From the NCBI RefSeq assembly GCF_000313135.1, contig NW_004457592.1, positions 511,811 to 575,810 on the forward strand: a stretch of 64,000 bases of DNA. The letters are read 5' to 3'. This DNA is from Acanthamoeba castellanii str. Neff (lineage: Eukaryota > Discosea > Longamoebia > Acanthamoebidae). Position numbers and translations under genes: made by a program. Shown piece after piece: positions 1 through 64,000 of the stretch (position 1 is the stretch's first letter; the number at the start of each line of letters is the position of its first letter). The notes below the pieces were generated by a model. It was not told where the DNA came from. It made no database searches and was given only the letters and a program-made list of their open reading frames with translations.

Positions 1-800
1 GCCTACGCGTCGGGTCCGGCGCCGTACAGCGCTCCTCCCAGCAGCAGCGGCGGTGGCAGTCCGTCGCCCTACGGCCCGCAGGCCGCCGGGGCGAGTCCGC
101 AGGCGAGCCCGTACAGCTCCGGCCCGGCGCCGTACATTCCTCACATGTCGCCGGTCTCGGCGCCGTACTACGGCGGCCAGGGCAGCCCACAGCCCGGTCA
201 ACACGTTGCCCAGCTACCGCCTCCGCAGCAGCAGCCGCTACGGATGCCACAGCCGCAGCCGCACCACAGCATTCCAGCCATGCCGCCGTCGTCGCCCTCG
301 CCCTCGCTCTCGCTGGCAGCGGCGCCGCCCGGTGGCGGCGCACAAGCGGCCTACTGCTCGACGGCGGACTGCTACGGCCCGTCGTCGGGCTCGTTCCCGG
401 TCAGGCAGACCTCGCCATCGCCGCCGACGCCGGCGCCGCTGGTCACGTCCGTCTCCTATCCGCAGCTGCCGCACGCCGCGCCCGCGTCATCTTCATCGGC
501 CGCGTTCGAGCCGTCGGCGCCCTCGCCCTTGTCGAGCTCGGGCTCGGTCGCGACGACGTCGGGCAGCGGCGGCGCAGCGCTGCTGCCGTCGCTGCGCCGC
601 TACAACACGACGTCGATGCTTGAGGCGAGCCGCCAGCGGGAGCGGGAGAAGGAGCAGGAGGCCCAGCAAGCGCTCGAGCGCGAGCGCAGGGCCATCGTCG
701 GCAACATTACCGCCCTGCCCCATACATTCCAGACCGCGGTCGATCAGAGTACGTAGTTACTTTGGCCAGTCTCAATTAATTCAACGCCTCATCGTCGTGT

Positions 801-848
<48 letters not shown>

Positions 849-3800
849 GATGACAGTGTCAATCAAGGACTTGAAGGCACTGCAGGAGCAGTTCGGCTCG
901 CTCACGCTTACGACGGCAGACACCAAGATCGCCATCAACGATTTCGCGTCCAATACCGGCTTCCGTCCCGACAGCACCCTCGTGAGGTACTGCTTGCTCG
1001 CTCGTTCGCGCCCCTCGAGCCCCCCTCCCTCCTCCCACCCCTCGATGACCATGCTCCGTGGCATCACGCAGGTTCTTGTTCCAGCTGTTCGATGTCGACA
1101 AGAATGGGTTCATCACCGAGGTCGACTTCCTCAGCAGCATGTCCTTCTTCATGAAAGGAGCCAGGAAGGATAAGCTCGAATGTACTCCCTCTCACCAAAC
1201 CTTCTTCTTCTGCTGCTGCTTCTTCTTCTTCTTCACCAACGATGATAATGACCGATGGGTACTCACCCGATCAATCCGCATTCGGTGTACGCAGGGGTGT
1301 TCGACACGCTCGATTCGAACAACGACGGCGTCATCGACGAGATGGAGCTCAACGACGTCATCCTCTCCATGTACCAGGTACGCACCACTCGCCCCACTCA
1401 GCCACGGACTGGCTCATTCACTCACCTCCCCCACGATTTGACCTTCTCTCGTCTCCGCGTTCTTCGTAGACGCTGTCGTCGCTGGGAATCACCGTGTCGA
1501 TGACCGCCCTCATGCCGTTCCTCTCGGAACTCTTTGCCGCAGTGCCCGGTACCTGATTTTTGATGGATATTTATTAATTTTTAGTATTTATTGATTTATT
1601 GATATTTATTATTTGCCGGTTCTTTTTGTGCTCTTCGGCTTGCATGCTAGTCAATGGCAAGCTGCACCAGACCATGACCAAGGAGCAGTTCGTCCAGCTG
1701 GAGGAAACCCGGCCTCGTCTCCTCCAGGTATCGCGTGTGCCTTGTGTGTGTCGTGTGTGTGTGTGTGTGTGGTGAAAAGAGAGCAAAGGCTTGAAAGGTG
1801 GTGTCTGTGCGTTGGCCAGGGGCTGGGGCTCTTGAACTGCGAGGGGCCGGAGAAGCGGGTGGGCAAGCGGGGCACGCCCGTGTCGCTCATCGGGGCCTCG
1901 TGGAAGACCTGCTTCTACCTCATGCTGGGCCTCCGCATCTCCGTACCTACCGCCACCTCCCCACCTCCCCCTGTTCTTTGCCATTTGCGTGGTGACCATC
2001 ATCGCCGCGTCGACACCTGCTAATCGCACAGCTCTGCTATCTGACCACAGATACAAATGGCCAACGGCGATCCCACCGGCGAGCCCTCCACGGCCGATTT
2101 CAAGGCCGTGACCACGTTCGAGCTCGCCAAGTGCGTCACCCTTAGCCAAGCCTTATTTTATTATTTCTTATTTATTGTTTGCTCACCGGCACTGCGCGGC
2201 CAGGACGGACATGACCAAGGCCGAGACGTGGACCTTCACAGACTACGCCCCGCTGGTGTTCAAGAGGTTCCGCGCCATGTGCGGCATCGATGAGTCCGAA
2301 TACCTCCTCGCCCTCGGTACCCAGACCAATCCGCTACTGTTGGTTCCTGCTCAGCGCGGAGCTTTTTGAACTCACCACCACCGCTCTGTCTGCCTTGAAT
2401 GATATGCTATCATTTTTTTAGGCCCAGAGCAGGTGTTGGGCAATCTGCTCCGCGGCGATCTGTCCACTCCCTCGGTCCAGCTGTCGGACGGCAAGTCGGG
2501 CAGCTTCTTCTACTACAGGTTTCGTATTCGTACCATCGTGTGATTCAGCGCTGTGTGTGCCGTGTGTGCCGTTGTCGTGTGTGTTGTGCTGACGACTTAC
2601 GGGAAACAACGCAGTCACGACGGTCGGTTCCTGGTCAAGACCATTCCGCTGGACGAGTGCACGTCCCTCTTCCAGATTCTCCAGGGCTACTACGAGGTAC
2701 TGGCCGGCGCCACTAATGGCCACTTCGGGGCTCTCGCTGTGGTAGATATCTATGATTCCCTCCAGCGACTCACGCTTTCTCGTGGCGTGCTGCCAGCATT
2801 TCCAACGCTATCCGGGCTCGCTCATCGGACGCTTCTTCGGGCTGCACAAGATCAACCAGACGGCGTTCGTGGTCATGGAGAACGTGTTCCAGACCAACAT
2901 CCCCATCCACCGCGTCTACGATCTCAAGGTATACTTCCCTCCGCGCCGTTGGTGCATCACCACACACACACCAACACACACAACACGCACACACCAACAC
3001 ACGCGCGCGCGGCGCCTGGCCTCATCCCCCCCCCCACGATCAGGGTTCCACTGTGAATCGAAGCACGGCGCAGGGCGAGAGTGTACAGAAGGACATGGAC
3101 CTCAACCAGTACCAATTGCCCCCCCCCACAAACACGTTTTCGCGTTGCTGTGGTTGACCTCATTTCTGGTTGCTCCCGCGACGCGTTGCCCTTCTCTCCC
3201 CTCCGACAGTCTCTTTTTGTTCGACGCCGAGACGAGGAATCAGCTCGTGAGCCAGGTCCACAAGGACTCGGACGTGCGTGCCTCGCCTATGTTTGTTATT
3301 ATTGGATTTATTACCATTACTTGGAATATTATTGTTATTATTATTATTGTTATTGGAATTATCGTCGTTTTCATTATTATCGTTGTTATCATTATTCTGT
3401 TCTTTGTGTTCAGTCTTCGCTCTTTGTCCACTTGCAGTTCCTGCGCGAGCGGAACCTGATGGACTACAGCCTGCTGGTGGGCATCCATTTCCTCAACTAT
3501 CCCGACATCGAATGCCGGCCAGTCGACCCGGGACTCAAACCCAAAGTGTCTGGGTATGGCCGTCAGCAAGTTGCCGCAACACACGACATACACACACGCA
3601 CGCGCGCACACACGCACACAACACAACACACGCACAGAACACACACACGCGCACACCACACAACACACGCACAGAACACACACACGCGCACACCACACAA
3701 CTGCGCGCACTCACGCAGTGTGGGAAAAACAGAAGCGACGCTCTGGCGCCGGTGGAGGAGAACGCACCGTTCTTCCGCAGAGACTACGGCGGCATCCAGG

Positions 3801-4078
3801 GGCGCAAGAAGAACGGGACGCCGCTGGGCGAGATCTACTTCATCGGCATCATCGACATCCTCACCACCTACAGCTACGGGAAGAGCGCCGAGAACTTTGT
3901 CAAGAGTCTCTTTGTCAACAAGGTGCCGCCCTCGTGTGTGCGCGCGCGTGCATGCGCTGATGTGTTTGTGTGTGTGTGTGCTGATATGGATCGTGTCGTG
4001 CAGCATGCGATCTCGGCCGTGCCGCCGGACGAGTATTCTGCACGATTCAAGAACTATGTCAGCACCATCTTCGAGTGA
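1..4078 (+). CDS. EF-hand / phosphatidylinositol phosphate kinase fusion (5' partial)
   Basis: The frame is open from base 1, so the 5' end lies outside the window. I assemble 17 exons: 1-748, 857-986, 1072-1181, 1295-1377, 1470-1548, 1651-1727, 1820-1942, 2051-2130, 2204-2316, 2422-2518, 2615-2696, 2797-2928, 3044-3108, 3210-3273, 3438-3553, 3733-3922, 4004-4078 (about 787 codons here). Order: a Pro/Ser/Gln-rich N-terminal region; a recoverin-like EF-hand pair (loop DVDKNGFITEVD with Asp at position 12, then canonical loop DSNNDGVIDEME); a PIP kinase domain with the DLKGST motif split over a splice junction, the catalytic MDYSLLVGIH and the GIIDILTTY segment. The activation loop reads SYGKSAENF and lacks the usual Lys pair, so type I versus type II substrate preference is open. 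Expected role: Ca2+-tuned synthesis of PIP2 at membranes. Intron 1 is almost pure GT repeat. Confidence 0.88.
802..847. repeat. (GT)n microsatellite in intron
   Basis: About 23 uninterrupted GT dinucleotides fill most of the first intron of the EF-hand/PIP kinase gene, ending a few bases before the acceptor. Confidence 0.95.
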
Positions 4079-4378
4079 AGTTGGGATTTTGTGAACCTTC
4101 CTCTGCAGCGCGTGGAGGCCACCACCCACACCAACAAACATCATTTTTCCTCTTGGCCACCGCCATCTTTCAACTGTTCGGCTCCCATTGACCTGGTTTG
4201 TCTCTTCACGGTTCCGCTGAGAACGCAGGCTCTTGCGCATCTTAGCCTGGCGCGCCGGTGTTGGCTTGACCGACGACACGCGAACCAGACCAAAGAACAC
4301 GATCCTGTTCTCCCCGCCCTCGCGCCAGGCGACCCAGTTGTGGCGCCAGGATCTGGGGCAAGAAGAGAGCAAAAAGGA
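4079..4378. other. 3' flank of PIP kinase gene, with a possible minus-strand coding fragment
   Basis: No complete gene is seen. On the minus strand, 4360 down to about 4150 reads as plausible protein (pieces NWVAWREGGENRIVFFGL and PTPARQAKMRKSLRSQ) behind an acceptor-like CCCCAG at about 4356. It lies directly downstream of the minus-strand 5S gene at 4379-4496. It could be a gene remnant whose 5' part was displaced by the 5S copy. No family recognised. Confidence 0.3.
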
Positions 4379-4496
4379 GGATACGGCACGGTGGATTCCC
4401 GGGTGGTCGCCCACCCCAGTACTAACACCGCCTGGCGCAGCTTAACTTCGCTGTTCGGATGGGAAGCGGTGCTTTCTGCGCAGTATGGCCGTATCC
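4379..4496 (-). rRNA. 5S rRNA, copy 1
   Basis: A 118-nt sequence that on the minus strand begins GGATACGGCCATACTGCG and ends GCCGTATCC, so its two ends pair as helix I. It matches the other four copies in the window. An oligo-T tract (A run on the plus strand, 4371-4375) follows within a few bases and is the expected RNA polymerase III terminator. Upstream it shares GTGTGTGGTGAAGGCTGAT with copy 2, which lies in the opposite orientation. Confidence 0.97.
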
Positions 4497-5787
4497 ATCA
4501 GCCTTCACCACACACTCGCCACAGCCACCAGATGGAGACTTTCTTTGTAATATGTGCAGTGTTCCTTTTGTAGGCAACAACTGCCTTTCCAGAGTGCTGG
4601 TACCTGTAAAGCAGTTGTTTGCCCCCACATAAAGGGAGTTGGTAAATCAGAGGATTGCAGTTGGAAGGACAAAGTATAATGCATGTATATGATACAGATA
4701 TTCAAGCTTACATGCTTTGGGTCTCATTTCTGTTGACAAAACCTGCTGCAGGAGATCTTTAGATGCCTCTAACTAAAACTTGACCCCTCTTAACTCATTT
4801 TTCAAAAGTGATTTTGTTTGTGATTTTATCTTGCTTAAATGAGTTTTGTGTGATCTGTTTTGTCTGAAAAGATGTGTTCCCTGCTCCCCAGCCAAGAACA
4901 GCATCTGTTTGATCAGTGCACCTTTGTGCACAAGCACAGGAAGGTCCATGCAGGACCAAGAGCTCCAAGCCCTACAAGTCTGAAGTTCCTTCCATCTAGC
5001 CCTACTCAAATTGCTGATTTCATTGTAGCTGGTGTGCAGGTCAGTTGATGAGAAATGCCAGAAATGTAAAAGACATCATTTTAATGCCAGGTGATCTCCT
5101 GCACAATCCCACAAATCCATCAAGACGAAGCTGTACATACAGCCATTGTGTATAATCACATGTTCAATCACTCAACAATCAATAAAGTCTACTTTGTATT
5201 GGCAAGCACCAAGAACAGTAAAACTTGAGAAAAAAGAAAATCTTGTTTTTCTGCTGCACAGCACATGCACACTGTACATGCACACATGCATGCGGCATTG
5301 CCTGTTTCCCCTTTCATTGTTTGTTTAGCTCTCACTGTGGTGGTGCGCAGGGTGGTCATCATCACTGTGTGTGCCATCCATGAACTGGAGCAGGTGGTTG
5401 TGGAGCTCATGGTTCTCATGCCACAGGTGGGCAATCTCCTGCAGGAGGGCCTCACAGGTGGCCTCCCTGAACTCCTCCTCAAGCGCCACCTCCACTGCAC
5501 CAGCCTGCCTCACCGCCATTGCCAGCACCAGGGGCTTGTAATGGCAAAGACTGCATTGATGATGATCAAGCTTCAGCATTGAGACAAGGTACCACATTGG
5601 CTAAAAAGCCATGTTTGTCAATAGAGTCAATGTCAGGAATTTCTTCATTGTGCCAATAGCATAGAGTCGCCTTGGTGACTTGCAGGTACTGGTCGGTCCA
5701 GAGTGCAGGTAAAGGCAAGGCTTGTCCATTACATAGAGGGCTTTCTGATCCCAGGTGATGATGGCAGAGTGTGTGGTGAAGGCTGAT
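4497..5787. other. CpG-depleted island A between inverted 5S genes
   Basis: About 1.3 kb with A+T clearly above the neighbouring genes and only about nine CpG dinucleotides by eye, where roughly sixty would be expected from its base composition. TpG, CpA and CATG-type words are abundant. Only one convincing coding remnant is seen (5325-5560, minus). It is bounded by 5S copies 1 and 2 in inverted orientation and shares short sequence with island B. Inference: long-term cytosine methylation and deamination of a silenced insertion. Confidence 0.7.
5325..5560 (-). pseudogene. decayed coiled-coil coding fragment in CpG-poor island
   Basis: The minus strand reads a coherent helical segment including VEVALEEEFREATCEALL, then QEIAHLWHENHELHNHLL, then QFMDGTHSDDDHPAHHHSES. 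The heptad spacing looks like a real coiled coil, but the places where Arg would be expected carry Cys, Gln, His and Trp. Those are the codons made when CGN codons lose CpG by C-to-T change on either strand. No start codon, no full gene and no family are recognised. It may be the remnant of an exon preceded by an acceptor-like ACAAG at about 5545. Confidence 0.4.
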
Positions 5788-5905
5788 GGATACGGCCATA
5801 CTGCGCAGAAAGCACCGCTTCCCATCCGAACAGCGAAGTTAAGCTGCGCCAGGCGGTGTTAGTACTGGGGTGGGCGACCACCCGGGAATCCACCGTGCCG
5901 TATCC
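5788..5905 (+). rRNA. 5S rRNA, copy 2
   Basis: 118 nt, same sequence as copy 1 on the plus strand, with paired ends GGATACGGC/GCCGTATCC and an oligo-T terminator at about 5909-5913. The upstream 25-30 bases match copy 1, so the two form an inverted pair around island A. Confidence 0.97.
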
Positions 5906-5963
5906 TCCTTTTTGCTCGCGTAGTGTGTCAGACTGGCAGATCCATCTTGAAGTATGGTCCAGA

Positions 5964-6108
5964 GTGCGTGTGCTACACTCTCTGCACTCTGGACCAACTT
6001 TGTGCTCATCAGCGCCCCCAATGTCATGAGAAGATGGTCCAGAGTGCACGTAACATTGTTTTTCCTGGTACCGGTTGGTCCAGAGTGCAGAGAGTGTAGC
6101 ACACGCAC
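5964..6108. repeat. inverted repeat with 35-bp arms upstream of glycerate kinase
   Basis: Arm 5964-5998 is the exact reverse complement of arm 6074-6108, separated by 75 bases. The sequence GGTCCAGAGTGC occurs directly at about 5694, 5956, 6036 and 6078 and inverted at about 5984. A CCATCTTGAAGTA word also occurs on both sides (5942 and 6119). No protein is encoded. It could be a small foldback element or the source of a hairpin RNA. Confidence 0.75.
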
Positions 6109-6239
6109 AGAGCACACTCCATCTTGAAGTAGTGGACAAGTTAACAACGACGACAGAGAAGGTGGTGATGACGCCTCCAGCGACGAAGAAACAATACTTG
6201 CTGTTTTTTTCTCCCTGCTTTTCAAAAAAAGGAAGGAAA

Positions 6240-8149
6240 ATGGACAAGGCCGAGCGGGAGGGTGTGGTGCGTGTGCTGGGCTGCTTTGATTCCTTCAAGG
6301 ACTCCCTTGAGGCCGACCTGGTGGCCGATGCCGTCCTCCACGCCATAGCTCATCTCTACCCAGGTTCCATTTTGCTTTTCTTCCACTAAATGAAATTAAA
6401 TCTTTCTTTCATCATCTATCTAATCTCATGCAACAGGACGAGTGGAAACGCGGTCCCTTTCGTTGAGCGACGGCGGCAATGGCTTCCTCAACGCACTCAA
6501 GGGTCCTCTCGCACTCAAACTGGTCACCCACACCGTCATCGGTCGGTACACACGTGTGTGCGGTGTGTCGTGTGCGGCGGTGGCGTGGGCGATGTGCGGA
6601 GCGAGTGCTGATTCAACGGCCAACAGGTCCCTTGGGCGCGCCGGTGCAGGCGTCCTACGGGAGCAGCACCAGGCCGGACTGCGCGGGGAGGCTGGCCGTG
6701 GTCGAGATGGCCTCGGCGTCGGGCCTCGAGAAGGTGCCGCTCGACCTGCGCAACCCGCTGCACACCACGACCGAGGGCACCGGCCAGCTCATGCAACACG
6801 CCTTCGACGAAGGCCACAGCCACATCATCGTCGGCATGGTGCGTGTTGTGTGTGTGTCGTGTGTCGTGTGTCGTGTGTCGTGTGTCGTGCGTGCGTGTGT
6901 CGTGTCGTGCGGTGTGTGCGTGAGCTTACAGGGGCTCATGTGTAGGGCGGGAGTGCCACGAACGACGGCGGACTCGGCTGTCTGCATGCGCTCGGCGTTC
7001 GGGTCAGGATTCAACCTGACGACGAGGTAACACGACACACGACACACGACACACGACACGCGCAGCGTTTGGCTCATTGTGTGGGTGGTGGGGTGTGGAA
7101 GGACCCCGAGGAGCACCCGCCCATCGTGTTCGGGCGGCACCTGAACAAGGTGACGAGTCTCACGATGCCCGAGAGCGGAGTGCTCAAGGGCGCCACAGTG
7201 GAGATCGCCTCCGACGTGGACAACCCCTTTGTTGGCGAAAAGGGCGCCGTCGCCGTGCGTCTCCTCGACACACGACACGACACACACGGCGCACGCCATG
7301 ACACACACGGCACACGCATGACACACGCGGCACACAACGGCCGTGGTGCAGGTCTTCTCGGCGCAGAAAGGAGCGACGGAGGAGATTCAGAAGCGGCTGG
7401 AGGCGGGCATGCACCGGGTCGCGGGCTTCTATCGCGATTCGCTGCCGCTCGGGATCGACGTGGCCCACCTGCCCGGCGCTGGATCAGCTGGCGGGCTCAC
7501 GGGAGGCATCGTCGCCACCACCGGCGCTAAAATCAAGCGAGTACGCAACACAACACAACACGCCGCACGACACACACGACACACACGACACGCACTCACT
7601 GCTGGTTGTCTCGCACGGGCGCAGGGTATCGAATTCGTGGCCGAGGCGCTGGGACTGGAGGAGGCCATCAAGGGCAGCGACCTGGTGCTCACGGGCGAGG
7701 GGCGCTACGACACCCAGACCCAGCACGGCAAGACCGTCTCCGAGGTCCAAAAGCTGGCCAAGAAGCACCACAAGCCCGTGGTGGTCATCTGTGGGTCCAA
7801 GAAGGACATCCCAGAGGGTAAGTCCGCCACACTGCGTGTGCGTGTGCGTGTGCGGTCGTGCGTGTGTGTGCGGCTGATGAGATGAGCATTCGCCAGGGGA
7901 GGACCACCACGTCTACGAGCTGGTGTCGATGTACGACCTGGACACCTGCATGAACCGCACCGCCCAGTCTCTCGATGGGGTTCGCGTCCTTTCCCTTCAC
8001 TTCTCCCCCCCCGGGGGCCGCTCGATCTCTGACCTTGTGCGTGTGCGTGTGCGGTGTGTGCGGTGTGTGTGCAGTTGGTGAGGGCCAACGCCTCTCGTTT
8101 CCCGGTCCTCTCCCGCCTTGGCGCGCCCCAAGACCAGGCTTCGCTGTAG
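6240..8149 (+). CDS. glycerate kinase (bacterial type-1 family)
   Basis: Nine exons: 6240-6363, 6437-6541, 6627-6838, 6946-7026, 7066-7254, 7352-7540, 7625-7817, 7897-7979, 8075-8149, all in phase (about 416 aa). It matches the glycerate 2-kinase family (GlxK/GarK) along its length: N-terminal DSFKDSLEADLVADA, SDGGNGF, then GMGGSATNDGGLG, IASDVDNPFVGEKGA, GIDVAHLPGAGSAGG and SDLVLTGEGRYD. It phosphorylates D-glycerate with ATP, linking glyoxylate or serine breakdown to glycolysis. No targeting peptide is evident, so it is probably cytosolic. Introns carry CGTGT/ACACG low-complexity tracts on either strand. Its stop lies 50 bases from the stop of the convergent Tim gene. Confidence 0.93.
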
Positions 8150-8198
8150 CTGGCACCAGAGATGGTGGTGGTGATGATGTTGAGAAAAAAATCTGTTG

Positions 8199-8519
8199 TT
8201 AATCTTGCCCTTCGAGATTCGATGATGGTCGGTCTTGCATGAGGTCGGCCTTGGTGTTGGCTCGCGTGTTCTCCTCGGCGAAGATGAGCTGCACGCGCTG
8301 GCTGTACCGCTGCCACTTCTCGGTGCAGTTCTTGATGCACGAGTCCTCCTTGGTGGTGATGGGCGCGTCGTCGTCGACGTTCTTCATGCACAGCCGGAAG
8401 CATCGTTCCGACATCGAATTGAACATCCCCAGCACGCTCTTCATCTGCATTTCGTTCATCAACTGCACCATGTTCCTCGCCGCCGCCTCGCTCTTCTTCG
8501 CATCCGGCGCGATGTCCAT
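8199..8519 (-). CDS. small Tim chaperone (Tim9-like)
   Basis: Single exon, 106 aa. It shows the twin CX3C pattern CFRLC and CIKNC separated by 16 residues, the hallmark of the Tim8/9/10/13 family of intermembrane-space chaperones that carry hydrophobic proteins from TOM to TIM22 or SAM. The sequence around the motifs (LGMFNSMSERCF; CTEKWQRYSQRVQLIFAEEN) fits Tim9 best, but assignment among small Tims is only moderate. The start at 8519 is the first in-frame ATG. Tail-to-tail with glycerate kinase. Confidence 0.82.
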   Translation of the reverse strand: MDIAPDAKKSEAAARNMVQLMNEMQMKSVLGMFNSMSERCFRLCMKNVDDDAPITTKEDSCIKNCTEKWQRYSQRVQLIFAEENTRANTKADLMQDRPSSNLEGQD

Positions 8520-8789
8520 CTTGGTGAGCGATTGCGGATTATTATACTCTTTTTCCTTTTTCCTTTTTCCTTGTTGTCAAACGCGTTTCAAACATGTTTC
8601 AAAGCAGTTTCGAAGAATCTAGACTTTCTTCGGATTTTGAGTTTCATTTCCCATTCATTTCGTGGCCGCAGAAAATGTCCGAGCCTCGGTCATTCGTCGC
8701 TTCCCACAGTCGGCGATGTCTGCGTCCCCTGTTTTCGAAGAAGGAACCTGCGGCCACAAAAGCCGACCCAGCCGACGCCTTGCACCATC

Positions 8790-8845
8790 AACAAGCAAGC
8801 GCAACAACACCAACACCAACATCAACATCAACACCTCCTCCTACA
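8790..8845. repeat. CAACAC-rich tract in HSP20 leader
   Basis: Imperfect CAA/CAC/CCAACA repeats lie just before the chosen HSP20 start codon, consistent with untranslated leader. Confidence 0.6.
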
Positions 8846-8853
8846 ACAACGCA

Positions 8854-9573
8854 ATGCAGAGGACGACTTCGCGCACAGCTGCTCCCGCCATCAGGCAGAG
8901 GCTACTGAGTTCGGCCGCGACCGCCACCAGGCCGTCGTCGGCGCTCACGGCGGGCACGACGCAAACGATGACCTCTTCTTCTTCGTCTTCTTCTTCGTCG
9001 GCTCGCGGCCTGTCGGTCCACCTGCGCCCGCGTCACAGCCACCACCATGAGTCCTTCTTCGACGCCTTCGCACGCGATCCGTTCTTCCGGCCGCTGATCA
9101 ACGAGCTCGCCTCGACGGCCAAGCAGGTGGGCCGGCCGGCCGTGCCCAAGGAGGGGCCGCGACCGCGACCGCTCCACGCCAACGTCAACGTGCTCGAGAC
9201 CCAGCAGGGCTTCGCCATCGAGGCCGAGATGCCCGGCATTCGACGAGAGGACATCCGCGTGGAGGTGTGCGAGGGCGACCGACTTGTCATCCGAGGCGAG
9301 AAGCGATTCGAGGGCCACACTGCGAACAACACGAACACGAACACGAACACAAATGTGAGGGGCGAGCTGAAGGAGGCGAAGGAGGCGGCCGAGCCACAGC
9401 AGCGGTACCTGACGTTCGAGCGAAGCTACGGCACCTTCGAGCGCACGTTCGCGCTGCCGGAGAACGTCGACGCGAGCAGGATCAAGGCCTCGTACACGGA
9501 TGGCGTGCTCAAGGTCGAGCTGCCCAAGGCCGCCAAGGAGACGCCCAAGTCGTGGACCGTTGAGATCAACTGA
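8854..9573 (+). CDS. small heat-shock protein HSP20, probably mitochondrial
   Basis: Single exon, 239 aa from ATG 8854. The frame is open further upstream to 8662, but the stretch before 8854 is rich in Asn/Thr repeats and looks like 5' UTR. From 8854 the N-terminus (MQRTTSRTAAPAIRQRLLSS) is Arg/Ser/Ala-rich with no acid, as in a mitochondrial presequence. The alpha-crystallin domain follows: VLETQQGFAIEAEMPGIRRE, a loop of Asn-Thr repeats, then FERSYGTFERTFALPENVD and SYTDGVLKVELPK. It is an ATP-independent holdase for unfolded proteins. The (NT)n loop between beta strands is an insertion unlike most members. Confidence 0.9.
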   Translation: MQRTTSRTAAPAIRQRLLSSAATATRPSSALTAGTTQTMTSSSSSSSSSARGLSVHLRPRHSHHHESFFDAFARDPFFRPLINELASTAKQVGRPAVPKEGPRPRPLHANVNVLETQQGFAIEAEMPGIRREDIRVEVCEGDRLVIRGEKRFEGHTANNTNTNTNTNVRGELKEAKEAAEPQQRYLTFERSYGTFERTFALPENVDASRIKASYTDGVLKVELPKAAKETPKSWTVEIN

Positions 9574-9799
9574 GCCTGGCGGCGTGGGGAAGGTGTGGCA
9601 CACAATAAATATTTAATCGATGTTGTACGTGCCACAGGAGCTTCCTGCAGCCTACCGCCACGAGTAGCTGCACAAGGTATCAAGTATCAAGATGAAGCAG
9701 GAGTATGGCTGCCTCCCGAAGCCCGGGTTGGAGCATGTCTTCGCGAAATGGGAGAAAATGAAGATGAGTAAGAGATCAGACCGTCTATTGAAAAATGGG

Positions 9800-10164
9800 T
9801 TACTTGTTGAGCTTTTCGGTGGCAGATCGCAGGAACAAGTTGTTCAGCTTCTCAATCTTCTTCAGCACTTGCGCATGAGATGCCTTGTACTTGAGACACT
9901 GTTGGGAGGGTAGTTAGAACTGGGAGATCTAAATTGGTCGAGAGGGAGGTGCGTACCGTCTGATCGTCCGTCACCTTGAGCACCAACTTGCCATCGCAGT
10001 GGCGGTACTTCATCACATATCGCGTTTCTACAAATTTAAATTAGTATAGATTGAGCAAATGAAACGAAACAGGAGCAGGGCGGCAGATGATTACTGTTGG
10101 GGTTCTCGTTGTAGAGCTTCTGCGCGGCCTCAAAGAACACCTTCCATGACGTCAAGTACACCAT
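9800..10164 (-). CDS. SRP9: signal recognition particle 9 kDa protein
   Basis: Three exons on the minus strand: 10095-10164, 9957-10027, 9800-9898 (79 aa). MVYLTSWKVFFEAAQKLY, then RYVMKYRHCDGKLVLKVTDD, then a Lys-rich helix ending KIEKLNNLFLRS give the SRP9 fold along its full usual length. SRP9 pairs with SRP14 on the Alu domain of SRP RNA and slows elongation during ER targeting. It lies about 200 bases downstream of the Rap-GAP stop on the same strand, with its own start. Confidence 0.95.
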
Positions 10165-10366
10165 CTTTGTTGTTGCGATTTTTTGTTCTTTTGCGCTTGT
10201 TCTTTATCGTGAAAATCTCTTTGCTGACGTCAGCAGTCAAACTTGGTCGCCGTGCTGATGTTCGCTGGACATGTGTACAGGCGGGTTCGCTCACCCCGTC
10301 GTCGTGGTTGATGGTGTTGTTCGTTTGCTGTAGGCAGGCCTGTTGTGGCCTATTGTATAGGGTTGC

Positions 10367-12147
10367 TCACTTGGTCTTCTGCAGCTTCTCGATAGTACTC
10401 TCAATCATCCTCAGCCGTGTGTGCTCCAGCTTTGCGGCGAACACGTTGGCCTTCAGCGCTGACCGCTCGCTGTTGATGACTGTCGGACGTTGCGTGGTCA
10501 GCAAAAGCCAACATGTGTAATAATAAAGGAATAGAGGTGACCACCAGGGAAGGCTTTAAACGTACGCTTGCTGAAGAAGAACTCCCTGAAGCTGGCGTCA
10601 AGAGAGAAGCGTTGGTTGGCCAACAGCTGCGGCCCGAAGGGACGCACGCCCTGCTTGACCGCAAACTCGAGTCGCACCGTTTGATCCCCCGGGTCCATCG
10701 ATACGACGGCGTAGATATCTATGATGGCGGCCACCAGCACCCGTGCGATCACAGTCAGGCGGGACCTCGCGAGCAACAACCACACAAACTGCCAGCGGTT
10801 GTAGTGCACGTACGATTGAATTGCGTCTTCATCATGCACGGGTCGAACGTGGCGCCAGGCTCCACGAAGACCACCACAACGATGTCGTTCCCTGACATTG
10901 ACAAAGCGGTTAGGAGTGGTATGGCATCACACAAAGGAGGGAAAGTGGGTTGATGTACCGATGTGACGCTTCCTTTCGAGCTGTTGTGGATCCTTCGGGT
11001 TGTAGGGGAGCAGAGTGCAGACATGGAACATCACGTTCAGGTCTCGGAACAACGTGAACACCGAATGAGTGCCCGTCGTATCATCTGCGCGAGTGTGCGG
11101 GAGAGAAAGAAATGAGAACCCTACGATGACGTGACTAGAGGAGTGTGTGTACTCTTGACGTCAAGTCCGCCCGTGAAGCCCGGCCAACCCTTGAGGGTGA
11201 TCCGGTCGCCCAGGAAGTTCAAAAATTTCTCCAGCTCCGGGCTCGTCGCTGTTTGCACGCATACGATGAAGGCTTAGTTCGGTGGCTGACCTCGTGGCGC
11301 GTTGGGCGGCGCGTGGTGTGCGTACAGTTGGAAAACATCTCGTTCTCGCCCTGATTCTTCTTGTAGTAGAGCACGCCAAACTTGTAGTCAAAGGAGAAAT
11401 GGGACCGCTCCATCCGCAGCAAGTCGTCGGTTATGTCTGATGCGCATCAGCCAAAAAGAAGAAGAAAAGCTGTTAGCTCTCGGAGCTGCAAGCGATGGTT
11501 CAGTGTTTTTTTTGCTTGGGGGCAGTACCGATCACCGATTTCTGAAACTTCATGTCCTGAATCTCTGGCTGTTTGTTGGCACAAAAGCAGACAAAGGGAG
11601 GAAGTGTCAGAAAGGAATGATAACTATGAGCATTCCTTGAGTGGGGGGGGGGCGAGATACCAGGTAGCCCATAGGGCCACAGGCCATGCCCAGTCCCTTG
11701 AAGAGACTGTTTTTATCAGCTGCGCTACGAACGAATATCTGCTTCGATCCCTGTGTTTCCCACACGCGAGAGCAACATCCGTCACTCGTTAAGTTAGCCC
11801 GCATGCACGACGCTGCATGATATGCGTGCGTGCGTGCGGTGGTGGTGCGTGTGCGTACGTGTTTGCTCTGTATAAGGCAGCGGTGTACAACGATGTTTCG
11901 AGACTCGCTGTTAAAACTGAACTTCTTGTGCGTGTTCATGACCAGCCTGGCGGACGATCTGAACGTGGCCACCGTCTCTATGACCGTCCTGCACGTACGT
12001 GGATTCATGCGATGAGGCGAATGACAACTGAGGCGGGGCGAACAGCCAAACGTACTTGGAGCCCGAGCTTCCTGTGGGCGCAACGGACACCAACACTGGG
12101 CCTACGCGTGGATCCACTCCCCAGTAGTTGGTGTGTTCTGGGTAGGC

Positions 12148-12182
<35 letters not shown>

Positions 12183-13403
12183 GGACCATGACAGGTAGAA
12201 ACAGAGAGTCATGAGCGAATGAGTTGTTTTCATCACAAGGCTCGCGCCTCGGGCACATGTGTGCGCGCTACCTTTGCCGTTGAAGTAGATCTTGAAGTAG
12301 GGGCTACTGTGATCATCCTCGAGCGCGTTGTACGCTCCCTCAACGAAGTCCTGTGCACATGAGGACGCAGAAGCCAAAAGGTCAACGTTGCGACACGCAC
12401 GAAAGCTTGGCATCGACCGCACAAGGGAGGGAGTAAGTGTTACCGCTGAGCCACGCTCCACGTGCCACCCGCCATCCGGGCCGGAGGGCTGGACCATCAC
12501 GTTGGATACCCGCGGGCTGCCGTTCCAGAAGCTGGGCATCGGCACCGGGAAGACACCGCTCGAGTGCAGCCTGCCCTGGGCCGGCTTGTTGGTGTTGGGC
12601 AAGCCTGATGACGAAGGGCAAGCGGCCGCAAGTGTTATGGGCACGCACTCAAAAGTTGACGTGGCGGCAAAGCCGTGGCGATGGCTGGAGAGGATGAGCG
12701 CACTGGGGGGCGGCAGGGCGGCAATCATGTCTGAGTCGAGGGCAGGCGAGTCGTTCCATTCGCGCACGATGCCCTTGTCTACGAGCTGCACGTAGGAAGA
12801 TCGCCGCATCATGCTCGAATCGAGTGCCGCCAGGAAGGCAGGCGCCGGACGAAGCGACAATCTGCCGGCCGAAGGCATGTTCATCCCCTCCGGCATGGGG
12901 GGCAGCGTGGGAGGAAGGTGTAGGGACGGCCCAGATGAAGGGGCTTCCTCGACGGCCGGCAAATCAACTGATTTCTTCTTTCCGAAGATGCTGGTCCTCT
13001 TGGTCGGTGGCTTTGGCGATGATGACGCCGTCACATCGCTCGATTTCTTGATGCGGGCCAGCTCCTTCGCATCTGTCGATTTGCTGCGCGAGTGGCTGTT
13101 GTTCCAAGTTGATTCTTCATCGAGGTTCGAATTTGAACGTTGGATGGGAGAGAACTGTGTGGTAGTGGCCGAGAACGGGGGCGGCAGATGAGGCAGCTGG
13201 GGGACCGCAAATTGAACTGGCTGCCCCAAATCGCCGCCAATTGAGGCCTTGCGTGAGATGGGCTTGTTCTCCCGTGTCGTTTGGACGCCCACGGTAGCGG
13301 TGCGCCGACGAGGCGACAGCTCCGCGCTGGAGCTCATCTGGGCCATCACTGGCGACGCCGACCGTTCCCCCTTGATGATCGCACTCGACCCCGAGGTGTA
13401 CAT
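10367..13403 (-). CDS. Rap/Ran-GAP domain protein
   Basis: Twelve exons on the minus strand: 12444-13403, 12272-12350, 12056-12137, 11889-11988, 11661-11738, 11529-11568, 11326-11436, 11153-11248, 10959-11084, 10814-10891, 10566-10718, 10367-10479; phases agree throughout (about 671 aa). The first exon codes a long Ser/Pro-rich, basic region with likely phosphosites. The rest is a complete Rap-GAP domain: [72 protein letters not shown], the catalytic-helix Asn in [20 protein letters not shown], and a basic C-terminus. It should stimulate GTP hydrolysis by Rap-type GTPases, which control adhesion and motility. ATG 13403 is the first in-frame Met; an extra 5' exon is possible. Confidence 0.9.
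12150..12180. repeat. (AC)n microsatellite in Rap-GAP intron
   Basis: About 15 AC units lie just beside the acceptor of the Rap-GAP exon starting at 12137. Confidence 0.9.
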
Positions 13404-13783
13404 GCTTGGAAGGCCGGCCACTTGACGATGACGATGGCAATGAGGATGATCAAGTAAACAACAAAGATGGAAGGTGAGAGCCTTTCCTCCTTTCTCTATC
13501 TCTTCTCGTTCAGTTGAAGCTGGTACACCGCCGCGACGTCGTTCAAACCGAGCTCGCAGATGTGGTGCAGGCTCGAACAGCGCTTCTGACCGTTTCGGTG
13601 ATGGTAAGGTCGACTTTAGGTAAGCGGCCTATATGTAACCAGGCCACCCAGACAACCGCGTTTCAACTCTTTTTTCGAAATGAATTACGCAACTAGTTTG
13701 CTCAACACTCAACTTGTTGGGTCCACACACACATATCAACATTGCATTGCAACGCGACAAAGGCCCACAGGGGCATGAACATG

Positions 13784-15744
13784 CTAGTAGAGCTCCTGGA
13801 GGGCCTGGTGGAGGCCCTTCTTGCCGTTGTTGGTGTTGTTGCCATTGGTGTTCTTTCGCTTCCAGCCCTGGACGCTGAGGTCCTTCTCGAGGTCGGAGTA
13901 GAAGTCCATGCCCAGCTGCAGACAGTCGACCAGCTGCGTGACCTTGGTCTCGTCCTCGATCTTCTCCCGCTCCTTGAGCTCGTCCAGCTCGTCGGCCAGG
14001 GCCTCGGTGATCTGCTGCATGTAGACCTGCTCGAACGTGAGCTCCTCATCCTCTTCGTCGCTGTCTTCATCTCCATCTTCGTCGTCGCTGTTCTTTTTGG
14101 CTCTCTTGAACTTCTTCTTCTTCTTCTTCTCGTCCTGCTGCGCAGCCTCGTCGTCCAGCTCCGTCAGCTGGTTGGTGGCACTGGCGTAGACCTGAGCGGA
14201 GGCACACGTGAGTTAGTGACGCGGACTCGAAATGCGCGCACGCAGAACGAGACATTGCATTACCGTCCACGCCTTCTGGCTCTCCTTGTTGACGCGGAAC
14301 CACAGTCCGGACTGCACCCACTTCTCCTCGTTCTCCACGAAGCCCTGCGAGTTGGCGTCCTTACGCAAGTCCTGTCGTTCGTTCGACAGAAAAGATGATT
14401 TTAGCCAACGAGTGCGCTCAGAGCGGGTGGCAGGTGTGGTCGCACCTGGAAGAGAATGTCCAGCGCATCTTCGAATGGCGGCATGAGCTCGCTGGGCGTC
14501 TTTGGCAGGTTGTGGGCGTCGACGAGAGCGCGGTGCACGTCCTTGCAGAGGGAGGGGAGAAACACGTAGTGGATCAGTTAGAGATCGTCTCGATGAGCTT
14601 ATAAGGCTGACGTGCTGTGGGTGGTACCTGCTTGAGCTGCAGGGCCTTGTCGATGGTCTTGACGGTGTGAAGAGAGAGCTTGGCCATCTGGGCCAGGAAG
14701 GATTCCTTTTGCGCCATGGACGTCTTCGTGCCCATCACCTTGCGCAGGTCGCCACGCTTTTCTGAGGCGAGAGCGAACAGCAGCATCAGTGCATCAGCTG
14801 CCAGGAAACACGTGCTTGTCGTGTCGTGTCGTGTCGGTACCCTGCTCAGCGAGAAGCTTGTGAGTGTGAGTCAGCGTCGCCTCCAGCGCGTCGAGTGCCT
14901 CGGCCATCGGTCCTCGCGACTGCGACTTCTCCTGGGACTGCTCGCTTTCGCTTTCGCTTTCGCTGTCCATCGATGCGTCGTCCACAGCGCTGGCGTCGTT
15001 CTCGTTGGTCACGTCCATCTCGTCCTCGTCTTCATCCTCGTCCTCTTCGCCGTCCTCGCTCTCGTTCTCGGCGTCTTCGAATGCGAGAGGTTCGCCTTCA
15101 TCGTCGTCGCCATCCTCGTCAAAATCGTCGCTCAGCTCCTCCCACCCGTCTTCATCATCCACTTCTTCGTCCCATTCCACCTCTTCGTCCCACTCAATCT
15201 CATCTTCATCTCCACCGTCAGCGATTTGACCGTCTTCATCTCCATCATCTTCTTCTTCATCCTCCGAGATGGGAGCTGTTTTGCTCTTGCCTTTGTCTTG
15301 TCCCTTCGCTGCCGTGGTTCGACCGTTAGACGAAGCCTTGGCCGATGAGGCGCCGGACGAAGTAGACGATGATGCAGGAAGGGGTTGAGATTTGAATCCC
15401 TCCTTGGCGAACAATTTCTGAATCTCGAGCCGCAGCCGATTCTCCTCCTCCGCCTGATCTGCAGCGTTGTTGCTTTGGCCGTCGAATTCCTTCACCTTCC
15501 ATTCCGCCTCATCTCCTCCCCTCGACTTCCTGCGCCCTCCGCCCCCGCTGCCCTGCTTCGAATCGTTGCCATTGCCAGCATTCGATTTCTGGGCCGATTT
15601 TGGCGATTTGGCCGGTGCTGGTGGCTTGGTGGGTGTCTTCTTGGCCACGGCAGCGGATGGGCTCTGGTGTGTGGTCTTCTTCTTCGCCGGCGTCCCCTTG
15701 CCCTTTCCGCTGTTCGGGCTCGGCGTGGCCGCTCCTCTCTTCAT
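13784..15744 (-). CDS. acidic nucleolar-type protein with ribosome-assembly protein 3-like C-terminus
   Basis: Five exons on the minus strand: 14841-15744, 14628-14761, 14446-14541, 14264-14371, 13784-14191 (about 549 aa). The N-terminal 130 residues are Lys/Ser/Pro-rich, followed by about 130 residues dominated by Asp/Glu with repeated EWDEEVEWDEE. The middle holds helical segments (KRGDLRKVMGTK; ENEEKWVQSGLWF). The C-terminus, after a poly-Lys patch, reads LTFEQVYMQQITEALADELD and KVTQLVDCLQLGMDFYSD, which resembles the Rsa3 domain of 60S-subunit assembly. The combination suggests a nucleolar assembly factor, but the family call is tentative. Start chosen at 15744 (GAAGATGAAG); an in-frame ATG at 15786 adds a hydrophobic stretch that seems unlikely. 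Confidence 0.6.
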
Positions 15745-15845
15745 CTTCACCGGAACACAGAAAAAACAAATAAAAAACAAATGCATTTATTTATTCGTAA
15801 TAAATAAAAGTAAATGCAAAATAATGTAAAAGTGTTGTACAACGA

Positions 15846-18734
15846 TCACTGCTGCTTCGTGTCGGCCTGGGCCTTGAGTGCGAGCAGCTGGTGCTTCTGT
15901 CTCTCGAAGAACTTGCGCACTTGCTGCTGCGCGAAGATGGCGGCCTGGTGCTCGTTTTGCAGCATCTGCTCCTGCAGGGAGCTCAGCCACCTGATGTCGT
16001 GTCGTGTCGTGTCGTGTCGTGTCGTGTCGTGTCGTGTCGCTCTCGGGTAAGCGACCGCACACAGGTGCCTGTCCAGGCCTGCAGAACGTACCCTTCAGTC
16101 GAAGACTGGTCATCGAGGCCCCGGGCGATGGCGGTCCATTCGCGCTGGAGGTCGGTGATGGGATCCTTGCTCATGGTGCTGGTGCTCTGCTCCACGCCGC
16201 CGGCCGCGGTCTCGCTCGGCGAGATCGCACTTCCTGCGTTGGGTTGGACCACGACCACATCGGTCAGCCAAGCCATCATCGCTGGCCCACCGCCGCCCGC
16301 GCCATCACCACCGGTCGCATTCCAGTCATGGTACCCGAGAACTTCTCCCACTGCTCGTGGAGCGCCTTTGGTCCGGGCACGGGCAGGGACGTGGGGCAGT
16401 CGGTACGGGGAGTGTCCCTGCAAGAAAGAAAAATTAAGAGGGCGCCGCGCAAGCTCTATGACGACGTAGGTGGTGGTTTTCACAGGTACCTCTGGTTGAC
16501 GACGTGGTCGAAGGTGGCCGCCCAGGCGTCCCGGCGGGTGAGGAAGTGGGGCAGGTTGAAGAGCTTCTTCAAGGTCGCCGGCACCGACGAGTGCTCGTAA
16601 TGCGCCTGCCGGCAATCAAGAACGGTGAATAACAGAGAAAAAGCCGAGAGGCGGGAATAAGGGGACGGACCTGAGGCGGGGCGTGAATGACGGTCCCCTT
16701 GTTGATCCACGGCGAGGCCATGATGGTGGGCACCCGCACGCCCAGCCGATTGAACTCGAACCCCTCATCATTGGGCTGACGGCGGAGAGAGACCGCTTAG
16801 GCGGCACGCAAGAAATACAAATAAAATAACAGCTATAATAAATACTCAATAAATAAATGTTCTATGTCATACCACATCGTCAGGCCGAGGTGCGCCAAAG
16901 GGAGTGGGCACGTGGTCCCAGTAGCCGCCGTGCTCGTCATACGTCACAATAAACAGTGTGCTGTTCCACTACGCTCAGTGCCACACCCCGACCGATGTGA
17001 GTCGCATGGCACACACACCACCACCACCACCACCCCACCACCACCCGCCACCACCACCGCACGCACACGCAGGTACCTTGGGTCCGTTGCGGAGGGCCTG
17101 GTAGATCTTCGCGAGGAGGTACTCGCCTGCCCACAAAGCTGGCGTCAGCACTTCGGAGCTAAACAAGCCAAGAGTTTAACTCCGATAGAGACGTCTGACC
17201 ATGCGGCCGTACCGGGACGAACGTCGTGCGGCGGGTGCTGGTCGGAGGCCTCCCACTCGAAGAAGGTGAACCACCGCGGGTCGAGGAACGTGTAGGGCGG
17301 CAGGTCTCCGCTCGCCGCAGCTTCATAGAAATAGTCAAAGTAGTTGATCTTGCCCACATACCTTCCAAACCACCAAGCGTCAGAAACCACACACGACACG
17401 ACACGACACGACACGCACACGACACGCACACGACACAGCTGCGTCGACATTGGCGTACTTGAGGTCTCGCATGTTGCGCATGAGGAGGACAGAGGGCAAG
17501 TCGTGGAAGTAGACGCGCCAATCCAGGCCGGCTTCGTTCAGCCTGATGCACCACCCACGGTCACCAACTGGGCGGCGGCAGGTCAATGGTGTCGGAGAGA
17601 GGAGTGAGACGTACGAGTCGAAGATGGTCTTTTGGGGCATCCCCTCGGTCAGCTCGGCCACGTTGTTCGCAGTCAGGCCGTGCGAAGTGGCGGAGTGGAG
17701 GAACATCCTGTATGGTGCGATGAAGGCGACGCGGTCATCCGTGTGTCGTGTGCGTCGTGTGTGTTGTGTGTCACCTCACCTGTTGGGTTGAGTCGGACCA
17801 GGGAGCGAGCTGTGCCAGTGGTCGAAGATCGCAAACTCATTGGCGAGCGTGTTCAGCGTCGGGACTACACGCATTAGATCAACTAGTTAGCACACGACAC
17901 ACGACACGCGCATTCACCGCACACACGTACGTGTCTTGGGATTGAAGCAACTCATGATGTCGGCGCCCACGACAAAGTCGTCGTTCTCGGCGTAATTCCT
18001 GACGAAGCCGGTCATCGGCGCCGGCGCCTTCACCGGCCCATAGCCGAAACACTGCTTCTTGGTGGCGGCGTAGCTGTGGGACGGGTCCACGAGCGCAACG
18101 TACGGCGCGTCATCGCTCACCTGTCGGGTGCGTGCGTGTGGGTGCGTGCGACCACACAGCTCACAGTAAGCTCACGGCCGACGATGTGTGATGGCAATGT
18201 TTGTGTGTTGTGTGATGCTGATCTACAGAATGAAAAGAGAGAGAGAACCTTGGTGGAGCCTTCCCTGGGCTTGAGCGGGTCGTTGGGGCAGGTCTCCCTG
18301 CCCGTCACGCCCTCCACCTCCGGGTTGAGCGACTTGAGGTACCCTGCGCGTGCGCCGAGGCCCAAAAAGAAGAAGGGGCGAAAAGGCGGGTGAGAAGTGG
18401 CCAGCTCGCGATCGGGAGACCACGGGCATTGGCCCTTTGCTCCGTTATTTCTTTTCTATTATTTGTTGTTATTTGTTCCCAAAGGTCCGCCAACCAAGGA
18501 GGAGATGGAAAGAGATGCAAGAGTGGATGAAGAGAGTACATACCCACCATGTGGTCGAACGACCTGCACACATGGATGAAGGAGTGGAAGAGGAGAACGA
18601 GATTTCAAAGGGAGTTGGTGAGTACGCTCAAAAGGAGACAAGGGAGGGCAGTGCACGCACCTGTTCTCCATCATGAGAACCACCACGTGCTCGATGCGTG
18701 GGTTGGTCGACTTGCCAGCCTGCGGCTTCTGCAT
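15846..18734 (-). CDS. phospholipase C, bacterial non-hemolytic type (phosphoesterase family)
   Basis: Fifteen in-phase exons on the minus strand from 18661-18734 down to 15846-15990 (about 508 aa). It matches the PC-PLC/acid-phosphatase phosphoesterase family: [20 protein letters not shown] near the N-terminus, [72 protein letters not shown] and [15 protein letters not shown], which contain the metal-binding Asp, His, Glu and Asn positions typical of the family. The family cleaves phosphodiester head groups from phospholipids. No signal peptide is seen at this start, so a 5' exon may be missing or the enzyme is cytosolic. The last exon codes a Gln-rich helical tail ([18 protein letters not shown]), not usual for bacterial members. 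Fourteen introns argue against recent transfer. Confidence 0.87.
15996..16040. repeat. (GTCGT)n pentamer tract in phospholipase intron
   Basis: About nine TGTCG units sit in the last intron of the phospholipase gene, directly before the acceptor of its final exon. Confidence 0.9.
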
Positions 18735-18961
18735 CCTCTTTGGTTCCTCTTTCTGATGCTTCTCGTTTTGTTTGGCCTACGGGGTGCTACTGACCTAAAT
18801 AGCTACGAAGCAGTACTTGCTCCTTCTACTCCTGTTTCGCCAGACAAATCTGTTGCGTGCTTTGCGCTATGACAAGGTTGAAGGAGGGATCGAGAAAATA
18901 GCCGCGAGAAATTAACTCGAATTCTTCGCATATTTAATTTTTAACAGGGCGAGCCACGTCA

Positions 18962-20957
18962 TCACAGGCCGCCTGCGGAGTCGTCCGCGCCAAAGTTGAC
19001 GGCGCCGTGGTGCCTCTGCCGGCTGTGCCAGTACGTGATGCCCACGGCGCCCACCACGACGGCGAGGACCACGAGGATAGCCAGGGGCACGGCCACCGCA
19101 ACGCCGATGATGAGGCCCGTGTTGTCACTGCCGCCTCCGCCTTCTTTCCCTCGCAGCAGCACGCCCACATCTGGTGACATCGCCATCAGTGGTTCAGCCA
19201 TCATCAATCAGTCACACAACCACCACCATCATCAAGACATGCAGTTACAAGAAAGGAGTGGTAGGTACCGGGGTCGTAGACCAGGCTCGAGTTGAATCGG
19301 CCGAACGACAGTACCAGCTCCGACGTGGCCGTGTCAAGCGTGAACCACAGGCGCCCGCTCTTCGCCGCAGTCGCGTTGCGAGTCGATACGACCTCGAGCA
19401 CGCCGTCGACGGTGACGGCCTCTACCAGTCGCAGCCGCGTCGACGCGCTGCCGCCCTGGCCACCACCGCCGCCGTAGGTCTGGCCAGTCTGCCCGCTCAG
19501 CACGAACTCGCGCACGTGAGCGCTCGTCGACGCCACTTCGGTGAATCCCGTGAAAACCGGCCTGATGGCCACACGCGCCTCAGCCCGCTCGCTGGCATCG
19601 TCGGGCGACTGCCATTGCCAGTCGGTGAGGGTGAGCGTGAACTTGGTGAAGGCCGGCGCGACGTCGAACTTGACCGGTCCGGACGCTGCACTCGAGCCGA
19701 GGTCGATGGTGGTCGTGTTGGCGAACACAAAGTACTGCAGCGCGAGCGTCGATGTCCGATTATTGTCAGGCGCAGAGCTTGAGGTGTTGAAGTCGAGGAT
19801 GCATGAGTAGAGGAACGACTGGCTGGCGCCCAGGCTGTTGTTGGCCACCTCGTTCCACGTTCCTATAGGTGACGGTGAGTGCGGGGGTGCGCGTGCGCAT
19901 GGGTCGCATTGGTGTGAGAGTACCATTGCGTATGGCGGGGTTGCTGGACGTGTTGCTAGATGTGAGGTTTTCCAGGGTAAGGCTGACCGCCGCTGAGGGT
20001 TGCTCCTGGCCGCTCGAATCTGTGTTTGTTATTTATGCAGCCCCGAACAAGACTCAACCGGTTGCCACCATCACACAGCAGTCGGAGGGCGAGGGCGAAC
20101 TACCTACCTTTGGGCGTGATGGTGACGGTCGATGTGTTCAAGTTGACGCTAACCCTGGGCATTGATTGCGCACCGGTGGCGTTGGTGATCAAGAATTGCG
20201 GCGACGCCGACGGAAACGGCAGCCTGGAACAATTGCCAGCTGTGCAGTTGTGTGCGCGTGCGGTGTGAGAGACAGCTTAACTGGTGGTGCGCTGACATCG
20301 CCAGATGTGGTACGTGCCTATGCCCGTGGATCCTGGCGTGGCGGTGACGTTGACACGCCCATTGGAGAACCAGGTGAACTCGTCAATAGCTACTCCGCAG
20401 GTGATTCCTTGGGGGTTGAAGCAATGAGCGGCTAGTGCCTTGATTTGTCCACGGTTCACTTCATCACTGCAATGTGCCATGAATGAGCAGTTGAGTCGGC
20501 GCGTACCGATGTTTCCTCCAGTAGCGAGCACGTCCAAGGCCCCGTATTGATTCCACCTGGCTTGCAGGCTACCGCTGATGGCTGCAGCAGCGGTTTGGGG
20601 TGGTGAGGTGTGTGCGTGTGCTGTGGTGCGTGTGCGTGCTCAAGGAAGTGAGCTGGACAAGACTACAACGAACCAGGATTCGGAAATCCAGCACCAACCA
20701 GCAGAGTGACTGCGCCATATTGCTTCCAGACACTGTTCTCTAGCTTCACCCCTGCAACAAACCAGCATCCACTGTTCAGCACACGAATCGCTATGAGAAA
20801 AAGAAAGGCCCCTCATACCGGTGCGTTGGGCAGCAGTGCCGTAGAAGTCGCTGTTCTGGATCCAAGTCGATTCGGACACGAACGAAACCACTGCACCGCG
20901 GAGAGTTGTCATGAGTGTTGTGTCGTGTTGTGTCGCGTCTGCCGTGTGCGCGTGTGC

Positions 20958-21024
<67 letters not shown>

Positions 21025-22475
21025 GAAGAAACCTGTCTCAATGGCGAGGCTGATAGAGTTGAGGATCCACGTTGAGTTCTGGAAGACCACAACTGCAAAG
21101 AGTGTAAGTGGTGAAGTGGACCATCGTTGGGGCCGGCAGGCAGGCAGGCAGGCAAGCGCAGCAATGTACCCGCGTCGATTGATGCCGTGGTGACTGTGAG
21201 TGGCCCGTTGGAGATCCATGTGGAGTCCCTGATAGTGTGGACTGCGATTTTGAGCGCGCAACAGAGGTGTCAACTTCGAGCGCTGACACTGCAAGATTGA
21301 GGAATGGAACCACCACCCACCCCCATCTTGAGCGCCAAGAAGACATGGGCCGTCCTGCACCCAACGACTGCCGGCTTGCAAAACCACTCCTGCGCGAGGA
21401 GCGCCAATCAGATTCCACACGATCACATCAGCGCCTCACGTCAATGAACGCAACTCAAGTCTTGAGTGGTACCTTGTGCGTAGCCGCTGGAGTAGCTCAT
21501 GGAGAAAACGCCCTTCTGGTTCCACGTCATGCCCCTCCCGAGCAATCCTGCCACTCCGCGTGCGGACACCACGTGAGCTGCGGAAATGAATCGGCTCGGC
21601 GGAAGCTTACGCTCAACGCAGTGGACGAACCAGGAGTCCCGGACCCGACCGCGTTGTCGACCTTGAGCTGTCCGTTCTGGTTCCACACCGCGTCGATCAC
21701 CGCCAGAAGAGGGAAAGGGTTAACTGCCCCCCCCCAACAGACAAACAGAAGGTTCAGTCGTGGGCTGTAGAATTGGCGTGATGCACTGTACTGGTATTCG
21801 TTGAGGAGCCGTTGATGAACACCGCAGCATCCTGGAACACGGTGGCGCCTGCCGTGACAGCCAAACCTGCGCCAAAGTCGCATCATTGCTGTGTGACTGA
21901 CACATCAACATGATTGCAAGCAACATCATGTATATTGGTACGGCTGGCGCACCCCCCATTAGGTTCAAGGTGCCGTTGGTGAAGGTGAAGTTCACTCCGC
22001 TGATGGAAAGCCAGGGCTGATTGTCCAAGGAAACGTTGACTTGGCCCAGCAAACTGGAAGCAAGCGCAAATCGCCTTAGTAATGGAGCAGGGCACAAGGG
22101 GGGAGAGAGTACTTGAGGGTGACGTTGCTGGCGGTGCAGGTGCAGTTGATTGTCTCCGCATAGGTACCGGCATGGACGCGCACTTCGGTGTTGGCGCCGA
22201 CACTGGGTAGGACCGCACAGATGGTGGTGTACGTGCAGCTGTCGCACACCTCCACGGCTAAAAACACAACCCAAAAAATATGTGATTTACACAGCTTGGC
22301 ACCTTTGTGGTGTGGTGGGGGGGGGGCGAAGAAAGGCCTAAAGCCTACCCATAACGTTGGTGCTCGCCGTCAACATCATGACCAAGAGGGCGCAAGTGAG
22401 CGCCCACAGCTGGGCGTCCACTTTTCTTCCCTCCTCCAACCCTACCCAGACGAGGCTGCTGTGATCGCGGTCCAT
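18962..22475 (-). CDS. type I membrane protein built of exon-encoded W-motif (beta-helix-like) repeats
   Basis: About seventeen exons on the minus strand. Exon 1 (22349-22475) ends in a hydrophobic stretch (ALTCALLVMMLTAS) that looks like a signal peptide. Exons 2-4 (22113-22257, 21953-22053, 21792-21866) code Cys-rich and strand-rich sequence. At least nine following exons, between 21723 and 20318, each carry one copy of a W-x-x-(N/Q/D)-G-like motif: VWNQNG, TWNQKG, RWVQDG, TWISNG, TWILNS, TWIQNS, VWKQYG, RWNQYG, TWFSNG. Most of these exons begin and end in phase 1. A globular region (about 19282-19863) and a transmembrane helix (IIGVAVAVPLAILVVLAVVV) with a short cytoplasmic tail close it. 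The repeat pattern suggests a right-handed beta-helix ectodomain, hence adhesion or binding at the surface. Exon limits in 20200-21700 are approximate. Confidence 0.72.
20961..21021. repeat. (GT)n microsatellite
   Basis: About 30 GT units in an intron between two W-motif exons of the surface-protein gene. Confidence 0.95.
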
Positions 22476-22584
22476 TGGTCTCTCAGATGAAGAGGGAACG
22501 CACCACTACTGCTGAGAAGTTTCGCCTCTCACTATTCCCTCAACCAATCAGTTCAACTCCAGTTACAGTTCAGGAAGCACACAA

Positions 22585-22760
22585 AAAGGCAGGCAAACTC
22601 AAATTCTTCGCATTTTTCTGTATTTTTACAAGGCACACCATCACAGGCTGCCTGCATCGTCTGCTGCACCAAAGTTGATGGCTCCATGGTGCCTATGCTG
22701 GTGGTACAACAAGGAAGGACCATGGCACCACAATGCCACTGATGATCCCCTTCAGTCCCT
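22585..22760 (-). pseudogene. decayed 3'-end copy of the W-motif surface protein gene
   Basis: This stretch aligns with the 3' end and downstream sequence of the gene at 18962-22475. The shared block includes ACTC(A/G)AATTCTTCGCAT, CATCACAGGC and the last codons, which read HRHHGAINFGAADDAGSL and stop at 22641 against RHHGAVNFGADDSAGGL in the intact gene. Many differences are CG in the gene versus TG or CA here. Upstream of about 22760 similarity is lost. It is the tail of a former tandem paralogue in the same orientation. Confidence 0.65.
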
Positions 22761-22914
22761 TTCCTCTTTTTGATGATGGTGGTGATGATTGCTGAGTGGT
22801 GATGATGGCAAGGGAGTAAGTTTCTGTGTGTATGGTATTGGAGATGAGGATGGAACGAGAGGAGCTGAGTTGGTCGGGAGAAGGTACAAGGAGGGCTTTG
22901 TTTGAGGGTTAGGG
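22761..22914. other. spacer with telomere-like repeat at its edge
   Basis: No gene seen. CpG is scarce. At about 22906-22921 the sequence GGGTTAGGGTTAGGGG supplies the ICMT stop codon on the minus strand (CCC TAA). Confidence 0.5.
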
Positions 22915-24032
22915 TTAGGGGATCATGGGGATGCCAGTGGGGGTCTTGGCCTTGTAGGCTCGGTACTGATCGCCGAAGAACTCCACCAGGGTAGCCTCCT
23001 CGTACTGGATCCTGTCGCTGAAGAACTTCCACGACGCCACAGCGAAGCCCTGCGCACAAACGAAAAGTAAACGAGATGATCGAGGAACGAAGTGAGAGAT
23101 TGCGCGTGCGCGTGCGTGCGCGTGCGTGTAAAAGGTAGCATACCGCGATGCAGATGGGGTTGAAGAGCACCACCTGGGTCATGACGGACCACCAGAACCA
23201 ACCGAAGTAGCCGGGGTGCCTCACGTACCTGCATGATGATGATGAGGTGCAATTCAGCCACTGAGTATTCATTCTCCCACGTGGACGACGCGCACGCAAG
23301 CACGCATGCAGGCGACTGATGTAAGCGCTAGCTATTGAAGGCGTACTGGTAGATGCCCTCGGTGACGAGCTTGTGCTCGGGCCTCTTGTCCTCGGCAATC
23401 TGGTGGGTAAAGTTGTGCGCAGCAGTGATCAAGGCGGCCACGCGGACGACTAACAACCAAGGGACACGGGGCCAAGGTCAGAGGAAAGAGCTCGAGGAGG
23501 CGAGCTGAGGTGGTGCCCAGAAGGGCCTCCTGGGAGAGGGGCGTACCCTGTCCGAAGATGGCGCCGAGGAGGCCGAGGTAGATGACGGGCGAGAAGGTCT
23601 TGAGACCAGGGAACAGCCAGAGCTCAACGAAGTACTCCACGAACGAGGCGGCCATGGCGACGTTGAACTCGAAGCTGTGGTTGATAAGGAAAGCTGAAGG
23701 GACAGGAAATCAGAAGAATAATAGAAATGTTATTAATTATTTGTTGATAAAGATGGAGGTGTAGCATGAAGTAGTGGTTGGATCGGGGCGGGGGGGCGCG
23801 TACACTCGGCCGAACAAATCTTGGGGTTGAAAAGCGCTACGCAGATGTACTCAGAGAAATGGAAGAAGCCCAAGAACATGAGGTACCATCCGAGGCCCCA
23901 CACGGATTCGGAGAGGAACGCGAGGCCAGCACCGAGGCCCAGCGCGATGCCGCAGGCGCAACCCATCACGGCCATCGCCGCATGGCCGTGGCGCGTGAAC
24001 AGCTGATTCTCTTCGACGTATTTCTTAAACAT
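22915..24032 (-). CDS. ICMT: protein-S-isoprenylcysteine O-methyltransferase
   Basis: Five exons on the minus strand: 23804-24032, 23547-23693, 23347-23449, 23144-23228, 22915-23049 (232 aa). Several membrane segments (ALGLGAGLAFLSESVWGLGW; LGLLGAIFGQ; FGWFWWSVMTQVVLFNPICI) and the Ste14/ICMT signature HKLVTEGIYQYVRHPGYFGW, with the C-terminal EEATLVEFFGDQYRAYKAKT that completes the SAM site. It methylates the prenylated C-terminal Cys of CaaX proteins such as Ras and Rho in the ER membrane. Head-to-head with the RBR ligase, with 162 bases between start codons, so the two may share a promoter region. Confidence 0.95.
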
Positions 24033-24194
24033 TGTGTTTCTTCAGGCAGTAAGGAAGGTGCAATCTCGTGCGCGAATGAGAGTGATGAATGGCCAGGGCC
24101 AGTTGAGCAGATAGTGTTGACCCCCCCGTCGTCAGGCAATTTGCGGCCGAAAAGAAAAGGGTGGAAATGCTGTTCTTTCTTTACGTAGCAAGCC

Positions 24195-27100
24195 ATGGAG
24201 GAGGTGCGTTGCTGCTCTTTGGGGGCGGACAAGTCAAAGGCCAGCTCTTTGCTCACAACTTTGCCTCTTCTGTGGTGTGAAAGGACAGGTGGCAACGGAG
24301 AAGGAATGGCCGCTGGACGTCTGCGGTACTCCTCACCCCTCCCCACCATTGTGATCGCAAGACTCTGACCTGCTGTGCTGCCGCTGCAGAGGCGTCATGG
24401 CGACTGCAGGAAGCCGAGCTCTCGGCCCTCCGAGCTCTCTTCATGGACGACTTCAAGGGTGCGCGTACCACCTTTTGCGACTTCTCGTTTGCGTGTTCCG
24501 CCACATCACCGTTGGGCTAACTCAGTATGGACGGTACGCAGAGAGCAACTCGCTGCCGCCGCGCTTCCAGATCCGCATCCGTAGCAGCGACCTGACCGAA
24601 GAGGAGGAGTGCTTCCTCACCTCCCACGGCTACCAAGGTACCTACCAGGACCACCTGTGCTCCTCTCCATGATCGTGAGAGAGAGCTCCAGGACTCACGT
24701 GATCTTCGGTACCCAGTCTCGCTGTCGCTGGTGGTGACCCTGACGCGAGCCTATCCCGAGGAGCCGCCGATGGTCGAAGTGCGCTGGGACGGCCTGCAGG
24801 AGGGCCTCTCCGAGTCACGCTACCCCGAACTCTACTCTGTGCTCCAGCGTCAGGTAGGTAGCAATATGCCCTCCGCCGCCGCACCAAAGAAGACCGCATC
24901 TGATCTTGTCCGCTCACGGCTGCCCATCGCTGGCGCCTTTCGTCATCCAAGGCTCAGGAGAACTTGGGCTCCTTCATCATCTCCGAGATGGTCGAAACTG
25001 CGCGCGCCTGGGTCGTTGGTGCGTGCAGGCTCCCCACCCACCATTGAAGGTTCGAGGGGGACTGACTATGTGTCATCCGACTGTATGCAATGGTGTGTGC
25101 GTGCGTGTGTGCGCGCGTGTGTGTGCGTGCGTGTGTGTGCGCGCGAGCGCGCGGTGGTGCGTGTGCGTGAAAACAGCGCAGGCTCGGGCCAAGTTGCAGC
25201 AATTGAAAGCCAAGGCCGAGCGCGAGAGGGAAAGGAGGAAGGCCGTGCGCAGCAAGCTGGGCTTGGGGTCGGGCTCGCGCGAAGCCCTGCTCAAGTCCAA
25301 GGAGGACGAACTGACCCGCAGCATGCAGCAACGGCGCGTCAGGCATATGATCGAAAAGGACACCTTCTACGGCCAAGCCATGAAGGAGATCTACAAGTGG
25401 GACTACGACATCTTCAACATGGAGCAGGTCCTCTCCCTCCAGAAGGTACTCAGTCTTATCCATTGGCCACTGCTCCTGGCACCAAGCCCTGCTCATCTTC
25501 GTTCTTCATTCTTCATTAGGCCAAGGAGGCCAAGGTGCAGGAGGTGATGGGTCCGCAGGTGCCGGCCGCGGTCGTGCGTGTGCTTCTCCACCATGCACGG
25601 TGGGACGCCGACGCCCTCATTCGCCGCTATCGCCTGCTTACCGATGGCGCGTCGCCGGCCTCGCCGGCTCGTGCCGCCGGATGTGAGGGCGATCTCGGCG
25701 ACGAGAGCGAACGGGGCAAGGGCATCCAGCAGCTCTACGCTGAGGTCGGGCTCCCATTCGTCGAGCGCGGCAAGCACGAGTCGGCCGGCGACGAGGAAGA
25801 GGTGCACTTCCACCTGATGGCCTCGATCCCCGCCAAGGCCTCCTGCGGTATCTGCATGGACGACTTCAGCACCAGGACCATGACCTCCCTGTCGTGTGGT
25901 ACGTACCACATCACCACATACGCGACGCGCTTGGTCATGACCGTGGTGTGGCTGTGGTCTCATTTCCGTTCTTTTCTTCTTTTCTTCTTTTCTTTGTATA
26001 TAGGTCATTGGTTCTGCAACGACTGCTACGGCACGTACCTGGTGATGCAGATCACGGATGGCGCGTCGGACGCCATCCGGTGCGCGCACTTCCGGTGCCC
26101 GTTCATTGTCGACCCCGTGACGGTGGTGTCGCTGGTGTCGCGCGAGATCTACCGCAAGTTCGTCACCTTCGCCGCCCAGCGCTACATCGAGACCGACAAC
26201 AGCCTGTTCCGGTGCCGCGGCACGCGGTGCGCCAGCATCATTCACCTACGGCACCACACCAAGGACGTCGCCTGCCCCTGCTCCCACATCTCGTGCTCTC
26301 AATGCGGGTACGGCGCCACAGGGCTTAAAGTTTAGGTCTGGCGCGCTGCTGACGTGGCCGATCACCACATGCGGGTGGGCAGGGAGGAGGGCCACTTCCC
26401 GATACCGTGTGATGTGGCCAAGTGGCACATGAAGAACTATGGTCACCAATACGCCCCGAAAGACCTCGAAGCCACGTTCGACTGGCTCATGGTACGACTC
26501 TCTCTTTGTGCGTGCGTGCGTGTTCGCCACTCAGTTCTCACATCGCTTCCACGCCCCGCATCACAGAATAACACCAAAGACTGCCCCAAGTGCGGAAAGC
26601 CAATCCAGAAAGACGGTGCGACACATGAACACAGCACGCACCACACAACACACCTCACGCTACACCCACACAACACCTCATCATAAACTCTACGTTTTCA
26701 TCGACGTGCACCACTCTGACAAGAACTGCCGCCCGTTTCCAGGAGGGTGCAACCACATGACGTGCCGCTCGGTTGGCTGTGGCTATGAGTTTTGGTAAAT
26801 TGCTGGCTTCCCTTCTGTGTCTGTCTGCGTGCGTGCGTGCGTTGTGTGTGTGTCGCGTATGTGTCGTGTATGTGTGTGCTGGCACCGACTGATTAGGTTC
26901 GTTCCACCGGACATAGCTGGCTCTGTGGTGCCAAGTGGACGTATCACGACTGTAATGGCACGTGGAAGGGCCAGAGAGATCGCGAGGAGCGGCTCAAGGA
27001 TCAGATCCTGTCGAGCACCGTCACCTTCTTCGAGTGGTACAACGCGCAGCTCCTCCCGTTGAACACCTTCGCCAAGATCGCCGGTACGCGCGCCGTCCCT

Positions 27101-28026
27101 CGGTCGTGTGCGGCTGGCCTTGTCGCGCCCTAACCACGCATCGCGTCGGCAGGGGCCACAAGCATTAAGGCCCAGCGGTACCTCGAGAAGCGAAAAGACG
27201 CGTCTGCCAGGGGAGTCCGCGTCATCAAGAGCGCTCTCCATCACATCTTCCTGGTACGCGACTGCCCCCTGCTGGATCGCTGGTGGCGCTCATTCACACA
27301 CACACACACACACGTCTCAATACGTGGGGCGCATCGACCACCACCGTAGGGGCGGTACCTGCTGGCCCAGGTCTCCAAGCTGGGCTGCTATCGGTCGGAG
27401 CATCCCGGATCCGGCAGCACCAAGAACCTGCAGGCCGCTATGTTTGGCGTCAACGCCTCCCTGGTGCGGGTCAAAGACTTCTTGGACATGCCCGCCAAGC
27501 ACCTTTCAATCGGTACGGCACCTTTATTTATATTTAAATTAACAATTAACAATTTATTTATCTATTACTTACCACTACTGGTGACTTGTCCTGACCGTGC
27601 AGAGATGCTCGAGAATGCGTGTCACACCATGCGCCAGCGGGCGAGCGAGCTGGTGGGTGTCGTGACCAGGCTGCTCACCGAAGCCGACGGACCCCAACAA
27701 GCCCCAGCCATGGTCCGTGTGTTGTGTCGTGTGCGGCAGTGTGCGGTTATGCGTGTGTTGTATCTCGAACGAGCGCGCTGACAGTGTCCGGCACGCAGGA
27801 GCTGGTGGTACGGAGGCTCAGCCAGCAGAAGGGCGGCAAGCGCGTTCCGTTCCCGTCGTCGCTGGAGGCCCTCCTGGCCGACGGAGGCCACGTGCTGGGC
27901 ATCACCGCCGTCAGCGCCCGCACCATCGACAATCGCAAGCTGGGGCCCGCCTCGCTCGTCGAGCTCCTCGACCGGACCGTGGTCCACCTGCTCACCGCCG
28001 TCGAGGAGAAGGAGGTGGCGTCGTAG
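24195..28026 (+). CDS. RBR E3 ubiquitin ligase, Ariadne type with N-terminal RWD domain
   Basis: Sixteen in-phase exons; the first is only 9 nt (24195-24203) and is spliced to 24392-24458. The others run 24542-24637, 24717-24853, 24958-25018, 25177-25445, 25520-25898, 26004-26307, 26383-26491, 26567-26615, 26743-26794, 26917-27083, 27153-27253, 27350-27512, 27603-27712, 27799-28026 (about 766 aa). Order: RWD domain (LQEAELSALRALFMDDF to FIISEMVETARAW), a charged helix, a UBA-like helix bundle (VVRVLLHHARWDADALIRRY), RING1 (CGICMDDF...CGHWFCNDCY), IBR, RING2 with KDGGCNHMTC where the first Cys is the catalytic thioester residue, then a C-terminal Ariadne-like region. Such ligases pass ubiquitin through the RING2 Cys, often with cullin-RING partners. 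An RWD at the N-terminus is unusual for Ariadne proteins and more typical of RNF14. Confidence 0.92.
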
Positions 28027-28556
28027 CCGCAGCACCTCCTCGACCTCTCCTTGTTGAAGACAGATCGTGAAGTCGAGAGTGGAGCTAAACAATGCAATTT
28101 AAAAATCAAATTCACTTGCCTAGTTGTGGAGCCCGAGGCCAGGTTCGGGCGGAGGGGATGGCGGGCATGATGTACTCGGGCCAGGAGGCGGTGACCAGAC
28201 AGAACGCAGCATTCAGCGATGGCTCTACGCCAGTGGTGTTGACCACGGACGTTGATGCTAAGCTGACCCACCTGCTCAACGCCTGGCACGTCGTCAACTA
28301 CGAGCCTCCATTGGACATGGAACAATACGCACATTGGTACACGCCACGACCCACATAAGTGCGAGTGGGCTGGTCTCTGGCGTGAGCCGGGGCGCTCTAG
28401 CGAGGAAGAAGAACCCGCCACACACCTGCTCGTCTAGGAGATCCAACAGCTGGTTCGAGAGGAGAGGAGGAGAACTGGAGAGCAGCAGTGACTACCATCT
28501 GCAGCTCACGAGAGCAGCTGAAGCAAAGACAGAGAGAATGCCGGCCATTTGCTGAT
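28027..28556. other. spacer before 5S copy 3
   Basis: Holds a short open frame, 28092-28358 plus strand (88 codons, LLNAWHVVNYEPPLDMEQ near its end), without a recognised family, splice context or homologue; it is more likely chance or a remnant. The rest shows nothing. Confidence 0.3.
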
Positions 28557-28674
28557 GGATACGGCCATACTGCGCAGAAAGCACCGCTTCCCATCCGAAC
28601 AGCGAAGTTAAGCTGCGCCAGGCGGTGTTAGTACTGGGGTGGGCGACCACCCGGGAATCCGCCGTGCCGTATCC
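28557..28674 (+). rRNA. 5S rRNA, copy 3
   Basis: 118 nt, identical in layout to the other copies, but with CCGCCGTGCC where the others have CCACCGTGCC (one A-to-G change at about 28661). Preceded by GCTGAT and followed by CCTCCTTTTTGCTCTC, the shared flank with the T-run terminator. Confidence 0.96.
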
Positions 28675-30809
28675 TCCTTTTTGCTCTCTTTTTGCTGCTA
28701 ACTAAGCTTGATTGTCTCAGACAACCCACGCCTTGTGATGCAATTCACTAACATAGGAGCATGCAGCACTTCCTCTATGCAATGCTGTGCCTGTTTGGCC
28801 TTGTGATGGTGTTCTCTCCATCTTCTACACCAGTGGCCATTTTTACCTGCATCATCTTCACATCAAACCAACAGTCATTTTGAAAAGTGATTTTGTTTGT
28901 GAGTTTAACCTCATAAATACCATCATATAGAGAGGTAACTGGGCCATCAGTCAAGGTCTGGAATGACCAATTTCTATCATATTCATGTATCAAAAATATA
29001 CAACCAGACACTTACTTTATCATGTGCATGTACATGATGAATACACACGTTTTTTTTGGTCCTGTCCTGACCATGGCAACAGCCAGCACACAGAAACCAT
29101 AAAAGGAAAAATCATGGCTGCTGGGGGACAAAAAGTCAATTTTTATTCAGCAAGCAATTCAGAGGGGTCATGGGTTACATCTCAGTGTGGAGAGTGCCCT
29201 TCATCTTACTTCTTGGCCTCCTGAGGAGGTGGCTGCTCACTGTGAGGGTGGCCTGGTGCTGCTCTTTGTCATTCAGTTGATATCAAATTATTGCAGCATG
29301 CATCTTCACATGATGTGTGGGCCAAGGAGGAGATATATTAGCCAACATTCTATCATGTACACATACACAATAGAATGCCCTGCAGTTTCACAGCATAATG
29401 GGCTTTGAAAAATAGCATGTATGCAATGGGGCAGTTACCTCCTTCAGGAGCTTCAACAGTTGTTGTTAGCCATGGCTGCTGATGGCAGTGTGACTTGCAC
29501 CTACATGTACAAAAACTGTAAAACAGGACACTTATGTTATCATGTACACATATGCAATGACTACATGTTCAACCTGCTGATACTAAGTTTAGTGCACATG
29601 TACATGATCCAGAAAATCTGAAAACTGAGCTTGTTTTGTGTTAGTGCTCCTCTGAATAACTTCAACTTCATGTACCTTGCCTTTGCTTTCATACCCTCCA
29701 TCAATTCCATAATCAGTGGCCAACATGCTACTCTCACATCCAGTTTGTGGTCAACCTCACCACATTTTGGCTGAATTGGAGCACTATTCCTGAAGATAAA
29801 ATTCCACCACAACAAAGGTCCATCTCACACTGATAAAATCACTTTTAACTCCACACATTCCAAGTTTTTATGAAATCTTTTTCATCTTAAGTCCTCAATA
29901 TCACTTATCAGCAGCAGTATAGCATGTCAAAATCAAAGATTCAGATCCAAATCCAAATCTTCAAAACTGCCCTTTAAATCAAGAATGTCAAACCTCACAA
30001 TTTTAGCACAACCTCCACAGTCATTTGTGACCTCTCATTTCAAATGACCACAAGTTTGTTGACATGTCCTCACAAAGAACAAAAAGAAGGAAAAAACCAG
30101 GAAGAAATGGGAAGAATGGCTGTATTCTTTAAAGAGAAAATAAACACTGCATTGTTTATGTTCATGGCAGTAAGTACTTGTCACAGAAGTGTTGCAGGCA
30201 GGTGGGCTGACCCATGCATTGAGAAGCTCATCATTCATCATGTACTTGAAGGTGTTGCTGAGAATGCATATGTTGGTGATACTGATACAGCTGCAAAGGA
30301 GCCCTAAGGTTTATGATGGCCAATCTGTTGGTGCACTTGATGAACATGGGCAATTCAGCCATAATCAAAAGCATCATGAACATGAACATGATGATGTGGT
30401 ATCCAAAATGCCCACCTGCGCCACATGCCTGCCCACCCACTCGCCACCCTGCCTGTCTGTCCATCCACCATGGCTTGCCACATGAGGACTGAGTCAATGG
30501 TGGCCTTTACCCCTCACATACTAAAAGCACCCTTGCCTTATAATATCATGGTCTCAAGGCTGACCTCTTATGTTGCTCTGCCCTACATAAAGTACACATT
30601 TTTTCAAAAAGAAGCAAGAGCATGGAACATGTAACATTTTGGTGGTCATGTTGAGGGTGGCAGACAGTGCTTTTTACCAGTGCCTATTCCACGATCAACT
30701 GGCAACCACCAAGAAGTGGGGAGAAGACCACCTCATCCAAGAAGCATGGTGATGAGGATGATTACAAGTACTAAACTCTAGCATGTGAATGGAGAGCAGT
30801 GGTGCTGAT
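28675..30809. other. CpG-depleted island B between direct 5S genes
   Basis: About 2.1 kb, A+T-rich, with only about five CpG dinucleotides by eye where more than eighty would be expected from composition. CATG, TGCA and TGTACA words are frequent. Internal repeats are visible: the surroundings of 29003 and 29523 share (A/C)CAGACACTTA...TATCATGT, and 28881 shares AAAAGTGATTTTGTTTGTGA with 4804 in island A. No gene is supported. It lies between 5S copies 3 and 4 in the same orientation. Confidence 0.7.
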
Positions 30810-30927
30810 GGATACGGCCATACTGCGCAGAAAGCACCGCTTCCCATCCGAACAGCGAAGTTAAGCTGCGCCAGGCGGTGTTAGTACTGGGGTGGGCGAC
30901 CACCCGGGAATCCACCGTGCCGTATCC
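30810..30927 (+). rRNA. 5S rRNA, copy 4
   Basis: 118 nt, same sequence as copies 1 and 2, preceded by GCTGAT. The 3' flank reads CTTTTTCACTCTCTTTTTGC, with two T runs, slightly different from the other copies. Confidence 0.97.
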
Positions 30928-31163
30928 TTTTTCACTCTCTTTTTGCTCTTCGATCTGCACCACCAGCACCTCCATCATCATCATCGACCGCCTCTTGGCA
31001 AGTTGTGGGAGTGAGTGGGTCAGAGGTGTGGTGCGGCGCGGTGGTGTAGTTAAATAGAGTGCCCGGCGGTTCGTTTATTCGTACCGACAAGCAAGGAGCA
31101 TCAGTGATGAAAGAAAGAAGGGTCCCTTCATTTATCACTGCTGTTGTTGGTGTTGCTTGGGCA

Positions 31164-31910
31164 TTAATGATCCACGGCACCACCCATCTTGTACATCATA
31201 AGAACATATACAGATATGTATATGGATATATACATGAGTTCAGGTGAGATGAGGGCTCACCATTGCAGAAGAGGAGGAGGAGGGGCCAACAATGAAGGAG
31301 GAAGGGGACTGACCTGGATGAGATCGATGGCCTCCTCGGAGAGCAGCGCCCGGCGGTAGCGGGCGGGCAGTTCGTCCATGCTCTCGTGATGCGTGACGGG
31401 ACCCCGGGACTTGATGTCGAACTTGGCCGGCGTTGGCAGATTGGGCGACGTCTGCGGTTGCAGCAACCATGCATATGGAGTTGCGAAGTGGAGTGAGGTG
31501 AGGTGGTGGCGATCACGTAGAGAGTGTGAAGAAGAAGAAGAATAATGAACGGATAGCTGCGATGAAGGGGACAAGGGCGTGGAGGAGTGTACCTGCATGG
31601 TGGTGGTTTTTGGGGGCGCGGTCAGGGGCGTGGACTCCACCCCGCCGGTGTGGCGAGAGGGCAGGGCCGCTGATTTGCACGACAGCAAGGGGGGGGGGTG
31701 GATAAGTGAGATGCTGAGGGAGGGTGATCACGGCATAATTATCCGAGGTCGGCTGCGTCAAGTGTAATGAATGGAAAACAACACATCAGTGCACGATTGA
31801 TAGATGGCTGCCGTACCATCCTGAAGCGATTGAACGGCGGCGCCGTGTCGCTGCGGAAACTTGATGAGGGGTACGTGCTGCCGCAGTTGCCTAACACCTG
31901 TGCTCGCCAT
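31164..31910 (-). CDS. KGD4: alpha-ketoglutarate dehydrogenase subunit 4 (KGD4/MRPS36 family)
   Basis: Four exons on the minus strand: 31817-31910, 31593-31669, 31314-31451 and a 24-nt last exon 31164-31187 (110 aa). The N-terminal VPLIKFPQRHG and C-terminal ELPARYRRALLSEEAIDLIQ followed by MGGAVDH match the KGD4/Ymr31 pattern (HxPLIKFxxRxG at the start, LPxRFR...E...I..GGA at the end). The protein tethers the E3 subunit to the E1-E2 core of mitochondrial 2-oxoglutarate dehydrogenase. The last exon codes only seven residues and is needed for the conserved GGA. Divergent from the SAP30-like gene. Confidence 0.85.
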
Positions 31911-32188
31911 TGCTTTCCAATTGTTGTTTGATTAATTCTTGTTTTTGTGTTTCTTTTCTTTTTTCCATATTTTTTATGGTGAAATACCAAGCATTCCAAC
32001 TGCAAAAACGCCATCTCCGGCCCCCCTCTCTGCACGGCAACCCAAGCTGCGGCGGGATGGTGGTGTGAGTGCGCAGAGCACAGAGCCAAGAACCAGCCAA
32101 GAACGACCCCACGCACACCCGCTTCGTGGAAGAACCAGTGTGTTGCCACCGCGGAGTAGAGCCGGCCAAGAGGAAGAGGAAAAACAAC

Positions 32189-32710
32189 ATGTCGGAGGCA
32201 GGGGAGAGCCGCAGCGGTCGTAGTCGCAGGGATAGGGACCGGATCAGGCCCGCGACAGTGACCACCCGCTCGTCTTCTTCTTCCAGCCGCTCGTCTCGGT
32301 CCTCTGCCGCAGCCGCGGCTGTGGCGCCCACCCCACCAACCGCGGCCAAGAAGAAGCTGCGCAGCACACAAGCCAACAACAAAGCCAGCGCCGTCGTGTC
32401 TGTACGGCCCCAGCAGTGCCAGGACAACGAGAGAGTTGTAGTCGTGTGGGTGTGGCTTCACTTCTTCTTCTTCTTCATGTCTAACCCAGCTGAGTACGTG
32501 GGGTTGGACAAACAGGCCAACTCGTATCTGGGGAAGCTGAGCCCTTCTGCGCTGGGCAAGTACCAGAAGCACTACCGCCTGCGGGGCAAGAGCGACACGG
32601 CCGAGACGCTCCTCAAGTCCGTCGTGCGCCACTTCGAAGCGCAGAACGTGGAGGAGGCTGAGGTGGTGCAGAACTTCCTCTTGGCCCTTCAGAAGGTGGC
32701 CGGCCACTAA
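32189..32710 (+). CDS. SAP30-like Sin3-binding protein
   Basis: Open from ATG 32189 to stop 32710 (173 aa if unspliced). The N-terminal half is Ser/Arg/Ala-rich. The last 70 residues, YLGKLSPSALGKYQKHYRL, then LLKSVVRHFEAQNVEEAEVV, match the SAP30 Sin3-binding domain, which joins SAP30 to the Sin3 PAH3 region in histone deacetylase complexes. The stretch around 32400-32490 (VVVVWVWLHFFFFF) looks like an intron with a polypyrimidine tract, but the frame is continuous, so splicing is unresolved. Its presence near an HDAC gene is probably chance. Confidence 0.68.
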   Translation: MSEAGESRSGRSRRDRDRIRPATVTTRSSSSSSRSSRSSAAAAAVAPTPPTAAKKKLRSTQANNKASAVVSVRPQQCQDNERVVVVWVWLHFFFFFMSNPAEYVGLDKQANSYLGKLSPSALGKYQKHYRLRGKSDTAETLLKSVVRHFEAQNVEEAEVVQNFLLALQKVAGH

Positions 32711-33064
32711 ACAAGTGCAAGTTGAATGCATTGGCCTGTTGTAAATATAACCCACCTTCCACTGCTTCCTCTTCATCAAGCCTCCACCACATTTGAAGGT
32801 ATTTATTTCATTCATTAATTCATTTATTTATAATCTTGCCAAGATGTATTGCATCGTAAGAAAGAGGGGCAAGGGCAGCTGAGCCGAAGTATCCACCACT
32901 GTCTTCCATGCGGCAGGGCAATGGATGAAGGAAATCACCTCTCGCAATCTCCTCCTTTTTTTCTTGTTTTCCATTATTTGGTGGGCAAAAACCGGGCAAC
33001 CCGGCCCCACTACAAAGTTAATCACACCGCGAGCTAATCAAATATAATCTCTGCCGATCGCGAG
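32711..33064. other. intergenic, SAP30-like 3' flank and TrhO-like promoter side
   Basis: A+T-rich with TTATTTATT-type words that may serve as polyadenylation context. Nothing else is seen. Confidence 0.5.
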
Positions 33065-34790
33065 ATGTCAGCAGCGATGGAGGAGAGCCGGAAGAAGAAG
33101 AGGAAGAAGATTGAAGAAGAGGAAGCGGTGGAGAAATCGAGCAGTGATGAAGCCGTGGATGAGAAGAAATCGAAGAAATCGAAGAAGGTAAAAAAGGCCA
33201 AGACGAAGGAGGAGGACAAGAAGGAGAAGAAGGAGAAGAAGGAGAAGAAGGAGAAGAAGGAGAAAAAGAGCAAGAAGGACAAGAAGAAAGATAAAAAGGA
33301 CAAGAAGGATAAGAAGAAAAAGAAAACGAAGAAGAGGGAGCCATCATCTGATGAAGGAGACAGCAACGGTACCGAAGAGAAGCAGGCCGCGCGAGCCAAG
33401 AAGCGAAGGAAGCGCGAAGCGGACGTGGCCCAGCTCGAGTCCGAAGCGGCCGCCACCATGGCCGAAGCCGTGGCCGAAGCTGCCAAGCCCGACCCCAGCG
33501 CTACGAACGCTGCCGCAGCGGCCGGCGACTCAGCCGCGGCGGAGGCCGGTGCCGAGCAGCCAGCGGTGAAGACCTACCCGCCGCCCCCGCCGGGCAACGT
33601 CACCCTTCTGCTGTTCTACCAGTACGTGCGACCGAGCTGGACTCCGTCCGCCGCGCGCAACGCCGAGAACTATGCACGCGACAGCCTCACCCACCACGGC
33701 TGCACCGGCCGCCTACGATGCGCCCGGGAGGGTTTCAACGGTACCACTTTTTTTCTCTTTTTTTGTTTTTTTGTGTTTTATTTTAGTTTATTTATAATTG
33801 TATTATATTTTATCCAATTATATATATTATTTATTGTGCGCAGTGCATCTCACGCCCGTGTGCGATTGTGTGTCGTGTCGTGTCGTGTTAGGCACGCTGA
33901 CGGGCAGCGCGGAGGGCATCCGCGGCTTCTGCCAGGACCTGCGTGACTACGACCACGAGAAGTTCGGCGCGACGGACTTCAAGATCGTGGACGGACTGCG
34001 CGACAACCAGCGCCTCAAGGGGCTCAAGGTGTGGCACGTGGAGGAGCTGGTGACCTACGGCTTCGGCGCCGCCACGGCGACGCGGGGCGTGGCGCCCCTG
34101 GAAGCCGGCGGCACGCACCTGCCCCCGGAGGAGTGGCACGCCAAGGCCGCCGAGCCCGACACGGTGCTGATCGACGTGCGCAACGCCAACGAGAACGCCA
34201 TCGGGCGCTTCCAGCCGCTGGGCGACGCGTCGCGCGTGCTCGACCCCAACATGCGCACCAGCACCGAGTTCCCGGCGTGGGTGGACGAGGCCTTCCCCAA
34301 GCTGCAGGCCGCCAAGAAGGTGCTGATGTACTGCACGGGCGGCATCCGGTGCGAGCGGGCCAGCGCGCTGCTGGTCCAGAAGGGCCTCGACGCCTCCAAG
34401 GTGTTCCAGCTCGAGGGCGGCATCCATCGGTACCTCGAGGCCTTTCCCACGGGCGGCCACTGGATCGGCAAGAACTACACCTTCGACCGCCGCTTCGCGC
34501 ACGGACCGGTCGACGCGCCGCCCGAGGCGCAGGTACCCGTGGGCCGCTGCTGCCTGTGCACGGCGCCCTGGGAGCGGTACCAGGCCCACAAGAAGTGTGT
34601 CGTGTGCCGCATGGAGGTGCTCCTGTGCCGCGAGTGCGAGCGCAGCGGCAAGTACAAGGGACAGACCCTCAAGTGCCACCTGTGCGGCGGACCCAAGCCC
34701 AGCTACCTGCCCGACGATGACGCCGCCACCACCACCTTCAAGCCCAAGAACAGGGGCCACAGCTCCTTTGAGGCGGAGGGCGACTACTGA
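33065..34790 (+). CDS. TrhO/TSTD2-like rhodanese-domain protein
   Basis: Two exons, 33065-33740 and 33892-34790 (524 aa). The first 100 residues are a Lys/Glu-rich tract (KKEKKEKKEKKEKKEKKSKK), likely nuclear or nucleolar. Then comes the TrhO (YceA/UPF0176) fold: VTLLLFYQYVRPSW, LRCAREGFNGTLTGS, a rhodanese domain with TVLIDVRNANENAIGRF and the active loop YCTGGIRCERAS whose first Cys is the predicted catalytic residue. A C-terminal Cys cluster (CCLCTAPW...CVVCRMEVLLCREC...CHLCGG) may bind zinc. Bacterial relatives hydroxylate U34 of tRNA. Animal TSTD2 shares the arrangement; the substrate here is unknown. Confidence 0.88.
33211..33320. repeat. AAGAAGGAG coding microsatellite
   Basis: Imperfect GAAGAAGGA units inside the first TrhO-like exon, read as KKEKKEKKE. 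Confidence 0.85.
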
Positions 34791-34809
34791 TGTCCGTCAC
34801 TGGAGAACA

Positions 34810-34841
<32 letters not shown>

Positions 34842-35331
34842 ATAAAAAAAGCCTTTAGTGCAGTCTTTGTAGGTCTTTGCTAAATAAGGAGTACTGATAA
34901 AAAATAGATATAATCAAAATCTTATATTTATTCAAAAATAATAACAGAGCTCTGGCATTTGGCGCGAACGGCACACTTTTGGTGCCACGAAATTCCCGGA
35001 CGGCGAACCAATCGCGTCGGTTGGGCAAAGAAGAGTAACTGCAGACTTGGCAGCGAAAGCACACGGCCACCGAATCGCCACCCGAACGCACGTTGCAACG
35101 TGTGCGGCGGCTGCCGGTGGTTGGGAGGAGACGTTGGGAGGGGGGTGGGGGGTAGGGAACACCCGAGGCGAGGTGTCCGTTACTTCACTTTCTCAACCGC
35201 ACCGCCCCAGCATCTAGACCAGACGTCTGAGGACTGCAGCTGTCGTAGTAGGTCCACGGTACAGCAAGGGACGTTGACACATCCATCAATCCAACACTAC
35301 AACAAAAAGAGCCGTTAGAGAGAGAATAAAG
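34791..35331. other. intergenic with (AATA)n tract
   Basis: 34811-34850 is an AATAAATAAATA run that probably includes the polyadenylation signal of the TrhO-like gene. 34940-35300 is GC-rich without a recognised gene and probably holds the HMG-box promoter. Confidence 0.5.
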
Positions 35332-35811
35332 ATGAGCGACCGCCCAAAGAGATCGACGAAGCAGCCCAGCCGGTTTGGCGAGGACGAGAAGAAGAAGGCG
35401 GCAGCAGAGGCCAAGAAGGTGGGCGTACAGAAGAAGAAGGCCATCTCCAAGAAGAAGCGAATCCCTCCCGGCGTGAAGAGGCCCAAGACTGCCTACATAA
35501 TCTATGCTCAGTCGGCTCGTGCCAAGGTCAAGGAGGTGCGTCGCCTTTCCTTCCCTTTCGCGTGTGCCCACTCATCTCACTCCCATCTCTCGAATTGCCG
35601 ATCACAGGAGAACCCCAGCGCTGGATTCGGCGAGCTCACCAAGCTCGTGTCGGCCCAGTGGAACGCGATGAGCGAAGAAGAAAAGGCCCCTTTCGCGGAG
35701 GAGGCCGCCAAGGACAAGAAGCGCTACGAGCGAGAGGTCAAGGCTGCTGACCCCGGCAGCGACGAAGGAGAGGCGGCCAAGGAAGACGACGAGGATGAGG
35801 GCTCAGAGTAG
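35332..35811 (+). CDS. HMG-box chromatin protein
   Basis: Two exons, 35332-35535 and 35608-35811 (135 aa). A basic N-terminal region precedes one HMG box: PPGVKRPKTAYIIYAQSAR, then FGELTKLVSAQWNAMSEEEK and KDKKRYEREV, with the expected aromatic and Pro positions. An acidic tail (KEDDEDEGSE) ends it, as in HMGB/NHP6 proteins. It bends DNA non-specifically in chromatin. Convergent with the ubiquitin-S27a gene, 171 bases apart. Confidence 0.92.
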   Translation: MSDRPKRSTKQPSRFGEDEKKKAAAEAKKVGVQKKKAISKKKRIPPGVKRPKTAYIIYAQSARAKVKEVRRLSFPFACAHSSHSHLSNCRSQENPSAGFGELTKLVSAQWNAMSEEEKAPFAEEAAKDKKRYEREVKAADPGSDEGEAAKEDDEDEGSE

Positions 35812-35982
35812 GGCAACGACTAAGGTGTACATTGCAAAACAATAATAAAGATCATAAACAGCAATGACACACAGTCGTGATGCAAGGGAAGGGGATGGGC
35901 ATGAGCGGGAGAGAGCAACAGAGATGAAGGTGATTTTCCGAATTTTTTATTTACCCACTCCCGAAGTACGGATCGAATCCAT

Positions 35983-36767
<785 letters not shown>

Positions 36768-36779
36768 TCAAAACATTGG

Positions 36780-38746
36780 TTAGTTTACTTCGGCTTCCGG
36801 TGTCTCGCGAGTGGCGAGGCTCAGCTTGGCCAGGGCGGCCTCGACCGTCGGCTCGTCGTCGTCGGCGACTTGGGCGGCCGCCGTGCTGCGCAGGACGGGC
36901 CAGTGGTCGGCGTGGACCTCCTTGACGGCGTTCACCACCTTCTTGGCCTTGTTCATCAGCTCCTGCGCCGCTGCGGCATCGTATTGCAGCTTCCTCTTGT
37001 CCAGATCCTACGCACACGGTATGGTGGGCAAGGTAAAGAAGGTAGTGCGTGCAATGAAGAAGAAGAGGAAGAGGGTGCAGACGGAATGACGACGATATAT
37101 GTACCCTTTGTTCCTCTTCCACGTTAAACTCCTGCTCGCCCAACAGCGCCCGAATGCACGCCTCTGCGCACGTAGCGATGATTCGCACGTTGTACCCGCC
37201 TGTAGCCACACATCCGAGTCAACAATAACAACAACAACAACAACAACAACAGGCGAGCGAGCGAGTATACCCTCGAGAGCGAGCACCACCTTTCCGTTGG
37301 TGGCCGCGAGGAGCATTCGCGTCATCTGCTGATAGCCGCTAGCCGTGATGGTCATACCGCCCAGGGGGTCGCCCCACGCGGCGTCGAAGCCGCACGACAC
37401 CAGCACTAGGTCGGGCTGATACGCCTTGGCCACGGGCACCACGAGCTGCTCGAAGGCGTAGAGGTACTCGGCGTTGCCGGCGCCAAAGAAGTTCCACGGC
37501 ACGTTGATGTTGTAGCCCTTGCCCTCGCCCGCGCCAACGGACTCCAGAGGCCCGCTGTTGGGGTAGAAATCGGGCTCGAATCGGTGGAGCGAGAGGAAGA
37601 GCACCTGGTCACCACCACCACCACCACCACCACCATCGAGGCCCACGTTGTGAGCGAGCGAGCAGGATGGGCCGAGGCCACGCGGCAAGCGAACTAAATA
37701 CCCACCTTGTCTGTTTCGTAGAAGGTCTTTTCCGTGCCGTTTCCGTGGTGGACGTCCCAGTCCACGATCATGATCTTCTTGATGTGTGGTTGCGTGTCGA
37801 GGATCGTCTGATGATGATGTGATTGAACGCGCGCGTGTATGCTTGTCAGACATTATGCGGTCAGCGTGCCGCCAGGATGATCGTCGGCGTACCTGCACTG
37901 CGACCGCAACGTTGTTGAACAGACAGAATCCTTGGGATTGCCCGGGCTCGGCGTGGTGGCCCGGCGGCCTGCAGCCGTGCACGGACATGCGTGCAGCGTT
38001 AAATATTCACCCAGTCAACGCGGCAGTGTCTCAGCGCGCTCATGAGAAGAAGCCCAAGGGGTGTGCATAATACCTGATGAGAGCAAATCCATTGTCCAGC
38101 TCGCCCGTAGCCACCTTGGTGGTGAGCTCCACCAGACCACCTGGCGGCCACATTGGTGCGTAACGTTCAGAGCACAATCATCACCACCATCAGAGGGTCA
38201 ATGATGGACGAACCGGCGGCGAGGCGGGCAGCGCGCTCGGAGTACTCGTTGGCGTAGGTGTCGGCGTCGAAGTAGGCCATGCCGCCTCCCTTGGCGTCCT
38301 CCGCCTTCTCGTGGACTCGATCCACGTGCTGCGTCCACAATGCAGGACCAGTGCGTGAGCTACGATGAAGACCACGAGAACCAAGACAGCGACAGAGTCG
38401 GTTCCTGCAGCCCACAGACGCAGCCGTACCTCCTTGGTGTGGACGCACATGAGCTCCTCCTCGCCGGCCTCCCTGGCGACGACCCGCTGGCAACGGTCGA
38501 CGATGCCCTTGTCCCGGAGCCGGTCCCACGAGGCCCATAGCCGCTTGGGCTTCTCCGGGTGCCAATCTGATGGGTCCGGCTGCTCCGTCACGATGAGCCA
38601 AGACGAATAGCGGGGGAGGGCGAGGAGATGGCGGATTAATCTTGATCTGGAGATTGTTGAGATTGAGCTTGCGTGAGTACCGCGTGCTTGATCATGTACT
38701 CATCGTAAACGATTCCCGTTGCCTTGTCACCCACCTTAGCCTCCAT
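36780..38746 (-). CDS. class II histone deacetylase (HDA1/HDAC6-like catalytic domain)
   Basis: Nine in-phase exons on the minus strand: 38681-38746, 38430-38582, 38214-38328, 38074-38140, 37893-37968, 37706-37807, 37271-37604, 37105-37199, 36780-37007 (411 aa). Motifs in order: [72 protein letters not shown] (the His pair and metal ligands), [16 protein letters not shown] and LALEGGYNV. All zinc ligands and the catalytic His dyad are present. It removes acetyl groups from histones or from tubulin-type substrates. A helical tail of about 75 residues ([19 protein letters not shown]) follows. No ubiquitin-binding zinc finger or second domain is present. Confidence 0.94.
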
Positions 38747-39206
38747 TTCGTTGTTTACGATGCAGTCAACAAAATAAGACTGTTCTCCTTTTGTTTCACT
38801 CGATTTTATTATTTAAATTATGCGTGTGGGCAGACGTCTCGGGTGGACCACCGAAGCGGAAACCAAGGCCGACCTTCAGCGGATGAGCCTATCACTTGAA
38901 GGTCAGCCGATGTACAGAACGGGAAGAGATGATGATGGTTCCTTGAAGCTACGCTCGCCGCGAAAGTGCCATCGTGTCCTCAGCTTCGTCATCAGCACTT
39001 GTTACGGCCACCGGTCGGGAGAGCGCGGCTGGCGACAAGGACTCAGAGAGAAGGGGGACACGTTGTTGTTAGCGTTCCAATCTTCGTTAGGAGCTAGCCA
39101 CGGAAAGCGAGGAGAAGCGGACCGTGGTTTTTTGTGATCTTCTGATAGCCCATTGACCTCGCGTGGTTCACGTTGCGCGCAGTCTCGTGGAGGTACGCCC
39201 GACGCC
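38747..39206. other. intergenic between HDAC start and CDC20 stop
   Basis: Open frames exist (for example 38820-39137 plus) but none has recognisable content or splice context. Probably HDAC promoter and CDC20 3' UTR. Confidence 0.45.
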
Positions 39207-40734
39207 TCAGCGAATGTGGTTCAGGCGCGTAGACTCTGGCTGGGAGGCTCCTCCGTCCTTGCGCGACGACGAGCGGGAAGACCCAGTCCCGACCGGCCAC
39301 ACCTTCCACAGGCGGATCCGCTCGTCCGAGGCGCACGACGCCACCGTCTCTCCGTCGGGGCTGAGCGCCGTGAACAGCACGCGCGAAGTATGGCCGTGGA
39401 GGTCACCGACCTTCGCCATCGTGGGGAACTTCCACACCGAGAGCTGGTGGTGCGGGAAGCCGTGCGACGAGATGAGCTCCTTGTGCGTTCGTGACCACAG
39501 CAAGCTGCAGACCTGCGAGCCGGTGTCGATCGAATGCAGGCAGGCGCCCGTCCGCGTGTTCCACGTCTTGATGCAGCGATCGGCAGTGCCGCCACCGGAC
39601 GCCAGCAGACCACCTTGCCAGGGACACCACGCGAGCGCCTTGACCGCCGACGTGTGGTGGTCGAGCCTGAAGCGCGGGGCTGTGGTGCGACCTTCGTCCC
39701 ACACGTGGAGGATGTTGTCGTTGCCTCCCGACGCAAGCTGCATGCCGTCCTCGCTCCACTTGAGACCGCACACTTCATCCGAGTGGCCCGCCAGCTGAGC
39801 GACCAAGTTCTGCGCGATCCGTACGTCGTGGTTGATGATCGTGGTGTCGCGACTGCCGCTCGAGAGGATGGCGCGATTCCACGACAGCGAGGAGACGCGG
39901 TCGTGGTGGCCTCGCATGACTCTCAGCGGACGGCTCTGGGTGACATCCCACAGCTGCACCTCGTTGCTGCTGGTGCCTGAGCATCAGCACAACAGTGGTA
40001 AAGGTGAGCGCGATGCTGAGCAGCGTCTTCGACGCGAGAGCGTAAAGCGAGTCTTAACGAGAGAGTCTTAACATGGTCTGAAGTCGAAACGTACCAAAGG
40101 CAATGGTGTTGCCATCAGCCATCCACGAGACGGAGGTGATGCTGTCCTCGTCTTCAGGCATCTCGAAGAGCATGTCGATCTTGGACGAGGTGGCGTTCCA
40201 CAGGTAGAGGGTGCGCCCGAGCGCCACCGCCAGCACGTTGTGGACCGACCAGTCGAGCAGGTTGAGGTAGTAGTCGTCTCGAAGGCCCGGGGCATCGAGC
40301 ACCCGCTCAGGACCCGACGGCAGCCTTCTGGTCGAAGAAGAAACGTTAGAGGAGAGGGAGGGGGTAGACGTGCCTGGCTTCTTGTTGGCCGAGTAGAGAG
40401 TCTTCATCTGGTTCTGGTAGGTCTCGAGAACGGGTGCCTTGTGCTTGTAGGCGAGGATCTTTGTCGCCTTGCTCTCGCCCAGAAGCACTCCCGACAGGGA
40501 TGACGTGTAGCGCTCCCACACAGCAGGGCTGCGCACGACAGACGTGGGGATGTTGGGGTGAGTATTCTCCTTCTTCGTAAAGGGGAAGGAGGCCACGGAT
40601 GTGGCGGAGGTGAGGCTGTAGTGGGCAGCTTCAAAGTTCATGCCACCACGGGCGGGGATGAAGCGGTCGCCGATGGCCTCAGGGGCAGGACTCATCAGCA
40701 TCGTAGACGAGTGAAGGGGTCGCTTGGTGTTCAT
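39207..40734 (-). CDS. CDC20: APC/C activator CDC20
   Basis: Two exons on the minus strand, 40095-40734 and 39207-39976 (about 469 aa). N-terminus [30 protein letters not shown], then seven WD40 blades starting [20 protein letters not shown] and including [45 protein letters not shown] and [18 protein letters not shown]. It ends with Ile-Arg, the IR tail that docks on the APC/C. The blade sequences fit CDC20 better than CDH1. A pyrimidine-rich 42-base stretch near 40330-40375, in frame, may be an extra short intron. It recruits securin and cyclins for ubiquitination at anaphase. Confidence 0.95.
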
Positions 40735-41310
40735 CTCAACGAGATTCTTGCAGTTTCAGCTGAACTGGAATCTAGCGCAGGTTCAAACCAGAAATGGAGT
40801 CTCGGAAGAAACGGTGCGTTGTTCCTTCCCGCCAAAACGAAAAAGTGAAAAAGAAAAAGGAAAGACAAAATAAACGAAATATTTCGCGGGTCATTTTAGT
40901 TTTGTGTTCGCCGTGGAAAGGGCGTGGAAGAGCTTGAAAAAGATGAGACGACGGCGCCTTCCGCAGATGCATGTCTGGCGGAGGGGCCGATGCTGCAGCA
41001 GCACGCTAATTGCCCGCGACGGCTCAGGCGGGAGCGGTCACCGTGACGGTGTTCGGTTCCCCGCAGGAGACGTCGGCTCAGCGGGCCTCGGGCGAAATTT
41101 CCGTCAGAAGGTCGTGGATCCGTCCGTCTGGCGGCGACGAGCCAGGCCTCCAGCATTTATGCTCACTCGACTCGACTCCTGTGTCTCCACCTCCACTTCA
41201 TCATCACCAGCCTCCTCCTCCCGACTCACACGCCCTCCACATAAGCCGCGGCTCCCCAGTGTGTTGCGTTCAAATTCTCCTTTAGCCACACACACTACAC
41301 ACCCAACAAC
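40735..41310. other. intergenic between divergent CDC20 and four-helix protein genes
   Basis: GC-rich with CT-rich tracts before 41311; no gene recognised. Expected to contain both promoters. Confidence 0.45.
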
Positions 41311-42196
41311 ATGGGCATCACCAAAACCCTCAAGACCAAGCTCGCCCAGCAGCAGGGCTATCAGCCACTCGACAATGCCAGCCAGCAAGAGGTCCAGCAG
41401 CAGCCGCAGCGACGAGTCTCGTTGCAAGCCACCACCCTGGCAGAGAAGCACCAGATGGGCATTCTCAAAGGCGCCTTCATGGTCTTCCTCCTGGGCCTTG
41501 TCTTCGTACGTCTCGACGCCACCTTCCTCTTCTTGCTCGTCTTCTTGTCTGTGGGTCTCACCCATGGCTCCTCTTGTAACTGCAGTGGTCGAGCCTAGCC
41601 AACATCACCGTCAGCGCGCTGATGCGGGAGTGGCCCAACGAGACCGGTAACCCGCGTGTGTCGCCCGTGCTTAACATCGGCGTCAGCGTGCTGGGCGTCC
41701 TCACCGCCTTCATGGGCGCCCTCTGGATGTGGAGGCGCCAGTCCTGCGCCATCTTCCTCGCTGTACGTCGTTACTCCCCTACCTACTATGGCTCTGCTAC
41801 TCAAAACGTAGTCGTTACTCACCCGCTACTTCTTCTTCTTCTTGCATGCAGTTCCTCACGTTCGCGCTCTTGACGACCCTCTACTTGATCAGCTCGGGCG
41901 TCCTCCTGGGCTACACCTTCTCGGGCAAGCTGAGGGACTGCCCCCACGAGTACAGCGTCTACGCCTACCACTCGTTCCACCACGGCTGGACCTTCACCTG
42001 CGAGAAGTTCAACGTCGGCATGTACACCCTGGCCGTGTCGTCGCTGGCCTTTGACGTCATCGGCTGCCAGGCGCTCGTTCTGCTCTTGGTCCTGGCCCTC
42101 TGCCATCAGATCCCCTACGCCATCGCGCTCCTAGAGGAGAAGAACAAGGCCCAGCGTGGCTACATCATCGTCGACGTGGAGTCCGCCTCCGCCTAA
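41311..42196 (+). CDS. four-helix membrane protein of unknown function
   Basis: Three exons, 41311-41505, 41586-41762, 41852-42196 (238 aa). A Gln-rich cytoplasmic N-terminus (GYQPLDNASQQEVQQQPQRR) is followed by four hydrophobic segments: GILKGAFMVFLLGLVF, VLNIGVSVLGVLTAFMGALW, FLTFALLTTLYLISSGVLLG and SLAFDVIGCQALVLLLVLAL. Between helices 3 and 4 lies a His/Tyr-rich loop with two Cys (LRDCPHEYSVYAYHSFHHGW, then CEK). The topology resembles tetraspan proteins but no tetraspanin CCG motif is present. Function unknown. Confidence 0.8.
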
Positions 42197-42550
42197 GCTC
42201 GCTCTACTCTCTTCCACTTCTTCAAACTGCTCTTCAACATCTCACACCTCTACTTCTACTTCCTCCACCATCTGTCCCTCGTGTACATACACGTCCCCAA
42301 CTCTCTCTTCATTCTCCACCGCGATGTCGGTTCCCCTTACAGCGAAGTCTGCAGATGTATATAAATCGTTATTCCTTCCACCTCACGTTGTGCTTGGTCG
42401 TTAGAGTCCACTGAGTGATTGCTTGACTCCTCCCAGCCGAGTGCGTGTGCGGTCGAGCGCGTGCGGCAGATTGCAGCGCCAAGCGAAATTTCTGCGCCTC
42501 ATAGAACCGTTGAGGGCTGCGCAGATTGAACCACAAATTGGCCCAACTCA
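42197..42550. other. intergenic, 3' UTR and ING promoter
   Basis: CT-rich downstream of the four-helix protein. No gene seen. Confidence 0.45.
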
Positions 42551-43896
42551 ATGAGCACCTATCTCGAGAAGTATTTGGAGAGTACGTTCCATCGCCTTGG
42601 CCTTCGCATTATGGCGATTGCGTCCATGAACACAATTTTCGACCTTTCCAGCATGTGATGCTCTTATCATCTTCCACAATTTAATTGCATCATCTGTGCT
42701 GCGCCGCAGGCATCGCAAATCTGCCGCATGAAGTGAAGCGCAACTTTGCGCTCATGCAGGATCTGGACCAGCAGACGCAAGGTACCTTGTTGTCGACGAG
42801 CCCCCAACCTCACATATGGCTGACACCGACGCCGGCCGCGGCCTCACCAGGGACGATGGACAAGCTCGAGCAGTCGTCGCGCGCCTACTTGAAGAGGAAG
42901 GCCAAGGACGCGTCGGTGGCCGACGATCGGGCTCTACAGAAGATACGGGACGACTTCAAGCGCGCGATGGAGACGGGCGACGAGAAGATCGAACTCGCCG
43001 CCCAAACCTACGAGCTGGTGCGAAGCGCGTTCGATTACGTGTGTCGTGTCGTTGGGCGTGTGCGGTGGTGCTAAATTGTGTGAATGCCTTGAGCCAGGTG
43101 GACAAGCACATTCGCCGGCTCGACGCTGACCTGAAGAAGTTCGAAGCCGAGCTCGAGCAACAAGGTGATCACTGCTGTGCGGCACGCGTGAAGCGCGATT
43201 GTGGCGCGCGCAACGCGATGCATTCACACCGAGACACCGAGACTCACATTCGTGTGCTCTCTTTTGGTCACCAGAAACCAAGGGCAAAGGCAAGGGCACC
43301 AAGGCGTCCAAACACAAGGAAAACGGCAAGGGACAAAAGAAGAGGTGTGTGTCGTGTCGTGTCGTGTCGTCCAGGCTTAGTGTGCTTACACGTGTCTTCT
43401 TTGCGCTGCTCCGCTAGCGTGCGGGCAAGCGAGCTTCCGCCGGACGCGGCGCCGCGGCTGTTCAACGTGGACATCGACATGCCCATCGACCCCAACGAAC
43501 CAACCTACTGCATCTGCAACCGCGTCTCCTTCGGCGAGATGGTAGGCTGCGACAACCCCGACGTACGCGCCCGGCTCCTCGCCCTCATCACTCCTTCCCC
43601 CCCCCCACGGCGCTGTTCTCGATAACTCTGCTCACTCGACTACATCGCTTGCTGGCCGCCGTGTGCAGTGCCGTGTGGAGTGGTTCCACTTTGAGTGCGT
43701 CGGTCTCACGAGCCCACCAAAAGGTTCCTCCCGCGCATCTTTTGTTGCGTGTGTGGTGTGCGTGTGTGTGTGTGTGTGTGTGTGGTGTGTTGTGTGTGTC
43801 GTGTCGTGTCTGACGATGTGCTCCCAACGCGCAGGCAAGTGGTATTGCAACGAGTGTTCGGTGGTGCGCAAGAAGCAGGGGATCATCAAAAAGTAA
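42551..43896 (+). CDS. ING-family PHD-finger protein
   Basis: Eight exons: 42551-42581, 42710-42781, 42851-43017, 43098-43164, 43275-43344, 43418-43562, 43669-43723, 43835-43896 (222 aa). N-terminal ING helix [20 protein letters not shown] with [12 protein letters not shown], a coiled region, a Lys-rich linker ([18 protein letters not shown]), and a PHD finger: [41 protein letters not shown], with the Cys4-His-Cys3 zinc ligands and the aromatic residues that read H3K4me3. ING proteins bring HAT or Sin3/HDAC complexes to active promoters. Size and order fit ING4/ING5 or yeast Yng2. Confidence 0.95.
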
Positions 43897-43993
43897 ATTG
43901 GCCTATTTGCATTGTAACAAACACAAGAGAATGTAACAAAACAAAAGTATAAACAAAACAGGTGGTACGGGGTGGTGAGAATATGTGGTGTGG

Positions 43994-46228
43994 CTAGTGG
44001 TAGAAGGCGGCGGTGGCGTTGTGTGTGGCGTTGTGGTGGTTGAGTTCGCAGAGGTCAGCAAAGCCGGTGATGCCCTCGTCCGCAATCTGCAGCGCCCCCG
44101 TCACAATCATTGCCACACCGCTTCCCGCAATCACGAAGGCCTGCACACAAAACACGACACATACGACACGCACACGACACACGACACACGACACGCACAA
44201 ACGTGACACACGATCAATGATGCGTTGCGGTGGCTGGAATGCAAGACCGGGGGGGGGGTAAGCGTAGCGTACGAGAAGGAAGGAGATGATGGAGCTCTTG
44301 TTGAATCGCTTCACGACGTATTGCACGCCGTACTGGCCGACCACGGCGGCGAGCACGCCCAGCACGAAGAACCACAGCGCCGGCTGCCAATTGAGCGCGC
44401 CGATTATGAAGTACTGCGATACTGTTGACAGGGCCGTGAACACCTGTGTCGTACCAACGCGCCGGTGAGCGTACGTGCGCGTAGCCATGTGTCGTGTGTC
44501 GTGCGTCGTGTGTCGTGTGTCGTGTGTCGTGTGTCGTGTGTCGTGTGTCGTGTGTCGTGTGTCGTGTGTCGTGTGTCGTGTGTCGTGTGTCGTGTGTCGT
44601 GCGGTGATGTGTGTCGTGTTGTGAGCGGCGTACGATGATGAAGGAAGAGGTGGCGGTGGCCACTTCGGGGGTCATCCCGATCTCGAGCATCACCGGGCCG
44701 TTGACCATGCCCGACCCGATGCCGAGGAACCCCGCGGCGGTACCGCCGATCGTCCCCGCGAACGGAATCAGGAAGAGCGACTTCACGCTCCACTGCACAT
44801 CGCCTTCCTGTAGTCCCGACATCCCAGAGCGTGTGCGGCCGTGCGTGTGTGCGTGTGCGGTTGTGAGTGCTGTTTGGTCGGGACTCGCCACGAACACGGA
44901 AAGGTGAGCGCACGATGAAGGGCCAGCCGTTCCGTTTGCGGTACGAATAGATAAGCCGCGCGATGATACACGACAGCACCATGAACCCTGCAGAGGCCGA
45001 CACGTCAGTTAGTTAGTTAAAAAAAAAGTTAAGGTGGCGCGTTTGCGTGTCGACATAGAGGACAGAGGGCGGCCGGAGAGAAATACCGAGCATGATGGGG
45101 AACATGACGCCCCATAGGATCCAGAAGTACATGCTGCACTTGACGATACCCAGGTAGCTCTCATCTGTATTCTCGTTAGTTCTGTTCACGTACCACCGCA
45201 CACGCACACGCACACGCACACGCACACGCACACGCACACGCACACGCACACGCACGGGGAAAGAGATACCTGACTCGCCGCCGCCTCGCACGAAGACGAT
45301 GGCAAACATGATGCACCAGACGATGGCCAGATAGAGGAACTTGACGGCGTCGTAGCACCACAGCGGCATGCAGGTCTCGGGCTTGTTCAACACCACTATG
45401 CCGCCGCCGCCTCCGCCCTTGCTTTTGCTTTTGCTCTTCTCGACGTTGTTGAAGTACCGCACGACCGGCTGCTGCGCCTCCTTGTCGAGCAGCGCCTCCT
45501 GCTCGGGCGTGATGTCATTGTCGTCGTTGACGCTGCTGCTGACGGCGCCGTGCAGCGAATGGGCGAGGCCCTTGGCGTGGGCGACGCCCAGGCTCTCCTT
45601 GCCGTAGGGGAAGGCCGTCGGGTGGTGGTGGCCGCCGCTGCCGCCGTCAGCGCCGCCGGGCATGTCGACGCCGCGGTCGATGCTGTCGGCCGTCGGGTTC
45701 ACCGTCATGACTCGGTTTTGTCGCTCGGCCTCCTTGGCCACCTTCTCCTTCTTCCACAGTTTGATCGCCTGTACACGACATACGCACGACACGACACGAC
45801 ACACGACACACGACACACACAGTTGTGAGTTGCTACTGATTGCGCGCAAAGTGGGGTGGGGGAATGCGTACGGCGACAAAGGTTCGGTAGTCGACCAGGC
45901 CGAGCACCAATATGAGCAATATGAGGATGAGCCACTCTGGCAAGATCTTGGGGAGGGGAGAGAAAAGAGAGTCAAGGAAGAGCGCCATAGGCACAGCACA
46001 GCGAGCCAACAGCACAACACAGCCGAGCACAGCACAGCACACTCATCACACCATCGACCCAAAACGTTGAGCACTATCAAAAAGTAGAAGAGAAGGGGAA
46101 GGGTACGACGTAGACGAGGACTCCGACGGTGGTGCCTAATAGCGTGGTGGGTGTCATGACCATCGCTACATCGTAGTCGACCAGCGCTCGCCTGCTCGCC
46201 ACACGTGATGTGAGTTGGTTGTGTGCGA

Positions 46229-46292
<64 letters not shown>

Positions 46293-46646
46293 CGCGGGAG
46301 AAGGCAAAGGGGCTGTACCAGGGCGCTCGTGGGTGTCGCCGCAGCACGTTCACCAGAAACGAGCTGATGGCCACGCCCGCCACTGTCACCTGCATTGGTT
46401 GTGTTTGTTGGTGTGTGGTGTGTATGTGAGATAGAGATTAGTGTTATTTGATTAAAATCAATAAAAATAAAGCCAACGCACCTTGGAGAGGGGGATGGCT
46501 TCTTTGGCGGTGTAGCCGACGATGAGGATGAGCACGGGCACGTAGATGCCGCCTCCGCCAATCCCGACGGCGCCTGATAGAGCTCCGCCGACGAAGGCCA
46601 GCCCCGTGCCCAGGTACAGGCGCCACCCGAACAACAGTTCAGCCAT
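43994..46646 (-). CDS. TauE/SafE-family membrane transporter
   Basis: About ten exons on the minus strand; the first is 46482-46646 (MAELLFGWRLYLGTGLAFVG with SGAVGIGGGGIYVPVLILIV). The family's repeated Gly-rich motif returns in the second half (AAGFLGIGSGMVNGPVMLEI). Many transmembrane segments are visible: VTVAGVAISSFLVN, MTPTTLLGTTVGVLVY, ILPEWLILILLILVLGL, VKFLYLAIVWCIMFAIVFV, MYFWILWGVMFPIMLG, LWFFVLGVLAAVVGQYGV and AFVIAGSGVAMIVTGAL. A hydrophilic loop of about 150 residues (EAERQNRVMTVNPTADS to KSKSKGGGGGGIVVL) separates the halves. Bacterial relatives export sulfite or sulfoacetate; the substrate here is unknown. Ends 98 bases from the ING stop, tail to tail. Inner exon limits are approximate. 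Confidence 0.85.
44488..44610. repeat. (CGTGTGT)n minisatellite in TauE intron
   Basis: About seventeen 7-bp CGTGTGT units with few changes, lying wholly in an intron of the minus-strand TauE-like gene. Confidence 0.95.
45193..45255. repeat. (CACACG)n hexamer repeat in TauE intron
   Basis: About ten CACACG units, intronic. Confidence 0.95.
46230..46291. repeat. (AC)n microsatellite in TauE intron
   Basis: About 30 AC units, intronic. Confidence 0.95.
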
Positions 46647-47141
46647 CCTATGCGACACCTGGCTCGGCCCCTTCTTCTGCAGGCAAGTTCAATCGATTGC
46701 GAGATCGATTTTTTGTTCTACGCGGCAGGTAAAAAACAAAATAAATAAATAAATCTCCTGCGTCCGTCGCTGATCAGCCGCTTGCCAATCGATTGAAGCA
46801 GATGCACAGCCTGCCTCCTCGCCCCTGCTAGGCCGAGCAGTTTGGTGTGGTCGTGTCACCTCCTACACTCCGCCAACAATTCTGGAATGCGGGCCGAAGA
46901 ATTCAAACCAGTCGGCTAATATTGTCGACATTCCAAGATGAAGAATGTGTTGGGTACCCATTCTGGGCTTCGTGTCGTGCGTCGTGAGTTGTGTAGTGCG
47001 TCGTGCGTTGTGTAGTGCGTCGTGTCGTGTGTCGTGTCGTGCGTGTGCGTGTGTACAAACAAACAGAGGTGATGGATAAGTTGTTTTCTTATTTACTGGA
47101 GAGGAGAGATGGTGAGGTGGAAGGAGGAAGGAGGGGAGACA
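46647..47141. other. intergenic with CGTGT-like tract
   Basis: 46970-47055 is a GTCGTGCG/GTGTAGTGCG low-complexity stretch resembling the intronic tracts but outside any recognised gene. The rest shows nothing. Confidence 0.5.
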
Positions 47142-48691
47142 TTATGGGATGAAGGAGGCGAGCCAGTCGGAGTGGTCGGCGACGCCAAACACGACCTCGA
47201 TGGAGATGAGGAAGATGATGGCCCACTCGAGCCTGGTCGACTTCTTCACGTGCACTTCCGAGCTCAGCATAGAATAGAAGTCATTAAACATCTTCAACTG
47301 CGAGTCCAGCACCTGTTGACACACACACGCACACACACGCACACACCACAGCACACGACACAGCACATGTGAGTTTCTCATCAAAGACGAGTGGTGAAGA
47401 TGGTTGAGGTGGATGGGACCTTGGCGCGGTTCTTGACGCCGAGGTGGCTGTTGAAGATCTTCCAGGTGTTGGCCGACTCGGTGTCCTCCCAGAACTCGTC
47501 GGGGATGTCGGACACGAAGTCGGTCTCGCCGAGGTTGACGTTGACGAGGAGCTCCATGATCTTGCCCATCTCCTGGACGATCTTCTTGGGGCCGAGCGGG
47601 ATGCTGCCGTTGCGGGCGAGGTAGTGCGACAGGGCCTGCATCTCCTGGAAGGTGTCCTTGACCTCCTTCTCGAAGTAGTCCAGCTTGATCGACTGCGCGA
47701 GCGCGAACGAGACCGGCCACTTGGCCGTCGAGTCGTCCTCCTTGAGAATGAGCTCGTCGTCCTCGGGGTCGACCGCCGTGTCGCTCCCGTAGACAAAGTC
47801 AAAGTCCTCGTACAGCTCTGTGCGCTCGCCCCGCTCGCACGCGCGGATGAGCTGCCGCACGCGGATGAAGTCGGCGTCGTCCACGTCCCAGCACACGAAC
47901 GAGCCGAACGGGAAGATGTAGATCTCGCTGTCGTCCAGGCACCGGAGCCGGATGTACTTGCGGTCGCGTCGGATGTAGGAGATCTTCCACTCGGAGGCGA
48001 TCACGTCGTCGGCGCGCAGCGCCCGGTAGAGCTTGTGCAGCACGTAGGCGTCGGCCGTGCAGTAGGCCAGGCACTTCTTCCGCTCCTCGCGCGCCCGCGG
48101 TCGGTTGTCCTCGTCGCGTTGGTCGCGGCCCATCTCGGCCCGCTCGAGCCGCAGCTGCTGCAGACGGCGCACCTCCTCTTCCTCCTGCTGCTGGCGGGCT
48201 CCCTCGGGGTCCTGCTCTTCATCAATGGCAGTACTAGTGGCCCGCCTGGCGGCTTTCTTCTTCGATGCTCGCTTGGCGGTGCCACCGTTGCTGCTCTCCA
48301 TTGATTGCCTGGGTGGCGGCGTGTGGTGCTGATCTTCGCGGCCCATTTCGGCATCTTCCTCGGCCCGCTCCTCCTTCTCCTCCTCCGGCGTGCGCTGGGA
48401 TTCTGCATCTCCTACGCTGCTGGTGGTGCTGGCGAAGAGGGGCGACGCGCTCGAGTGCCAATTTCTCCGAAATGAGGGGAAGGCCATCGCACCATTGCCT
48501 CGACCTGCGCAGCGAATGGAGCTCAAAATGTGCCGATGTCCCGCCTGCTGCGATGTCGCGAGGGAAGACGAGCATGCTGCTCGCTGCGCACGGAAGAAGG
48601 GTGAAGGAGTGAGGGTGGAGGGGAAACGTCCGAACCCTTGCCGAGCCGTGAGGAAAGGACCTCGCGTCGCAGCATTCGCTGCTCGCTTCAT
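47142..48691 (-). CDS. RMD1/RMND1-family (DUF155) mitochondrial membrane protein
   Basis: Two exons on the minus strand, 47420-48691 and 47142-47312 (480 aa). The N-terminus (MKRAANAATRGPFLTARQGF) is basic and acid-free, as for mitochondrial import. A charged low-complexity region follows, then the DUF155 domain: CLAYCTADAYVLHKLYRAL, IYIFPFGSFVCWDVDDADF, FALAQSIKLDYFEKEVKDTF and VNLGETDFVSDIPDEFWED. It ends with one C-terminal membrane helix (RLEWAIIFLISIEVVFGVAD). Human RMND1 anchors or supports mitochondrial translation at the inner membrane; yeast Rmd1/Rmd8 act in sporulation. The intron lies just before the last helix. Confidence 0.9.
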
Positions 48692-49167
48692 CTTTTGCTT
48701 CGTTTCGTAAAAAGAAAAGTGGCGAGAAAACATGAGCGTCTCAGAAAAGCAGCAAAGAAAAAGTTGGAAAAATTGTGAAATGTCGTGAATGCGATCCGGC
48801 CACATCGGCCCATAACTCGGCGAAGCGGACGAAATTTGGTTGAAAATGACGCAGTTAGAGTTCGCGGTTCAGGGAAATATTCGAAGCAGGTTGCTGGCAA
48901 GGTGGTGAGAAAGACCAGAAGCAACCCGCGAGGCTAAAACGACCCAACAGCCCAACGACGAAACAACCAACAGTGGTGGCAGTGGTAGCGGAGCGTAGTA
49001 GTAGTAGAACTTACGTGTACTCAACAGAGAACAAGTTTGGCGGCTGGCTTCGTCAGCAGCTGGCCCAACAACCGACCTTACAACCCGAACCATCACGTCG
49101 CTACTTGGCATCGCAAGACATCAATCCATTTACAAAACACAGCATTCATTCTTCCCCAAGCAGCAGC
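48692..49167. other. intergenic between divergent RMD1-like and NRBF2-like genes
   Basis: No gene seen. Presumably two promoters. Confidence 0.45.
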
Positions 49168-51947
49168 ATGGCCTCCACAGCGTCCCCTCTCAAGCAGGTA
49201 CGTGAGTAACAAGAAGGCACCCTTCACTTTGATCTCCCTACTCACATCTCCATTTTGGCACACCAAGGCGGGCGATTTAGGGAGGGAAGCCGAGGAGGCG
49301 GCAGCCAACGGTCTCTTTGAGGAAGCCACCCGCAAGTACCTCCTCGCCGCCCAGGTACTTACACTTCCCCCACTTTACATTAATATTTTGTTTTTATTTT
49401 TGTGTAGATAATATTTATTATTATTTATTCGTACGCCACACCACGTACGGACGAGGCACCTTCCTTGGCTCTTTTTTTTTTCTGTAGAAGAAGATGGCCA
49501 ACGTTGAAGAGCACACCCTCTAAGTCATCTTGAGCCCCTCTCGACCTTCTCCCCGCCGCGATAACTCCTAACACATGTCACATGACCCCTCACCACCAAC
49601 CAACACCTCATCAGTGCTTCGTGGACGCGACGAAGCACACGGCCGATGCGCAGATGATCCAATCCCTCAACCTGCTCGCCCAGACGCACAGGAACAGGGC
49701 CGAAGAACTTCAGCTCTATCTCGAAGCCGCCAAGACCCTCCAGTACGCGCGCACACAATGCCGCACACGACGCAACACGCAACACGCAACACGCACCACA
49801 CGTGTGCTGATTTGATCGTGCGACGTGTGGCTAGGGCGAGTGGCGGAGACTCGTACTACCAGGGCAGCAGCTTGAGCTACTCCAACGGGTACGACAGCGG
49901 CGACGACGACGACGAATACGACGATGAGCCCGGCCAGCACCACCGTCAGCGCGGCGAGGGTCCGACCTATTGGGAGGGCGAGGACATGATCTACGCGCGG
50001 TCGTCGTCCCCGTTCGGCTCCTCCGACCCGCTTCTCTTCGTCTTCACCAAGGACGACGCGCGCCCGGCGCCGGCCATGGTCGAGTCGCAGTTCTACGAGA
50101 TACGGGGCCGCGACCCAGCGGCCGCCGGCGGCAACAGCGAATCGGAGTCGAGCCCGGGCTCGTCGTCGTCATCTTCATCGTCGACATCGACATCAACGTC
50201 GACGTCGTCGTCATCTTCGTCGTCGGTCAACAACAATAACAACGACGCCGAGTCGATCATGTTCAGCGTGGACGGCAGCTCGGACGAGTTTATGTCGACG
50301 TGGCAGCGCATGCTGATGGGCATGGACCGGCTGCTCGACATCCTCCCGCGCTCCACGATACCCTTTGCCGCCGCCGGCCCGGCGTCGCCGTCACCCACCG
50401 GGGAGCGCCGAAGTCCCCAGGCGGCCCGGGCCGACCACAACGCGCAGCCTGCGGGCCAGCTCGGATCGAGCGGCGATGCCGGCGCCGGCCGGGTGGCCGA
50501 GTCCTTCGTGCTGGTGCCCTCCTCGCGTTCGCGTTCGCCCTCGCCCACGTCGCCCACCGACTCGGCAGCGATCTCGCCCGCACCCGCCCTGCAGGGAAGG
50601 TACCCAATCGCACTCCCTCTCTGACACCGCCACTCTGGCTTGCGCGCGTTCAAGAGACCGAGCTGACGTGTCGTACGCGTGTCGTGTCGTGTCGTGTGTC
50701 GTGTGTCGTGTCGTGCCTGTTTTGGTGGTTCAGCGTGTTGGACTATTCGGGGCTCAGCAAGGAAGATATGCTGCGTGAGCTCCAGCGTCTCAACCAGGCC
50801 GTCGAATATCTGCGCGCCGAGAACGCCGCCCTGGTCAAGGCACAGGAGGAAAAGAAAGAAGCGACGCGAGAAAACGAAATGCTGAAGGAGAGCATTCTGC
50901 GATTCCGCACCGAGTTCGAAAAGCAGACGCACCAGCTTCACCAGGCCCAGCCCGTCAAGCTCTCCAAGGTACCCCCTTAGACTTACACTGACACGTTTCT
51001 TCTTTTCTTTTCCTTTTCCTTTTCTTGTTGGTTGGGCTCATCGCGTTTCGATACAACAGAGCATCGTGGGCGGCACGAAGCGAAGCGTCCACCCGACGAA
51101 CCCGCTCGCGCACTCGGCGCTGTCGTCCGGCGGCCACAGGGCGCACCACCGCTCGGTCGCTCCGCACCACAATTACCACCCATCGGGCGCCCTCCACTCG
51201 GGCCGCTCGCTCTCCTCGTCGTCATCGCACTTCGCATCGGCCTCGGCCTCGCCGCCGCCCGCCGCCTCCGCCAAGAACCCGTCGTCGTCCCTCGGGCTCG
51301 ACTCGGCGCTGTCGCCGTCGCTGTCGTCGTCGGCATCGTCGGCCCAATCGACAGCGATGATGACGTCAGCCGCGTCGCCGCTGTCGGCGTCGATGTTCTG
51401 GATCCAGAACATACAGATGAAGCGGCTCAAGGAGCTCGAGGAGCGCAACCGCGCGCTGGCCAAGCAGCTCAAGCAGCTCCGCAAGCAGGCGAGCGGCAGC
51501 GACAAGAAGGTGGCCGCGCTCGAGGAGGAGAACCGACGACAGCGCGAGGTCATCGACAAGTACGACGAGAAGTGGAAGAAGCTCGAACGCAGCGCGCGCG
51601 AGAAGATGAAGCAGCGACGAGAGAGCCTGTCGCGCACGTCGTCGTTGCCGGCGCCGCCCGCCGGCGGTGGTGGTGGGTCGACGTCGTCGTCCACCATCCC
51701 CGGCTCGCTGTCCGAGGGCAGCGGACTGCCCATCCTCGCCATCCCGGCCCTGTCGTCGTCGCCCTCGGGGTCGATGACGTCGATGCACTCGCCGGGGTCG
51801 TCGCCTATCTCGTCTCCGCTGTCGTCGTCCCCTTCGTCGTCGTTCCTCATGCACGCCGCGTCGTCATCGCTCCTCTCGCCCTCCTCCTCGCTCTTCCTCA
51901 ACTCCTCTTCCATCGCCGACGACGCCGGCCGAGGACGCGAACACTGA
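49168..51947 (+). CDS. NRBF2/Atg38-like protein with N-terminal MIT domain and coiled coils
   Basis: Six exons: 49168-49197, 49268-49354, 49615-49742, 49835-50599, 50734-50968, 51060-51947 (about 710 aa). Residues 10-80 form a three-helix MIT-like domain (GREAEEAANGLFEEATRKYL begins after one further Ala; then CFVDATKHTADAQMIQSLNL and RNRAEELQLYLEAAKTLQ). A long acidic and Ser-rich region follows, then LSKEDMLRELQRLNQAVEYL and RAENAALVKAQEEKKE, a coiled coil like that of NRBF2, which joins Atg14-PI3-kinase complex I in autophagy. A second coiled coil (RLKELEERNRALAKQLKQLR) and a Ser/Pro-rich tail extend it well beyond the 287 residues of human NRBF2. The family call rests on the MIT plus coiled-coil order. 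Confidence 0.65.
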
Positions 51948-52527
51948 CGATGGCACCGATGCTGATGTACAGAATGCATGAAACAAACAAACAAACAAAC
52001 AAAAACAATGTAGCTACAGCAAAAGGAGTCTTGTCTCACGAAGTAAAGTACATCCATTCTCCCGCCGAGGTGGAGTGCCTCCCTTGGTTGGCTCACTCCT
52101 CGCGCGCACTTGAGCCCATTCCCGCTTCCACTTCCTTTCGCCGGCAGCGGCGTTCTTTCGTCGTCGAGGAGTGGGGAGGAGATGAGGGCAGAAATGCGGG
52201 CGTGGCGGTGATGAAGAAGATGCTGATGAAGCTGAGGGTGTGCTGGTGATGAACGACGTTGGAAGGAATGATAAATAAAAAATAATAGGAGGGTTGCCGT
52301 GGATGATGACCGGGAGGGTAATTACAGGTGATTCCACCTCGCGTGCGTGACGAAGTCGAAATGTGGTGTGGTGGTGGCGATGACGGCCGTCATTCCATCG
52401 TTCCAGTTGTTCCTTCTTGCTCGCTCTGCTCGTTTTCGTTGATTCGATTGGGCGGCTGATGAGGCGGTTTGGTCGTTTCCTCACTCCCTCCCTCCCCGCC
52501 GGAAGCTGTCGCGGTTGGGGTCCCCGA
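51948..52527. other. intergenic, tail-to-tail spacer
   Basis: Begins with a CAAACAAACAAACAAAC run (about 51983-52004) and is otherwise featureless. 3' UTRs of the NRBF2-like and GILT-like genes are expected here. Confidence 0.5.
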
Positions 52528-53862
52528 TCAATCGCGAACGCCGCCCATCGACCAGGTGGTGCCCAGCGACGACAGGAGCGGGCTCTCCTCCGCGTAGTAG
52601 TGCGCGTCGCCGCCCGGTGAGTCCTCGAACGCGTCCGGCGACGACTCGACGTGCTGCTGCTGCTGCTGCTGCGCGCTGTTGACCGAGTAGGCCGCCCGCA
52701 CGTACGCGGCCCCGGCGTAGCCCTCCTCCATGCCTCGCTCCCTGCCCGCGCCGCGACTGCCGCCGCCGACGCCAGCACCGGGGCCGCCGTAGCCGCCGCC
52801 GCCGCCGCCGTCGAGGTGGTTCTCGTAGCGGTGCATGGCGTCCTGGACCTTGTCGGCGAAGTCGAGGGCGTTGCCGGGGTTGGACTTGATCATGTTGAGC
52901 CACATGTCGGAGGCGCGGTTGCACTTGACGTAGACGCGGTAGGCGGTGAGCAGGCCGGCGACGAGGATGGCGACGCCGCCGACGACGCCCAGGGCGACGA
53001 GGAAGTAGAACCACCACTTCTCGTAGATCTCGTCGTCGTCGAGCACGGCGTTGGTGGCGCAGATGGCCTCCTCGACGGCCATCTGGCTCAAGGGTCCCGC
53101 GTAGCGCTTCCCATTGATGAAGATGACGCTCTCCACCTCGCCGTTGAGGCCCTCGGCGCTGGAGAGCTGGATGGAGCGATTGAGGAGGTAGGTCCCCTCC
53201 TTGGATTCCACGCATTCCTTCATCACCGACAAATCGAGGGCGGCCTCGATGGCGCATTTCTCGGCGTTGTCGGGGATGACGGTGTACTGCTGGCTCAGGC
53301 AGACGAGGAAGTTGAGATACTTGAGGTTGGCCTGGTAGTGCTCGATGGCGCACAGTTCCCACACATCGCCCACCACCTCGGGCTCGCCGTGCAGCGAATG
53401 GAAGGTGCCATTATCGTCGAGGGAAGCGATGTAGGCGATGCTCACGTGGAGATTAGCATGCGATCGTGCGAGAGGGGCCAGGGCGAGGACGGCGGAAGCC
53501 CCTCGCGAGCTCTTCGACATCATGTACAGATCTACTTGCTTCTTCTATACAATTGAAAAGCCTCAATGAGCGAAAATGCTACAGAAGTAGAAGCAATTGC
53601 CCGTATAGAAAATGCTTGCGGGTGCATACCTCATTGTCAGTTGTACAGGGGCATGGGCACAGCGGAGATGCCGATGGTGCGGAAGATCGAAGCAAGTTGT
53701 CTTCTCTGCTATCCGATGCATGGACTAAAGGTAGAACGAACGACGATTGACATAAGGCCCCTCTCCCAATCTTAGTAAATGAAGCAATTAGGTACCTGTT
53801 TCGACCGTCAACAGGCATATGAGAAGGAGGACCAAGAGGGAGCAAGGACTCTGCTGTGACAT
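52528..53862 (-). CDS. GILT-like type I membrane protein lacking the CXXC motif
   Basis: Three exons on the minus strand: 53796-53862, 53630-53724, 52528-53544 (392 aa). Signal peptide SLLVLLLICLLTVE, a short Cys-rich spacer (CPCPC), then a thioredoxin-like start KKQVDLYMMSKSSRGASAVL where GILT-like and related reductases have SKCPxx(C). Strand and helix NLHVSIAYIASL, HGEPEVVGDVWELCAIEHYQ, FLVCLSQQY, CAIEAALDLSVMKECVES and SVIFINGKRYAGPLSQ follow the GILT fold. Both active-site Cys are absent, so it should not be a thiol reductase. A transmembrane helix (FYFLVALGVVGGVAILVAGL) and a cytoplasmic tail with a Gly run and poly-Gln follow. It may be a lysosomal or surface binding protein. Confidence 0.7.
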
Positions 53863-54260
53863 TAGCACCCTTGCCGAAATGGCATCAAATGCGGTCGAAA
53901 TTCGTTGTGTGCGCGAGGAGCGAGGCCCAAGATGGAGATTGGCTGCCTTCTCCTCCCTGATGTGATGTGTGATCGATTGCGGTGTTGTGGTGTTTCGTCT
54001 GGCCGTGAAGCGAAATCAGTGGGCCCCAAAATTGGCCGCCTGTTGGGTGGTTTTGGCTGTCAACGCAAGAGACGAGACCGGGAGATTCGTGTGGCCAATG
54101 GCACCCTTGCCTCGATTGCACTGCGTTGAGTGGTCTGTCCACCGCCATCTCTGCTCTGTTCACCTTGCAACGCGGTTCTGCGGAGGGTTGCATTGCTTCC
54201 TCGCAGTGTGTCATACACCCACACTCCGCATCTCCTCGCGCCCACTCACACACCAGTGTG
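53863..54260. other. intergenic between GILT-like start and arsM stop
   Basis: No gene seen; probably GILT-like promoter and arsM 3' UTR. Confidence 0.45.
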
Positions 54261-55595
54261 TCAGCAGCACGCGCCGCCCTTGGGCAACTCGCTGGTGGAC
54301 GCCTTGTCCTTGGGGGCCGCACACGCGCCAAAGAGGCCGTAGTGTCGCTCGCGCGAGCCGACCACCTCGAAGTGCGGGCCGAGCCACGTCTTCCCGAGCA
54401 TGTCGGCCGTGTTGCCGCACACCAGCACGGGCCGCCCGGTCTCGAACAGGTGGTGGTCGTCCAGCTGGTAGCTGCTGGCGTGGCCCTTGATCGTGCCCCG
54501 GTAGACGGCGTACTGCCCGTAGTCCTCGCACAGGGTCTCGAGGTCGGGCAGCTTGAACAGGCGGTAGGTGATTGAGTAGAACCGCGCCTCGCCGACCACC
54601 TCCCTGAGCTCCTCGTCGTCGACAGCGATGGGCGACGTCGACAGGGCACGCGGGTCGGTGAAGCCCACGGCGTGACACAGGCGCCGGAAGTCCTCGATGT
54701 ACAGGGCGCCGGCCAGGCACTCGCCGAGCAGCACCTCGTGCGAGCGCACGCTTGGCGGCAGGCGACGGTCGCAGTAGACGTCGCTGAAGTAGAACTCGCC
54801 GCCCTCGCGGAGCACCTCGTATACGTTGGACAGGACGCGGCGCTTGTCGGGCGAGAGGTTGACCACACAGTTGGAGATGACGAGGTCCATCGACGCTGGC
54901 TCGATGCCCGCCTCGGCCAGGAACTCGATGTAGCCCTGCACGAAGCGCAGGTTGGGCCGGGCGTAGCCCAGCTTGGCCGTGTACTCGGCGACGTGCGCGT
55001 TGGCCACATCGAGCTGCTCCTTCGTCATGTCCACTCCCGTCACCGACCCCGATTGTCCCACCTATGTTGCGTCAAGTTGCTGAGTGAACCTACCCCACAC
55101 CGCACGCACCATCGCACGCACCGCACGCACCGCACACACGCAACACTCGACAGCACACCGATTGATGGAGAGTAGGGGGTACCAGGTTCGCAGCAACGTA
55201 GCAATCGCGTCCTGACCCGGACCCCAGATCGAGCACGTGCAGTCCCTCGATGCCAAAGGGCAGCGGCGTGCCGCATCCGTAGTAGCGACTCGTGATCTCG
55301 TCCGGCACCCTGCGCAGAGGAGCGACGTAAAGAAAAACAAACAAAATAAATAGATACCACATAAAAAGAATAATAAAAAAAGCGACATACTTATCTCAGC
55401 AAAGGAAGCTCGTGAGAGGGGGGGGGGTGCGCACTGAACGAGGGCATCGCGGACAATCTTGTGCGGGCGATTGGAGGTGCAGCAGGCGCTGGTCTTGAGG
55501 TCCTTAGTGGAGCTCAGCACGCGCCCATAGTAGTTCTTCACCGACTCGTACACGCCCGCAGCGTTCTTGTAGTCGCCCTGCACCGTGCCTTCCAT
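54261..55595 (-). CDS. arsM: arsenite S-adenosylmethionine methyltransferase
   Basis: Three exons on the minus strand: 55435-55595, 55183-55309, 54261-55061 (362 aa). Motifs of ArsM/AS3MT: YYGRVLSSTKDLKTSACC near the N-terminus, SRYYGCGTPLPFGIEGLHVL, SAM site DLGSGSGRDCYVAANLVG with GVDMTKEQLDVA, SNCVVNLSPDKRRVL and GECLAGALYIEDF. The conserved Cys that bind As(III) are in CC, SNC and GEC contexts. The protein ends GGACC, like other ArsM with C-terminal Cys pairs. It methylates As(III) to volatile or less toxic organoarsenicals. The start at ATG 55595 is the first in-frame Met before the family's N-terminal motif. Confidence 0.94.
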
Positions 55596-55702
55596 TGCCA
55601 ACACTTCTTCAAAACGTTATTTATTTATTTTATGAAATATATAAAAGTCTGTGTTTCCATTTATTTTTATGAGGGTATGTACACGACGGTTTGTTGTTGT
55701 TA

Positions 55703-56152
55703 TCACTTGTTCTGGCCAGCGTTGCCCTCTCGAGCAGAGCTCTGAGGGTGGTCGATGGTGCGGCCGACTCGCCCCAGCAGACGCCGCTTGTCGTCGGCCG
55801 TGAGGTGGCGCACGCTGGCTGCCTCGGCCTGGCGCTGGGCGTCGGTCAGCTCTTCGGCCTCCGGTTCGTTGGCCTTGAGATAGGCCATACGGTCCAGGTG
55901 TGGCTTCATCTGCAGCTGCCAGTAGGCCAACTGCATGCCAATGCGTAATCAAAAAAGATTAATTTACCTTTTTACCTTTTATCATTTCATTATCTTTAAA
56001 TTGAAAAACAACAGATTATTGTACAACTGCACAGGGGTGGGCAGAAGGGCTCGTACCAACTTGGCGCCCCCGATCAAAAGGCCGACACCAACGATGGCGC
56101 CCGCTATTTTGAAATGGTTTCGCTTGGGCCTGTACGGTGGGCGTGCACTCAT
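55703..56152 (-). CDS. small single-pass membrane protein
   Basis: Two exons on the minus strand, 56057-56152 and 55703-55930 (107 aa). Basic N-terminus (MSARPPYRPKRNHFK), one helix (IAGAIVGVGLLIGGAKLLAYW), then a charged tail (AYLKANEPEAEELTDAQRQA; DDKRRLLGRVGRTIDHPQ). The layout is like small subunits or assembly factors of the mitochondrial inner membrane, but no family is recognised. Clean splice signals and coding bias support it as real. Confidence 0.75.
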
Positions 56153-56328
56153 CCTCGCTCTCTGTGTCCCTGCGTACGCCTCCAACAAAGTCACCTGTGC
56201 TGGCCGTTACTCATGCGTACGCGTGCGTAGGTTGTGCGTTGTGTTTTGATTTTTAGTTGTCGGAAGAGTAGAAAGGAGAGGAAAAACGGCAGTACCGGAC
56301 GAGTGGCGCAATAAGGCAGGCGGCTGTC

Positions 56329-56446
56329 GGATACGGCCATACTGCGCAGAAAGCACCGCTTCCCATCCGAACAGCGAAGTTAAGCTGCGCCAGGCGGTGT
56401 TAGTACTGGGGTGGGCGACCACCCGGGAATCCACCGTGCCGTATCC
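56329..56446 (+). rRNA. 5S rRNA, copy 5
   Basis: 118 nt, same sequence as copies 1, 2 and 4. The upstream hexamer is GCTGTC instead of GCTGAT. The downstream flank CTCCTTTTTGCTCTCTTC holds the T-run terminator. No CpG-poor island adjoins this copy. Confidence 0.97.
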
Positions 56447-56605
56447 TCCTTTTTGCTCTCTTCACTTCCTTCCCTCGCCCGCACTCTCTCCTCCACCCTT
56501 TCATTTCTCCCACCTTGGCGTGATATGGTAGTGTGCCCACCTCGAACAATAAATAGGAGTTTATTTACAACCCTTCGATGGTGCGGCCGACACCACTGCC
56601 CAGAG

Positions 56606-56678
56606 CTCTGGGAAGGAGAGAGACGCAAGCCGCATAGAGCTGAGTCGCGCGTGACTTGCGTCTCTCTCCTTCCCAGAG
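56606..56678. repeat. perfect 24-bp inverted repeat downstream of MYB gene
   Basis: CTCTGGGAAGGAGAGAGACG plus CAAG (56606-56629) pairs exactly with 56655-56678 across a 25-base loop. It lies 65-137 bases beyond the MYB stop, so the MYB 3' UTR would fold into a strong stem-loop. Confidence 0.85.
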
Positions 56679-56742
56679 TTCAGTCGCGCGCGGCCAAAAC
56701 GTGCTGCTTACATCTCGCCTCTCCCTCACTCACCGTCGGTGT

Positions 56743-59700
56743 TCAATCCTCGCTTTCCAGGTCGTCCACGTCGAGCTCTCCCTCGCCGTCGCCGTCGTCG
56801 CCCTCACCTTCACCTTCACCCTCGTATTCGCCTTCGCCGTCTCCATCACCGTCGCCGTAGAGATCTAGACCTTCGTCTTCGATCTTCATCGCCACCCCAT
56901 GCTGGTGCTGCTGATGGTGGTGGTGGGCGTGGCCGTGCACGTCCCCCGCCGAGCTCCGCAGATCCAGCTGCTCCCCGGTGCCACTCGGCCTGCCGCTACC
57001 ACTTGTCTCCGCCTTCGTTGTCGGCATCATCGTCGCCGTAGCTGTGGTGGCCGTTGTCGGCATCATCGACGCTTCCCCGCCGCCGCCTTCCCCGGCCGTC
57101 GCTGCTGGCGCCAGCCTGAATTGGTGAGCCGCCGCACCGCTGCTGCCGGGCTCCTCTCGCTCTGACGGTGGTGGTTGGGGCCGGAAGGCATCTGGGCCGC
57201 CCACGTTCATACTCAACCACTGGCCGCCTTCGCCTTCGCCCTTGGAGCGCCGTCCTCGCCTGCTCTGGCTACTCGCGCACCACACGATCAGCACACAGCA
57301 CACGCCAGATACACGACAGACGCCACACGCGGCACGGCACGGCACGGCACGGCACGACACGACACGACACGACACGACACGACACGACACGACACGAAGA
57401 GTCGTGATGACTTACATTGGTTTGGGTAGGTCCTGGATCTTGCCGGTCCTGATGAGGTACTGGCCGTGGCTTTGGACCTGCTCCCGTGTCTTGTTGGGCA
57501 GCGACTCGTGGATGGCCTTCCAGCTCTTCCCATGCTGTCCACCACCCACCACCCAATTAAGTCAGTAATGATGACGTCAGCATCATTCAAGCGGTTTCGG
57601 GCGAAGGGTACCATGCGATAGGCGCGCAGGAATTTGGCGTCGTCCTCGGGCGTCCACAGGGTACTCCGCCGGCCCTTCCGTCGCCGATCCTTGCCCGAGA
57701 GGCCCGTGCCGACCGAGAAGCCGCCGCCGCCGGCCGTGGTAGGCGACGACGACGGCGAGACGGGCGAGAAGTGGGCCGAGGGCGGCTCGAAGACGAATCC
57801 GGTCGTGGTCGTGGCCGTGGCCGTGGCCGACGGTGCGGTGATGTCCTTCTTGGCAGACGCCAGCTGCAGCAGCTCGCGCTCCTTCTCTTCCTTGCTCTTC
57901 CGCCCGCGCTTGCGCTTCAGCGGCCGGTGGCTGGGGTCGTCGCTGCTGAAGTCGCGCACCGTAAACTGGGTGAAGGCCGCGGCTGTGGTGGAAGACGACG
58001 ATGGGCGTCGCGGCGAAGGCGTGCTGGCGGTGTGCTGGCCGCCGCCTGCCTTCGGCAGGTTGTCGACGTCGATGCCGCCCGGCGTGTCCAGCAGCATGTC
58101 ACTGGCCTCGTACTCGTTCGAGTCAAAACCGCCGCCGTAGGCTTCGTCCAGCAGATCGTCGTCGTCGTCGTAGATGTCGTCATCGGAGGCATCGAGCGAC
58201 TCGAGCGTTTCGTGAAATGATCGCTTTCGCTGCCGCTTTTTCGTCCCGCTGCCGCCGCCATCACTGCCATGACGACCGGCTGACGACGATGACGAAGAGG
58301 TCGACGACGCCGCCGCCGATGCGGTGTGGCGGGTCGGCTGTCGAGCGGCGGGCGTTTGGTGGGTTTCCTTTGCCTGCCGCGATGGCGGCATCAGCGAGTA
58401 CGTCGATTGCTCCTGGGTCTCGAACATCTGCACAAACCTACGCGGATGATACGCACAGAGGGTTGCGTCAATTCATTGCGAGACGTGTGTGTCGTTGTGT
58501 GTGTGTGTGTGTGTACCGTTTGCGGTATTTGGCGAGGACGACATTTTGCTTGAAGATGAGGTGCTCCTTCTCCTTGAGCTCCAGGATCAGGCGCATGTTT
58601 TGGTTCATCAGCGTGGCGTTCTTCTTTCGCAGAACGATGTTCTCTCGCATCAGCTCCACGTTTTCGGCCATGACAGCATTGTCTGCACAGACCACAACCC
58701 GCACCGTTAGTTAGTACTGTGAGCTAACACACGACACAAAATACATGACACAACACAGCGGCCGGAGACAAAGCGTGTGGCGTACTCGGGGCCGGTCCGC
58801 TGGTGCTGGCACTGCTGGGACGGGGAACGGTCGGTTCGGCCTCCGCCGAGATGACAGCAGCTGGCGGCGGTGCCGGAGCTGTCGATGGCTCGACGCCGCC
58901 CGGCGACGCGGCCATGGTCACCTTTGCGGCCGTGCTCGCGGTCGTCGTGGTGGTGGACGTAGTGCTCGCGGCCACCGCCATTGTCGCCGTCGAGCCGGGC
59001 ACGGGCTTGGCCAGCTGGAACGCGCCGAATGCGCTCGGGGCGTTAGCGTTGCTGTTGGTGTCGATGGGGTAGTCGGTCTTCCTCCGCTTCTTCTGGCTCT
59101 TCGCCGCCTGGGCCGCTCTCTCCTCGTGTCCGTTGTCCTTGGCGCCGGCGCTAGCAGCGGTTGCGGTGCCGGCGCTGACCGGCGCAGGACTCGCAGGCAG
59201 CAGGTCCCGGGTCGGCGAGGGGTGTCTGTTGTTGGCGCTCGTCGCGGGTGGTTCCGCCGACGCAGAGACAGACCCGGCTGCGGGCGAGGAGACCACCGCA
59301 GCCACGGTGGCCGTGGCCGTGGTGGCCGTTGTCGCCGCGGCTGAGCGCTCCAGACTCGCGGAAGATGACGACGACGTCGACGAGGCAGAGCTCGACAGCG
59401 CCGAGAGCGACAATGGCGCCGAGTTCGACAGCGGCGTCGACGACGATAGGGGCGATGGAGTCGAGGAGGAGGCCGAGGGCACGGGCGGCGGCGAGAGCGG
59501 CAGGCTGCTCACCGGTGCCGTGCTCGGCGGCGACGGCATGGAGGCGGGCGACATGGTCACTGGCGCAGTCGGCGGCGTGCGCTGCTGTCGCTGCATATGC
59601 TGTTGCTGCTGGATGGGCGACAGCGGGTGGTGGAGGTGCGTGGGCTGCAGGTGGCCGTGGCCGTGGCCGTGGCTGCCGTAGGGAGAACCGGGCAAGCCCT

Positions 59701-60476
59701 GCTGCGGTTGGAGTGGCTGCTGCTGTTGCTGCTGCGGGTGGGCGTGGCTAAGGCCGAGTGCCGGGTGCTGCATGTCGTGGCCCATCAGCATGTGCGACGA
59801 AGGACCGAACCCGAACGGAAACCCGGCGCGGCCCTGCTGGTGCTGCTGCGCCTGGTGCATATGCTGCTGGTGCTGGAGGTGGTGGAAATGGCCGGGGCCG
59901 GCGCCCATCAGGCCACCCGAGGGATCAGGCGACATGTGGTGCTGCTGCTGTTGTTGGTGGCGATGATGCTGGTGGAGCTGGTGCTGCTGAAGCTGGTGCG
60001 GGTGCTGGTGAGACTGCATGTGATGTGGCATCAGGTGCGAAGGGCCTACACCCGACAGTGGCGGCAGGTGGAGGCCGCCGGCGTCGGGCGACATCAGCGA
60101 CGACGATGACGATGGAGCCATGCCGAGCATGCGACTGCCGGGCATCGATGCGGGCTGTCCGCCGTGCAGTCCCAGCGGGTCGCTCGTGTAGTTGCTGTAG
60201 TCCCCCAACTGGTGGTGGCACGTGAAACACACAAGCCAACGAGGGGCGAAAGGGAGGGTTGAAAGAGAGGGGGGGGGGTGAGAAAACAAACGTAGAGAAA
60301 GTAGAAGAAGCCGTGAGGAGAGCAAGAGCGAAGGAAGAAGGACGGATTGCAGAGTGGGGTCTGGTTTGAGAGAGAAACGTGCAATCCACAAAAATGGGCA
60401 GAGAGGCTACCTTTTCATCGCCGAGCATGCTGGGATCTTTGCTGTGATCGCCCATTCCGCTGCCGTAGCCATCCAT
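56743..60476 (-). CDS. large MYB/SANT transcription factor (SHAQKYF-like class)
   Basis: Six in-phase exons on the minus strand: 60411-60476, 58786-60208, 58517-58682, 57612-58437, 57416-57534, 56743-57271 (about 1042 aa). The long N-terminal half is His/Gln/Pro/Ser-rich, typical of activation regions. A Leu/Asn-rich coiled coil follows (NVELMRENIVLRKKNATLMN). A basic patch (LKRKRGRKSKEEKERELL) precedes one MYB repeat: STLWTPEDDAKFLRAYRMHG, KSWKAIHESLPNKTREQVQS, HGQYLIRTGKI, whose third helix resembles the SHAQKYF/SHGQ type. The C-terminus is Gly-rich then acidic (DGDGDGEGEYEGEGEGEGDD). One repeat with a coiled coil suggests a dimeric DNA-binding regulator. A CACGA pentamer tract fills the last intron. 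Confidence 0.88.
57333..57397. repeat. (CACGG)n/(CACGA)n pentamer tract in MYB intron
   Basis: GGCAC units turning into GACAC units, about thirteen in all, in the last intron. Confidence 0.95.
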
Positions 60477-61235
60477 CCCGTGATAATCGCTGGGTAGAGA
60501 GATCGTGGGCGAGTTGGGTTTCGCGCTTGCGAGGGACCGGATTGAGCTCAGCGAACGATTTGAAGGGTGTAATGCGCTCTGCCGATCGCGCTGAGCATGA
60601 AGCTTGCCTCACTTTGCCTTCGCTCTCCTCCTTGCGTTTTTGATTGCAATGGCTACGCGAAAAGGGGCCTAAAGGCGACCGGCGAGCGGTAACGTGTGCA
60701 AGAGGCCACAGCCCCCGAGGGTACTGCCCAAACAATTAATAGTGGAATAAAATAATTAGAAAAAAGGAAAATGCACAACTGGTGTTTGAGACGCAGACTG
60801 GCTTTTACTCACGCCAGACACAACTTCATCTTCTCCGAGATGTGGAAGGAGGGCGGCATCACCGTCTACTCCACCCGCCAGTTCCTCGCCGACCGAGCAC
60901 TCGGCCTTTGCTTCTGGCGGAAGCGGTGTTTGTTTTCTTGTCGGACAAGTTCCGCTGGGCGTCAGTGCACCACGGCAGCGACTTTGCCACGATCGGACCT
61001 CTCAACTTGCGCACCGACACGGATGCTCAGCACATGGTTGGTACGTGTGTGGGATGAAGTTTAAGCCACAGAGTTTGTCTGGCGATCCTGGTAGATGTTC
61101 GTCTTTTTCCCTGTTTGCAGCGCCACCTTAAATTCAGGCCAGCAAAATGGTGGGTGGCAAAGAAAGAGAGTTTCAGATTGGGAGAGAGACATCAAATCAA
61201 TTCAGAAGCAGCTGACTTGCGTAGAGGCATAAAAC
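60477..61235. other. spacer with possible frameshifted coding remnant at 60790-61045
   Basis: Plus-strand sequence reads FIFSEMWKEGGITVYSTRQF in one frame (about 60820-60895) and FVFLSDKFRWASVHHGSDFA with TIGPLNLRTDTDAQHMV in another (about 60930-61036), ending at a donor-like GTACGT. The two halves look like one protein interrupted by a frameshift or an unrecognised intron. No start codon context and no family are evident. The rest is MYB promoter and Rpt3 upstream region. Confidence 0.35.
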
Positions 61236-62934
61236 ATGGAAGAAATCGGACTCGCCCCCTCTGGCTCGCAGGTGCGTGAGTGCATCGCTGTGTGGAACGG
61301 AGTGCGGTAGATTGCTTGTTGCTCGACATGGGCAGATCTCTGCGTCGTGTTTGAGTGTACGCCAACGATGATGGCTAATCGTGAATCCTGCAACCGCGCG
61401 CAGACGATGGTTATCGATTCTCCTCACAGTGCGATGGACATCGAAACCAAGGAAGAGCGAGAAGACGATCTCTACCTCACACTCAAGGACTATGAGAAGC
61501 AGCTGCGATTCCTCGAGATCCAGGAGGAGTACGTCAAGGATGAGCACAAGAATCTCAAGCGCGAGCTGCTGCGCGCCCAGGAGGAGGTCAAGCGCATCCA
61601 GTCGGTGCCGCTCGTCATCGGCCAGTTCCTGGAGATGATCGACCAAAACACGGGCATCATCGGCTCCACCACTGGCTCCAACTACTACGTGCGCATCCTG
61701 TCCACGATCAACCGCGAGGAGCTCAAGCCCGCCGCCTCGGTGGCTCTGCACAGACACTCGAATGCGCTCGTCGACATCCTGCCGCCCGAGGCCGACTCGT
61801 CCATCCAGCTCATGGGTGCTGGCGAGAAGCCCAACGTGACCTACCAGATGATTGGCGGTCTCGACATACAGAAGCAGGAGATTCGGGAGGCCGTCGAGCT
61901 GCCCCTCACACACTTCGACCTCTACCGACAGATCGGCATTGACCCGCCTCGTGGTGTGCTTCTCTACGGCTCGCCTGGTACCGACTCCCCTCCCTGCTTC
62001 TCTCTTGGTTGCACTGTCTTCGTTACTCCCATCTCTTCTTGTTGTGCTTCTGCTTCTCACTTCTGCATGCATTTCTCTGCATTCGCTCGTGCCCGTTGCA
62101 GGTACGGGTAAGACCATGCTGGCCAAGGCCGTGGCGCACCACACATCCGCCTCCTTCATTGCCGTGGTCGGCTCCGAGTTTGTACAGAAGTATTTGGGTG
62201 AAGGCCCACGCATGGTCAGGTACGCATTCACCGTCACAACTACCTTTATCTTTATCACCTTCGCAGCACTCCTCTCCTCTCCTCTCCTTCATGAAGCTTT
62301 GCTGAGTGTGTCCTCTCCTCGCCCGTACAGGGACGTGTTCCGTCTCGCCAAGGAGAACGCGCCGGCGATCATCTTCGTGGACGAGGTGGACGCCATCGCC
62401 ACCAAGCGTTTCGACGCCCAGACCGGTGCCGATCGCGAGGTCCAGCGTATCCTGCTGGAGCTGCTCAATCAGATGGACGGCTTCGACCAGAGCGTCAACG
62501 TCAAGGTGATCATGGCCACCAACCGCGCCGACACGCTCGATCCCGCGCTTCTGCGCCCCGGTCGTCTCGACAGGAAGATCGAGTTCCCTTCGCCCGACAG
62601 GCGGCAAAAGCGTCTCATCTTCTCCGTCCTCACCGGCAAGATGAACCTCAGCGAAGAGGTCGATCTCGAGGACTACGTCTCCAGGTACACTCTCTTCATC
62701 ATCACCTCTTTCTTCGGGTCTGCGCGTGGCTCACAACACACAAACGCACAACAACAACAACAACAACAACACAGGCCCGACAAGCTCTCGGGTGCCGAGA
62801 TCAACGCCATCTGCCAGGAGGCGGGCATGCAGGCCGTGCGCAAGAACCGCTACGTGATCCTGCCCAAGGACTTCGAGAAGGGCTACAAGTCGGTGGCCAG
62901 GGGCGGCGGCAACGAGTTCCTCTTCTACCAGTGA
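61236..62934 (+). CDS. RPT3: 26S proteasome regulatory ATPase Rpt3 (PSMC4)
   Basis: Five exons: 61236-61271, 61404-61977, 62102-62219, 62331-62684, 62775-62934 (413 aa). MEEIG start as in PSMC4, coiled coil ([20 protein letters not shown]), OB region ([16 protein letters not shown]), and an AAA+ domain: Walker [18 protein letters not shown], pore region [20 protein letters not shown], Walker [21 protein letters not shown], sensor and Arg-finger segments ([20 protein letters not shown]). It unfolds and feeds substrates into the 20S core. Walker A has Ser where most Rpt3 have Pro (GPPG), and the C-terminus ends FLFYQ rather than the hydrophobic-Tyr-X (EFYK) of animal PSMC4, but keeps the Tyr. 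Single-copy here. Confidence 0.97.
62747..62772. repeat. (CAA)n trinucleotide repeat in Rpt3 intron
   Basis: About nine CAA units directly before the acceptor of the last Rpt3 exon. Confidence 0.9.
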
Positions 62935-63191
62935 GCAGTGGTCGACCGCCAGCTGACCTCTCTCCTCTATACTAATGCATGGTCTCCCTTGCCCCACCTC
63001 TTCTTCTTCTTCAGCTCCTTGTTTTGTTGTTCTTCTTGATGAACATAGCCCTTCTTTCGCAGTTTGCCCACCACCACCTTAATGTGGCGCTCGGTCGGGG
63101 GTAAAATCCGGCCACCGGTTGAAGAGGTTGGAATCACAGTGCCCCTGCTCGAGCTTGCGCACAGCGGCAGGTCATCCAAGCGAGCAAGAAG

Positions 63192-63401
63192 ATGAGCAAG
63201 AACAGCTGGCCCGAGGTGGTGGGAATGAGCGGAGAGGAGGCGCAGGCGCTGGTGGAGGCCGAGGAGGGCGTCAAGGCGCAGCTCGTGCCCGCTCCTGGGG
63301 GCGTGGTGCCCAAGGACCTGGCCATGGTGCGCGTGCAGTCGCGCGTCCGCATCTACGTCGACAACGAGGGAAAGGTGGTGGAGGCCCCCAAGCGAGGATA
63401 A
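63192..63401 (+). CDS. potato inhibitor I-family serine protease inhibitor
   Basis: Single exon, 69 aa. KNSWPEVVGMSGEEAQALVE at the N-terminus and VRIYVDNEGKVVEAPKRG at the C-terminus match the chymotrypsin inhibitor 2 / eglin c fold (PF00280) from the SWPELVG motif to the VPRVG-like end. The segment between strands, VPAPGGVVPKDLAMVRVQSR, is about five residues longer than in barley CI-2 and contains the reactive loop. No Cys and no signal peptide, so it is likely cytosolic and aimed at the cell's own or engulfed proteases. The family is common in plants and patchy elsewhere. Confidence 0.88.
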   Translation: MSKNSWPEVVGMSGEEAQALVEAEEGVKAQLVPAPGGVVPKDLAMVRVQSRVRIYVDNEGKVVEAPKRG

Positions 63402-64000
63402 GGCTCAACAGCAAACGCAAGATGGTCGGTTCCGCTCTGTCTCAGGTCCCTTCCGCCAACAACAGTTGCCTCTTTCACACTCTCAGATCCACGGTCCACC
63501 GATGACAGTTTGCGCTAGTCCATTTCTCCAGCCAGGGGCAACCACGGCGTCAAGCCACCGACAGTCTCACCCATTCATCCTGTAGAACTGTGCTGGCTTT
63601 CTCAAGCGCTTTGTGTGGTGGTAGTTCGCACCCTGGTGGGTGATCCCTTCTTGCGTTTCCTCGGTCTGATCCTCCCAGGATCGACGCTGAACCAAGAACA
63701 CCTTCGTTCCTGCGGTCTCTGTTTGAATTGAATCTTTGCTCCGCGCCGATCTCTCGCTCAACTGTCAGAGGTGCTGTCGAGTTCTCCAGTCCCTTCCACC
63801 CACCCTCGGTCCTTCGCCACCTGAGATTCGAGAAATTCATTTTCCTTTGTTTTTTCTTGCTGTCAACAATCTCACCATTATCTCCTTGCCGAAGTTGCTG
63901 ATGTGTTCCCTTGGTCTTTCTTCGTCTTGGACATGTGTGGCATCGAACGAACATGGAGTGGCGTTGCTTCGCGATCCCAGCGAAAAGCCGGTCCAGTCTC
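63402..64000. other. unassigned right edge
   Basis: A minus-strand frame runs from the window end to 63550 and includes KMNFSNLRWRRTEGGWKGLE and KALEKASTVLQDEW. It may be the 3' end of a gene lying outside the window or a retroelement fragment (a weak CxxC near HSMFVRCHTCPRRRKTKG recalls an integrase zinc region). No family can be supported from this part alone. Confidence 0.25.

What the first reader, a model, noticed from the sequence alone, without database searches (positions are those of the whole stretch)
4497..30809. Two CpG-starved islands, each bounded by 5S rRNA genes
Seen: 4497-5787 has about 9 CpG in 1.3 kb, and 28675-30809 about 5 in 2.1 kb, against expectations of roughly 60 and 85 from their base composition, while the genes around them are CpG-rich. 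Both are A+T-richer, rich in TpG/CpA and lack intact genes. One is flanked by an inverted 5S pair, the other by a direct pair. Inference: sequence inserted with or next to 5S copies was targeted by cytosine methylation and decayed by deamination, so 5S genes may mark or bound silenced chromatin in this amoeba.
Basis: partly seen in the sequence, partly recalled or inferred. Interest (0 to 1): 0.82.

Follow-up and report, generated by a model that had tools for sequence, protein, structure and literature searches.

The report
CpG-starved islands between Pol III genes
In this amoeba genome, short stretches that have lost almost all their CG pairs, the usual scar of long DNA methylation, often lie exactly between copies of 5S rRNA or tRNA genes, which suggests that these small RNA genes mark the edges of silenced DNA.

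Summary
Confirmed. Islands 4497-5787 and 28676-30809 hold 8 and 5 CpG for 67 and 94 expected and end exactly at 5S genes. The pattern is neither unique to this window nor to 5S: of 8 sequenced 5S pairs closer than 2.7 kb, 6 enclose such an island (4 of 6 without the two given), 2 do not; tRNA genes bound five more, in loci picked by similarity to the islands. Most of these bounding genes lie in duplicated modules, direct or inverted. Decay is CpG-specific: against a CpG-rich copy of part of island 1 elsewhere in the genome, 46 of 51 transitions fall in that copy's CpGs. The bounding genes keep their CpGs. TE1 and MITE2 relics inside islands are enriched near Pol III genes; the L017 island matched nothing else. 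Most sampled 5S genes have no island, and several islands lack a Pol III gene at an end. Best reading: DNA caught between duplicated Pol III genes, methylated and decayed, with the genes limiting it. CpG decay is shown; methylation, barrier function and gene conversion are inferred. No methylation data; organism unnamed.

The parts
4497..5787 (.). CpG-starved island 1 (1291 bp, O/E 0.12)
28676..30809 (.). CpG-starved island 2 (2134 bp, O/E 0.05)
4378..4496 (-). 5S rRNA gene bounding island 1 on the left
   Evidence: Rfam RF00001
5788..5906 (+). 5S rRNA gene bounding island 1 on the right (inverted pair, 5' ends inward)
   Evidence: Rfam RF00001
28557..28675 (+). 5S rRNA gene bounding island 2 on the left (one base differs from the common 5S; not a CpG loss)
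30810..30928 (+). 5S rRNA gene bounding island 2 on the right (direct pair)
   Evidence: Rfam RF00001
4367..4521 (-). left copy of the duplicated 5S module of island 1 (inverted, 99.4% identical to the right copy)
5762..5917 (+). right copy of the duplicated 5S module of island 1
28550..28696 (+). left copy of the duplicated 5S module of island 2 (direct, 96.6% identical to the right copy)
30803..30947 (+). right copy of the duplicated 5S module of island 2
5050..5546 (.). stretch of island 1 that is a CpG-decayed copy of a CpG-rich stretch on contig C221 (minus strand there; 84% identical)
28872..30056 (+). relic of a DNA transposon-like family (TE1; 28-bp terminal inverted repeats, 4-bp target duplications seen in four other copies) inside island 2
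30029..30056 (+). right terminal inverted repeat of the TE1 relic; the left one was not found here with up to 4 mismatches
56329..56447 (+). single 5S gene without an island (contrast)
22471..22970 (.). CpG-poor stretch without a Pol III gene (contrast)

Best explanation
Each island is a small block of formerly (perhaps still) CpG-methylated, silenced DNA enclosed by Pol III genes, mostly by two copies of a duplicated module (5S here, tRNA elsewhere). A module was duplicated, in direct or inverted orientation. The DNA between, made of a copied host stretch (island 1), transposon relics (island 2) or unmatched DNA (L017), was methylated at CpG and decayed to TpG/CpA by deamination. Decay runs almost up to the Pol III genes and largely stops there, because these genes, kept active and bound by their factors, do not let methylation through; their own CpGs are kept by selection and by gene conversion between the two copies. 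Shown: CpG-specific decay in place, exact bounding by Pol III genes, module duplication, association beyond this window. Inferred: methylation as the cause, the barrier, gene conversion.
For: Island 1 against its CpG-rich copy on C221: 46 of 51 transitions at CpG, 10 transversions. CpG loss with TpG/CpA gain. Six of 8 sequenced 5S pairs under 2.7 kb enclose an island of O/E 0.02-0.12; 5 tRNA-bounded islands. Over 10 of 11 Pol III-bounded islands (L041 left out) O/E at 100-200 bp is 0.02 inside, 0.81 outside; for 5S in the first 25 bp 0.17 inside, 0.63 outside; the genes hold 181 CpG for 188 expected. Direct pairs L017 and L049: same flank lost CpG inside 9 times, outside once (sign test p 0.02). 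36 TE1 columns mix TG and CA. TE1 at 11 of 39 and MITE2 at 8 of 39 loci lie within 2 kb of a listed Pol III gene, 2.5% expected. 4 of 44 5S sides against 3 of 559 background windows. Modules near-identical in the core, diverged beyond indels.
Against: No 5mC, H3K9me or small-RNA data. Two close 5S pairs enclose CpG-normal DNA: C49/L014 (173 CpG for 172, flanks not alike) and C207 (2543 bp, O/E 0.83 and 1.09 in its two parts; the two genes share a short upstream flank). Starved islands without a Pol III gene at an end in view: window 22471, L012, L039, L040, L042, L043. At L027 a 5S gene has starved DNA on both sides. In the first 25 bp beside tRNA genes inside (0.46) and outside (0.37) do not differ. 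18 of 22 5S genes in L009-L028 have no starved side. 7 of the 9 inside losses come from alignments of about 0.7 identity. A published survey finds DNA transposons as a class not enriched for 5mC in A. castellanii.
Confidence: 0.6

Rival explanations
1. Passive refuge: spacers between duplicated Pol III genes are gene-free DNA in a gene-dense genome; inserts land and survive there, are silenced like any repeat, and the islands end at Pol III genes only because those genes and the protein genes beyond are under selection. No barrier function.
For: TE1 and MITE2 loci lie at varied distances from the nearest listed Pol III gene (59 to about 1500 bp); islands without Pol III ends exist; TE1 copies have their own 4-bp target duplications; island 1 holds a copied host stretch.
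Against: Non-coding duplicated flank close to the gene is decayed inside more than outside; the L017 island shows no match elsewhere in the genome, although that search skips common words.
Confidence: 0.45
2. Transposons target Pol III genes on insertion, as Ty1/Ty3 in yeast and TRE/DGLT-A elements in Dictyostelium do, and are silenced where they land.
For: Enrichment of two families near Pol III genes; targeting by other elements is published (PMC5911963 abstract; PMC5006619 passages).
Against: No set insertion distance seen; the families have inverted ends and are not the known targeting retroelements; does not explain the duplicated module at the other end, the copied host stretch of island 1 or the unmatched L017 island.
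Confidence: 0.25
3. The unit [Pol III module - island - Pol III module] is itself a mobile or composite element whose ends carry 5S or tRNA genes.
For: Near-identical terminal modules in direct or inverted orientation.
Against: Island bodies are mostly unrelated to one another; L017 has no other copy and L049 only short matches; module homology fades beyond indels; TE1 in the islands has its own ends. Target duplications at the outer module ends were not tested.
Confidence: 0.08
4. The islands came from a CpG-poor source and did not decay here.
For: TE1 copies L038 and L039 differ by few transitions (1.4%), so part of that family was already CpG-poor when it spread.
Against: Island 1 against its CpG-rich C221 copy; flanks inside and outside; TG/CA mixed columns.
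Confidence: 0.02

Closest known systems
5mC-marked heterochromatin of Acanthamoeba castellanii (PMC12344493, PMC12210455; passages read)
   Same: CG methylation on repeats, intergenic DNA and viral inserts, with H3K9me; introns and exons low; a cytosine-5 methylase gene is present here too.
   Different: The word search found no 'rrna' in either text, and the passages read do not describe 5S or tRNA genes as edges or CpG-starved islands; LINE and LTR elements, not DNA transposons as a class, are the enriched ones.
Pol III genes at heterochromatin in fission yeast (PMC6538654, PMC4370569; passages read)
   Same: tRNA and 5S genes lie in and around heterochromatin, tRNA genes act as boundaries; the first paper suggests that Pol III promoters drew transposons which were then silenced.
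   Different: There the mark is H3K9me at centromeres and subtelomeres; here islands of about 0.7-2.9 kb, dispersed, recorded as CpG loss.
Mouse B2 SINE as a DNA-methylation boundary (PMC8136502; abstract read)
   Same: A short Pol III-type unit sits at a methylation boundary.
   Different: Mobile SINE limiting hypomethylated regions, with CTCF; here host 5S and tRNA genes.
Transposons targeting Pol III genes in Dictyostelium and yeast (PMC5006619 passages; PMC5911963 abstract)
   Same: Mobile elements gather beside Pol III genes of a compact genome.
   Different: Retrotransposons at set distances; TRE-like elements are reported as not identified in A. castellanii; here DNA transposon-like relics at varied distances.
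Cassandra and related elements with 5S in their terminal repeats (PMC10886601; seen only in the search listing)
   Same: 5S-type sequence at both ends of a unit.
   Different: Here 3 of 6 5S pairs are inverted, tRNA genes do it too, and bodies are not shared.

Membership tests
CpG-methylation-decayed silenced DNA | CpG loss with TpG/CpA gain | tested here: met
CpG-methylation-decayed silenced DNA | 5mC present on the island | not testable with these tools
   no methylation data; methylase gene present
Pol III heterochromatin boundary | silenced domain ends at the Pol III gene, the other side active | tested here: inconclusive
   CpG O/E step by proxy, but L027 is starved on both sides of its 5S gene and the first 25 bp beside tRNA genes show no step
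Pol III heterochromatin boundary | domain spreads when the Pol III gene or TFIIIC is removed | not testable with these tools
   needs an experiment
RIP (repeat-induced point mutation; features recalled) | CpA to TpA mutation, hence raised TpA | tested here: not met
   TpA O/E 0.37-0.57 in nine Pol III-bounded islands against 0.51 in the rest of the window
RIP (repeat-induced point mutation; features recalled) | the repeats themselves mutated | tested here: not met
   bounding genes hold 181 CpG for 188 expected; five variant 5S copies show no CpG loss
5S-bearing terminal-repeat retroelement (Cassandra type) | terminal repeats in direct orientation | tested here: not met
   3 direct and 3 inverted among six 5S-bounded islands; the five tRNA module pairs are inverted
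5S-bearing terminal-repeat retroelement (Cassandra type) | shared multicopy body | tested here: not met
   parts of islands 1, 2 and L048 do recur elsewhere
5S-bearing terminal-repeat retroelement (Cassandra type) | primer-binding site, polypurine tract, outer target duplication | not tested
   -
Pol III-targeting transposon | excess of insertions near Pol III genes | tested here: met
Pol III-targeting transposon | set insertion distance or side | tested here: inconclusive
   distances vary, but the gene list was incomplete and the copies are fragments

The most novel reading that the evidence does not exclude
Two linked copies of a Pol III module are themselves the trigger: the cell senses closely spaced duplicated 5S or tRNA modules (through pairing or through Pol III read-through RNA) and methylates whatever DNA lies between, even unique DNA, while sparing the genes. 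The duplicated pairs would both start and fence silenced micro-domains all over the genome. In line with this, the close 5S pair without duplicated flanks (L014) has no island, and the L017 island matches nothing else.
Probability: 0.13. Interest if true: 0.87.

Novelty: new variant of a known kind. Interest (0 to 1): 0.62.

Why it matters
Pol III genes as silencing boundaries and as transposon refuges are known in yeasts and Dictyostelium. Here a gene-dense amoeba keeps a fossil record of such domains in CpG decay, at dispersed 5S and tRNA genes, with a CpG-rich copy of part of one island still present for comparison. If the published 5mC maps of Acanthamoeba apply to this organism, the barrier idea can be checked at many natural replicates, including direct pairs where the same flank lies inside and outside. 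It also ties silencing to the birth and homogenisation of 5S and tRNA gene copies.

Tried and rejected
RIP-type mutation: rejected, TpA is not raised and the repeats keep their CpGs. Island as a decayed tandem copy of its own outer flank: homology reaches only 33 to 137 bp into the L017 and L049 spacers and is not above shuffles for island 2. Common origin of the islands: bodies mostly do not match each other. A Pol III gene at every island end: no ARAGORN or Rfam hit at the ends in view of L012, L039, L040, L042, L043, nor around window 22471-22970. Pfam on 18 window ORFs: six had a hit, one of them under its cut-off, none in an island. Organism: three protein searches gave no name for it; one had no hit, one four hits with a short match to Balamuthia among them, one four hits up to 96% identity in unnamed metagenome data. 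That the 5S sequence is Acanthamoeba's is recalled, not tested. tRNA list: the family search scored only 63 of 805 candidates; the wide B-box pattern gave 549 places with a backward control of 241 and listed only the first 100; so two cleaner patterns were used (97 hits, control 3; 77 hits, control 0); a third was no better than its control (119 against 117) and was not used. The B-box consensus was recalled; a form of it matched 11 of 17 tRNAs in hand.

Mended: the C207 5S pair (2543 bp, CpG-normal) had been left out by a 2.3-kb cut set after seeing the data; it is now counted (6 of 8). The C221 comparison was added. The lack of a step in the first 25 bp beside tRNA genes is now told. Odds changed: novel reading 0.17 to 0.13 (C207 pair); CpG-poor source 0.05 to 0.02 (C221 copy); the rest unchanged.
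Full report
OBSERVATION. The two islands are real. 4497-5787 holds 8 CpG for 67.4 expected and 28675-30809 holds 5 for 93.8, in a window whose mean O/E is 1.01. Against 2000 composition shuffles each they stand at z -9.3 and -11.9, with TpG and CpA at 1.6-1.7. Rfam places 5S genes at their very edges, an inverted pair (4378-4496 -, 5788-5906 +) and a direct pair (28557-28675 +, 30810-30928 +), and a fifth 5S gene at 56329-56447 with no island. A 500-bp CpG-poor stretch at 22471-22970 has no 5S gene and no Rfam match.

DECAY IN PLACE. Part of island 1 (5050-5546) has one long match elsewhere in the genome, on C221, in CpG-normal surroundings. Over the aligned stretch the C221 copy has 54 CpG and the island 5; 43 of its CpGs read TG or CA in the island, 3 are kept and none is the other way round. 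In a slightly wider alignment 46 of 51 transitions fall in CpGs of the C221 copy, against 10 transversions. So this piece was CpG-rich and lost its CpGs, faster than it changed elsewhere, as methylation with deamination predicts. That it was methylated is inferred.

GENOME SAMPLE. The window lies in an unnamed 38.4-Mb assembly of 250 contigs. One search scored 47 5S genes; three more turned up (window 28557, and two on C207 in L033/L035), so there are at least 50. Flanks of 29 were profiled: 5 in the window, 22 in L009-L028, and 2 (L033, L035) that came in by similarity to island 1; six more came with L048-L050. In L009-L028, chosen only by the order of the search list, 4 of 44 5S sides have O/E under 0.25 in the first 250 bp, against 3 of 559 background windows more than 1 kb from a 5S gene (Fisher p 7e-4). 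The windows are not independent and two of the four sides belong to one island; the four sides belong to 4 of the 22 genes.

PAIRS. By the list, ten neighbouring 5S pairs start within 2.7 kb of each other. Eight were read. Six enclose a starved island: the two given, L017 (1539 bp, 6 CpG), L048 (1455 bp, 3), L049 (1777 bp, 2) and L050 (1050 bp, 6). Two do not: L014 on C49 (2061 bp, 173 CpG for 172 expected) and C207 (2543 bp, O/E 0.83 and 1.09 in its two parts; only the 250 bp after the first gene are low, 0.29). The remaining two (C44, C160) could not be read; C160 holds MITE2 fragments in both its gaps by coordinates.

tRNA GENES TOO. In loci fetched for similarity to islands 1 and 2, starved islands end at tRNA genes in L032 (Glu pair), L038 (Asp pair), L034 (Ser left; right one Tyr by my reading of the anticodon, with an intron-sized insert), L041 (Asp left, Gly right, more tRNAs on both sides) and L044 (Gln and Ile pairs). 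So 11 islands in hand have a Pol III gene at both ends. L027 and L028 have a 5S gene at one end, L033 at the end in view. L039, L040, L042, L043, L012 and window 22471 show none at the ends in view. As these tRNA loci were picked by similarity to starved islands, their share is not a genome estimate.

ANATOMY OF THE BOUNDARY. Duplicated modules of 142-351 bp, 96-100% identical, lie at both sides of the island: direct in window 2, L017 and L049, inverted in window 1, L048, L050, L032, L034, L038, L041 and L044. In L034 and L041 the duplicated arm belongs to one of the bounding genes only, its partner lying beyond the other bounding gene. The L014 pair has no such flank identity; the C207 pair shares some 40 bp upstream, little downstream. 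Beyond the near-identical core the homology goes on in diverged form after an indel, clearly in L017, L048, L038 and L049; non-coding arm sites differ by 3.3% and genes by 0.4% over the ten pairs compared. I infer old duplications with a core kept alike by gene conversion. Over ten islands (L041 left out) O/E is 0.26 in the first 25 bp inside, 0.18 at 25-50 and 0.02 at 100-200, against 0.53, 0.74 and 0.81 outside; the genes hold 181 CpG for 188 expected. Split up, the first 25 bp differ for 5S (0.17 inside, 0.63 outside) but not for tRNA (0.46, 0.37; few sites); from 25 bp on both do. In the direct pairs, where a flank lies once inside and once outside, CpG is lost inside 9 times, outside once and kept in both 4 times; 7 of the 9 come from alignments of about 0.7 identity, and island 2 gave none (sign test p 0.02).

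CONTENT. Island 2 carries TE1, a DNA transposon-like family of about 1.3 kb with 28-bp inverted ends and 4-bp target duplications (TAGG, CCTT, TTGT, CAAG in four other copies). L048 carries MITE2, about 460 bp with some 38-bp inverted ends. In seven aligned TE1 copies 36 columns mix TG with CA, and a CpG cluster survives in L038, L039 and L040. L038 and L039 differ by few transitions (1.4%), so part of the family was already CpG-poor when it spread. Taking one hit per locus (each scored only 40 candidates), query dropped and neighbouring hits merged by hand, 11 of 39 TE1 loci and 8 of 39 MITE2 loci lie within 2 kb of a Pol III gene in an incomplete list (50 5S, 63 tRNA matches, 97 and 77 B-box hits, partly the same genes), for 2.5% expected of uniform positions (p 2e-9 and 5e-6). 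Pol III genes cluster, so the p values are optimistic. The L017 island had no match but itself and L049 only short ones; such searches skip common words.

MECHANISM. Best reading, 0.6: DNA caught between duplicated Pol III modules is methylated at CpG, decays, and the methylation is limited by the Pol III genes. Methylation is inferred from the decay, from a cytosine-5 methylase gene on C215 and from published 5mC in A. castellanii, where repeats and intergenic DNA are methylated together with H3K9me, though DNA transposons as a class are not enriched (PMC12344493, PMC12210455, passages). The barrier step is inferred from the inner edge; L027, starved on both sides of its 5S gene, speaks against a strict barrier. 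A passive refuge is nearly as likely.

KNOWN AND NEW. Fission-yeast work has 5S and tRNA genes in and around heterochromatin and proposes Pol III promoters as transposon targets later silenced (PMC6538654, PMC4370569, passages). Among the titles and abstracts listed by ten searches of the open library I saw none on 5S or tRNA pairs with methylated or CpG-starved islands in Acanthamoeba; subscription papers are mostly not in it. No tool named the organism; if it is not Acanthamoeba, the published 5mC maps do not carry over.

Noticed in passing
L010, L018, L028 around their 5S genes: 5S flanks are mosaics: L010 and L018 share much of some 80 bp upstream, L018 and L028 about 45 bp downstream, as if copies had exchanged flanks through the 5S gene (by eye).
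   Followed up: partly
window 5050-5546 and C221:69511-70023 (L030): Island 1 holds a decayed copy of a CpG-rich stretch of C221 with open frames around it; what that stretch encodes was not tested.
   Followed up: partly
L010:5148-5184: A 37-bp piece of 5S lies 46 bp downstream of the intact 5S gene.
   Followed up: no
window 22471-22970: CpG-poor stretch (O/E 0.24) overlapping the end of an ORF with an ICMT domain, no Pol III gene.
   Followed up: partly
L012:31-1170: CpG-starved island (O/E 0.11) 3.8 kb from the 5S gene, left end at the locus edge.
   Followed up: partly
L041:143-394 and 2909-3160; L044:247-525 and 2686-2964: tRNA modules (Gly; Ile plus Gln) are repeated in inverted orientation at both sides of an island.
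   Followed up: partly
genome G000, list: Neighbouring tRNA/5S entries 0.5-3.5 kb apart are frequent: 36 on opposite strands, 21 on the same strand, in an incomplete list.
   Followed up: no
window 37008-37988 (-): ORF with a histone deacetylase domain, HDAC6-like by sequence.
   Followed up: no
L039:2677-3092 and 3352-3767: A 416-bp direct repeat, 100% identical, inside a CpG-starved stretch.
   Followed up: no
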